From Tetrahymena thermophila SB210 (Eukaryota > Ciliophora > Oligohymenophorea > Hymenostomatida > Tetrahymenidae), in NCBI RefSeq assembly GCF_000189635.1, contig NW_002476413.1, positions 744,001-808,000 of the forward strand: 64,000 nt of DNA, written 5' to 3'. The notes beneath the pieces were generated by a model. The model was not told where the DNA came from. It saw only the letters and a list, made by a program, of their open reading frames with translations, and did not search any database. Below are positions 1-64,000 of the stretch, in pieces. Position 1 is the stretch's first letter; each line of letters starts with the position of its first letter. The translations under genes were made by a program, and so were the position numbers.

Positions 1-427
1 TACTTTGACTTATTAAAGTATATGAATTAGTTAATAAGAATGTTCTATTAACATTTGTAACCAAAGCAGCATTAATTCATTTTGCAAAAAAATGTATTTC
101 TTGAGAAGATTAATTAATCTTATAAGTTTAATTTTATTTAAAAATTCAAAAAATATTTGGATTTCGCAACAATTTAATAGAAATATTATAGCTATTATAA
201 CACATATAAATGAATGGTATAGATATACCTATTAAAATAAATATATACAATTAAAATATTTTTGTTTTTAGTAATAGGAATTAAGAGTTTTTCAAGTTTT
301 ATTAATTTGGTTAATTCATTTTCTTGTTTGGTATTATCAGTCAGTCACCGTCAAGATTTATAACTTTTTCTGAATCAAATTTTAATAGAAATTTCATAGA
401 ACTTTTTAGTCTGTTTTTAATTAAGCC
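1..427. other. Spacer downstream of the acetyltransferase gene
   Basis: AT-rich sequence that I cannot assign. The plus strand is open from the window edge to a TGA at 211-213 under the ciliate code, but the translation is low in complexity and matches nothing I recognise. Random AT-rich DNA read with a single stop codon gives frames of this size. It could be the 3' end of a gene that starts outside the window. Confidence 0.4.
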
Positions 428-1162
428 TCAATGTAATAAAAGATTTTATCCTTAAATTCCATTAATATTTTCGTCCCTATTTAGGCAAAGTTAAAACTCA
501 TCTAAAAAGATATTTCCTACATAGAGTCTTTCTTCATTGAAAAGCTGAGGGACTTCTCTCCAATAGCGTTTAGGTTTAGCATTTACTTCAATTTCTGCAT
601 ATTTAATATCAAATAAATACTTGTATCCTATTTTTAATCCTACATTCAAGCTTAGGTGGCTAGAAAAGTCACCTCTAATATGCTGAAATCCCATAATCTT
701 GGCAAGAGAAGTGTTGTGAGTGAGTAATTTTTAAGCTAATCTCATACCTCTCATTTCCGGTTTTACACCTGTAAAAAGCTAGTAATGTATCATATTAAGT
801 TTTACTTCTTCTTAAGAAAGCCCTATAGCTTCATAGTACATAGGAGCAATTTAATCCATGAGCTAACAAATAGGGTCAATTTTTTCTGGATATTATGTTT
901 AATCTTCAATATCTGCCACTAGATCACATGCCAAAGTACATCCATATATTTCATTAGTGATTCTATTGTATATAGCACTAGACGTTTCATAGTGTCTACT
1001 CATCATTTTATGGAAAGTTTCTTTTGATTCGTCTTCATTTAATCGAAATAAAACAGGTTCCTTTTTGTAAAATTAGCTTCCTACTACATCAGCAGCTTGC
1101 TAGATCATACTTTTCTTGACAACACCTACTGCAAGTTGAGAAAGATTTATCGTATTACGCAT
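428..1162 (-). CDS. GNAT-like N-acetyltransferase, 244 aa
   Basis: Single-exon minus-strand gene read with TAA/TAG as Gln: ATG at 1162-1160, TGA at 430-428. The best family match is the GCN5-related N-acetyltransferase fold, which moves an acetyl group from acetyl-CoA to an amine. The motif-A-like segment MRGMRLAQKLL (about residues 137-147) matches the R/QxxGxG/A acetyl-CoA pyrophosphate loop and its helix. NVGLKIGYKYL (about 173-183) matches the late helix and strand that usually reads xxxxKxGF. The N-terminal half contains EKIDPICQLMDQIAP (about 93-107), which is also found in a decayed copy at 2353-2592. No signal peptide or membrane helix is seen, so it is probably cytosolic or nuclear. 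The substrate is unknown. The ATG follows an AT-rich leader and no longer frame is apparent. I am confident that it is coding and moderately confident of the family. Confidence 0.75.
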
Positions 1163-2352
1163 TTTAAATTTGCCTATAATTTAATTTAATATTTTTTTTT
1201 CTTTTTGTTTTTTCAAAATAATGTTTTGAGTATTGTTATAAAAACAATATTTAAACTAGTGAATTCACAAAATATTTAATAGATATCACCAGAAATTTCG
1301 TTCACAATGATTATTAATTTTAACTAATTGAATTTTCTAAGAGCTGATTTATAGAAAATCAATCTTAATTTTCAGAAGCATTTTTTATAAAAGAATTAGG
1401 TTCAATTAATTACACTTTTTGGCGAAAAGTAATTAGAAATACAAATGATTAATATTAAAAATCCAAAAAAAAGATTCTGTATTTTATTTAAATAAATATA
1501 ATATGTAAAAGTTACTAAAAATATCAAAGCAAATTGATATATACTCTTTAAAAAAATATAAGCTTCAACAATGTCAAAATACTTTTAAGACTATTTCATA
1601 TACAGATAGATTATTACAAAAATTTTACAAATAAATTACTATCATATGTAAAGAGAAAGAAATTATTGTTTGTTTTTCTAAAAATAGATTTTTACTAATT
1701 TCTATTTAATTAGCTATATTTCTAAAGCGTAAAATTTAATTTAAGCCACTGAGTTAATTATTGATATAATCAAGTCTCTATAATAGAGTGCATTTATTCC
1801 TTTCTTAAAATTATGAGTATAATTTTATTTTAACTTTAAAAATAATATATTATTAATTAATTAACTTTGCTTGAAGAAATCAAATAACTTTTTTGACAAC
1901 ATTGATTCTATGAAAAAATTCATGTTAATAGATATATATAAAATCATAACCTAACTAATAAAAAGTATTTTTTAAAATAAATTTTAACTTTTTGCTGGTA
2001 ATTTACTAGAAAATCCATGTTACATTTGTTTCTTTATAATTAAAAATAAATATTTTGATCATAACATAAAAAGATTATTGGCCAAATTGAAGTAAGTAAT
2101 TATTAACTTTTTCTTGATAATTTATAAGTAAATTATTGTTTTTTAATTATTTACCACAAATATACCTATAGAAAATAAGCACAAAATAACAAATAAAGAC
2201 AGCTAGCTAGCTAATTTATAGTCAAAACTAAAATAAGCAAAAAAAGAAAAATTAAATTTTCTTAACTAGCTCTATCAATATAAGATTTTCAAAAATGAAA
2301 CTACATTAATTACTTCATTTAAATTTATAAAAATAAAAAAGCTATTGTTAAG
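1163..2352. other. AT-rich spacer
   Basis: Upstream region of the minus-strand acetyltransferase gene, so its promoter should lie near 1163-1400. I see only A/T homopolymer runs and a short GCTA repeat near 2200-2215. No gene was recognised. Confidence 0.4.
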
Positions 2353-2592
2353 ATGGCAAGAATGCTCATTAAAGTTCCTTTTGAAGTTTCTGAATTAATT
2401 TAAAAATCAGTTATAATTGATATCATCAAATATACATATCCGTTTGCCCTGGAAAGTGATTTATACAGTAATTAATAATAATATAATTATCAAGAAAAAA
2501 TAGATCGAATATGCTAATTAATGTATCAAATTGCTTTTAAATTTTTTAATTTATTTTGTTTTCAAAAAGAAAAAGCCAACTTCATAAGATGA
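2353..2592 (+). pseudogene. Decayed inverted partial copy of the GNAT-like gene
   Basis: A 79-codon frame (ATG 2353, TGA 2590-2592) whose second half resembles the central part of the acetyltransferase at 428-1162. Here YQEKIDRICQLMYQIA corresponds to YPEKIDPICQLMDQIA in the intact protein. The flanking residues also align loosely, covering roughly residues 65-127 of the 244. The acetyl-CoA-binding motif A that should follow is absent, and I see no continuation across a credible intron. It lies on the opposite strand from the intact gene, so it is best read as the remnant of an inverted duplication. A short expressed peptide cannot be excluded. Confidence 0.55.
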
Positions 2593-5116
2593 ATGGATAT
2601 GTAAATTTTTCCAAGTATAAAGTAAGTTTTTAGAATTTAATTAGTTCATAAAAGTTATTATTTACAGTACTTTCTTGCTAGGTTTATTGAATCATAAATA
2701 TTAAAAATTATTTTCTCTTCAGAGTAATAATTTTATGAATAAAAATAAGAAATCTATTTGAATTTAAAATTTATGCTAATATTGGAATAAATGTTAAGCT
2801 TATAAGAAGATATTCCCCAATAAGAAGATTAATTAGTAATCTCATGATTTTTAAGCTTTAAATATAACTTAGAAGATTAAAACATGAACTGGGTTAAAAA
2901 ATAAATCATTAATTACAAATTAAAAAAAATAATTTGTGATAAAAAATTTATTAATTAAGTAAAAAGAATATTTATTTATCTATGTGTAAAAATGAAATAC
3001 TAATTTAATTATCTTTATTTTTATTTAGAAGGTTACTAAATTATTTTGAGTTAATATTAAAAATACATTCCTTCCACTTATTGTCCAAATGCACATGGAT
3101 AATTTGCATTTGTAACAAAATAAATCTTAAAAAAATATTAATACAAAATAATTTTTTTCTTTCTTAAAAGCATTATTATTCAAATAATATTCCATCATAA
3201 AATAGAAATTTACAATAAAAAGTCTTATTTAGTTAAAAATCAGCAGTAATGAATGGCAAAAACAATTTTTGCTAATTTTTTTATTAATTTAGATATGAAA
3301 AACTAAGGAACAATTAATTATTTTTATCCAAATTTCAAGCAATTAATTATTTATTTCAAATTAAATCTATATTGTTTAAAATGTTTTTATATTTAAAATA
3401 AACCATTTAAAAATAAAAATACTAATTTATAAGTTAATAGGCTTATTTATGTCTTATGAATATGTAAATGTTTAATATTTTTTCTTAAACTAAAGGCGAG
3501 TTTAATGCATTTAAAGTTAATTTATTTTTGTTACAAAAACGAATAAAATAAGGTGTTTTATTTTTTAAACAATTTTCATCATCGTCTTATAATATTAATT
3601 TTAATTAAGATTATAAGTTTTGAATTTTGATTAAAAGTGTAAATTTATTTCATTTAAAAGAAGTGAATCCTTACATTAAGATTCATTAGATGGATATTAG
3701 AAATGTGATAAAATCTACTAATTAAATTTATTTAAATTTTAAAGCGAGTTAATTAGATATTAAATTATTTAGATTAAGGTGATTTTTGAAAATAAAAATA
3801 GTTATATTTTTAAATAATTATGTTAATATCAATAATTTATCAGTAATAAAATGATAACAAATTTAACAAATAAAATATTCCTAATTATATTCAAGTTTTA
3901 TTTTTAAAACTTAAATTTATGATGCAACATTTTAGTACAGAATTTATTAAAATAAAATGTTACTTAAATTGAATTAATAAAGTATTTTAACTTTTAAAAA
4001 TAAATTATTTTTTAAAAACAGATTTCGAATTAATTCTTACCAATATTCAACTAACTATTTCATATTTAGAAGTATGTATGTAATACAGTATCCAAATTAC
4101 ATAAAATTTACAATCAACAATATTTTAATTTAAATAGGTCTTAGTTATTAGGGATCAGTAAAATGTAATAAAAAATGTTCTAAAATATTGTATCAACTAA
4201 TTTTTAAAATATTTTCTTTCAATTCTCAATAATTAATATTCATTTTCAAAAGTCATTTAAACTATTATTTATTAATATCACAATGATTTCCCTAAAAAAG
4301 AAAATGGGTGAGTCAGGCGGCACTAATTAATGAGAATCTACAGATATTAATTTAAAAAACTTATTAATCTAACAACATCTTAAATAAAAACAAAAAGACA
4401 ATCTTTTGAAAGATATAATTTTTATGAAAAGAAATAGATAATTATAACAAATTAATTAAGATAAAAAGAATTTTTACATAAATTTATAATTTTAGATTTG
4501 ATTTTATGAATGAATGAATTTTAGAGCGAGTGAGTGAGTGATTGGTATTAATTATGGATTTTTGATAATATAAAAAAATGTAAAATTGAAAAAAAATCCT
4601 TTAATTCAGTCTGATTGAAAATAATTAATTAATTTTTATCCTTTGTAACAACATTTTATAAAAAGATACTTTTATGCTTAATTAAACATTTTTCTTTTGA
4701 TTACAAGTTTTAATTATTAAAAAATATTACTTCACATTTCACATTAATTTTTACTGATAAAAAATAATTTAGGGAATTTCGTTCGGGGCATTAAACAATA
4801 TTTATACGATAAAATCACTGACACTACTATTTTTCAAACATAAGAAAGTTAATTTGATTAAAGATCTGTGTTTGTTTCAAATAAATACATTGCTTTTATT
4901 ATTTAAGACACTTTCATATTATTTATGAATTAATTTAGTTTAGGTAAAATAGAATGAATAACCAACCAAATGCAATTAATTTTTGATCAATTATTATGTA
5001 AATGCACTATATCTTTTTGAAATAAAAAAAGTGAAATTAAGTATCTTTATTTTTAATAATCAAATTTACTTACATTTTATAATTAAGTAATAGATTGGAA
5101 AACATATAATATAAGC
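2593..5116. other. Long AT-rich spacer upstream of gene 1
   Basis: About 2.5 kb without a recognised gene. Slightly less AT-rich islands occur near 4303-4322, 4500-4540 (GAAT and GAGT short repeats) and 4770-4792. None folds convincingly as a tRNA or carries a coding pattern. The promoter of gene 1 must lie in the 3' part. Confidence 0.4.
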
Positions 5117-8100
5117 ATGAAGTTTTTAATAATAAGACTAGTGATTACTGTATCCTTACCAATCATAACAGGGGTTGCTTTAGTTCTAGTGATCTTCTAT
5201 TAAAATCTTATGAATGCTCTTAATTAATGGTAACGCAAATAATATATAATTTGCTTTCTATTTTTCATCTATCAACCTTTTAAACAATCTACAATTATTT
5301 AATTTGAAAAAATCATCTCTGATTGTACAACACATTTGGATTTTTTTTTTTTTGAAATTAAATTCGTATACTAATAGGGAAAAAGATAGCTATACATGGG
5401 TTAGCTAAACATAAAGATAAATACTTTATAATTCCTTACTCTCCTAACAAATGATGTATGAGTATAGTTTCAATTAAGTAGGAGTTTTTTTATAAATTAA
5501 TCAGTCTGACTACGAAGAAAAAAAATGTAATAAAACTGTTTTTTTATCAAATAAAAGATGCAAATTCACTTGATATTAATGAATAAACTGATAGATAAGT
5601 ATAACAATCAACAAATATTAGGTTTGATTTAATTTATATTTTGATTTTATTTTATAAATCTTTGCTATATTAAACTAGTTAACAAGAAGTCCTAATTTAC
5701 AATGTGCTCTTACAGAGAGCTAACTTATCAATAATGTCCTCCTAATGTTTACACATAGATGTCTAAAAGTTTGCTTTACGTTGATTTGTACTTTGTTAGA
5801 TCAGTCTTTAAGTTTAATCTTTTGACTCCCTCACAGTAAGATTTCATCTTAATGGTATAAATTTTATTTTTGATTATTTTTTAAATCGTAATTTCAATTT
5901 CTATAACAAAAAGAATGATTTTCTATCTTTTTATGCTAGAACGGTATACCTCAATTCATAAAAATAAGATTTGTTGTTAATAACAAGTATATATAATTCT
6001 GATACAACTTCATTGCTAACCAATATCCCTTCAAAGTAAATAAATTTACTATTTAGCTCAAAAAAGTTGTTCTTATCAATCATACTCTCTACTTATTTAT
6101 TTTAATTTTGTGATTAGACTAATTAATATTGCAGAGGTTAATATCAATTTATAATTTTAAAAAGCTATTTCAACATATCTAAATCAAATTATGAGAACTG
6201 CTTAGGGAATAATTTCACTGAGCCATTTGATCCCAGGTGCAGATAGTGGTATATTTTTTCAAAATAGAATAAAGGTATATTTATTTTTAGTGTTTATTTT
6301 ATCATTAAAAAATTATAGATAAATATTTAAATAAATAAAAGGTTATTTTTTTTATGAGCCTTATTCTGACGCGTTTGAAGGGACTTTAACAATGACTCTC
6401 TCGAGTTAGATAAATAAAAATGGATAATTTTAATCAGTCAATAGTATAGATTTTAATATGAAAATGATAATAGATTATATTAGTAGATTTAAAAGTGATA
6501 ACCAATACTCAGTTTTATTTCATGAATTTAATAACACAGTAAATAAATAAAATGAATACCATTTTTATCTATTAAGGTCAATTTTTTTTAACTTAAAAAT
6601 AGTTGTTCTATCACCATGAACTTACAAATAATTAAATTATGTCATGGGAAGATTTAGAGTTTCAAAATATTACAAATGGAGGAAGTTTGAATCAATAATA
6701 AATAGATAAGTTGAAGAAGGAGAAATAAAAATTTAATTATTAATTGCAAAAAACTTTAGATTTTATAAATACAGGAAATTATTCTATGTTTGAGCAATTC
6801 AATATTGATTATTTGTATTAAAAGTGGAAAAAACTTGAAGTTAAATAGTAAATATTATCTATCTTTCTTTCATAATTTTAAAATAATAAATATTCTTAAT
6901 AAGTATAAGCATGGTATGTCCTATTAAGAGCAAAATTGAAAAATATAAAACTTAGGAACCATATTCTCATTCGATTATTCTCGCTGCTAAAGTAATTTAA
7001 GATTAAAGCGATCTTCTCAAATTATTCAACATTATGAATATAAATTCAATTAAAATTCCTTTAATTATAGAATCTGCTATTGTGTGTTTAGCAGTTTTCT
7101 TATTTATTGCTAATTATGGATATTTTTAATTACTGCAAGTATAGAGACCGATTGAAATATTGATTAAATTTTTGAAAAAAAGCCTTTAATAATAGCATCA
7201 GTGTTAAGTATAAATTTACACTAAAAAAGATGAGAAGGTGGTTAATCTTTCTAATATCTAAAAAATGATATTCAGAAAAAGAAATACCACAACCAATTTG
7301 ACAAATAATTTTAGTAAATTTAAAAATGAAGATTAAGTAAATACTTTACTTTCACCAGTTCATAATGAAACTCCTTCATAAACGACATTTAATAATTTAT
7401 AATTTGTCAATCAATGGAATTAGCTTGATAGAAGACTAGAGTAAAACAAAACAATTCAGCTATTTTCAAAAGTTAATCTGAATAGTAAAGCTAATCTAGA
7501 AGATCATACTCAAGTAGAATATCTTGATAGCTGCATTTTAAAAAATAAGAAATAGAGACATTATTCCCAACAAAACTTTAAATCAAATTAAACTTCATTT
7601 AAAAACTCTACCCAACAACTCTTTAACTATGATCTAAACAATTAAGGTAACAATTCTTAAAAAAATTATTCCTCATTTAGGAGTTTTAAAAACTCACCAG
7701 AGTCTAATTTGAGTAACAGATTCTCATCTTTGAGTTAAATAACTTAAGAATAAAAAAATAAAGATGAAAACAAAGAAAAAATACTCTAAGGTTTGAAACC
7801 TTTATTTCTAGAAATGCAGATAATTAAAGAAGCTTTCTAAAATTTAGAGAGATTAATAAATTATAAGATTGATGCCAGCAATCCAAATTAGCAGGATAAA
7901 ATGAATACTTTATATCACTTTGCAAAGGCTAAAAATACATTTTAAATGCTGAATAATTAGAATGGATTGAGTCGCTGCTATTTCAATTTAGGAGTAATTT
8001 ATATTTTGAGAAACGAGTTTAGTTTAGCTTCTCAATATTTAGAATCGTCAGTTTGGTTAACTATGGCTTTGATTGGTATTGACTCTTTGTATAAAATTAA

Positions 8101-9619
8101 AGATAAATATGCTTTGTAACACGATACAGAATAGGAGGAATGGCTTTTAATATTTAGCAAAAGAATATTTTCTCTTGCTTACAGCTAAAAGCAAGCTGCA
8201 TTTTAAATTATTTACTAAGAGAAAGAAGATTATTTAATTTAAAATTCTTCTTTGAAAAGTTTTTAGCACAAGCTTATTCCTCCTGATTAAATGCAACAAA
8301 TTAAGTCTTTGTTAAAAAAATCTTTAGATTATTTTAATGCCATTTAAAATTTATTTAATAATAGAAGTCAAAGTATCTCAGAGATATTTTAAATTTACAT
8401 TTACCAAGAAATTACAGAAATTTTAATTCATTTAGACCACAAAAACTACTGCAAATAAATAAAAAATTATACTAATAAAATTGTTCAATTACTAAGCAAG
8501 ATTAATCGCTAGAAATTTAAAATTAACTAAAGACCCATAAGCTTAAATGATTACAAACTTAGTGAGGAAAGTCATCATATTATCCAAGAGGAAGATATAG
8601 AATATTTAAGCAACTCAAATACGAATTAAAATGATACACAAATATTTAACTAAGAAATAATAAATAAAATGATAGATGTAATTAATAATAGACAAAAAGT
8701 TATTCTAGGATATTTAGAACTCGTTCAGGAGAATCATTTCATAGCAATCGAATATCTTACTTAGAGCCTAGAAGAAGGGAAATTTTACAGCCCTCTCCTA
8801 AGAAAAAAAACAATATTTTATCTAAATCAACTATTTGAAGAAGTATCTTTTAAATAGGATTTCATTGATGAACTAATTCTTAATCTAGATGATTCAGTGA
8901 AAATAGATCTTACCTTGCTTCTTTAGATGAGTTCTTTCTAATATAATTTTATCTTTGACAACTGCTTATAAAACTTTGTTAAATAGAATTTTTTTAGGCC
9001 ATAAGACAGGATATAAGTGATAATATTTAATGAAAATCTAGAAGAATTCCTTCCATTAACAATAATTTAAAGTTAGCATCATTTGGCCTCAATAATTAAT
9101 TCCATTTAAAGTTATAAAAAATAATCTATTCAAAATTATATGAAAAATGCTTCCTCATAATTAAATTGGTAATCTGCCCTTATACAATCGCTTGAAAATA
9201 TATAGTAATTTAGTTATTAACAAATTATTGATTTAAATAACGCAAAACAAAAAATAGAGTTTTAATAAAATTCAAATATTAGTTAAATTAAATTATAATA
9301 ATTTTAAGAAGAGCTTAGGATTAAAAGATAAAATACACATTAATAGAATAAAAAAGTAATAATCCTATTCTCTAAAAAGTAGAATGCCAAACAAAAATTA
9401 GTAACAAAAAAAAACATATTCTAAATATAAAAACCTATTGTCTATCATATGATAGATAAGTTTTGTCTTGATGAAGATGATTATAAAATGTAATCTAGTT
9501 TATTCTCTTACGAACCTTTCATTAGCGAAAATGAATTGATGATCAGATTAAAAAAGTTAAGAGAAGAAGAAGTAACTATATACCAAAAAGAATTCCTTTC
9601 CATCCTTAACCATTTTTGA
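5117..9619 (+). CDS. Array gene 1 (subfamily A): Cache-TM-TPR-vWA-like receptor, 1280 aa
   Basis: Nine exons: 5117-5229, 5378-5477, 5558-5621, 5679-5854, 5914-6035, 6165-6274, 6342-6538, 6603-6847, 6904-9619. All introns are GT-AG, and the joined frame is 1281 codons ending in TGA. Residues 4-28 form an uncleaved signal-anchor helix. Residues 38-425 are extracellular and resemble a Cache sensor, with FDPRCRQWY at 213-221, cysteines at 102, 112, 204 and 217, and an N-glycosylation site (NIS) at 195-197. Residues 427-447 are the second membrane helix, followed by a helix with invariant Pro-Ile (RPIEILIKFLKKSL). A Q/N/S-rich linker runs to about 665. TPR-like repeats lie near 733-768 and 975-1010. 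From about 1042 to the end is a von Willebrand A-like fold: DLTLLL strand, DRIQVIIFN strand, LNWQSAL helix and KVIILFS strand (about 1193-1199). The first metal-ligand Asp is Gln. The likely role is a plasma-membrane sensory receptor; ligand and partner are unknown. Confidence 0.85.
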
Positions 9620-11529
9620 AATAAAAAGAATGAAAATTGTAAATATATTTATTTATTTATGAATTTGCTTAAAAATATCTAAAAATATAAAAAATACCAA
9701 AAATATTTCAAATTTTTATGTGTTTAATTAAGCTGTAAAAAAACTTTAAATTTTGTATCAAATTATTTTGATTTCTGAAAAACTTTGAAAGTTCTTAATT
9801 AATTTTAGATAATATTTAATAGTGAAAAACAAAAGAAAATTTTAAGGAAAACTAATTTCTTATATTAATTTATTGAAAAAAATCATCAGTGAAAGCCTAC
9901 TAATTAATTAATTTCCCCAAATTAACAAAATAATCATAATTTAATAAAAAAGTACCACAAAAAATTTAGTTATTATTTTTCTTATTTCTTTTCCTGATTT
10001 TTTTGGTTTTCTTTTTAATCTTTGAAATTTTTGAAATTTGATTTAATTTTCATATTTTGTGGTAAAGTAATAGAATATGTTTTTATGATTAGAAAATATA
10101 AATTTAGTATAAAGTTAATATTTTCTTTAAATGTAGATATTTTTATCTAAAATATTTATTTTTTGTTAAACATTAAATCAAAGAAACCTTTTAAAACTCT
10201 AATTTTCCTATTTAATTTAATCATTTTATGAAATTAAATTAAAATCTTACGTAATGTCTGATTGATTATAACTTAAGGAATTAGGTTCGTTCTATTGTAT
10301 TTATTTTAAATTAATTTTTAGTAACCACTTTTGATAAAAAATACAATTAAATTTACTATATCATATTTCATATTTCAAAATCCTAATTTTTGTATTTGAA
10401 TGATTTTAAATAAATTATTTGATCAAAATTTAAATAACATCTAACTAAAAAAGGTTTACTCAAATTAATGTTTGATAATCCTTACAATTTATTAAATTTA
10501 TTTAACATCTTTTCTTGTAAAATTAATGAAAACTATCTAATATAATTAATTCTAATTACATTTTAGTTAATAAAATCTTTTCAAATCTAAAAAAGTAAGA
10601 ATTAAAAAAACAGAAAGATTTATTTGAAATAAATTAAACTAAAAAAATAAGATTTTTGATAAGATTAAAATTAGAAGAAAATAAATGAAAAAGCAATTAG
10701 CAAATAATTTCGACTGACAATCCTTCAATTCAATTTACTAGATATTTATTACACATAATTTTATAATTTATAAAACTTGTTTTATTTTTTTTCTTTTAAC
10801 GATTATCATTTAAATTTTCCTTCATAAAGTAACTTATTTTTATACTTATTACAATTATTATACATATTTTAATAACTTGTATATCTATTAATTGTATTAT
10901 TAAACATAAACAAGTATTTATTTTAAAAAATTTAGTTTTAATTTAAATTATATTTTTCCTTTAAAAATTCAGTTTGTTAATGCATCTTAAAAAAGCAAAT
11001 TACATTAAAAAATATTTATTAATATTTTTTATCTAGTAAAAATAATTTATATAATAATGCTTATTTAATTTAAAAAATTTTTTCTAAATATCTTTGCTCA
11101 AATTCTAAAATAAATTTTGCTGGAATTTAAATTATCTTCTTTACTAGTTCACTTTCTACAAATTTAATTTACTGCCTAAATCAACTTTTAGATAAATTAA
11201 TAATCAAGCTATTTACCTATTTCTAATAATAGAAAATATAAGCAGTTATAATAAAAATAAAAAAATAACTCATTTATAAATTACTAAAAATATCTTAATA
11301 TAATATTGTAGTTTTTATAAATTCAGTTAATTCTGAAAGTGTTTACATATTTTTGATAAAAATCAACCAATACGCTAGATTTTATATATTTGATGTTACT
11401 TTGATTTCTAATAATTTTTACTAATGATTTTTGTAAAAAAAAAGAAAAGCTTCAAATTTTTTCTAAAAATTTTTTATATTTTTTAATTACATTTTTGAAA
11501 ATAAAGATAAGCAAAATATCCAAATTAAT
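9620..11529. other. Spacer between genes 1 and 2
   Basis: About 1.9 kb of very AT-rich DNA with many TTAATTAA-like and AAATAT words. I find no exon-like segment, relic of the receptor family, RNA gene or repeat worth naming. It should hold the 3' end signals of gene 1 and the promoter of gene 2. Confidence 0.4.
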
Positions 11530-14500
11530 ATGAAACTTTTAATTGTAAGACTAGTTATTACAGTTTCTTTGCCTATCTTAGTTGGAGTTGCACTAGTCTT
11601 AATTGTCTTCTACTCAAATCTTATGGATGCTCTTTATAGATGGTATACCAATTAATAGATACCATTTTTACATCTTTAAATTATTATCTGCATGTTCATA
11701 TATCGCTTACTTTTTTTGATTTATCATCATAATAATTTCAAAGATAATTCAATTATTTTTGTAATAAAATCTAGGGAATAGGATAGTGCTTCTTGGATAA
11801 ACTAGACACAATAGCAAATACTTTATAATTCCTTATTTTCTTAGCAAATTATTTCATAGTATAGCTTCAATTAAGTACCATTTTAGATTATTTAGTCCAT
11901 ATTATTGAGAAAATATTTAGCGCAATTCAAATAATGATGAATATGAAAATATTATTTTGATTAATAAAAGATGTAAATTCATTTGATGCTTATGAATAGT
12001 TTAATATCTAAGTATAACAATGGATAAATTAAAGGTAATTTAAACTTTTTTTTGTTATACATTTACATGAATATTATTTTTTTATCTAATTTAGTTAACT
12101 AAACAACTTAGTCTGCAAAATGCTCATTAAGGGAACTAATATTTAATGAGTGCCCTTACTATATTTATACATTATTATCTAAAAATGAATTATATGTAGA
12201 TTTATATTTCGTCAGATCTGTGTTTAAATTTGAGCTTTTAACTATTGAGCAATAGAATTTCATTCTTATGGTATGTTTAAGCTTACACTTTTAAAATATT
12301 TTCTTTACTTATCATTCTAATATATAGAATAACATTCTTTCATTTTATTCCAGAGCTTCTTATCTAGCTACTTAAAAAGAAGGATTATTAGTCATCAAAA
12401 GTTTTTATAATTCAGACACAACTTCAGTACTCTCTGCTGTTCCTTCTAGGTAAATTATTATTGATGTTATAATTCAAATTTAATTAATTTTTTTTACTTA
12501 CATATTTTAAATAGCTATAAAAACGTTACTAATTCTTAGTTCGAGTATTGTTTAGGTAGTAATTTTATAGAGCCTTTTGATCCCAGATGCAGACCTTGGT
12601 ATTTATTTTCACAATAGCATAAAGGTAATAAATATTATTCCAAATAAAATGAATTAATTAAGTTAAAAAAATAGGTTACTTTTTTTATGAACCTTACAGA
12701 GATGCTGTTTTAGGAAATCTAATCATGACCCTTTCTAGCTAAGTTAGCAAAAACGGTTAATTTTAATCTGTAAATAGCATAGATTTCGATATGATTGAAA
12801 TTACGAAATAATCTAACACTTCTTAAATGGCAAATCAATACTCAGTTTTATTCCATGAATTTAATAATATAGTAAAATTAATGATTAAAAATAAATTAAA
12901 TGAGCAATTATTATTTAATATAGGTGTTCTCACATCCTTTACTTTCAGACTAATCGTTGATATCATGGCAAGATTTAGAATTTCTTTATATCTTAGACAA
13001 TAAACTCATGAATTAGTTTGAATATGATCAAGTTTAAGAAGAAAAAAACATTTTTACTTCACAACTCTTAAATAGCATAGAATTTATAAAGCAAGGAAAC
13101 TACTCGATTTAATAGTAGATTAACCTTGATAAACTATTACAATAGTGGTCGAAACTTGGCGTTAAATAGTAAATCAAACTTTTTTTATTAATTTAATTGA
13201 AATTTAATCACGCAAATTAATTTATTAAAAGTCTAAGTTTAGTTTTTCCTATAAAGAATCCAAATATTTAATTCCAAAATCAAGAACCTTATTCAAATTC
13301 AATTATACTTCTAGCAAGAGTAATAGTAGATGAAAGCGATGATCTTAAGCTGTTTAATTTACTGAATATCAACTATATTAAGGTACCTTTGATTATAGAA
13401 TTCGTATTAGTGTGCTTAGCTGTATTTATCTTTATTGGGAATTATGGATATTTTTAAATATAATAAGTGTAAAAACCTATAGAAATCCTAATATAATTTC
13501 TGAAAAAAAGTCTTTAGTAATAGCACCAGTGCTAAATATAATTTTATACAAAGAGAGAGGATAAATAAACCATTCTCTAAAGATTTCAACCAACAAAAAA
13601 AAACTTGTAATAAAATTGCTGTAAAAAACAAATTAAATTAAAAAATGAAGATCAAACAAATACACTATTCTCACCTTCACATGTAGAAACTCCAATTTAA
13701 ACAACTTATAATAATTTAAATAACTTGATTGGCAATGATAAAAATATCGATTAACAAAAAACGATGCTAATATTTTCAAAAAATAATCTTTTGAGCAGGA
13801 ATAATGTCGAAGAGCCAAATATAATTGATCAATTAGACAGTTTTGCTGCAAAAACTAAAAGATAGAGGTACTATTCCCAGTAAAATCCTCGATTAAATTC
13901 GACAAAAAACTCCAATTAATTTTTTCAAAACTTTGAATCTAATACTGAATTTACTAATTTACCAAGAGTAAATACAGTAAAAAGTATTAGGAATAATTAT
14001 CCAGAATCTTAGGTTAGTATCAGAAACACTTCATAAAGTTAGACTTCTTAAGACAGAAAGAAGGAAGTTGATAAAGATAAAATACTCTAAGGTCTAAAGC
14101 CTTTATTTTTAGAGATGAAAATTATCAAATAGGCATTTCAAAATTTGGAACGGTTAATCAATTATTAGATAGACTCAAATACACATAATTCATAAGATAA
14201 CATGAATACCTTATATCATTTCGCTAAAGCTAAGAGCACATTTTAAAGACTGTTAAACGAGAATGGTTTAAGTCGTTGTTATTTTAATTTAGGTATTATT
14301 TACCTTTTGAAAAATGAATATAGCATTGCCTCTTAGTACTTTGAATCTTCAGTTTAATTAAATTTAGCTTTACTTGGGATAGACTCCTTGAAATAAATAA
14401 ACGAAAATTGCATGTTAAACTGTGAGGGAGATTAGGATAACTGGCTTCTCATTTTTAGCAAGAGAATTTTCGCTTTTGCTTATAGTTAAAAGTAAATAGC

Positions 14501-15926
14501 TTTTGATATATCATACAACAAATTAGAAAAAAACATTAATAAAAACTCTTCAAAAGAAAATATTGCATAGAAAAACGAGGATATTCATATAGATTAAATT
14601 TAGAAAATAAGATCAAACTTAAGAAAGGCTTTAGATATTTTTAAAGTTGTATAAAATCTATTTACTTATAAGATTAAATGCTATTCAGATTTTTTTCAAG
14701 CATTCGTATATTAAGAAATCATAGAAATTTTAATTTATTTAGATCAATCATTCTATAGCAAGTAAATTTCAACTTATTTAGACAAAACTAGATTTCTACT
14801 GGATAAAATTTAAATCTGTAAATCGAGAAATAACCAGAATGTATTTACCCTAAATGAATACAAACTAAGTGAAGATACTTAACACATGATTATAGAAGAT
14901 GATTTAGAGTATTTGAGCAATTAAAACATAAATTGTAATTCATCTTCCAAATACAAATAAGAAATAAAATATATAATGATAGATATTATGAAAAGTAGGT
15001 AGTTGTTTCTTTTGGGATATCTTGCACTTGGTAAATAAGAGCACTAATAAGCATTAGAATATTTTTCGCAGAGCTTGGAAGAAGGAAAGTTCTACAGTCC
15101 TTACCTAAGAAAAAAAACTGTATTAAATCTAATCAAATTATTTGAGAAATTATCTTTTAAACAAGATTTTATTGATGAATAAATTCTAAATTTTTAAATT
15201 TCTACAAGCATTGATCTTACACTCTTACTTTAAATAGATTCAATTTAGAATAATTTTGTATTTGATTATTGCTTGGAATCTATTATGAAATATAAACTTC
15301 TTTAACCTGGAGACAGATTAAAAGTTATAATTTTTAATGAAAGTCTTGATGAATATATTCCACTTACCCTAATATAAAGTGGCCATCACATTAATTTAAT
15401 ATTAAGCACATTACAAACTTAAGCAAAAAAATTATTTTAAAATACTACTAAAAATAGTTCTAACTAGCTAAGCTGGTAATCAGCGCTCTTTTAATCTCTT
15501 GAAAATATCTAAGAACTTAATCAAAAATAAGTAATAGACCTTAGTTCAACATGCTAAAAAATAAAAAAAGAATTTAGTTAAAATAGTAGCTATGAAAAAT
15601 TAAAAAAAATATAATAAGAAATAAAATAAAAATAATAATGCATAGCTAAGCAAAATAAAAAAGTAATCATTTTATTCTCCAATTAATCAGGTGCTAAATA
15701 GCCATTCAAAGTTGATAAAAATATTTTCTAACTTTAGAAACCGACAGTATTGCATTTAATTGATTAATTTACATTAGATATCTAAGATTACTAAATACAG
15801 TCTGAATTATTCTTTTATGAACCTTTGATAGATGAAACTTAGTTAATCTTTAGTTTAAAAAAAGTAAGAGGAGAAGAAAATAATAGCCAATAAAAGGAAT
15901 TTTTTACTGTATTAAATCATTTTTGA
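11530..15926 (+). CDS. Array gene 2 (subfamily A): Cache-TM-TPR-vWA-like receptor, 1273 aa
   Basis: Exons 11530-11642, 11775-11874, 11971-12034, 12095-12270, 12328-12449, 12515-12624, 12675-12871, 12924-13168 and 13232-15926 join into 1274 codons; I read the last exon through without an in-frame TGA. It is the closest relative of gene 1. Exons 1-8 have identical lengths, and both proteins end in NHF. The sensor motif is FDPRCRPWY (213-221), preceded by an NVT glycosylation site. The membrane helix IIEFVLVCLAVFIFIGNYG (about 430-448) is followed by KPIEILIQFLKKSL. The linker shares a short NTLFSP...ETP stretch with gene 1 and B genes. The first TPR-like repeat has RCYFNLGIIYLLKNEYSIAS. The vWA-like strand LTLLLQIDSIQ again has Gln in place of the first metal Asp. 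The 5' start is fixed by the conserved MKxLIxRLxITVS anchor. Confidence 0.85.
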
Positions 15927-15997
15927 TAATTTCAATTTTCATATTAATTAACATCTTTATATTATAAAATTTTTAATTGTATATTATTTATTTATTT

Positions 15998-16133
15998 ACT
16001 TATTTACTTACTTAATTCAGATCTATTTATTGTCGTCTAATCAATAATTGTTTTATTTTTACTTATTTACTTACTTATACTTACTTATTACAGATCTATT
16101 TATTGTCATCTAATCAAAAACTGTTTTATTTAT
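15998..16133. repeat. Imperfect tandem duplication, two units of about 65-70 bp
   Basis: Units 15998-16060 and 16061-16133 share a TTAC/TTAT-rich start followed by CAGATCTATTTATTGTC, then TCTAATCAA and a TGTTTTATTT end. They differ by a few substitutions and a small insertion. This is a local duplication with no coding content. Confidence 0.8.
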
Positions 16134-17270
16134 TTAAAATAATTTTAATAATTATAATTTTAAAATTAAATCTTTTATTTCTAATTGCTATTGTATTATT
16201 ATACATTCTTATTTACTTAAAAATCCTCTTAATTAAAGCAAATTGATGAAAATAATATCATTTATTTTTTACATATGGTTTTTTTTAATTTATGCTCACC
16301 ATTATACTATTAAAGCTTATCGTCAATTAATATAAATGTAAATCTATTGTAGATTTAATTTAAATACACATTATGTGTTTTTAGGTAAAAGGTAGATTCT
16401 AACATACTTAAAATATCACAATTCCCCTATTAATCAAATCCAACATACCACAATCAACTATCCTAATCCCATATTCCCCTTATTCCAAAACTAAAATAAG
16501 AATTATTATGTTTGAATTCTTAAATATAATTTAGCTTTCTATGCTGCGCGCGTACTCAATATAATATTAGTTTTTTAAAATATTTAAAAATAATACCTAT
16601 ACTAAGGTTAAATATATAATTACATTTCAATTTTCAATTAAATTAAAGTAAATATAGGAATGATATCATCTATTAATTACCATTTCTCTTTCTTATTATA
16701 GAAAAATAATAGTGGTACTTAAGCTTAAAAATAAGTGATTAAAAATAGTTTTATGGAAGGTTTTTATAAAGAAATTATTTTTTCTTGATAATATTTTATT
16801 ATATTTTGTAGCAGATTTAATGAAATCTTAGATATTTTCTGATAATTTCATTTTGATAAGTATTTCTATGGGTATAATTTTAATTTTATTAGTATAGAAT
16901 GATTTATTAAGAATTTTTTAATTAATTTAATGTCATTCGAGCATTGATTTAAATGTAACTAATAATTTTAAATAATAGTTAAGGTTACTTATATCTTGTT
17001 ATGTTAATAAACAAGCTTAAAATTACATTTTTTAAGTTTATAAAAAAGATTAAATTATTATTATTACTAAAATTAATTTTTAACCTGTTGAACATTAATT
17101 TATTAAAAACTAAATTAATAAAATATAAAATATAAAAGACTTTCTTTCTGAAATAAATTTAAAATAAACTAACAAATAAAAAAGAAAATGTGTTACTTAA
17201 ATTTGTAAAATTAAAATTAATTAATATCATTTAAGATATATGACATCACTTCTTTAGTTTACATAATTAT

Positions 17271-17355
17271 TAATTGGCATTAACTGAATAATTAACTTTT
17301 AGAAATAAAATGGGAATTTGATTTTTAATTAGATAATCATCGTAAGTAAAGATAA
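17271..17355 (+). promoter_or_regulatory. Conserved upstream block, gene 3
   Basis: The block begins ATTGGCATTAACTGAATAAT and ends GTAAGTAAAGATAA, about 75-155 bases upstream of the ATG of gene 3. A near-identical block lies at 22725-22810 upstream of gene 4, and a diverged one at 28157-28250 upstream of gene 5. Conservation in otherwise drifting spacer makes it a promoter candidate, although recent duplication alone could explain it for genes 3 and 4. Confidence 0.35.
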
Positions 17356-17427
17356 CAAATTAATAATTTATTAAAAGTCATAATTTAAATAATCTATAAA
17401 AGTTGATTAAAAAGAGTAAAAGTAAAA

Positions 17428-20400
17428 ATGAAGGGGCTTATTATTAGACTTATTTTGACAGTATCAATACCAATCATAATAGGTGTAGCAATATCTATGA
17501 TAATATTCTACAAAAATCTTATGAACGCTCTTTTATCATGGTTTTTATTAGAAATTATTTAAAATAAATATTATTTTATCATCTTTTGGTATAATGTTTT
17601 TTTTTTTTTATAAAATAAATAAGGGAATCGGATAGTCTCTAATGGATTAAGTAATAGTATTAATAAACGCTTTATAACTAACTACTCTCTCAGTTAATCA
17701 TAGAAGAATACAGTTTTAATTAAGTATTTGCTTTCTAGAATTTTTGTTACTTTTAAAAAAATCATTCATTATCAAATATTGATGGTATATTTTTTTATAA
17801 TTTAAATAGATTCAGCTTTAGTTAATTGTGTTGAATAAATTGATTGATAAATACAATGATAAAAAAATATTAGGTATTTATTTTATTTCCCTTATCTAGC
17901 TTAATCTTTATTTAATGTTAAAAAAATATATGTTAATTATTAAAAGTCAATTCAAAAACTCAGTTTACAATTTGTTCATACAGAGAATTAGTTTTCAATT
18001 AATGTTCTCCTGATGTTTATGTGAAGTTCCAATAAAGCCCTTATTTTGTAGATGTATATTTTGTGAGATCAATCTTCAAATTTGATCTTCTTTCTAAGCA
18101 GTAGCAAGATTTTATCTTAATGGTATTTTTTTAATCTGTTTTATTTATTTTAAAGTAGATTTTTTTTAAAAAAAAGAATAATCTTCTGTCTTTTTACTCT
18201 AGGAGTGTAGCTTATCAATCTTAGCAATAGGGAATATTAAAAATAATTATGTTTTTCAACTCAGATGCCACGTCTATATATACAAGACATCCATCAGAGT
18301 ACTTTTTTTACTTTCTTACTTATAAATTTTCATTTTTAATAAATTTTTAAGGTATACAAATGTTACAAATACACCTTACTTACATTGTTATGGTGATGGG
18401 TTTTTAGAACCATATGATCCAAGATGTAGACCATGGTATATTTATGCAAAGGAACACGAAGGTAAAAAAAAGTATTTTTAAAAAATAAGTTATTCTTTTT
18501 ATTTATAAATTTAAATCAATCAATCACTTATTTAACATATTAAACTAATAAAATAAGGTTATTTCTTTTATGAACCTTATAAAGGCTAAATCCTATAGAG
18601 TTTATAGATGACTTTATCTAGTTAGGTGAAGATTGGTTAGAATTTTTAATCCATAAATAGCATATCATTTGATATGAGTAATCTTATTTAGATTTTTTTC
18701 AGCTCAAAAAATTAATATGCTGTTTTATTTCATGAATTCAATAATACTGTAATTTATTTATTGTCTTTCTTTTTCAGTTAAATTATTATTAATTATTATT
18801 TATTTGTTTATTTTTTTCTATAATTCTTAAGCAATTTTTAGATCATAAAATAAAAACTATTTATTTAAAAAAACAAATAGATTTTTTATCACCCTTAGTT
18901 TGATGGCATCAGCGTTATATCATGGTAAGAATTAGAATTCAAAAATATATCGTAAAACTGTATAACATAAATTGATTTAGAAAAGTGTAATTAAGAAAAA
19001 GAATAATTAAACTATTAACTGCAATAGACAATACAGTTTATCAAAACTGGGGATTATTCCATCAATTAATAAAAAAATTTAGATTAGCTATATTAATATT
19101 GGTCAAAATTTGGAGTCAAAAAGTAAATAATATTTCATACGAAACAAGTCTAAATTTCCATTTAATTTTCTTTTCATATTTATAGAATTAGCTTGGTCTT
19201 TCCATTAGTGAGTAAAATTTCTAAGTATAAAACTCAGTAGCCTTACTCTTTCTCTATTATATTGACAGCTATGGTTATTGACGATTAAAGCGAAAGATTG
19301 TAATTATTTAACATCATTAACATTAATTGGATTAAAGTACCTCTAATAATAGAATTCATTATAATTAGCTTGATGATAATTATTTTTTTACTAAACTATG
19401 GCAAATTTTAAATTATTTAAATTTAAAATCCTATAAATATTTTAATTAAATTCTTAAAAATAAATCTAATTTTGCAATCTTAAACATAATATACAAATAA
19501 GTTAGATAAATAAAACTTTTTGTCTTAAAACTCAAGCAAATACAAAAAATCACCTTAAAATACAAATTATAAAGTAAAATACAATGAAATTACAAATAGT
19601 TTATTTTCTCCCTTCAATTAAGTTTATTTAAAGGAAACATTGAAAAACAATGTAAAGGTTAATGAAAATCACTTAATAAACAAAGAAAAAACTTCTAGAG
19701 AAAATACATGGAATTAATCTTATTTAGATAAGGTAAATTTCTCTTATAAATTAGATAGTTTTTTGGAAAAAAGCAGAAATAGATTAACTTATTAATAAAA
19801 TTCTAAGACCATATAAAGTCAACCTTAATCATCTTATTTATAGGTTGATACAAATAATGGAAATCAAGTCGCTTTTGGCTAAAAATATAACAACAAAACT
19901 ATTTAAAATGATGACAAATATTATTAGAACAGAAATAATAAAAGCGAAGTATTTAACACATAAGAATAAAAGTAAGAATAAGAATAAGAATAAAAAAGTA
20001 AAATACTAGATGGGTTAGAGCCATTGTTCTTAGAAATGGCAATCATCAAAGAAACTTTTTAGAATTTAGAAAGCATGATAAATTATTAGATTGATGCTTA
20101 AAGTTAGAGCTCTGAAGATATCATGAACGGTTTGTTCCATTTTGCTAAAGCTAAAGGTACATTTCAAAAGTTATAGAATTAAAATGGTGTTATCCATTGT
20201 TATTATAATCTTGGTGTCGTTTACTTAATTAAAAATGATTTTTAATTAGCTTCAGAATATTTTTTATCATCAATTTAACTAAACAGTATGCTTCTTGACA
20301 TTGATCATTAATAAATATAATTATAAAAATATGCATTTGCCTAGTATAAATAAGATGACGATCAGCTAGCCTTATTAATAAAAAAAATTTTATGCTTTGC

Positions 20401-21823
20401 ATATAGCCTGAAACAACTTGCTATAGAATAAATATATGATTAAATTAAATCTAATTTATCTAAGTCATCAAACAGCTTTTACTATGAACTCAAATATCAC
20501 CAATAAAAAAGCTTAGATTAATAAATATTGTAAAATATTTTAAAAAAATCAATTGATAACTTCAGAATTTTAGAAAATTTTATTAAAATTTATAATTAAA
20601 ATGTTTCAAAATTATTCTAACTATTTGTTTATTTAGAAATAATAGAAATATTAATTCATTTAGATCTCATGAAATAAATAAAACAAATTTAGTTTTACAT
20701 TGATAAAACAATAATTTTAATCTAAAAATAAGAGCCTTAATATATGAATTCCAAACTTTTATTAGAAAATTCAAATGGAAAAAAAATAAATGAGTTTGAG
20801 AGCTTTTAACTTGAGTAAGACATCCCTTTTAGTTTTTCAAGTAAAAATGAAAACCTTACATAAGAAATCAGGTTTATGATTTTTGAAATTTTTAAAGCTA
20901 AGTTAATGTTTTTATAAGGAAAATTGGAGTTCTATTAAGAGAATTACTGTCTAGCTATAGAATACTTTACACAGAGTATAGAAGAAGGATAATATTTCAG
21001 TCATGTTTAAAGATAAAATTCTATCCTTTATCTTTCTCTAATATTTTAAAAGTTATCAATAAAATAAGATTTTATTGATGAGTTTATTTTGAACTCCTCT
21101 GTACAAATCGAACTTACTTTACTTATTTAGATGGATTTCTTTAGTTAAAATACAAATCTTAGCTAATTTTTTGAAAATATTTAATAATCAAAATTATTAA
21201 GAAAAAAAGATGGAATTTAAATAATAATTTTTAACAAAAAGCTGTAAACTGTTATTCCACTTACTCTGATAGAAAGCTTTCACCACCTTAAATTAATCAT
21301 TGAAAGTTTCAAAAACAGAGCAAAATAAACAATTCAAAGTCCTAAGAAAATTGTTTAAAAATTAAATTGGTAGCAAGCTTTAATATAATGTATTGGTAAT
21401 ATAACTAATTTAAATCTTCTCTAAATTAACAAACTCAAATAGGATATAAAAGAATGGAAAAATAGTAATAATGATTTATAAAAAAAATCTAATTATGAAA
21501 TATTAAAACATAATATGAAAATGTTGGAAAATAAAAAATAAGTAATTATTTTATTTTCTTATTCATAAGATATTAAAAACAACATCATAGCAAAATAATT
21601 CTTTGATAAAAAAATTCAATTCCATTCCTAAAAAATCATAATTTATCACATGATAGATTAATTTATTCTATATAGTGATCAATAATATCAATATGTATCA
21701 GAGTCCTTCTAATACCAGCCAGTAGTACTTGATAAAGATCTTATCTAAAAACTAGGTTAACTTAGAACAGATTAACTAAATACTTCTAAATAATTTATAA
21801 CCATCCTAAATAACGCTTTATGA
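17428..21823 (+). CDS. Array gene 3 (subfamily B): Cache-TM-TPR-vWA-like receptor, 1251 aa
   Basis: Exons 17428-17540, 17624-17723, 17810-17873, 17947-18122, 18177-18298, 18352-18461, 18558-18748, 18881-19122 and 19186-21823 give 1252 codons. As in all B genes, exon 7 is two codons and exon 8 one codon shorter than in subfamily A, so the second membrane helix sits near 424-444. The sensor motif is YDPRCRPWY, preceded by NVT. The linker includes SLFSPFNQ, a YLDKVNFSYKLDS stretch shared among B genes, and a (GAATAA)n run at about 19965-19997 that is read as Gln-Glu repeats. A TPR-like segment HCYYNLGVVYLIKNDFQLAS and the vWA-like strand LTLLIQMDFF follow. The protein ends in ILNNAL. It is nearly the same as gene 4, pointing to a recent duplication. 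Confidence 0.85.
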
Positions 21824-22283
21824 TTTTTTATTTCATTTGAAAATTTAAATAAGCAATTCATACTTAAATAACATAAATAAACAAATAAAAATTATAACTT
21901 AATATTTTTTAGAGCTCAACATTATCTTTCTTATAAAAACTTAAATACTAAATCTTATTTATTTGTTAAAATAATATATTTAAAAAATGTGTGATATTAC
22001 TATTCGTGATGATTTATATTTGCTTTAAAAAACAAATTTATATGCTATTAATGAATCATATGTTAAAAATAATGAAAATATTTTAAGATAATAAATTATT
22101 TAGAATATTATTGTTTAAAATATCAATTTGCCTACAATACAAATATTTGCTTTAAATACAAATAATTTTTTTATTATTAGCTTTTGTTGTTAAGAATCAT
22201 TTTAATTTATCAAAATTCTTAAAATGTAAGCTCTCATTTATAACAAAAATATTTCATTAAAATTTGAAATTAATGTAAATTTT
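21824..22283. repeat. 3'-flank repeat, copy 1 (after gene 3)
   Basis: It shares long runs such as TTCGTGATGATTTATATTTG and TATGCTATTAATGAATCATA with 27262-27715. It is best read as part of the segmental duplication that made genes 3 and 4. Confidence 0.75.
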
Positions 22284-22724
22284 TTTATATTTTAATTTCA
22301 AATTTATAATCCCATTTTAATTTTTATAAAGAGCGATTTGCTATTTTAAAAATGCTTGATCACTGATAATTAATGAGTTATCAAGCAAATAATTTTATTA
22401 ATAAGAAAAAATAAAATTATAAATTGTATTGCTATCCTTTGATAATATTTCTGTGCAGGAAGTAAATATTTAGTAGAATAATAAATATTATTTAAAAAAT
22501 TTAAACAAAATTTAAAATAATAAAAAAATGTATCTATCTAAAAAGGTTTGTTTCGAACGTGAACTAACAAAAAAAATAAAAAATTTTTTATCAAAGATTT
22601 AAAAAATAATTTCTAAAATTTGAAATAAGCTTAAAAATAAAGAAAACTATTACAAAATATCTTATTTAAATTTTTAAAATTAGATTTTATTAAGACATAA
22701 TTTTTTTAAATTATATTATTATAA

Positions 22725-22810
22725 ATTGGTATTAACTGAATAATCAGCTTTTAGAATTAAAATGGGTATTTGAATTTTAATAAGATATTTTCTGTAAGTA
22801 AAGATAAATA
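22725..22810 (+). promoter_or_regulatory. Conserved upstream block, gene 4
   Basis: This is the counterpart of 17271-17355. It starts ATTGGTATTAACTGAATAAT and ends GTAAGTAAAGATAAA. It lies about 110-195 bases upstream of the ATG at 22921. Confidence 0.35.
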
Positions 22811-22920
22811 AATTTTTTATTTATTAAAATCCATCAATAAATCTTATGTTATAATATGATAAAAACTTTTATATAAATAATTTATCTATAAAAGTTGATA
22901 AGAAAGAGTAAAAGTAAAAG

Positions 22921-25900
22921 ATGAAGAGGCTTATTATTAGACTCGTTTTTACAGTATCAATACCAATCATAATAGGTGTTGCAATATCTATGCTAATATT
23001 CTACAAAAATCTGATGAAAGCTCTCCTTTCCTGGTTTTAATTTAACATTGATTTAAAATAAATACTATTTTATCATCTTTTGGTATAATGTCTTTTTTAT
23101 GATAAAATAAGGGAGTCAGATTGCCTTTAATGGATTAAATAATCATAATAATAAACACTTTATAATTAACTACTTTCTCAGTTAATCATAGAAGAATATA
23201 GCTTTAATTAAGTATTTGCAATATACTATCTTTATTATTTAAAAAAAATCATTATTAAATATAAAATGGTATGTTTTTTTTTATAGATGCAAATACAGTT
23301 AATTGTGATGAATAAATTGATTGATAAATTCAATGATAAAAAAATATTTGGTATTTTTTTATTTGTTTTCCCTTATCTTAATCTTTCATTAATGTTTTAA
23401 ATAAATAAATACATATTAATAATTAAAAGTTAATGCAAATACTTAGTTTACAATTTGTTCATAGAGAGAATTAGTTTTCAATTAATGTTCTCCTGATGTT
23501 TATAAAAAGTTGAAATAGAGCCCTTATTTTGTAGATATATATTTTGTGAGAACACTCTTCAGATATGATCTCCTTTCTAAGCAGTAGCAAGATTTTATCT
23601 TAATGGTATTTTTTTTATTTGTTTTATTTTTTTTAAAGTAGATTTTTTTAATAAAAGAATAATTTTCTATCTTTTTACTCTAGGAGTGCATCTTATCAAT
23701 CTTAAAAATAGGGAATATTAAAAATAATTATGTTTTTCAACTCAGATACCACATCTGTATTTTCAAGATATCCTTCAGAGTATTTAGTTAACATTTAAAT
23801 TTTCATTTTTAATCTAATCAATTTTTAAGGTTTGTAAATGTAACAGATTCACCTTATTAGGATTGTTATGGTGATGGGTATTTAGAACCATATGATCCAA
23901 GATGCAGACCATGGTATACTTATGCAAAGGATAATGAAGGTAAACCTATGTTTTTAAAATAAAACTTATTCTTTTTTATTTATAAATTTAAATGAAAAAA
24001 TCAATCACATATTTTACATATTAAATCAATCAAATAAGGTTATTTCTTTTATGAACCTTATAAAGACTTAGTCAAAAACAATTTAGTGATGACTTTATCT
24101 AGCTAGGTGAAAATTGGTTAGAATTTTTAATCTGTAAATAGCATAGCTTTTGATATTAGTGATCTCATTTAGATATTTGTTGGCTCTTAAAATTAATATT
24201 CTGTTGTATTTCATGAATTCAATAATACTGTAATTTATTGCTTTTGATTAAATTATTTTTTATTCTTATTTATTTATTTGTTCCTTTTATGCTTAAGAAG
24301 CTTTTTAGTTTATAAAATATAATTGATTTAATTAATAAATAAATATAAATAGATTTTTCATCACCCTTAGCTCAATGAAAATAGTGTTATATCATGGTAA
24401 GAATTGGAATTTTAAAATATAACGGAAAGCTGCTTAACAGAAATAGATTTAGAAAAGTGTAATTAAGAAAAACAATAATTCACTTATTAACTGCAATAGA
24501 CAATATAATTTATTAAATTTGGAAATTATTCTATCAATTAATAGAAGAATTTAGATTAACTATATCAATATTGGTCAAAATTTGGAGTCAAAAAGTAAAT
24601 AATATTATAAACGAAATTAATCTAAATTTAAATTTTTCTATTCTTATTTTTAGAGTTAGTTTGGTCTTTCCATTAGTGAGTAAAATTTCTAAATATAAAA
24701 CACAGTAGCCATACTCTTTCTCAATAATATTGACAGCTATGGTTATTGAAGATTAAAGTGAAAGAGTGTAATTATTTAATGTAATTAACATTTATTGGAT
24801 TAAAGTACCTCTATTTATTGAATTCATTATAGTTAGCTTGGTAATAATTATTTTTTTACTAAACTACGGCAAATTTTAGATTATTTAAATATAAAATCCA
24901 ATAGAAATTTTAATTAAATTCTTAAAAATAAATCTAATTTTGCAATGTTAAACGCAAATTCTTAAATATACAAAAAAATTAGATAAATAGAATTTTCGTT
25001 TATTTTCTCCTTTCAATTAAGATTCTTTGAAGTAAACTTCAAAAAATACTTTTAAGGCTAATTAAAATCACTAAATATACAAAGAAAAAATAACTAGAGA
25101 CAATCTATAGAATTAATCTTATCTAGATAAGGTAAATTTCTCTAATAAATTAGAGAGTTTTTGGGAAAAAAGCAGAAATAGATTAACTTATTAATAAAAT
25201 TCCAAGACTTTTTTAAGTATACCTTAAGCATCTAATTTATAGGTTGATACAAATTATGGAAATCAAACCATTTTTAGTTAAAAATATAACAGTAAAATTA
25301 CATAAAATGATGAAAAATATTATTAAACCAGAAAAAATAAAAGCTACATATATAATACATAAGAATAAAAGTAATAATAAGAATAAAAAAGTAAAACATT
25401 CGATGAATTATAGCAATAAAAGTAAGAATAAGAATAAAAAAGTAAAATACTCGATGAGTTATAGCCATTATTCTTAGAAATGAAAATTATTAAAGAAACT
25501 TTTTAGAATTTAGAAAGCATGATAAATTATTAGATTGATGCTTAATGTTAGAGCTCGGAGGATATCATGAACGCCTTGTTCCATTTTGCTAAAGCTAAAG
25601 GTACATTTCAAAAGTTATAGAATTAAAATGGTGTTATCCATTGCTATTATAATCTTGGTGTCATTTGCTTAATCAAAGATGATTTTTAATTAGCTTCAGA
25701 ATATTTTTTATCAGCAATTTAATTAAATTGTATGTTTCTTGACATTGATCATTAATAAATAGAATTATAAAAATATGCATTTGCCTAGTATAAATAAGAT
25801 GATCAGATAGCCTTATTAATAAAGTAAATTTTATGCTTTGCATATAGCTTGAAACAACTTGCTATAGAATAAATATATTATTAAATTAAATCTAATTTAT

Positions 25901-27261
25901 CTAAGTCATCTAATAGCTTTTACTATGAACTCAAATATCACCAATAAAAAAGATTAAATTAGTAAATCTTGAAAAATACTTTAACGAAATCAATTGATAA
26001 CTTTAGAATTTTAGAAAATTTAATTAAAATTCCTAATTAAAATGTTTCAAAGTTATTAGAGCTATTTGTTTACTTAGAAATAATAGAAATATTAATTCAT
26101 TTAGATCACGTAAACTAAATAAAAAAAATTTAGTTTTACATTTATAAAACAATATTTTTAATCAACTAATTATAGCCTTCATATATGAATTCAAAGCTTT
26201 TATTTGAAAATTTAAATGTAAAAAAAATTGATGAGTATGAGAGTATAGTGCTAGAGTAAGAAATGTCTTTTGGTTTTTAAAATAATGGTGAAAGCCTTTC
26301 ATAAGAAATTAGATTTATGATTTTTGAAATTTTGAAAGCTAAATTAATATTTTTATAAGGAAAATTGGAGTTCTATATGGAGAATTACTATCTTGCTATC
26401 GAATACTTAACATAGAGTATAGAAGAAGGATAGTTTTTCAGCCATATTTAAAGATAAAATTCTATCCTTTATCTTAGTTTACTATTTTAAAAGCTATCAA
26501 TAAAATAATATTTCATTGATGAGTTTATTTTTAACTCATCTGTACAAATCGAGCTTACTTTACTTATTTAGATGGATTTCTTTAGCTAAAATATAAATCT
26601 TAGCTAATTTTTTGAAAATATTTAATAATCAAAATTATTAAGAAAAAAAGATGGAATTTAAATAATAATTTTTAACAAAAAGCTGTAAACTGTTATTCCA
26701 CTTACTCTGATAGAAAGCTTTCACCACCTTAAATTAATCATTGAAAGTTTCCAAAATAGAGCAAAATAAATAATTCAAAGTTCTAAGAAAACTCTTTAAA
26801 AATTAGATTGGTAGCAAGCTTTAATAAAATGTATTGGTAATATGACTAATTTAAATCTTTTCTAAATTAATAAATTAAAATAGGATATAAACGAATGGAA
26901 AAATAGCAATAATAATTTATAAAATAAATAAAATTACGAAATATTAAAACATAATATGGAAATGTTGGAAAATAAAAAATAAGTAATTATTTTATTTTCT
27001 TATTCATAAGATATTAAAAACAACACCATAGCAAAATAATTCTTTGATAAAAAAATTCAATTCCATTCCTAAAAAATCATAATTTATCATATGATAGATT
27101 AATTTATTCTATATAGTGATTAATATCAACATGTATCAGAGTCCTTCTAATACGAGCCAGTAGTATTTGATAAAGATCTTATCTAAAAACTTGGTTAACT
27201 TAGAACAGATTAACTAAGTACTTCTAAATAATTTATAACCATCCTAAATAACGCTTTATGA
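22921..27261 (+). CDS. Array gene 4 (subfamily B): Cache-TM-TPR-vWA-like receptor, 1241 aa
   Basis: Exons 22921-23033, 23112-23211, 23287-23350, 23430-23605, 23658-23779, 23830-23939, 24039-24229, 24353-24594 and 24654-27261 give 1242 codons. It is close to gene 3 throughout, with two clear differences in the linker. About 25 codons present in gene 3 before SPFNQ are missing, and a 51-base in-frame unit is present twice (25364-25414 and 25415-25465), so the segment ending KSKxxDEL is read twice before QPLFLEMKII. The sensor motif is YDPRCRPWY with an upstream NVT. The Lys/Asn-rich plus-strand frame across 25244-25477 is a shadow of this linker in another frame. The start is set by MKRLIIRLVFTVS. 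Confidence 0.85.
25364..25465 (+). repeat. In-frame 51-bp tandem duplication in gene 4
   Basis: Two 17-codon units, 25364-25414 and 25415-25465, each run from AATAAAAGTAA to GATGARTTATAGC and differ at a few positions. Gene 3 has a single unit. The unit is a multiple of three, so the frame is kept. Slippage on the (GAATAA)n core is a likely cause. Confidence 0.85.
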
Positions 27262-27715
27262 TTTTTTATTTCATTTGAAAATTTAAAGAAGCAATTCTTA
27301 AATAAAATAAATATATAAATAAAAATTATAAGTTAAAATTTTTTATAGCTCAACATTATCTCTCTTATAAAAACTTAAATATTAAATTTTATTTATTTGT
27401 TATATTTGAATTAAAAAAATGAAACAATTACTATTCGTGATGATTTATATTTGCTTTAAAAAACAAATTTATATGCTATTAATGAATCATATGTTAAAAA
27501 TAATGAAAATATTTTAAGATAATTAATTATTTAGAAAATTATTGTTTAAAATATCAATTTGCCTACAATACAAATATTTGCTTTAAATATAAATAATTTT
27601 TTATTTTTAGCTTTTGTTGTTAAGAATTATTTTAACTTATCAAAATTTTTAAATGTAAGCTCTCATTTATAACAAAAATATTTCATTCATTAAAATTTGA
27701 AATTAATGTAATTAA
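27262..27715. repeat. 3'-flank repeat, copy 2 (after gene 4)
   Basis: This is the counterpart of 21824-22283, with scattered substitutions and small indels. Confidence 0.75.
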
Positions 27716-28359
27716 AATTAAATAAAAATGTAGGAGAATAAATTAAAAATTAGTTTAAATTTGGAAAATTACAATTTAATATTGGATTGAAAGGTTGGAG
27801 CTAATTTTTTAAGTTACAAATTAAAATTATTTTTCAGGTTATTTTTAATAGAAAAAAATAAATATATATTGAATCTTTATCCATTAAACCAAGAAAATAA
27901 TAGCAAATATATTTCAAGTAATTTAATATGATAAATGTAATAGGAAAAAACTGTAAAATAGAATTTGTTTCTATGTTACATAATGCCGCTTATAATATGG
28001 AGAAAGCATTTAAAGATAATTATGACTCCATATACATAAATACTAACATTTTTAACTTTATAAAATTTTGAATAGATTTAAAGACCAAAATTATAGATAG
28101 CATAGTATCTTTTATCTTTTGTAAGATATGACATCATTCATTATTAAATTAAAAAAATTAGAGATTGGTACTAATTGACTAACCAACTTCTTAAAGCCAA
28201 AAAGATATTTTACTTTCATTAAAATATTTACTGTAACCATTGATAAAAAATTCTCAATTTATCAGTAAATCGTATATTGTTAAATCACAAAAATTTTGAT
28301 ATAATAAATTTAATTAATTTTCAAAAAATCATTTAGAAAGAGCAAAAGTAAATAAATAT
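27262..28359. other. Spacer between genes 4 and 5
   Basis: It starts with the second copy of the 3'-flank repeat (27262-27715). A 47-codon frame at 27928-28071 is not supported by any family resemblance. A diverged upstream block lies at 28157-28250. Confidence 0.5.
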
Positions 28360-31300
28360 ATGTAGAGGCTTATTATAAGACTCATTCTTACAGTATCAAT
28401 ACCAATCATAATAGGTGTAGCAATATCTATGCTTATATTCTACAAAAATTTGATGAGCGCCCTTCTATTATGGTATATTAGTTTTAATATTTATTTCAAA
28501 AAAAAGAATTAATTTACTTATCTTACTTTGGAAAATATCTTCTTTAAAATAAAATCAGGGAATCAGATAGCCTTTAGTGGATTAAGTAATCATACTAATA
28601 AACACTTTATAACTAGTTACTTTCTAAGCTAATAATATAAGAATACAGCTTTAACTAAGTACGAACCATTTACAGTTTTTGTTTATTTTAAAAATGCATT
28701 AATTAAAATAAATGGCTTCACAATATATAAATTTTTATTATTCAAAAAGATACAACTGTAACTAATTGTGATGAATAAATTGATTGATAAATTCAATAAT
28801 AAAAAAATATAAGGTATTTTTTTAATTTTCTTCCTTATCTTAATCTTAATTAATATATTTAAGAATTAATATTAATTGTTAATAGTAAACGTAAATACTT
28901 AGTTTACAGTTTGTTCTTACAGAGAAATAGCTTTTAATTAGTGTATTTCTGATGTTTATTAAAGATTTAACTAGAGTTGTTACTTTGTAGATATATATTT
29001 TGTGAGAACGCTCTTCAGATTTGATCTTCTCTCATAACATTAGCAAAATTATATTTTAATGGTATTTTTTTATTTTAGTTTATTAATTTAAAGTAGATTA
29101 TTTTAAATGATAGAATAATTATCTGTCTTTTTTCTCTAAGAGTGTACATTATCAATCCTAAAGATAAGGACTACTGAAAATAATGATGTTTTTCAACGCA
29201 GATACCACTTCAGTGTTTTAAAGATTTCCATCAGAGTAGATTATTATATTTTTTTTTTCATTTTTAATCTAATTCATTTTTATTTAAGACTTGTAAATGT
29301 AACAAATACAGCTTACTAAGATTGTTATGGTGATGGTTATTTAGAACCATATGATCCAAGATGTAGACCATGGTATACTTACGCTAAGTAAAATGAAGGT
29401 AAATATATGTTGTTAAAATAACAAATTTTTTTGCTTTTAAAATTTAAATGAATAAGTAACATTATTTACAAAAATAATCATCAAAATATTAGGTTACTTC
29501 TTTTATTAACCTTATAACGACGCAGTCTAAAAGAATTTAGTGATGACTCTGTCTAGTTAAGTGAAATTTGGTAGTAACATTTAATCTGTAAATAGTATAG
29601 CCTTCGACATGACCAATCTTATTGAGATATTTGTTAGCTCTTAAAATTAATATTCTGTTTTATTTCATGAATTTAATAATACTGTAAAATATTAATTTTA
29701 GTTCAATAATATCTTTATTTTATTTTCTTTCTTTTACTTATTAGCATTTTTATATGTAATATAATTAATCAAATGAATAAATATAAAATAGATATTTCAT
29801 CACCCTTACCACAATGATAATAGTGTTATATCTTGGCAAGAATTGGAATTCAAAAATATAACTTAAAACAATTTAACAGAAGAAGATTTCGAAAAATTGA
29901 ATTAAGAAAAATAAGACTTTAGCAATTAATTACAACAGACAATATAATTTATCAAATCTGGAAATTATTCTATCAATTAATAGAAGAATTTAGATTAATT
30001 ATATTAATACTGGTCAAAATTTGGCATAAAGAAGTAAATAGTATATAAAAAGAAACTAATTTAAATTTAAATTTTCTTTTCTTATTTTTAGAATTAGTTT
30101 AGTCTTTCCTTTAGTTAGTTAAATTCCTAAATATAAAACACAGTAACCGTACTCATTCTCAATCATATTAACAGCAATGGTTATTGAAGATTAAAGCAAC
30201 AGACTATAATTGCTTAATATAATTAACATTAATTGGATTAGAGTACCACTTATTGTTGAATTCATTGTTGTTAGCTTAGCTATAATTTTATTTTTACTAA
30301 ATTATGGCAAATTTCAAATAATTTAAATCTAAAATCCTATAGAAATATTAATTAAATTTTTAAAAATAAATCTAATCTTGCAACGTTAAACTAAGGTCCT
30401 AAAATACATAAAAAAATCAGAAAAATAGAGTTTAACATTCAATAGATATAAAAAAATATCATAAAATATTAATTCTAAGTTGAAATAAGAAGAGACTACA
30501 AATAAATTATTGTCTCCATGCAGTTAAGATTCTTTTAAACTAACATCTAAATATGTCCATAAGACAAATTAACAAAATTATTTAATTTAACAAGAAAAAA
30601 TCACAAGAAACAAACTTTTGAGTTTTCCCTATTCAGATAAGACAGATTTCTCATAGAAATTTGATAGTATTAGGGAAAAACGTAAAACAAGATTAAGTTT
30701 TTTACATAATTCTAAGACGATAATAAGTACTTCTAGAGCATTTAATTAGTAGGATGATGAATAATAAGGAAACCCTGATTTTTTTATAAATAGAACAAGT
30801 TAAAATGATGATAAATCTGCTCACAGTCTAAAAAATGAAAGCTAAATATAAAGTGTAAAACTATAAAAATATGATAAATAAAAAAAAAGCAAAATACTTG
30901 ATGAATTAGAACCGCTATTCTTAGAAATGAAAATAATAAAAGATACTTTTTAAAATTTAGAAAGTTTGATAAATTATTAAATTGATGCTTAAAGTTAAAA
31001 CTCTGAAGATATTATGAATGCTTTGTTCCATTTTGCTAAAGCAAAATGTACATTCCAAAAGCTATAGAATTAAAATGGTGTTATCCATTGCTATTATAAT
31101 CTTGGTGTGATTTATTTAATTAAAAGTGATTTTTAATTAGCTTCAGAGTATTTTTTATCAGCAATTTAATTTAACTGTATGTGCCTAGGTATAGATTATT
31201 AACAATTAGAATTTTTTCATGATAATGAATATAAAGATTAGCTAGTCACATTTAAAAAAATAGTTTTATGCTATTCATATAGCTTGAAACAACATGTTTT

Positions 31301-32690
31301 AGAATAAATTTATTCTTAAATTAAATCTAATTTATTTAAATCACAAAATAAATTTAACAATATATTCTAAAATTACCAATAAGAAATTTAAAATGAATAG
31401 GTCTTGAAAAACACTTTAAAAGAATCAATTGATAACTTCAGAATTTTAGAAAATTTAGTTAAAATTTAAAATTAAAATGCTCCAAAGTTATTTGAGTTGT
31501 TTATAAACTTAGAAATAATAGAAATTTTAATTCATTTAGACCACATTAATTAAAAAAAGGAAATTTAGCTTTACATTCAAAAATCAATAGTTATAATCAA
31601 CAAATTATAGTTTACTTTTATAAAACCTAAAAATTTTAATTCAAAAATATTTGATGAGGATGAGAGTGTAATATTTGAAGAAGAAGACATATCTTTTAGT
31701 CTATATAATAATTTTTAAAACATTTCATAAGAAATCAGGTTTATAATTTTTGAAATTTGTAAATCTAAATTAATATTTTTATAAGGAAAATTGGAGTTCT
31801 ATAAGCAGAATGATTACCTAGCTATCTAATATTTAACACAAAGCCTAGAAGAAGGATAATTTTTTAGTCCAATATAAAGATAAAATGTAATCCTTTACCT
31901 CAGTCTATTATTTTAAAAGCTATCAATAAAATAAGATTTAATTGATGAGTTAGCTTTGAATTCTTCTACACCTATTAATCTTATTTTACTTATTTAGTTG
32001 GATTCTATTTCTTAAAATACAAATCTAAACTAATTTTTTGAAAATATAGAAATATCTAAATTCCTAAGAAAAAAAGATGGAATTTAAATAATAATTTTTA
32101 ACAAATAGCTATAAACTGTTATTCCACTAACTGAAATTGAGAGCTTTCACCATTTACAATTAATCGTTGAAAATTTTAAATACAAATCAAAAGTAACGAT
32201 TCAAAAATCTAAAAAAACCTTGTAAAAATTAAATTGGTAACAAGCAATTGTAAAATATGCTAGTAATATAGCGAAGTTAAATCTTCTATAAATTAGTAAA
32301 CTCAAATAAATTATTAAAGAACTGAATAATAGTAAAAATGATTAAAAATAAAAACTTAGTTTTGAAATATTCAAAAAAAATATGAAAATGTTGGAAAGTA
32401 AAAAATAAGTAATTATTTTATTTTCTAAAGAATAAGATGTTAAAAATAATATCAAACCAAAATAATTCTTTAACAAAAAAATACAATTCCATTTCTAAAA
32501 AATCATAATTTATCACATGTTAGATTTATTTATACAAAAAGATAATGATCAAAATCAACTTGATTCAGAGTACTTCGAGTATGAACCAATATTATCTGAT
32601 AAAGTACTAATCTAAAAACTGAGTTAATTAAGAAAAGATTATTTGAATTCTTCTAAGGAATTCTTAACTATCATAAATAATGCTTTATGA
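28360..32690 (+). CDS. Array gene 5 (subfamily B): Cache-TM-TPR-vWA-like receptor, 1238 aa
   Basis: Exons 28360-28472, 28559-28658, 28750-28813, 28886-29061, 29114-29235, 29289-29398, 29493-29683, 29792-30033 and 30092-32690 give 1239 codons. The second codon is TAG (Gln), so the protein begins MQRLIIRLILTVS. It is intermediate between the gene 3/4 pair and the gene 6/7 pair. The sensor motif is YDPRCRPWY with NVT upstream. In exon 7 the otherwise constant FFYEPY reads FFYQPY because GAA is TAA here. The linker keeps NKLLSP and a YSDKTDFSQKFDS version of the shared B stretch. TPR-like HCYYNLGVIYLIKSDFQLAS and a vWA-like C-terminus follow. Confidence 0.85.
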
Positions 32691-33214
32691 TTTTTTATTT
32701 CAGTAAAAAATTTGATGAAGTCATATTTAAATAATAAAAATACATTTAAAAATATAATAGATTACATTATTTTAAATTTTTTAAATCTCATCATTAAATT
32801 TATTGTTGTAACTTAAATATTAAGTATTTTTTATTTTTTATATAATATATTTTTTAAAAAGTAAGTAAAGAAATTAATAATAACTAAACATGGATGAGTA
32901 TTTTTAATACATCAAAAATAAAAAATTTAATCAAATATTTAAAGTTTTTTTAACAAAAACTACAATACCACCTATTGCCATTTTTTAAATAATTTATAAG
33001 TTGTTTGTTTATTAAAGAAATAAACATAATTTAAAATAACTAGCCATAAAAATTTATTTCAGTAATTAACATATGATAAAAAAATGTACAATTCATTCAA
33101 AAACAATAAATAAATAAATAAAAAAATATTGTATTATTACATCATAAAAATTTCTAAAAAAGAATTTAAGTAATATCAAAAAATTAATTAGAAAGAAAGA
33201 ATAAAAGTAAATAT
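32691..33214. other. Spacer between genes 5 and 6
   Basis: This short spacer contains a block (32938-33020) strongly conserved with 38193-38280 upstream of gene 7. Nothing else was recognised. Confidence 0.5.
32938..33020 (+). promoter_or_regulatory. Conserved upstream block, gene 6
   Basis: It contains TACCACCTATTGCCATTTTT and TAAATAATTTATAAGTTG, roughly 195-275 bases before the ATG. The same words, with few changes, lie at 38193-38280 before gene 7. The locally lower A+T content and its conservation make it a promoter candidate. Confidence 0.35.
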
Positions 33215-36200
33215 ATGTAAAAGCTAATTATAAGACTTATTTTGACAGTATCAGTGCCAATCATAATAGGTGTTGCAATTTCTTTGGTTATATTCTACTT
33301 TTATCTGATGAGTGCACTCAAATCATGGTATATTAGCTTACTATTTAGTTAAAATAAATACGATTTTATCTTCTTTTAGTATAATATTATTTTTAAAATA
33401 AAAAAGGGAATCGGATAGCCTTTAGTGGATTAAGTAGTCATACTAATAAACGCTTTATAACTAATTACTTTATCAGTTAATTATAGAAGAATATAGCTTT
33501 AGCTAAGTATTTTCATTTACAGTTTTTAATTTTTAAAAAAAAGTTATTATTTAAAATTAATGGGTTGGCTTCTTTCTATTTTTTTATTATATAAAAAGAT
33601 GTAAATAGAGTTAATTGTGTAGAATAAATTGGTTGATAAATACAATAATAAACTAATAATAGGTATTATTTTATTTTTTCCTTTTTCTTAATCTTTATTT
33701 AAAGTACTTAAGAATAAATATTAATTGTGAAAAGTTAATTCAAATACTTAGCTTACTATCTGTTTTTAGAGTAAATTTAATTCCTACTAGTGTCCTCCTG
33801 ATGTCTATACAAAATTTAGATAGAATCATTACTTTGTGGATATATATTTTGTTAGAACAATCTTCGAATTTGCTCTTCTCTCAGAAAAGTAGCAAGATTA
33901 TATCTTAATGGTATTTTTTTTATTTTATTATATTTATTATAAAATAGACCTATTTAAATAAAAGAATAATTATCTATCTTTTTACTCTAAGATCATACAT
34001 TAGCAATCTTAAATATAAGGACTACTAAAAATAATGATGTTTTTCAATGCAGATACCACTTCAATATTTTAAAGATTTCCTTCAGAGTAACTTATACATA
34101 TATTTATTATATTTAATCTAATCAATTTTTAAGCATTGAGGTTAATTAAAGTACTGCTTACTAAGACTGTTATGGAAAAGGGTATTCAGAACCATATGAT
34201 CCAAGATGTAGACCATGGTATACTTATGCAAAAAATAATGAAGGTAAATATGTATTTTTGAAGATAACTAATTCTTTATGTTTTAAAAATTGAAATAAAT
34301 AATATTTAACTTATTAAATTAATTAAATAAAAAAGGCTATTTCTTTTATGAACCTTATAGAGACGCAGTATATTAGAATTTAGTGATGACTTTATCAAGT
34401 TAGGTGAAATTTGATTAGAATTTTTAAGGTGTAAATAGTGTAGCCTTCGACTTGAGCAATCTCATTGAGATATTTCTTAGCTCTTAAAGTTCATATTCTG
34501 TTTTATTTCATGAGTTCAATAATACTGTAAATAAAATATTACTTTTTGGTTAAAATATTTATTCATAAATCCTATAAAGCAAGCAGATATATAATACATA
34601 ATAATATTCCAACTAATTCTTAGGGATGTTAAATAAAAAAAAATAATTAAAATTCATCCTATTTATTTGATGAAAGATAAATAATTAATAAGCATGATAT
34701 AATTAATATAAAAGAATTAATAATACAGAAAAAGTTCATTTATTTTTTTTTAAAAATTTAATTGTTATTTTTATTTAGCTAAATTTTTTAGATTATTAAA
34801 ATTTTAAAATCTATCTAAGCCTTTTTAGTTAAAATATATTTTATTTATACTTACTTCTTCATTTTACTTTTCATTGATTATTTGGGTAATATAATTTATT
34901 TATTAACAAATATAAAGATTTTTTATCACCCTTAGCTGAATGATAATAGTATTATATCATGGTAAGATTTAGAATTCAAAAATATAACATAAAACTGTGT
35001 AACAGAAATAGATTTAGAAAATTGTAATTAAGAAAAATAACAATTCAGCTATTAACTATAATAGACAATATAATTTATCAAATCTGGAAATTATTCAATC
35101 AACTAATAAAAGAATTTAGATTAACTGTATTAATATTGGTCAAAATTTGGTGTTCAAAAGTAAATAAATAATATTTAAAAAGAAAGTAATTTATTTATTT
35201 TTGTTTTCTATTTTTAGAATTAGTTTAGTTTTTCCTTTGGTGAGCAAAGTTTATGAATATAAAACACAATAACCATACTCTTTTTCGATAATATTGACAG
35301 CAATCGTTATCGAAGATTATAGCAGCAGGCTTTAGCTATTTAATATAATTAATATTAATTGGATTAAAATACCTCTAATTGTTGGATTCATTATAGTTAG
35401 CTTAGCAATAATAATTTTTTTAATAAATTATGGTAGATTTTAGATTATTTAAATATAGAATCCTATAAATATTTTAATTGAATTTTTAAAAGTAAATTTA
35501 ATCTTATAAAGTTAAACTCGTAAATATAGAATAAACTCAGAAAAATAGACTTAAATCTCAAACATAAATTAAAAATAATCATAAAATAATATTTCAAAAT
35601 TTAAATAGGATGAGATAATAAATAAATCATATCTATTAAATTAAGATTCTTTTAAATAAACATCAAAAAATCTCTTTTTGACAAATTAAAATCGTCTAAC
35701 TTTCTAAGAAAAAATCACAAGATCTCCTCTATTGAATGTACCATATTTAGATAAAGTAGATTTTTCTTGGAAATATGATAGTATTAGGGAAAGACCTTTA
35801 ACAAAATTATCTTATAAAAATATTTCTAAGACCATAATAAGCTCCTCTAAAGCATTGAATTAATAAGATGATTCATACAAAGACTCCTAGAAAGCAATTT
35901 AAAGTGTTAACAAATCTGTTAACGGTCTAAAAAATGAAGGTTAAATATAAAATTAATAAGTATAAAAGCAAATTAATCCACAAAAAAGTAAAATACTTGA
36001 AGAATTAGAGCCGTTATTCTTAGAAATGAAAATTATCAAAGAAACTTTTTAGAATTTAGAAAGCTTAATAAATTATTAAATTGATGCTTAAAGTTAAAAT
36101 TCTGAAGATATTATGAATGGGTTGTTCCATTTTGCTAAAGCTAAAGGTACATTTCAAAAGCTATAAAATCAAAATGGCCTTATTCACTGTTATTATAATC

Positions 36201-37783
36201 TTGGTGTTATTTCTTTAATTCAAAAAGACTTTTAATTAGCTTAAGAGTATTTTTTATCAGCAATTTAATTTAACTGTATGCACCTAGGCATAGATTATTA
36301 ACAATTAGAATTATAAAAATAAATTTTTGTTTATGATATTGAATAAGATGATTAGTTAGTCACGTTGAAAAAAAAAATTTTATGTCTTGCTCATAGCTTG
36401 AAGGAGCTCGCTATTGTATAAATATATAATTAAATTGAATCTAATTAATTAAAACCGTTAAATAACTTTAAGCAATAAGAAAATGAATCATTGAAAAATA
36501 CTTTAAAAAAATCAATTGACAACTTCAGAATTTTAGAAAATTTAATTAAAGTTCCAAATTAAAAGGTTTCAAAATTATTAGAGCTTTATGTAAGCTTAGA
36601 AATAATAGATATTTTAATTCATTTAGATCCCAAAAATTAAATTAATAATATTTACTTTTATATTGATAAAGCTATAAATTTAATCAATAAATTATAGCCT
36701 ACATTTTTGAAATCTAAACTTTTATTTTAAAGCTCGAATATAAAAAAATCGGATGACTATGTGAGCATATTATTAGAGGAAGATGTTTCTTATGGCTCTT
36801 TAAATAATCGTTAAAGCATATCATAAGAAATAAAATTTATTATTTTAGAAATTTGTAATGCTAAATTAATGTTTTTATAAGGAAAATTGGAGTTCTATTA
36901 GGATAATTACTATTAAGCTATGGAATATTTAACATAGAGTATAGAAGAGGGATAATTTTTCAGTCCAATTTAAAGATAAAATTCTATCCTTTATCTTTCT
37001 CTATTATTTTAAAAGCTCTAAATTAAATAAAATTTCACTGATGAGCTCGTTTTGAACTCCTCTGCATCTATTGAGCTTATTTTACTTATTTAGTTGGATT
37101 CTATTTGTTAAAATACAAATTTAAACTAATTTTTTGAAAATATTTAAACATCTAAATTCTTTAGAAAAAAAGATGGAATTTAGATAATAATTTTTGACAA
37201 AAAACTGCAAACTGTTATTCCATTTACTTTGATTGAAAGCTTTCACCACCTTTAATTAATCATTGAAACTTTTTAAAACAATGCAAAATAAATGATTCAA
37301 AACTCTAAAGAAACTCTATAAAATTTAGATTGGTAACAAGCTATAATAAAATGTGTTGGTAATATAATAAAGTTAAATCTCCAATAAATAAATAAACTCA
37401 AATAACATTAAAAAGAATAGTAAAAAATAAATAAATAATAAAAACAATAACCCAATTACGAAATATTCAAAAACAATATGAAAATGTTGGAAAATAAAAA
37501 ATAAGTTATCATTTTATTTTCTAAATAATTAGAAATAAAAAATGATATCAAAGTAAAATAATTCTTTAATAAAAAGATTTAATTCCATTTCTAAAAAATA
37601 ATAATTTATCACATGTTAGATTATTTCATTCAAGGTAATTATCAAAATTAAATTGATTCTGATTCTTTCTGTTATGAGCCAGTTGTGTTTGATAAAAATC
37701 TAATATAAAAGTTGAATTAACTAAGGACAGATTAATTGAATACTTCTAAAGAATTTATAAGTATTCTAAACAACGCTTTATGA
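33215..37783 (+). CDS. Array gene 6 (subfamily B): Cache-TM-TPR-vWA-like receptor, 1227 aa
   Basis: Exons 33215-33327, 33407-33506, 33599-33662, 33735-33910, 33965-34086, 34134-34243, 34336-34526, 34918-35159 and 35218-37783 give 1228 codons, the shortest complete member. The protein begins MQKLIIRLILTVS, with TAA as codon 2. The sensor motif is YDPRCRPWY. The glycosylation site just upstream is changed to VNQS. The linker has the shared stretch YLDKVDFSWKYDSIRERP. Intron 7 is 391 bases long and serves as the empty-site comparison for the insertion in gene 7. The cytoplasmic exon is very similar to that of gene 7; one small difference is a shorter segment near 36470, where gene 7 has about 10 more codons. 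Confidence 0.85.
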
Positions 37784-38470
37784 TTTTTAATTTCAGTTAA
37801 ATTAACTAGATTATATTTTATGGAAATAAAGAAATTGATAATTACTATTTTAACTCCTGATGATTTATTTATATTTTCTTGAAAAAGACATATATATTTT
37901 ATTAACGATAATAATAATTAGTATTATTGAGTAAATAATATGAAAGATAATGAGTTTATCTTACTATGTTATTTTTCTTAAAAATAAAAAATGTAAATTT
38001 AAAAGTTATATCATATTAAATATAAATTATGATTTTAATTAGAAATAAATTTTTTATTAATTTTTCTATCATTAGCATTTTCTTACTTTTTTTATATATG
38101 ATTTTTAGAGTGCTTTGAGTTTCATTTAAAAATATAAATTTTATAACAATTTTTCTAAAAATTAAACATAAAAAAATAAAAAAATTTAATAAAACATTTA
38201 AAGTTTTTTTAAAAAGATGCTACAGTACCACCTATTACCATTTTTTAAATAATTTATTAGTTGGTTGTTTATTTAGAAATAAGCATAATTTAAAAATTAC
38301 TAGCAAATAACCAATCAAAATTTATTTCAGTAACTAATATATGTTAAAAAAAAGTACAATTCATTCAAAAAAAAAAATAAAGAAATTTTGATTATTTTAT
38401 ATCATAAAAACTTCTACAAAAATAATTTAAGTAATTTCATAAAATTAATTAGAAAGGTAAAAGTAAATAT
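37784..38470. other. Spacer between genes 6 and 7
   Basis: Its first part resembles 43521-43740 (after gene 7) and its second part resembles 32860-33214 (before gene 6), as expected for a gene-plus-flanks duplication. It contains the conserved block 38193-38280. Confidence 0.5.
38193..38280 (+). promoter_or_regulatory. Conserved upstream block, gene 7
   Basis: It contains TACCACCTATTACCATTTTT and TAAATAATTTATTAGTTG, matching 32938-33020. Confidence 0.35.
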
Positions 38471-41400
38471 ATGTAAAAGCTAATTATAAGACTTATTTTG
38501 ACAGTATCAATGCCAATCATAATAGGTGTTGCAATTTCTTTGATTATATTCTATTTATGTCTGATGAGCGCACTCAAATCATGGTATATTAGCTTGCTAT
38601 TTATTTAAATAAATACGATTTTATCTTCTTTTGGTATAACATTATTTTTAAAATAAAAAAGGGAATCGGATAGTCTTTAGTGGATTAAGTATTCATACTA
38701 ATAAACGCTTTATAACTAATTACTATCTCAGTAAATTATAGAAGAATACAGTTTTAGCTAAGTATTTTCATTTACAGTTTTTAATTACTTTAAAAAAAAT
38801 ATTATTTAAAATTAATTTCTTCTTCATTTTTTTATTATTTAAAAAGATGTAAATAGAGTTCATTGTGTTGAAAAAATTGATTGATAAATTCAATAATAAA
38901 CTAATAATGGGTATTATTTTCTTTTTTCCTTTTCCTTAATCTCTATTTAAATAAACATTAATTGTTAAAAGTTAATGCAAATACTTAGTTTGCTATTTGT
39001 GTTTAGAATAAATTTGATTCCTATAAGTGTCCTCCTGATTTGTATAAATAGTTTACAAAAAACCGTTATTTTGTAGATGTATATTTTGTGAGAACAATCT
39101 TCGAATTTGATCTTCTCTCAAAATAGTAGCAAGATTATATCTTAATGGTATTTTTTTATTTTATTATATTTATTATTAAATAGACTTACTTATTTAAATA
39201 AAAGAATGATTATCTATCTTTTTTCCCTAAGATCATACATAAGCAATCTTAAAAATAAGGACTACTAAAAATAATGATGTTTTTCAACGCTGATACCACT
39301 TCAGTATTTTAAGTATTTCCATCAAAGTAGCTTGCTTATACACATATTTTTCATATTTAATCTAATCTTATTTTAAGTATTTCATCTAATTAAGGTGTTG
39401 CTTACTAAGACTGTTATGGAAAAGGGTATTCAGAACCATATGATGCAAGATGTAGACCATGGTATATTTATGCAAAAAAAAATGAAGGTAAATACATATT
39501 TTTAAAGATTACTAACTAATTCTTTATTTTTTAAAAATTTAAATAAATAATTTTTAACTTATTAAATTAATTAAATAAGGTTACTTCTTTTATGAACCTT
39601 ATAGAGACGCAGTAAATAAGAATTTAGTCATGACTTTATCAAGTTAGGTGAAATTTGGTTAGAATTTTTAAGGTGTAAATAGTGTAGCCTTCGACATGAG
39701 CAATCTCATTGAGATGTTTGTTAGCTCTTAAAGTTCATATTCTGTTTTATTTCATGAGTTCAATAATACTGTAAATAAAATATTACTTTTTGTTTAAAAT
39801 ATATTCATAAATCCTAAAAAGCAAGTATATATTGCTATTCTCAGATAATTATTTCTTGAGTAAAAAAAATGTAGTTAGTACAATATTAAATATTTTTAAT
39901 TAAATAAAAGAAAAATTTAAATAAATAAAAAAATTTTGAAGTAGGTTTAGAACCTGATAGAAGAAAAAAATAACTAAAACATTTTTAATCAAAGATTTAA
40001 TTTGTTTTTTGATGAAGATATCTAAATAAATTATTTATCAGACATTTAATCTTGAATTCATTTTTTTTAAATTTAAAATGAATGAAAAAATATTTTACTT
40101 TAAAATTTAAATATTTTATTAAAATTTATTTAGATTTCATCATTAAAAAACTAATCTTTGATTAAGCATTTTTTATTTTTTTGTTTTAGGCTCAAAACCT
40201 ATTTCGATACCTTTATTTTAAATTTTCTTTAAATTTTTAAAATAATATTTATTTATTATTCAATTAAAAATTTATTTCTTACTTTTAATATGATTATCTA
40301 AGAATAGCAATACTATAAAATTCCAACTAATTCTTAGGGATATTAAATCTATATAATAATTCATATTAATCCTATTGAATGGATGATACTTAATAAGCTT
40401 TAAAAATATAATATAAAAGAAATGATAATAGAGAGAAAGTTATTCCATTTTTAAAAGTGATTTTTAATTGTTGTTTTTTTTATTCAGCTAAATTTTTAAT
40501 TTATCTAAGCCTTTTTGGATAAAATATATTTTATTCTTACTTACTTCCTCATTTTTACTTTTAATAGAATATTTGAGTAATATTATTCATATATTAATAA
40601 ATATAAAGATTTTCTATCACCCTTAGCTGAATGATAATAGTGTTATATCATGGTAAGATTTAGAATTCAAAAATATGACATAAAACTGTGTAAAAGAAAT
40701 AGATTTAGAAAAGTGTAATGAAGAAAAATAACAATTCAGCGATTAACTAACATAAACAATATAATTTATCAAATTTGGAAATTATTCCATCAATTAATAA
40801 AAGAATTTAGATTAACTATATTAATATTGGTCAAAATTTGGTGTTAAGAAGTAAATAAATAATATTTTAAAAGAAATTCATTAACTTATTTATTTATTTA
40901 TTTATTTTTCTTTTATATTTTTAGAATTAGTTTAGTCTTTCCTTTGGTGAGCAAAATTCATAAATATAAAACACAATAGCCATACTCTTTTTCAATAATA
41001 TTGACTGCAATCGTCATCGAAGATTATAGCAACAGATTTTAGCTATTTAATATAATTAATATTAATTGGATTAAAATTCCTCTAATTGTTGGATTCATTA
41101 TAGTTAGCTTAGCAATAATAATTTTTTTAATAAATTATGGTAGATTTTAAATTATTTAAATATAAAATCCAATTGATATTTTAATTAAATTTTTAAAGAT
41201 AAACTTAATCTTACAAAGACAAAATAGATCATTTAAAAATAGAAAAAACTCAGAAAAATAGACTTAAATCTCATACATAAATTAAAAATAATCATAAAAT
41301 AATATTTCAAAATTTAAATAGGATGAGACTATAAATAAATCATATCTATCCAATTTAGATTCTTTTAAATAAACATCAAAAAATCTCAATATGGCAAATT

Positions 41401-43520
41401 AAAATTGTCTCACTTTCTAAGAAAAAATCACAAGATCTCCTCTATTGAATGTACCCTATTTAGATAAAGTAGATTTTTCTTGGAAATATGATAGTATTAG
41501 GGAAAGACCTTAAACAAAATTAACTTAAAAACATATCTCTAAAACCATAATAAGCTCCTCTAGAGTATTGAATTAATAAGATGATTCATACAAAGGCTCC
41601 TAGAAAACAATTTAAATTAATAAAAAATCTGTTAAACGTCTAAAAAATAAAGGTTAAATATAAAATTAATAAATGTAAAAGCAAATTAATCCACAAAAAA
41701 GTAAAATACTAGAAGAATTAGAGCCGTTATTCTTAGAAATGAAAATCATCAAAGAAACTTTTTAGACTTTAGAAAGCTTGATAAATTATTAAATTGACGC
41801 TTAAAGTTAAAATTCTGAAGATATTATGAATGGGTTATTCCATTTTGCTAAAGCTAAAGGTACATTTCAAAAGCTATAAAATCAAAATGGCCTTATTCAC
41901 TGTTATTATAATCTTGGTGTTATTTCTTTAATTCAAAATGATTTTTAATTAGCTTAGGAGTATTTTTTATCAGCAATTTAATTTAACTGTATGCATCTAG
42001 ACATAGATTATTAACAATTAGAATTATAAAAATAAGTTTTTGTTTATGATATTGAATAAGATGATTAGTTAGTCACGTTGAAAAAAAAAATTTTATGTCT
42101 TGCTCATAGCTTGAAGGAGCCTGCTATTGTAGAAATATATAATTAAATTGAATCTAATTTATTTAAACCATTAAATAACTTTAAGTTGTAATTCAAGCAT
42201 CATCAATAAGAAAGTGAAAATGAATCATTGAAAAATACTTTAAAAAAATCAATTGACAACTTCAGAATTTTAGAAAATTTAATTAAAGTTCCAAATTAAA
42301 AGGTTTCAAAATTATTAGAGCTTTATGTAAGCTTAGAAATAATAGATATTTTAATTCATTTAGATCCTAAAAATTAAATTAATAATATTTACTTTTATAT
42401 TGATAAAGCAATCAATTTAATCAACAAATTATAGCCTAAATTTTTGAAATCTAAACTTTTATTTTAAAGCTAGTATATAAAAAAATCGGATGACTATGTG
42501 AGCATATTGTTAGATTAAGATGTTTCTTTTGGCTCTTTGAATAATAGTTAAGGCATCTCATAAGAAATCAAATTTATTATTTTAGAAATTTGTAAAGCCA
42601 AATTAATGTTTTTATAAGGAAAATTGGAGTTCTATTAGGAGAATTACTTTTAAGCTATCGAATATTTAACATAGAGTATAGAAGAAGGATAATTTTTCAG
42701 TCCAATTTAAAGATAAAATTCTATCCTTTATCTTTCTCTATTATTTTAAAAGCTATAAATTAAATAAAATTTCACTGATGAGCTCGTTTTGAACTCCACT
42801 GCATCTATTGAGCTTATTTTACTTATTTAGTTGGATTCTATTTGTTAAAATACAAATCTAAGCTAATTTTTTGAAAATATTTAAACATCTAAATTCTTTA
42901 GAAAAAAAGATGGAATTTAGATAATAATTTTTGACAAAAAACTGCAAACTGTTATTCCACTTACTTTGATTGAAAGCTTTCACCATCTTTAATTAATCAT
43001 TGAAACTTTTTAAAACAATGCAAAATAAATGATTCAAAACTCTAAAGAAACTCTATAAAATTTAGATTGGTAACAAGCTATAATAAAATGTGTTGATAAT
43101 ATAATAAAGTTAAATCTCCAATAAATTAATAAACTCAAATAAAATTTAAAAGAATAGTAAAAAATAAATAAATAATAAAAACTACCACCCAATTAAGAAA
43201 TATTCAAAAACAATATGAAAATATTGGAAAATAAAAAATAAGTTATTATTTTATTTTCTAACTAATAAGAAATAAAAAATGATACCAAAGTAAAATAATT
43301 CTTTAATAAAAAGATTTAATTCCATTTCTAAAAAATAATAATTTATCACATTTTAGATTATTTCATTCAAGGTAATTATTAAAATTAAATTGATTCGGAT
43401 TTTTTCTGTTATGAGCCAGTTGTGTTTGATAAAAATCTAATGTAAAAGTTGAATTAACTAAGAACAGATTAATTAAGTACTTCTAAAGAATTTATAAGTA
43501 TTCTAAACAATGCTTTATGA
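38471..43520 (+). CDS. Array gene 7 (subfamily B): Cache-TM-TPR-vWA-like receptor with foldback element in intron 7
   Basis: Exons are 38471-38583, 38662-38761, 38847-38910, 38972-39147, 39205-39326, 39378-39487, 39580-39770, 40609-40850 and a ninth exon beginning just after the acceptor near 40925 and ending at the TGA 43518-43520. The last acceptor is placed by analogy with gene 6 (TTTTTAG before AATTAGTTTAG). The protein should be a few residues longer than gene 6. It is the closest relative of gene 6 but differs in the sensor motif, which reads YDARCRPWY: the normally invariant Pro is Ala. The upstream glycosylation site is NISS. Intron 7 is 838 bases because of an inserted inverted-repeat element at about 39830-40312. 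TPR-like and vWA-like regions follow the family pattern, with Gln at the first metal-ligand position. Confidence 0.83.
39830..40312. mobile_element. Foldback (MITE-like) element in intron 7 of gene 7
   Basis: The ends are inverted repeats: 39830-39852 (TATTGCTATTCTCAGATAAT...) pairs with 40290-40312 at 21 of 23 positions. Internal segments also pair around a centre near 40071: GTAGGTTTAGAACC (39941 on) with the CTCAAAACCTA region (40191 on), and AATCAAAGATT (39987-39997) with AATCTTTGATT (40153-40163). The whole unit is therefore a long imperfect hairpin with no coding frame. The same intron in gene 6 runs straight through this position without it. Target-site duplication is unclear because TATA occurs on both flanks but with a one-base offset. 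It is most likely a non-autonomous DNA transposon. If this is micronuclear DNA, an eliminated sequence is an alternative. Confidence 0.7.
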
Positions 43521-43736
43521 TTTTTAATTTCATTTAAATTAACAATAATATATTTTATGCAAATAAAGAAATTAATAATTCTTATTTATTTTAGTTCCTG
43601 ATGATTTATATTTGCTTGAAAAAGAACACATATTAGTGTTTTTGAGTTAATAATATGAAAGATAATTCTAAGATGTTATTTTTCTTAAAAATAAAAAAAT
43701 TTTTAATTTAAAAGTTATATATTTCTTTCATGATAA

Positions 43737-44086
43737 GTACTTTAAAACTAACTAATTTTAAAGCTAATTATAGAAGAGTACATTTTAGTTAAAAATTTAT
43801 CATTTTATACCTTTTATTTATTCTTATTTGTTATTATTTAAAATAAGCAGTTTTACTGTATAAATTATTTAAAAAGGGCTAATTATTATAAATAATGATG
43901 AATAAATAAATTGATTGATAAATTCCATACTAAAGTTATAATAGCTATTTTTTTTCTTGATCAGTATTTAATTATTAAACAATAAATATAAATTATTGAT
44001 AGTAAACCCATATACTTAGTTGAAGAACATATTATTTAAAGAATTTTTAACTATACTAAATAACGCTTTATTATTTTTTATTTTAG
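43737..44086 (+). pseudogene. Internally deleted B-type receptor relic
   Basis: In order it shows a decayed end of exon 2 (AATTATAGAAGAGTACA near 43767), a decayed exon 3 (GATGAATAAATAAATTGATTG near 43900), the start of exon 4 (GATAGTAAACCCATATACTTAG near 44000) and then, directly after about 44022, the last codons of exon 9 (TAAATAACGCTTTATTATTT near 44060). The middle of a normal gene, nearly 4 kb, is missing. The position that is TGA in active B genes reads TTA. No start region or intact frame remains. Confidence 0.75.
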
Positions 44087-44397
44087 TTATAGGCTCGATA
44101 ATGAAAATTAAAATTATTATATTGAAGAGTTTATTATTTTTTAATACTTAATTTTCATATTATTATTTATTTAATCTGTAATTCCCCTTCGCTATCTTTA
44201 TTATCATAACTTAAAATGAGATTTACTTTTTTATGTAATATATTTTAAGGAAATAGAATTATAACCATTAGGGATTAATTATATTTTCTTTTAAACAAAT
44301 TTGTATGCTAATGAGTATTTTTAAAGTATGTAATATATTAAATATAATGAATACTGTAAAATAGTCTATTCCTTCTTATATATTAAATATTTATTTT

Positions 44398-44480
44398 TTA
44401 TTTAAAACCTTTATTTTGCCTAAAATGTAATTTATAGCTTTAGATTCAAATAAACTTTTAGTTTATTTTTATGGTTTTTA
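44398..44480 (+). promoter_or_regulatory. Conserved upstream block, gene 8
   Basis: A TTTATTTTGCC ... TAGATTCAAATAAAC ... TTTATTTTTATGG arrangement, about 160-240 bases upstream of the ATG. Related blocks lie before gene 9 (about 50875-50945), gene 10 (57268-57335) and gene 11 (62698-62790). It is a promoter candidate resting only on this shared position and sequence. Confidence 0.35.
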
Positions 44481-44639
44481 CTATTTATAATAATGTTATT
44501 TATAAAAATTTGTGTATTTAGATAATTAAACATATTATTAAATCATAATTAAAAATTCATTAAATAGAACTTTTAACATATAAATTAACAAATAATTATA
44601 AATATTATTCAATTATTATAGTAATAAATATATATAAAT

Positions 44640-47600
44640 ATGAAATGGTTAATAATTAGATTGATTATCACAGTCTCTATTCCGATTATTGTTGGAGTAG
44701 CTATTGTTTTGTTGATATTTTATAAGAGTTTGTGGAATGCCCTCTACTAATGGTAAAGAATAGTAACCTTAATATTTACATTTTTTTTCAAAGTAGAATT
44801 AAATACTATTTTGAGCAAATTTCTCAATAATTGCTTGTAGATAATCATTTTACAAATAATAATTAGGGAAGATGAAAGCTTGAAATGGATAAATTAAAAT
44901 TAATAATAGATTTTACATAACTCTGCCTATTCTCAATAGCTAATTGAAACTTATAGCTTCAATTAAGTAATCATTATATAATCTTGCTATTATAATAATC
45001 TTATTAGTTCTAGATATTTACCAATTCCTATCTTATTTTATTTATAAAGCTACAACTGCATTTAGTAGTTATCAACAGTATCATTTTAAAATATTATGGG
45101 TCTGAATTAAAAAGTATTTAAACATTTAGGCTTTCACTTTTCATTATTGAGGCATTTCTTTTTATAATATTAGTAAATCCAAACGCAAAGTTTCTTAAAT
45201 GTTCGTATAGAGAATTAATATTTGATGAGTGTCCATAAGATGTTTACACAAAGCTCAACTAAAGTATCTTTTATGTGGATTTATACTACATAAGAGAAGG
45301 ATTTAACTTTAATAAACTGACTACCCTTTAATAAGAATTTATAGTTATGGTAATCATTTAATTTATTCACAATAACTCATAAAAATTCTATAAAATATAT
45401 TGAAGAACGAGTTTATTTCATATTATGGAAGAGCTGCTATAATAGCTTCTATTTCTGAAGAACGTTTGAAAATATAGACTCTCTACAACGCGGATACAAC
45501 ATCAATTATGGCTCATTAACCATCAAGGTAGAATCTATTATTTAACTCAAAAAATAAATAAATAATTGAAATTAATTAGGTATTAAAATTTTACAGCTTC
45601 AACCTATCAGACTTGCTTAGGTACTGATTTTATTGAACCTTACGATCCAAGATGTAGATCATGGTACAAGTATGCTAAATAGCATGAAGGTATATATTAT
45701 TTAATTAAAATATTATATTTTAAATGTTATTATTAAATTAGGATATTTTTTTTATGAGCCTTACTTGGATGCTATAGAGGGAAACTTAGAAATGACTCTT
45801 TCATCACAAATTAAATATAATTCAGAATTTACTTCTGTTAGTAGTATAGATTATGAAATGAATTCTATGATTGATTTATTTAAAAATACTCAAAGCTAAA
45901 ATGCATACTCTGTCCTTTTTCATGAATTCAACAATACAGTATTTATCTATTTTATTCATTCATTCATTCATTCATTCATTCATTCATTCTTTAATTTAAC
46001 AATTAACTCTCGAAGTTAAAAATAGTCAATGTCTTTTATTTTTTTTTGTGATTAATAGATTAAGGAATTTAATTGAAATTATGAAAACTTTTTTAATTAA
46101 GGATGTTTTGAAATTAAAAAGTGAATTCTAGTTTGAATTTACTGCGTTAAATAGAATTTTTTAGCCATTGGTTTAAATTAAACCCTAATAAAAAATTTTA
46201 ACAATATAGGAGGTGTATTTAAATATTATTAATCTTTAGGGTAAATTAATTTTTTTAATTAGTAAAAATTGACTATTCACTTTAGTTTTATTTACCAAAA
46301 AAACAATTCTATTTTACTATAAAAATAATTTTTCTTTCATTTCCTTTTTAAAAATTTTAACTATTGAGATTTCAATTAGAGCTTTTATAGAAAAATTAAA
46401 TTTATTTTAATCAATTAACTATTCTAATTTTAATAAATTCAAAATTTCAGCTTTATATTTGAATGATAACTTTTTTAATTTATGATTTAAATTTAATTAG
46501 ATATTTTATCATCCTTTACTTAATGCATCAGATGTAATATCGTGGGGAGACTTAGAGTTTTAGAATATAACTGATAATTGCAATGAGGCTTAAGCTTTAG
46601 AAGCTTGTATGATAGAAAAATAGGAGTTTGTTTAATAATTAAATAGTACAGTCAATTTTATACAAACATCAAATTATTCTATTTAGTAACAGATTAATAC
46701 AGATGGTTTATATCAATATTGGTCAAGATATGGAGTTGATTTGTAATTTATTTTTCGCTTTTTGATATACATACTTAAAGCTTTATTTTTATTTTGAATT
46801 AAAAGAATTAGCTTAGTATATCCTATAAGGAGTTAAATAACTAAATATCCTACATAATAACCTTATTCATTCTCTATCATTCTTACTGCTAGAGTATTAG
46901 TTGATCAAAGTAGTTCATTGAAGCTATTTAATCTTTTAAATGCAAATTCAATTAAGATTCCTCTTTTAATTGAGTTTATTGTATTGAGTGGATTAATTGT
47001 TGTTTTTCTTGTAAACTATGGGCATTTTTAAATTTACTAAATTTAATACCCAATCGAGTTGTTAATAATATTTTTGTAAAAAAGTTTAATGGAATAACAA
47101 TAATTCTAAAATCCCATTAATTTTAAAAGTGAAGGAAATGAAAAAGAAAAATCTAATAATTAAATTAATAAATATTTAAATACTGGTAATTCACCGAATT
47201 TAAATAAAAGCCAAAGTAAAATTAATAGCAGTTAAGTTAAAAGCTAGATAGCACTTTAAGATTAATCAATAATAAATATTAGTTTCTTTTAAAATAAAAC
47301 AAAATAACTTTTTAGTTTTTAATAATATGACAAGTCAACTGCATAATTAGATTAATCTAACTTAAGGGAAAAGACTTAAAATTAAGATGAGATTCTAGAA
47401 ATTTCAAGTAGAATATTCTAAAATTAAAAGAGAGATTTTTTAAATGAGAGTAAAATAATGACAAAATAAGCTAATAATAATAATAATAATAACAGTATTA
47501 AAAAAAACAATAATTCAAATAGAATACCCTTAGAAAATTCTTCTAATAAATCTTAAAATAGATTAATCAACTAATCAGTAACGGATTCTTATCTTATCTA

Positions 47601-49437
47601 ACGATCAACAAATATCACTAGAGTAACGAATGATTTCGATATCTTATCTGATATAGAATAAATTGAAGAAAAAGAAAATGGATAATCTAAAATCCTTTCT
47701 GGATTAAAACCTCTCTTCCTTGAAATGAAAATTATCAAAAAGACATTTTAAATGCTTGAAGGGGTAATCAATTACTAGATTTAAGCATATTCTAATGATT
47801 AATAGGATGCAATTTAAACTCTTTTCCATTTTTCTAAGGCTAAAAGTACATTTTAAAATCTTCAAAATTAAACAGGACTAAGTCGATGCTACTTTAATTT
47901 AGGCATCATTTATCTTTTGAAAAATGAATATGAATAATCATGTGAATATTTTGAGGCATCAATCATGCAAAGCCTATAATTCATAGGATTAGAGTCTTTG
48001 GATTAGATTAACGAAAATATGTTTATAAATATTTAAAATGATTAAAAAGATTAGCTATTTATATTCTGTAAAAGAATACTGTCATTTGCTCATTCAATAA
48101 AATAATATTCAATATAATTAGCATAAAATTAAAATAAAGCACAATCAAAAGAAGAATTTTTGGTTTCAGATACATTCTATTTAAACTCTTCAATCAAATA
48201 TTTAATGTAAAAGTCGATAGGAATATTAAAAACAGTTCAAAAAATAATCTACCACAATTATTAAAAAACCCCTTTCTAAGATATTTTTTTAATTTTTTTG
48301 TATTAAGAAATGATTGAAATATATATATATCTTAAAAAAACAAATGAAATTGATCAATATTTTGAAAAATCAAATGCTTTACTAGATACATATTTACATA
48401 ATTTAAATGTTAACAATAGTTTCAATAGTTATGTTAAAGATAAGAAATGTATTGAATAATAAAAAACAAAAAATATAATTATCGAATTACTAAAAACAAA
48501 ATAAAAGTTTTTATCAGGCATTATTGAAAAATAAAATAAAAATTATAAATAGGCTATTGAATATTTCACTTAAAGTCTAGAATATGGAACACATTTTAAT
48601 CCTTAGTTGAGATAATAAGTTATTGTAAACTTAAAATACTTATTTAATAAGCTTTGTATTTAATAAAACGTTATTGATGAGCAATTTGATAAGTTTGATT
48701 GTGATACTCCAATAGATTTGGTATATGTAATTCAATTAAACTCAATATCTTCATATATTATAGCTGAGTCTTGCCTCCAAAATATTAGAAAATCTAACTT
48801 TTTAAAAAAAAATGATAGAATTTAAATTATCATCTTTAATTAAGAGCTTGATGTTTTATTGCCCTACACAAGGATAATTAGTGATAATTATTGGTAAATA
48901 ATTATGCGTTCAATAAAGAAAATTGGACTAAATACAATTTAAAGATAAAAGTTTAGCTTAAAAAGATTAGATTGGATCTAAGCAATAAACCAAACTTTAG
49001 ATCATATTTACGAACTCAAAGAATTAGATTTAGTTAAACTAAATCAAATTTATAAATTAAATAGTAAATATCACAAAAATCTATGTCCTGAATAATTATA
49101 AAACCATTTAAAGATAAGTCAGTAAAATGATTTAAATTTAAGAAAAAAAGTAATAATTTTATAATCTGCATATTAATAAGCTTAAAATGATCTAATAGTT
49201 AAAAAAAGTTTCATTAATCTATAAAAAAATTTAAAATTAGAAAAACCAATCATCCTTCACTTAAAAGACTACCAATCAATTATTGATCGTAATTAATAAC
49301 AATAACTATAATCAAATTTTATTGAATATGAGGCATTCTATGAAGAAAATAAGTTAATCACAAAATTAAAAAAGCTTAGAGACTAAGAAATTCTCAATCC
49401 AGAATATGAATTTATGGTCATCTTAAATAATTATTGA
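44640..49437 (+). CDS. Array gene 8 (subfamily C): Cache-TM-TPR-vWA-like receptor, 1251 aa
   Basis: Exons 44640-44752, 44867-44966, 45050-45113, 45174-45349, 45406-45527, 45580-45689, 45742-45938, 46501-46742 and 46806-49437 give 1252 codons. The protein begins MKWLIIRLIITVS. The sensor motif is YDPRCRSWY with NFT upstream and the four family cysteines. The second membrane helix is near 426-446 (LIEFIVLSGLIVVFLVNYG), followed by YPIELLIIFLQKSL. The linker differs completely from A and B genes; it is Asn/Gln/Ser-rich with a run of seven Asn at about 47473-47493. TPR-like RCYFNLGIIYLLKNEYEQS and YKQAIEYFTQSLEYG are recognisable. The vWA-like strands are IDLVYVIQLNSIS, DRIQIIIFNQ and KKVIILQSA. 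C proteins end in ILNNY. Intron 7 is 562 bases and carries an (ATTC)9 repeat. Confidence 0.85.
45954..45989. repeat. (ATTC)9 microsatellite in intron 7 of gene 8
   Basis: Nine uninterrupted ATTC units lie just after the intron 7 donor of gene 8. Gene 9 has only about two units at the equivalent place (near 52434), and gene 10 has ATTT-type units. It should vary between strains. Confidence 0.9.
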
Positions 49438-49915
49438 AAGAAAAAAATATAGATCATATATATATATATACATCTTAATTAAAATACCTATTAATTTTTG
49501 ATAGATATCTAATTAAAAGATAATTCATCTTTAATTTAATATAAAAATAATATTTTGAAAAAAATTTATTAGCTTTTTTAAAAATAGGTATTTTATACAA
49601 ACTTTGAGTTAGTTTATTTATTTATAGCGATTAGCTGAATGTTTATAAAATTTTTATCATTGTATTTAAATTCTAAAAAAATGAGATCTAACAAAAAAAT
49701 TTAGTTAAAAAAAATAAAATTCTGCATGTAATTAGGTAACTTAAAATTTTTATTGCCCACTTTTATTCACTTTTATTAAGGAAAGAAGCTACTGAAATTT
49801 TGATTGATTAATTTATTTGTTTAATAATACAGATAAACATCCTTTATTTTTAGTGTGTTATTTTCTAAATATAAGTATTGAATAAATAATAAGTAAGACA
49901 AAAAGAAAAAAATTA

Positions 49916-50523
49916 ATGTATAAGCGCTAATAATCATACTTATAGCTACAGTGGCAGTATGTAAAAGATTTTTTAAAAATAGAATAACTTCCAATCTTAA
50001 TATACAAGAAATGTGTTTTATTTCTAAATTAATTGCAAGGGTTTTTGAAATTCATAATGATATACAGCTGTGACACTCACTACATCTATATATAATTATT
50101 ATCCTTATATTTAAATAATTATAAATATATTTCTAATTTATTTTTAAGTTTCGTGAATAAAACAGATATTTAATATAAAAAATGCATGGATTATAGGTTT
50201 TTGGAGCCATATGATCCGAAATTTAGATATGAGTTATGAATTTACCAAAGAGAATGGTTGATTTTTAAAGATTTTTAAAGGTTAACAAATTAATATTAAT
50301 TTATTATGTTAACTAATAAATATAAAAATTTACTTCTACTTTAAATAGATTTTTTTTATGAGCCTTATTAGACCATTTTTAATTTTAATTAGAGACTACT
50401 TTAATAAACAAGCTAAGTCAAAAATACCTAAAAATTGTAGAATACTAACTTTATAGATTATGATATGAACGATTTGTTGAATCTGCAAACTAATTTTCTG
50501 TTATATTTCATGAGTATAACAGA
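49916..50523 (+). pseudogene. Decayed receptor relic between genes 8 and 9
   Basis: Three islands in the right order and spacing identify it. Near 49925-49960 the frame GCG CTA ATA ATC ATA CTT gives LIIILIATVAV, a copy of the N-terminal anchor. Near 50203-50240 the frame gives LEPYDPKFRYEL, a copy of the sensor motif, in which DPRCRPWY has lost Cys and Trp. Near 50349-50515 TTTTTTTTATGAGCCTTA and TTATATTTCATGAGTATAAC match the two ends of exon 7 (FFYEPY and VLFHEFNN). TGA codons interrupt these frames, and exons 2-5, 8 and 9 are not recognisable. It is clearly non-functional and older than the other relics. Confidence 0.7.
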
Positions 50524-50874
50524 AAAGATATTTATTTTTTTTATTATAATTGTTCAAATTTAAATAAAAGAAATCATTTTTAGAGAAAAACATAAAATCT
50601 ACAATTTAATTTAAAATGTTTGCAACCTAAATACCATAATTTCTTCATCATAAATGCTACTAATTTCAAATAATCAGCTAGGTTACCTCTTAATCATCTT
50701 TTTATCATAATTTAAAATAAAATTTACTTTATTATATAATAAATTTGAAGGAAGTACAATTAATTATCACTTTTAGAGATCATTTTTCTTTTTTTTAAAA
50801 CAAATTTAATATGCTAAAGATCATTTTTAAAGTAAGTAACAATTTAATATGATTAATACATTTTATAATTTAAA

Positions 50875-50945
50875 TTCTTTTATTTGCCTTTAGTATATAT
50901 TTAAATTCAAATAAACTTATGTTTATTTTAATGGTTATTGGTTAT
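50875..50945 (+). promoter_or_regulatory. Conserved upstream block, gene 9
   Basis: TATTTGCCTTTAGTATATAT, then AAATTCAAATAAACTTA and TTTATTTTAATGG, about 170-235 bases before the ATG. It matches the blocks of genes 8, 10 and 11 in order and spacing. Confidence 0.35.
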
Positions 50946-51110
50946 TTACAATAGTTTTATATTTAAAAATTCGTGTTTTTAGATAATTAAATTTATTATT
51001 ATCAAAATAATTCAAATTTCTTTAGAAAAGTAAATAAAACAAATAAATTAGTAGATAATAAATAAGTTTATTCAATTTTTTATTTCATCAATATAAAAAA
51101 ATAAAAAAAT

Positions 51111-53878
51111 ATGAAATCACTAATAATTAGATTAATTATCACAGTATCAACTCCAATTATTGTTGGAGTAGCACTTGTTTTGTTGATTTTTTACAAAAGT
51201 TTATGGAATGCTCTCTATTAATGGTAATAAATTGTAATTTTATATTTAAATAAATTTTCAAAGTAGAATTAAATAAAATTTTGAACATACTACTCAATTA
51301 TCACTCGTAGAAAATCAATTTACTTATTATAATTAGGGAAGATGAAAGCTTAAAGTGGATAAATTAAACTTAATAATAGATTTTGCATAATTCTGCATAT
51401 CCTCAATATCTAATAGAGACCTACAGCTTCAATTAAGTAATCATAATATAATCTTGCCATATATTATAACCATCATATTATTTTTAGATTGTAATAAATT
51501 GCTTTCTTATTTTATATATAAAGCTACAGCTGCATTTAGTAGTTATCAACAGTATCATTTAAAAATATTATGGATCTGAGTTAAAAAGTATTTAATAATT
51601 TAGGTTTTGGTTTATTTATCATAAAGACATTTCTTTTTATAAAATTAGTAAATCCAAAAGCAAACTTTCTTAAATGCTCCAATAGAGAATTTACATTTAA
51701 TTAATGTACTTAAGATGTTTACACAAAGCTCAACTAAAGTATCTATTATGTAGATTTATACTTTGTCAGAGAAAGATTTAGCTTTAATAAACTCACTATT
51801 TAATAATAAGAATTTATAGCCATGGTAATCACAAAATCATTTATTTAGCAATAACTCATAAAAATTACATAAAATATATTCAAGAACGAGTTTATTTCAT
51901 ATTATGGAAGAGCTGCTATATTAGCTTCTATTTCTGAAGAACTTTTGAAAATATAGACTCTCTATAACGCGGATACTACATCACTAATGACTCACTAGCC
52001 ATCTAGGTTGATATTACTATTTAATTCAAAAAAAATAATAATAATAATTGGAATTAACTAGGAATTTAAATTTTACTGCTTCAACCTATCAGACTTGCTT
52101 AGGAACTGACTTTATCGAACCCTACGATCCAAGATGCAGATAATGGTACTAGTATGCTAAATAGCAAGAAGGTATATATTTTATTAACTAATTATATCTT
52201 AAAATTATTTTATTTTAGGGTATTTTTTTTATGAGCCTTACTTGGATGCTATAAATGGAATTTTAGAAATGACTCTTTCCTCAAGAATTGATTACAATTC
52301 AGAATTTATGTCAGTCAACAGTATAGATTATGAAATGAATTCTATCACTGATATATTTAAAACTTCTCAAAGCTAAAATGCATACTCAGTCCTTTTTCAT
52401 GAATTCAACAATACAGTATTTATTTATTTTATTCATTCATTGTTTAATACAGCAAAACACTTTTAAAACTAAATATGATCACTGTCTTTTAAATTACTTT
52501 AGTGATTAATTTAAGGGCTCTTAATTTAATTGATAAAAATTTGTTTAATCAAAGATTCTTTTAGATAAAAAGAGCTAATTTTACTTTGATATTTAAAATT
52601 CTAAATTAAATTTTTTAAACAATTATTTAGTTTATTTAAGTCTTTATAAAAAGTTTTAAACATTTTAAGGGGTGTTTTAATATGTTAATCTTTAGGTTAA
52701 ACTAATTTTTTTTATTAGTAAATAATTTGTTTAATACCAAAATTTTATAAAAAATTTATTTGGTTTTTTTTATTTACAAACTTTAAATGATATTTTATTA
52801 AGAGCTTTTAATAAGAATTAAATTTATTTTAATGAATTAAGTGTATTAATTTAATAAACTCAAAATTTCAGAGTAATATTTAAATGATAACTTTTTAATT
52901 TTTATGATTTTATTTTATTAGATATTTTATCATCCTTTACTTAATGCTTCAGATATAGTATCATGGGGAGACTTGGAATTTAAGAATTTAACTGATAATT
53001 GCAAAGAGGTTTAAGATTTAGAAGATTGTAAGATAGAAAAATAGAAGTTTTTTTAACAATTAAATAGTACAGTCAATTTTATACAAGCATCAAATTATTC
53101 TATTGAGTAGCAGATTAATACAGATGGTTTATATCAATATTGGTCAAGATATGGAGTTGATTTGTAATCTATTTTTTACTTTTTTTATATTTTTAAAGCT
53201 TTATTTTATTTTGAATTAAAAGAGTTAGTTTAGTATATCCTATAAGGAGTTAAATTACTAAATATCCTACATAATAACCTTATTCATTCTCTATCATTCT
53301 TACTGCTAGAGTATTAGTTGATCAAAGTAATTCATTGAAGCTATTTAATCTTTTAAATGCAAATTCAATTAAGATTCCTCTTTTAATTGAATTTATTGTA
53401 TTGAGTGGATTAATTGTTGCTTTTATAGTAAACTATGGGAATTTTTAAATTTACTAAATTTAATACCCAATTGAGTTACTGACCATATTTTTGAAAAAAA
53501 GTTTAATAGAATAACAATAATTCTAAAATCAAAGTGAAAAAGAAAAATCTAATAACTAAATTATTAAATATTTAAATACAATTAATTCACCTAATAGAAG
53601 CCAAAGCAAAAGTAATATCATTTAACACAAAAGTAAAATAGCACTTTAAGATTAATCTATTTTAAATATTAGCAGCTAAAATAAAATAAAATAGCGTTTT
53701 ACTTTTTAGGCTTATGATAAGTCAACAATATAATAAGATTAAATTAACTTAAAGGAAAAAACGACTTAAAATTAAGATGAGATCCTAGAAACTTCAAATA
53801 GACTATTCTAAAGTTAATTTAAACGAGAATTTTTAAATGAGAGTAAAATGATGACAAAATAAACTAATTATATTAACC

Positions 53879-53916
<38 letters not shown>

Positions 53917-55860
53917 CAAAACAATAATATAGATAGAATTTCCATAGATAATTCTTCCGATAGATCTTAAAATAGATTAATCAACTATAACTATTCTGTA
54001 ACAGACTTTAATCTTATCAAACGATCAACAAATATGACTAGAGTAACGAATGATTTCGATTTCATATCTAAGATAGAATAAATCGAAGAAAATGAAAAAG
54101 GATAATCTAAAATCCTTTCTGGATTAAAACCTCTTTTCCTTGAAATGAAAATTATCAAAAAAGCATTTTAAATGCTGGAAGGTGTAATCAACTACTAGAT
54201 TCAAGCATATTCTAATGATTAATAGGATGTAATGTAAACTCTTTTCCATTTTTCTAAGGCTAAAAGTACATTTTAAAATCTTCAAAATTAAACAGGAGTA
54301 AGTCGATGCTACTTTAATTTGGGCATCGTTTATCTTTTGAAAAATGAATATGAATAATCATGTGAGTATTTTGAGGCATCAATCATGCAAAGCCTATAAT
54401 TCATAGGATTAGAATCTTTAGATTAGATTAACGAAAATATGTTCATAAATATTGATAATGATTAAAAAGATTAGCTATTTATATTTTGTAAGAGAATACT
54501 CTCATTTGCTCATTCAATAAAATAATATTCAATATAATTAGCATTAAATAAAAATTAAGCCCAATCACAAGAATAATTTTTGGTTTCAGATACTTACTGT
54601 TTAAATTTTTCAATCAAATATTTAATGGAAAAGTCGATAGGAATTTTAAAGTTTGTGTAAAAAATTATCTATCATAATTATTAAAAAACACCTTTCTAAA
54701 ATGTTTTTTTAATTTTTTTGTATTAAGAAATGATTGAAATACTTTTATATCTTAAAAAAACAAATGAAATTGATCAATATTTTGAAAAATCAAATGCTTT
54801 ATTAGATACATATTTAAATAATTTAAATGGTAACAATAACTTCAATTTTTATTTTAAAGATAAGAAATATATTGAATAATTAATAACAAAAAATATAATT
54901 ATCGAATTACTAAAAGCTAAATAAAAGTTTTTATCAGGTATTATTTAAAAATAAAATAATAACTATAAATAGGCTATTGAGTACTTCACTTAAAGTTTAG
55001 AAAACGGAACCTATTTTAATCCTTAGTTGAGATAATAAGTTATTGTAAACTTAAAATACTTATTTAATAAGCTTTGCATTTAGCAAAACGTTATAGATGA
55101 GCAATTTGATGAATTTGATTGCGATACTCCTATAGATTTTGTATATGTAATTTAATTAGACTCAATATCTTCTACTATAATAGCTGAGTCTTGCCTCGAA
55201 AATATTAAAAAATCTAACTTTTTTAAAACAAATGATAGAATTTAAATTATCATCTTTAATTAAGAGCTTGATGTCTTATTGCCTTACACAAAGATAATTA
55301 ATGATCATAATTGGTAATTAATGATAGGTTCGATAAAGAAAATTGGACTTAATACAATTTAAAATTAATAGTCTGACTTAAAATAATTAGATTGGATCTA
55401 AGGAATAAACAAAGCTTTAGATCATATTTATGAATTGAAGGAATTAGATTTAGTTAAACTAAATTAAATTTATAAATTAAATAGTAAATATCATAAAAAT
55501 CAATCCCCCTAATAATAATTATAAAAGCATTTAAAGATAATTCAGTAAAATGATTTAAATTTAAGAAAAAAAGTAATAATTTTATAATCTGCATATTAAT
55601 AAGCTTAAAATGATTTAGTAATTCAAAAAAGTTTCATTAATCTATAGAAAATTTTTAAATTAGAAAAACCAATCGTCCTTCACTTAAAAGACTACCAATC
55701 AATTATTGATAATAATTAATAACCATAACAATAATCTAATTTTATAGAATATGAGGAATTTTATGAAGAAAACAAATTAATCACAAAATTAAATAAGCTT
55801 AGAGACTAAGAAATTTTCAATCCAGAATATGAGTTTATGGCCATCTTAAATAATTATTGA
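51111..55860 (+). CDS. Array gene 9 (subfamily C): Cache-TM-TPR-vWA-like receptor, 1253 aa
   Basis: Exons 51111-51223, 51337-51436, 51524-51587, 51649-51824, 51885-52006, 52062-52171, 52219-52415, 52922-53163 and 53223-55860 give 1254 codons. The sensor motif is YDPRCRQWY (TAA codon for Gln) with NFT upstream. Compared with gene 8 the linker lacks a few residues after QNQ, and it carries a pure (AAT)11 tract at 53881-53913, in frame, giving eleven Asn. TPR-like RCYFNLGIVYLLKNEYEQS follows. The vWA-like strand reads IDFVYVIQLDSIS; Gln again takes the place of the first metal Asp. Intron 7 is 506 bases. The start is fixed by MKSLIIRLIITVS. Confidence 0.85.
53881..53913 (+). repeat. (AAT)11 tract encoding poly-Asn in gene 9
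   Basis: Eleven uninterrupted AAT codons lie in the cytoplasmic linker, in the reading frame of exon 9. Gene 8 has a shorter tract at the matching place, and gene 10 lacks it. Confidence 0.9.
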
Positions 55861-56211
55861 AAGATTAAGTACCTAAATCATATATATCTTAAGTAAAATG
55901 CATATTAATTTTGATTGAAAGCATTTGCTAATTTTTTAAATATTATTGGTTGAATATTTATTAGCTTTTTATAATTATGAATTTTTTAAAATGTATATTT
56001 AATATTGAAATTATATTATAAATTTTGTATTTAAAGTAGAATAGGTTATCGAAATAATAATATTTTTAAAATTAAAAAAATTTAGATCTTAAAAATAAAT
56101 TAATTTAAAAATACAAAATTCTACTTGTAATTAAACAACTTAGATTCTTATTGCCCTCATTTATTAAGGAATGAAGGTCTTGAAATTTAAATATAGCTAA
56201 TCTTTTAATTA

Positions 56212-56249
56212 AAATATCACGAACTGTGTAGGTACAGATCGTGATATTT
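56212..56249. repeat. Near-perfect 38-bp inverted repeat (hairpin)
   Basis: The arms are AAATATCACGAACTGT (56212-56227) and ACAGATCGTGATATTT (56234-56249), 15 of 16 pairs, around a six-base GTAGGT loop. Its G+C content is well above that of the surrounding spacer. The aligned flank after gene 8 does not have it. It could be a structured RNA, a cruciform site, a short foldback insertion or a 3' processing signal. Confidence 0.8.
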
Positions 56250-56461
56250 CATTTAATTTTTATGATTTAAAGCTAATTTACCTTAATATCTAAAATTTCA
56301 GTGTATAGCTTTGAAAAAGGCAGTCCCTTGGTTACTATACATATATATATTTATTTGTTTCCTACTACAGAAATAATTATCTGAGAATTACAATAGGTGT
56401 TACAGAATAACTTTATATTGCTAATCCTATTATATTTTTTCAAAAGAATAATAATTATTTC

Positions 56462-57040
56462 AACTAAGATAAAAAATCTATGAGTTTTAGTTATTATGGC
56501 GCAAGTTTATTTTAAACTTATTCTAATTTTGAAAACATTAATTATTACTCTTTATACTAAATTGATTGACTTGTTAAAACATATATAAAATAAAAATACA
56601 TTCATTATAATATTATTCCATATGTTTTTCTATTAAGCGTTTGGTGCTATCATTTCAAATAATAATTTCCTTTTTCTCTAATTTGATCATTCTAAAATGT
56701 ATCCAGAGAAATTTGATTATAAAAAATTCAAAGATAATATGCAAATACTGGAATAGAAAACAACTATTTATTTTATTTTCTAAATAAATAAATATTTAAA
56801 AAATTATATCAAAGTAAAATAATTGTTTAATAAAAAATAAATTTCATTTCTAAAAGATCATAATTTATCACATAATAGATTAATTTATTCAAGATAGTGA
56901 ACAAAATCATCTTGAATTAGTTAGATTCTTTCAATTATGAGCCAGTATAAAAATGTGAATTTAAAAAGAAAAGATTATGTAAGCTCTTCTAAAAAATGTT
57001 TAACTGTCCTAAACAATATTTTATTATTTTTTATTGCAAT
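56462..57040 (+). pseudogene. Composite receptor relic: exon-5-like piece plus B-type 3' end
   Basis: Bases 56462-56566 read FSYYGASLFQTYSNFENINY followed by YSLYQID, which aligns with exon 5 of C genes (ISYYGRAAIIAS ... LYNAD). From about 56711 to 57040 the DNA clearly matches the end of exon 9 of B genes: ATGCAAATACTGGAATAG, CATAATTTATCACATAATAG, CAATTATGAGCCAGT and CTAAACAATATTTTATTATT. The region between them is not recognisable. TGA codons break the frames, and the normal terminal TGA is TTA, as in the relic at 43737-44086. A B-type end between two C genes shows that B-like copies were once present further downstream than today. Confidence 0.65.
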
Positions 57041-57267
57041 TATATAAAAACTATATTGAAATAAAATAAATTTATACTTCAAGCTCATGTATTAAGTTTA
57101 TTGAAGTTTTATTAATCAATTATACATCCATTATCTAACTATCTATCTATCTTATTATAATTTAAAGTAAAATTTACTTTGTAATATATTTTAAGGAAAA
57201 ACAATTACATACAAATTCTTTATGAAATAAAATTTTAAAGCATTTATTGTTTAAAATTTTTTATTTG

Positions 57268-57335
57268 TCTTAAGTATAGATTGCAACTTTGGATTCAAAC
57301 AAACATACAATTTACTTTTATAGCTATTGGCATTA
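57268..57335 (+). promoter_or_regulatory. Conserved upstream block, gene 10
   Basis: ATTTGTCTTAAGTATAGATT, then GCAACTTTGGATTCAAACAA and TTTACTTTTATAGCTATTGG. It is nearly identical to 62715-62785 before gene 11 and related to the blocks before genes 8 and 9. Confidence 0.4.
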
Positions 57336-57497
57336 ACAATGATGATTTTTATTAAAATATATATATTTAGATGATTAAACATAAAAAACATAGCCGATTA
57401 AAATTTCTTAAAAAATAACTTTCATCAAATAAATAAACAAATAATTATTAAGTTTATTCGAATTGTTATTTTATCCAAGGAAAATATATCTATAAAT

Positions 57498-60400
57498 ATG
57501 AAGTAGCTAATAATTAGATTAATTATCACAGTCTCGATTCCAATTATTGTTGGAGTTGCACTTGTTTTGCTGCTTTTTTATAAGAGTTTATGGAATGCCC
57601 TCTACTAATGGTAATCAATTGTGATTTTGAGATTTAAATATTCAAAGTAGAATTAACTAAAATTTTTAACAAACTGCGCAATCATCACTCAGAGATAATC
57701 AATTTACTAATAATAATAATTAGGGAAGATGAAAGCTTAAAGTGGATAAATTAAACTTAATAATAGATTTTGCATAACTCTGCCTATGCTTAACGTTTAA
57801 TAGAGACTTACAGCTTCGATTAAGTAATCATAATAAAATCTTTTTATTATAATCATCATATTATTTTTATATTTTAAAAAATTCCAATCATATTTTATCT
57901 ATAAAGCTGCAACTGCATTTAATAGTTATCAACAGTATGATTTAAAAATATTATGGATCTGAATTAAAAAGTAATTAATATCTTAGGTTGTGGTCATTTA
58001 TCATAACGGCATTTTTTTTTTATAAAATTAGAAAATCCAAAAGCAAGCTTTCTTAAATGTTCCAATAAAGAATTTTCAAATAATGAGTGTCCTTAAGATG
58101 CTTATACAAAGCTCAACCAAAGTACCTATTATCTAGATTTATACTTTGTAAGAGAAAGATTTAGCTTTAATAAACTCACTGCTCAATAATAAGAATTTAT
58201 TGTTATGGTAATCACAAAATTATTTTTTTCACAATTACTCATAAAAATTCTATAATATATATTCAAGAACGAGTTTATTTCATATTATGGAAAAGCTGCT
58301 ATAATAGCTTCTAATTCAGGAGAATTTTTGAAAATATAGACTATTTACAACGCAGATACTACATCACTTATGACTTACTAGCCACCTAGGTAGAAGCTAT
58401 TATTTAACTCAAAATTTAAATAAATAATTTAAATTAAATAGGGATTTAGATTTTAAAGATGCAACCTATTAGACATGCTTAGGTACTAATTATACTGAAC
58501 CCTATGATCCAAGATGTAGATAATGGTACTAGTATATTTAATAGCATGAAGGTACATATATATTACTTAATTAAAAAATAACATCTTAAAATATTATTAT
58601 TGAATTAGGATATTTTTTTTATGAGCCTTACATGGATGCTATAAATGGAAACTTAGAAATGACTATTTCGTCACAAATTAGTTAGAATTCTGAATTTGTA
58701 TCAGTTAGCAGTATAGATTATCAAATGAATTCTATAATTGATTTATTTAAAATTTCTCTAAACTAAAATGCATACTCTGTACTTTTTCATGAGTTCAACA
58801 ATACAGTATTTATTTATTTATTTATTTTATTTATTCTTAGTTTTATACATATAGCAAACAATTTTAAAACCAAATATAATCACTTTCATATAAATTACCT
58901 TAGTCATTAATTTAATAGCTCTTAATTGAAATAATTAAAATTTGTTTAATTAAAGATGCTTTTAAATAAATAAAATAATTTCATTTTGATATTTAAGTTT
59001 AAACAGTTTGTTTTAGGGGTTTTTTTAATATATAAATTAATTTTTAAGGTAAATTAATTTTTTTAATAATATCAAAGAATTTTAATTTTTTGAAAAATTT
59101 GAAAGGGAAGCCTCCCTTTTCAAATTAGCTTCTTAATTTTTATTTTTAATCTATCAAAAAAAAAGCCAAGCTCCCTTTTTTCTTTTTTTGATTAATAGAA
59201 CAATTCCAGAATATTTTTTAATCAATAAGTGATTTTAATTTAAAATTCTTTAAGCATTAAAAGGCTGGACCTGTAAAAAATGCGAGGGATTTAAGTATAA
59301 ACTCAAAACTTTATTTTTATTAACGAAATACAGCTTTTTAAATTTTTTATGATTTAATTTCAATTAGATATTTTCTCATCCTTTACTTGATGCATCAGAT
59401 ATAACATCATGGGGAGACTTAGAGTTTAAGAATTTGACTGAAAATTGTTAAGGAGCTTAAGCTTTATCAGATTGTTTGATAGAAAAATAGAATTTTGTTT
59501 AATAATTAAATAATACAGTGAATTTTATACAAACATAAAATTATTCTATTGATTAGCAGATTAATACAGATGGTTTATATCAATATTGGTCAAGATATGG
59601 AGTTGATTTGTAATTTGTTTTTCACTTTGTTATAATTAATCTTTATTTTATTTTGATTTAAAAGAATTAGTTTAGTATATCCTGTAAGGAGTTAAATAAC
59701 TAAATATCCTACATAATAACCTTATTCATTCTCTATCGTTCTTACTGCTAGAGTATTAGTTGATGAAAGTAGTTCATTGAAGTTATTTAATGTTTTAAAT
59801 ACAAATTTAATTAAGATTCCTCTTTTAATTGAGTTTTTTGTATTGAGTGGAATAATTGTCGTTTTTATAGTAAACTATGGGAATTTTTAAATTTACTAAA
59901 TTTAATACCCAATTGAGTTGCTCATCATATTTTTGTAAAAAAGTTTAAAGGAATAACAATAATTCTAAAATCCAAATAATTTTAAAAGTGAAGGAAATTA
60001 AAAAGAAAAAAATAATAACTAAATTACTAAATATTTAAATACAATTAATTCACCTAAGTTAAATAAGAGCCTAAGCAAAGTAAATAGCAGTTACTACAAA
60101 AGTAAGATACCACTTTAAGATTAATCAATATAAAATAGTAGCTTGTAAAATTTAAAACCAAAATAGATTTTTATTTTTTAGCAAAATGATAAGTAAACAG
60201 TATAATAAGATTAAAATAAATTAAGGGAAATAAATTTAAATTAAGATGAAATCTAAGAAACTTCAAGTAGACTATTCCAAAGTTAATTTAAGCGAGACTT
60301 CTTAAATGATAGTAATATAATGATAAAATAATCAAATTAAATCAACCATGATAGTAGTATTAAAAAATACAATAATTTAAAAAGATTGCTCAAAGAAAAT

Positions 60401-62314
60401 TCTTCTGATATGTCTTAAAAGAAGTTAAACAACTATAGCTATTCCGTAACGGACTTTTAATGTATCGAAGAATCAAAAAATACCACTATAATGAATAATG
60501 ACTTCGATTAATTATCATAAATAGAATAAATCGAAGAAAAAGAAAAAGGATAATCTAAAGTCCTTTCTGGATTGAAACCACTCTTCCATGAAATGAAAAT
60601 TATCAAAAAAACGTTTTAAATGCTTGAAAAGGTAATAAACTACTAGATTCAAGCATATTCTAATGATTAATAGGATGTAATGTAAACTCTTTTCCATTTT
60701 TCTAAGGCTAAAAGTACTTTTTAAAATCTTCAAAATTAAACAGGTCTAAGTCGATGCTACTTTAATTTGGGCATCATTTATCTTTTGAAAAATGAATATG
60801 AATAATCATGTGAGTATTTTGAGGCATCAATCATGCAAAGCCTATAATTCATAGGATTAGAATCTTTAGATTAGATTAACGAAAATACATTCATAAATAT
60901 TGATAATGATTAAAAAGATTAGCTATTTATATTTTGTAAGAGAATACTCTCATTTGCTCATTCAATAAAATAATATTCTTTATAATTAGCATAAAATTAA
61001 AATAAAGCATAATCATAAGAATAATTGTTGGTTTCAGATACATTTTATTTAGACTCTTCAATAAAATACTTAATGCAAAAGTCAATAGGAATATTAATGA
61101 TCGTGCAAAAAATTATCTATCATAATTATAAAAAAAAACCTTTCTAAGATATTTTTTTAATTTTTTTGTATTAAGAAATGATTGAAATATTTATATATCT
61201 TAAAAAAACAAATGAAATTGATCTGTATTTCGAAAAATCAAATGCTTAACTAGATATATATTTATACAATTTAGAATGTAGCAATATTTTTGATTCTCAT
61301 GTTAAAGATAAGAAATATTTTGAATAATAAAAAACAAAAAATATAATTATTGAATTACTTAAAACAAAATAAAAATTTTTATCAGGCATTATTGAAAAAT
61401 AAAATAAAAACTATCAATAGGCTATTGAGTATTTCACTTAAAGTTTAGAATATGGAACACATTTTAATCCTTAGCTGAGATAATAAACTATTGTAAACTT
61501 AAATTACTTATTTAGTAAGCTTTGTATTTAGTAAAACGTTATAGGCGAGTAATTAGATAAGTTTGATTGTAACACTCCTATAGATTTGGTATATGTAATT
61601 CAATTAGACTCAATATCTTCATATATTATAGCTGAGTCTTGCCTCGAGAATATTAGAAAATCTAAATTTTTTTAAAAAAATGATAGAATTTAAATTATAA
61701 TTTTTAATTAAGAGCTTGATGTTTTATTGCCTTATACAAGGATAACTAGTGATCATAACTGGTAACTATTGATAAGTTCAATAAAGAAAATTGGAATTAA
61801 TACAATTTAAAGTTAACAATCTGACTTAAAAAAATTAGATTGGATCTAAGCAATCAACAAAACTTTAGATCACGTTTATGAATTCAAAGAATTTGATTTA
61901 GTTTAACTAAATCAAATTTATAAATTAAATAGTAAATATCATAAAAATAATAAAAATCAATGCCCCGAATAATTACAAAAGCATTTAAAGATAATTCAGT
62001 AAAATGATTTAAATTTAAGAAAAAAAGTAATAATTTTATAATCTACATATTAATAAACTTAAAATGATATAAATATTAAATAAAGTTTCATTAATCGATA
62101 AAAAATTTTAAAATTAGAAAAGCCTATCATTCTTCATTTAAAAGACTAACAATCAATTATAAATAATAATTAATAATCATAAATATAATCGAATTTTATA
62201 GAATATGAGGTATTATATGAAGAAAATAGGTTAATCATGTAATTGAATAAGCTTAGAGAATAAGAAATTCTTAATCGAGAATATGAGTTTATGGCTATCT
62301 TAAATAATTATTGA
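57498..62314 (+). CDS. Array gene 10 (subfamily C): Cache-TM-TPR-vWA-like receptor, 1257 aa
   Basis: Exons 57498-57610, 57724-57823, 57907-57970, 58032-58207, 58268-58389, 58442-58551, 58609-58805, 59368-59609 and 59665-62314 give 1258 codons. The protein begins MKQLIIRLIITVS, with a TAG codon 3. The sensor motif is YDPRCRQWY. The N-glycosylation site kept in genes 8 and 9 is replaced by DFKD, as also in gene 11. The linker lacks the poly-Asn tract. TPR-like RCYFNLGIIYLLKNEYEQS and the vWA-like strand IDLVYVIQLDSIS follow. Intron 7 (58806-59367) holds two short inverted repeats not seen in gene 8 or 9. The minus-strand frame at 60515-60733 is a shadow of exon 9. Confidence 0.85.
59096..59197. 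repeat. Two adjacent hairpins in intron 7 of gene 10
   Basis: The first hairpin pairs AATTTGAAAGGGA (from about 59096) with TCCCTTTTCAAATT (to about 59126), with one bulged base. The second pairs ATCAAAAAAA (from about 59154) with TTTTTTTGAT (to about 59193) around a GCCAAGCTCCC centre. Both are richer in G+C at their cores than the intron. The same intron in genes 8 and 9 lacks them, which suggests insertion or local rearrangement in gene 10. Confidence 0.7.
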
Positions 62315-62951
62315 ATTAACAAGCACCTAAATCACATATATCTTAAGTAAAATACCTATTAATTTTTGATAGATATTTAATTAAATCATTTTTAATTTAA
62401 TAAAAAAAGATTGAAAACAAACATTTGCTAGTTTTTTAAAAATAGAAATTTTATACAAATTATGAGTTTATTTACAACTATTAATTGAATATTTATTATC
62501 AATGTATAAATTTTTAATGAATTATTTTTAATATTGAAATTAAATTACAATATAAATTTTTGTTTTTTGCTGATTAAATTATCAAAATAATATTTTTTTT
62601 TAATTCTAAAAAATTATCTAAAAACTATTTTTTAAATAAATAATAATTTAATACATACATACAAATTCTATTCCATCTTATATTTTAAAACCTTTTATTG
62701 TTTAAAATTTTTTATTTGTCTTAAGTAAAGATTGCAACTTTGAATTCAAATAAAGATATTATTTACTTTTATGTTTATTGATATTAACAAATAATGATAA
62801 TTTGTAAATATTTGTATATTTAGATGATCAAACATATAAACAAATAATTGATTGAAATTTTTTAAGACAGTACTTTAAACAAATAAATTAACAAACAATT
62901 ACTAAGTTTATTCAAATTGTTATTTTATCATAGTAAAATAAATATATAAAT
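62315..62951. other. Spacer between genes 10 and 11
   Basis: The shortest C-type spacer. It joins a C-type 3' flank directly to an upstream region carrying the conserved block (62698-62790). No relic or other gene was seen. Confidence 0.5.
62698..62790 (+). promoter_or_regulatory. Conserved upstream block, gene 11
   Basis: TTATTTGTCTTAAGTAAAGA, then TTGCAACTTTGAATTCAAAT, about 160-250 bases before the ATG. It closely matches the gene 10 block. Confidence 0.4.
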
Positions 62952-64000
62952 ATGAAGTCGCTAATAATTAGATTAATTATCACAGTCTCGATTCCAATTA
63001 TTGTTGGAGTTGCACTTGTTTTGCTGCTTTTTTATAAGAGTTTATGGAAGGCCCTCTACTAATGGTAATCAATAAGTATTTTAATATTTAAATTTTCAAA
63101 GTAGAATTAACTAAAATTTTGAAAAAAATACTCAATCATCACTCAGAGATAATCAATTTACTAATAATAATTAGGGAAGATGAAAGCTTAAAGTGGATAA
63201 AATAAACTTAATAATAGATTTTACATAATTCTGCCTATGCTTAATGCTTAATAGAGACTTACAGCTTCGATTAAGTAATCATAATATAATCTTATTATTT
63301 TAATCATCAAATTATTTTTTTTTTAACAAATTTCTATCATATTTTATTTATAAAGCTGCAAATGCATTTAATAGTTATCAACAGTATCATTTAAAAATAT
63401 TACGGATCTAAAGTAAAAAGTATTTAATAACCTAGGTTGTGGTTATTTATCATAACGGTATTTCTTTTTATAAAATTAGAAAATCTAAAGGCAAGTTTTC
63501 TTAAATGTTCCAATAAAGAATTATCAATGAATGAGTGTCCTCAAGATGTTTACACAAAACTCAATTAAAGTACCTATTATGTAGATTTATACTTCGTAAG
63601 AGAAATATTTAGCTTTAATAAACTCACTACTCAATAATAAGAATTTATTGTTATGGTAATCACAAAATTATTTATTTCATAATAACTCATAAAAATTCTA
63701 TAAAATATATTCAAGAACGAGTTTATTTCATATTATGGAAAAGCTGCTATAATAGCTTCTAATTCAGGAGAATTTTTGAAAATATAGACTATTTACAACG
63801 CAGATACTACATCACTTATGACTTACTAGCCACCTAGGTAGAAGCTATTATATAACTCAAAATATAAATAAATAATTTAAATTAACTAGGGATTTAGATT
63901 TTAAAGATACAACCTATTAGACATGCTTAGGTACTGACTTTACTGAACCATATGATCCAAGATGTAGATAATGGTACTAGTATGCTTAATAGCATGAAGG
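62952..64000 (+). CDS. Array gene 11 (subfamily C), 5' part of a Cache-type receptor, cut by the window end
   Basis: Exons 1-6 are present: 62952-63064, 63175-63274, 63356-63419, 63480-63655, 63716-63837 and 63890-63999. Base 64000 is the first base of intron 6. Exon lengths are exactly those of the other ten genes. The encoded part is the signal anchor (MKSLIIRLIITVS) and the front of the extracellular sensor, up to and just past YDPRCRQWY. It is very close to gene 10, even in its introns. The remaining extracellular exons and the cytoplasmic exon should lie to the right of this window. Whether the gene is complete cannot be judged here. Confidence 0.83.

Follow-up and report, generated by a model that had tools for sequence, protein, structure and literature searches.

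The Cache ectodomain of the Pseudomonas aeruginosa chemoreceptor PctA lies between two membrane segments, and bacterial Bat-type proteins join vWA and TPR domains in one protein. PctA, PctB and PctC are dCache chemoreceptors of this species, and the ligand pocket of PctA includes Y121, R126, W128, Y129, Y144 and D173. According to excerpts from PMC9901441, which defines the pocket motif of the amino-acid sensor, this universal sensor is known in animals only from alpha2delta and CACHD1, both of which carry the motif (Y...RxWY ... Y ... D) and combine Cache and vWA in a single eukaryotic membrane protein. In alpha2delta the vWA domain is extracellular and inserted in the Cache domain, and the metal site (MIDAS) is intact in alpha2delta-1 and -2.

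Here we describe a gene family of Tetrahymena thermophila SB210, analysed from a stretch of 64,000 nucleotides (the window). The pocket residues and the placement of the Cache ectodomain between two membrane segments are as in the Pct receptors, from which the family differs in that HAMP and MCP domains are replaced by a TPR-vWA part, the genes are split eukaryotic genes and the ectodomain is longer. Unlike in alpha2delta, the vWA-like part follows the second membrane segment (TM2) in the 15 array copies, lacks a MIDAS and is accompanied by TPRs. Bat-type proteins resemble the family in that TPR stands with vWA, here a vWA-like part, but have no Cache sensor and a different order and setting. 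No description of a Cache-TPR-vWA family in ciliates was found among the matches listed in a search of the open-licence literature.

Extent and gene structure of the tandem array

The tandem array of Cache, TM, TPR and vWA-like genes originally predicted for this locus is real and larger than first described. After computational splicing with the ciliate code, it comprises 15 intact head-to-tail genes, of which ten are complete inside the window, one is cut by its edge and four lie beyond. The 11 start sites in the window are the first coordinates of copies 1 to 11 below; in the flanking sequence, four further copies start at 68484, 73544, 79158 and 84131 (window numbering).

5117-9619, + strand: copy 1, 1280 aa, nine exons; sub-threshold VWA_2 match
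5117-5229, 5378-5477, 5558-5621, 5679-5854, 5914-6035, + strand: copy 1, exons 1 to 5
6165-6274, 6342-6538, 6603-6847, 6904-9619, + strand: copy 1, exons 6 to 9
6165-6538, + strand: copy 1, exons 6 and 7, Cache segment with EPFDPRCRQWY...EPYSD...SID
7778-9616, + strand: copy 1, exon 9, TPR and vWA-like part
8777-9616, + strand: copy 1, segment containing the vWA-like domain
11530-15926, + strand: copy 2, 1273 aa, nine exons; TPR_12 over cut-off
17428-21823, + strand: copy 3, 1251 aa; Ser in place of the ligand Asp
22921-27261, + strand: copy 4, 1241 aa; Ala in place of the ligand Asp
28360-32690, + strand: copy 5, 1238 aa; Ala in place of the ligand Asp
33215-37783, + strand: copy 6, 1227 aa; Ala in place of the ligand Asp
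38471-43520, + strand: copy 7, 1237 aa; Ala in place of the ligand Asp; DARCRPWY
44640-49437, + strand: copy 8, 1251 aa
51111-55860, + strand: copy 9, 1253 aa; Cache match above the Pfam threshold; source of the first structure model (TPR-vWA)
57498-62314, + strand: copy 10, 1257 aa
62952-64000, + strand: copy 11, first six exons in the window; the gene runs on to 67719 (1257 aa)

The array copies all consist of nine exons, whose lengths and phases are conserved, and their products of 1224-1280 aa are laid out as TM1, Cache ectodomain, TM2, Q/N-rich linker, TPR and vWA-like end. Exons 1 to 6 measure 113, 100, 64, 176, 122 and 110 nt, followed by exons of 191 or 197, 236-245 and 2557-2716 nt. 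Exon boundaries were set by a rule derived from copy 12 and then applied to the 14 other copies; for exons 1, 2, 3, 5 and 6 it was followed with no selection among alternatives, and GT/AG sites were correct in 126 of 126 cases (nine sites in 14 copies). Exon 4 required a 3-nt shift in seven copies, exon 7 was given one of five candidate lengths, and in copies 1, 2, 14 and 15 a search for AG..GT served to locate exon 8, so the overall agreement at 240 of 240 GT/AG sites is partly by construction. The intron that separates exon 7 from exon 8 spans 391-838 nt in copies 6 to 11 and 13, against 50-132 nt in the eight remaining copies; it can be aligned between copies 6 and 7 and among copies 8 to 11, and the longest stretches in it without a TGA run to 124-193 codons. 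An Rfam scan of the window returned no matches.

At least 44 copies of the Cache exon (exon 7) occur in the genome, on seven contigs, so that the eleven copies first counted are an effect of the window. An exon-9 match lies downstream of the Cache exon in 43 of the 44 loci. These paired loci, together with the conserved phase of the exon 8/exon 9 junction in 15 copies, reject separate extracellular and cytoplasmic genes and uphold the prediction of one gene per copy. Other loci with Cache profile matches lie outside the arrays (C9, C17 and C402), among them L041 on C9, which reads ERPWY...PYKDA...SID and in which no TPR-vWA exon was found by eye in 3.3 kb. Genome searches with PF22673 and PF02743 listed none of the array copies, perhaps because the motif is split over exons 6 and 7; PF02743 matched four other loci, none of them in arrays. 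No relative in a prokaryote genome collection was confirmed by exon-9 or ectodomain alignment, from searches with two short peptide patterns each that matched 165 (exon-9) and 74 (ectodomain) stretches.

The Cache ectodomain and its pocket motif

The ectodomain, of approximately 390 aa between two hydrophobic segments identified by eye, is assigned firmly to the Cache family by profile comparison, as had been predicted. Of the 15 spliced ectodomains seven were scanned, and PF22673 (MCP-like_PDC_1) matched every one of them at E up to 1; in copy 9, the only member whose scores were displayed, the match reached 28.0 bits against a cut-off of 27 (E 3e-6). It spans the first PDC lobe only. In a profile search of solved structures the best relative was PctA (E 2.5e-7), the chain of which has 270 residues and is shorter than the ectodomain, followed by PctB (8e-5), PctC (1e-4), further Cache receptors and CACHD1 (0.0019). 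The same seven ectodomains gave no match to dCache_1 (PF02743) at E<=1 and none to NCBIfam families at E<=0.01.

DPRCRxWY, originally given for all eleven window copies, holds in 14 of the 15 array copies and fails in copy 7, which has DARCRPWY. DPRxRPWY is widespread in dCache domains, so part of the motif match comes with the fold. The published amino-acid-sensor motif is found in the family ectodomain: the family consensus has the same residue as PctA at each of the seven pocket positions mapped, compared with 23 of 68 columns that agree over the whole alignment. The residue numbers Y121, R126, W128, Y129 and Y144 are those of PctA in excerpts from PMC10104139, where D173 is assigned to 'PctD'. 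We treat D173 as a PctA residue because an Asp stands at PctA position 173 in the structure-profile alignment. D146 is a further PctA pocket position. In copy 9 the residues matching R126, W128, Y129, Y144 and D173 are R218, W220, Y221, Y236 and D265. Both R126 and W128 are conserved in all 31 exon-6 sequences read, in which the Y121 position holds 26 Tyr and five Phe and the Y129 position 24 Tyr and seven Phe. Among 41 exon-7 sequences read by script, Y144 is kept in all and the ligand Asp (D173) in 30; the 11 without it are copies 3 to 7 of the window and six copies elsewhere, with a second Asp-less group on C323 and C130. Amine receptors retain the Asp but not the Arg (PMC10104139, in part), and the constancy of the Arg here therefore points to amino acids as the ligand.

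The TPR and vWA-like C-terminal part

TPR families matched exon 9 in ten of ten window exons, confirming the predicted repeats, and TPR_12 was matched by each of the 17 members scanned (E up to 0.1); among the tables displayed, TPR lay over the cut-off in copies 2, 8 and 9 and below it in copies 1, 4 and 6. The Pfam matches include no kinase, cyclase or channel domain, in agreement with the original prediction, and neither HAMP nor an MCP signalling domain is among the matches listed for exon 9 of ten copies (E up to 0.1).

We hold with moderate confidence that the C-terminal end is a vWA-like domain, the first strand of which is modelled near residue 1042 of copy 1, close to where the fold had been expected to begin (about 1040). 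It is unlikely, though arguable, that this end instead extends the TPR array by an alpha/beta region unrelated to vWA, which would make the predicted cytoplasmic part a plain TPR scaffold. Consistent with such a scaffold, VWA_2 matched one of 17 members (copy 1), below the cut-off, and exon-9 profiles searched against solved structures listed weak TPR and unrelated chains only, with no vWA chain. Confidence is low in both AlphaFold models (mean pLDDT 58 for the first, of the TPR-vWA part of copy 9, and 44 for the second, centred on copy 1), and the fold-search tool cautions that low-confidence models give meaningless matches; the second being worse than the first, its fold matches serve only as support. 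Against the scaffold reading, Plasmodium TRAP leads the 50 Foldseek matches listed for the vWA-only model (E 1e-3), 44 of which carry titles of vWA-domain proteins, and the matches of the larger model, which include TPR, 14-3-3 and eIF3a chains, also contain an integrin I-domain and factor B. Likewise, the profile-profile vWA score of 31.3 exceeds those of 20 column shuffles (at most 16.3), the reversed profile (10.1) and the TPR half (23.2), in an alignment that stays in register over 76 columns at an hhalign probability of 29%. The MIDAS motif DxSxS is lost: a Gln, invariant in 17 of 17 members, stands opposite the first Asp, where the 15 comparison vWA sequences all read DxSGSM but were chosen by a motif filter that favours it. 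Neither this loss nor the amino-acid-binding motif, with its specific ligand prediction, had been part of the original prediction.

A candidate amino-acid receptor repertoire

We propose, at a probability of roughly one half, that the array encodes tandemly amplified ciliate surface receptors, an amino-acid-type repertoire that signals via a docking module. By analogy with PctA and alpha2delta-1, the ligand site would be the membrane-distal Cache pocket, and most members would have as ligands amino acids or closely related derivatives, small molecules in which an amino and a carboxyl group are both free. Binding would shift TM2, and the change would be read by the TPR-vWA module, which would dock cytosolic or membrane partners without catalysis. 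The copies that lack the ligand Asp (copies 3 to 7 and the C323/C130 group) have probably moved to other ligands, and the many parallel copies may form a ligand-tuned repertoire like that of bacterial chemoreceptor paralogues. Net charge at TM2 agrees with the predicted topology only in copies 1 to 7 and 12.

Alternatively, the proteins may be auxiliary, in the manner of alpha2delta and CACHD1, with the Cache domain modulating a partner channel or transporter, amino-acid binding tuning trafficking only and the TPR-vWA tail anchoring the complex. CACHD1 is indeed among the solved relatives, the Pfam matches hold no catalytic output domain, and alpha2delta-1 shares the pocket motif and has a vWA domain (PMC9901441, in part). 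We nevertheless judge an auxiliary role improbable: the domain order and the predicted side of the vWA-like domain differ, approximately 44 genes would be a large number for an auxiliary subunit, and the metal site is absent, when disruption of the MIDAS in alpha2delta-1 and -2 prevents channel enhancement (excerpts from PMC9901441).

The array is under purifying selection, with dN/dS of 0.08-0.75 across 11 copy pairs and three protein regions (one of 33 values not computable) and never above 0.48 in the ectodomain. A pseudogene array was rejected, as all 15 frames end in one TGA and each of the 32 dN/dS values obtained, out of 33, is below 1. Among the 11 pairs, the five closest (copies 3/4, 6/7, 10/11, 8/9 and 9/10) have a higher dN in the ectodomain than in the TPR-vWA part (0.044 versus 0.007 in copies 10/11), suggesting that the outer part changes first. 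It is improbable that these are surface proteins for cell-cell or self-recognition (mating, kin, adhesion) that vary for recognition rather than nutrient sensing. Such a role would suit the tandem paralogues and the five closest pairs, but the six remaining pairs show the ectodomain to be better conserved than the TPR-vWA part, its dN is below that of the linker in all 11, its dN/dS stays at or below 0.48, and the pocket Arg, Trp and Tyr144 are invariant in the copies read.

The proposal of an amino-acid receptor repertoire bears on a known behaviour. Proteose peptone is a confirmed chemoattractant of Tetrahymena (PMC5497023, in part), and its amino acids have been proposed as the attractants (PMC3226668, in part). 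As the abstract of PMC3226668 reports, loss of GPCR6 abolishes this attraction; a GPCR route therefore exists, which counts against our proposal. Within the excerpts of these two papers, ciliate receptors with knockouts number two, both GPCRs (PMC3226668; PMC5497023). Ciliates are classic chemosensory cells for which few receptors are known, and the present proteins are good candidates for taste receptors of this cell. The family yields a concrete prediction, based on the motif, as to whether a given copy should bind amino acids; if borne out, a large receptor family of protists would join the known cases of amino-acid Cache sensing, and with it a receptor with protein docking as its sole visible output. 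More tentatively, and with the odds against it, ciliates may have expanded the universal amino-acid sensor into a set of chemoreceptors encoded by more than 40 genes, with an enzyme-free output of TPRs and a MIDAS-less vWA and with subfamilies switched in ligand class. Such a set would be a eukaryotic equivalent of the MCPs of bacteria or of the taste receptors of animals.

Gene structure and history of the array

The window covers bases 744001-808000 of contig C134 in the 101-Mb assembly searched (445 contigs), and its GC content is 17-24% (per 2 kb); the source is probably a Tetrahymena-like ciliate. Translation of the window with table 11 gave no frame of 150 aa, and with table 6, in which TAA and TAG encode Gln, gave ten frames, each 839 to 1071 aa long, distributed over the + strand. 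Units were detected using as anchors the exon peptides kept between copies, which recovered 15 units (c1-c15), 11 of them with all nine exons on the anchor search; exon 8 scored below the anchor threshold in c1, c2, c14 and c15. Exon modelling with a gene finder and these anchors, followed by a boundary rule derived from copy 12, established a structure of nine exons in every copy. Exons 1, 2, 3, 5 and 6, for which the rule leaves no choice, had zero splice dinucleotide failures across the 14 other copies; boundaries of the remaining exons were set with small choices. A single TGA closes every copy, with products of 1224-1280 aa (n=15).

Features of the array and its surroundings
431-1144, - strand: open frame of 238 aa directly upstream of the array, no Pfam match at E 0.01
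5117, 11530, 17428, 22921, 28360, 33215, 38471, 44640, 51111, 57498, 62952, + strand: unit starts in the window (exon-peptide anchors)
68484, 73544, 79158, 84131 (window numbering): unit starts beyond the window (exon-peptide anchors)
34527-34917, 39771-40608, 45939-46500, 52416-52921, 58806-59367: long exon 7-8 introns in the window
94347-95396, 98485-99534 (window numbering; locus L036): two near-alike frames downstream of the array; by eye, both contain Cys-rich segments resembling zinc fingers
5676-6571 of locus L038: Ras-family GTPase gene upstream of the array

A MutL-like frame, recognized by eye, lies farther upstream than the GTPase gene.

Identity between copies is 37-93%, and the sequences fall into the groups c1-c2, c3-c7 with c12, c8-c11 with c13, and c14-c15. 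Across 11 copy pairs, dN/dS was 0.08-0.48 for the ectodomain, 0.11-0.42 for the TPR-vWA part (one value not computable) and 0.18-0.75 for TM2 and linker; dN of the ectodomain exceeds that of the TPR-vWA part in the five closest pairs and falls below it in the six remaining pairs. Copy c12 (window numbering 68484-72964, locus L033) sits between c11 and c13 and belongs by sequence with c3-c7; the array has therefore been rearranged, not merely extended. The exon 7-8 intron is 391-838 nt in c6-c11 and c13, as against 50-132 nt in the other eight copies, and the long form is alignable between c6 and c7, and among c8-c11.

A Cache ectodomain with an amino-acid-sensor motif

Homology of the ectodomain to Cache domains is established by profile comparison of seven spliced ectodomains out of the 15. 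PF22673 gave a match in each of the seven (E up to 1, the lowest being 3e-6), with c9, the one member with a printed score table, above the cut-off. Against solved structures the ectodomain profile found PctA (2.5e-7), PctB, PctC, further Cache receptors and CACHD1 (0.0019). An NCBIfam scan of the seven ectodomains assigned no family, and the matches listed by genome searches with PF22673 and PF02743 fall at other loci, with no array copy among them. All seven ectodomains share C102, C112, C204 and C217.

Seven mapped PctA pocket positions (Y121, R126, W128, Y129, Y144, D146 and D173) are identical to the family consensus, with 23/68 columns identical overall. Seven random columns would all be identical with a chance of 2.5e-4; this figure is too favourable, since these very residues led to the match. 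The motif, which is the published amino-acid-sensor pattern Y...RxWY ... Y ... D (PMC9901441), is interrupted by the exon 6-7 intron. PMC10104139 identifies Y121 and R126 in PctA and pairs W128, Y129 and Y144 with residues of amine receptors; these numbers yield the spacing YxxxxRxWY, the same as in the array family. The key Asp is printed in that paper as D173 "in PctD", which we take to mean PctA, where position 173 is Asp in the alignment of the ectodomain profile with the solved structure.

Conservation of these pocket residues is established in the copies read. R126 and W128 are kept in all 31 exon-6 sequences read, with Y121 in 26 (Phe in five) and Y129 in 24 (Phe in seven). The exon-7 set (n=41) comprised the 15 array copies and 26 of 28 short loci, leaving out L073, L074 and the partial C52:4-108; in it Y144 is present in 41/41, D146 in 36/41 and the ligand Asp, D173, in 30/41. 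The ligand Asp is Ala or Ser in c3-c7, is retained in c12, their closest relative, and is Ile or Asn in the five copies on contig C323 and one on C130; by eye it is present in L074.

Further Cache-matching loci lie outside the arrays (L040-L042 on contig C9, L043 on C17, and C402:56872). The L041 frame carries a YERPWY...PYKDA...SID segment, so the genome seems to contain another Cache family whose motif is similar.

TPR repeats and a vWA-like C-terminus

Exon 9 begins upstream of TM2 and continues through the linker (19-28% Gln + Asn) into the TPR region. TPR homology is established: the profile matched in all ten window copies and in 17/17 members of a wider alignment (E up to 0.1). An AlphaFold model of c9, built with the ten window sequences (mean pLDDT 58), is helical over residues 60-320, where most block means are 65-90 and some drop to 43-56; after these helices come a strand, a helix, two strands, helices, a strand, a helix and a strand (block means ~25-68). 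Foldseek matches of this model included the TPR proteins sNASP, SPY and OGT, the vWA proteins integrin alphaM I-domain, factor B and ITIH1, and also 14-3-3 and eIF3a chains.

A vWA-like fold for the C-terminal part is moderately supported. The part modelled alone, centred on c1, gave a poor model (mean pLDDT 44), of a kind that, by the fold tool's own warning, gives meaningless matches; 44 of the 50 matches listed bear titles of proteins known to have a vWA domain, the best placed being Plasmodium TRAP (E 1e-3). The other six are one virus capsid entry and five DNA-repair complexes, in which the matched chain is probably the vWA-bearing p44. Pfam VWA_2 matched c1 only, below cut-off, and profile searches of exon 9 against solved structures had no vWA chain among the matches listed. 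Profile-profile alignment (hhalign) to 15 canonical vWA sequences from this genome (a DxSxS-like filter left a sixteenth without a frame) gave E 5.8e-4, probability 29% and a score of 31.3, against at most 16.3 for 20 column shuffles, 10.1 for the reversed profile and 23.2 for the TPR half. The first MIDAS Asp aligns with a Gln that is invariant in 17/17 members.

The family across the genome and its possible role

Exon 7 of c8 establishes a family of at least 44 places in the genome (contig C134, 15; C53, 8; C434, 6; C323, 5; C130, 5; C52, 3, one of them partial at the contig end; C94, 2), match counts here being lower bounds. The exon-9 query, c4's long frame (87 codons that lie outside exon 9, followed by the exon itself), matched downstream of 43/44; at C130:724916 there was no downstream match at E 0.001. 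In 3/43 paired loci (C53:86767, C130:747011, C130:757309) the match stops short of the vWA-like part, and at C323:24768 it scarcely reaches it. Two extra weak matches (C184, C134:3602) are confined to TPR residues. The other loci read have an exon order and peptides like those of the array.

Scans of the prokaryote genome collection, at the sensitivity of two short peptide patterns each, confirmed no relative, and searches of the open-licence literature listed no description of a ciliate Cache-TPR-vWA family. In a study of ten Tetrahymena genomes (PMC6564038), TPR counts as one of the top domains in species-specific genes, and its accessible text does not mention Cache, a term likewise absent from the accessible parts of the Ichthyophthirius genome paper (PMC3341644) and a ciliate GPCR survey (PMC9960496). 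Annotated members may well exist in other ciliates.

The favoured reading is a receptor repertoire that would sense amino acids or their derivatives and recruit partners; it combines a predicted membrane topology with putative amino-acid binding and putative signalling by docking. Rival readings would make these proteins auxiliary subunits of a channel, proteins that serve in recognition, or a TPR scaffold and nothing more. The Cache receptor is already known; this family departs from it in its output and in forming a large array in a eukaryote.
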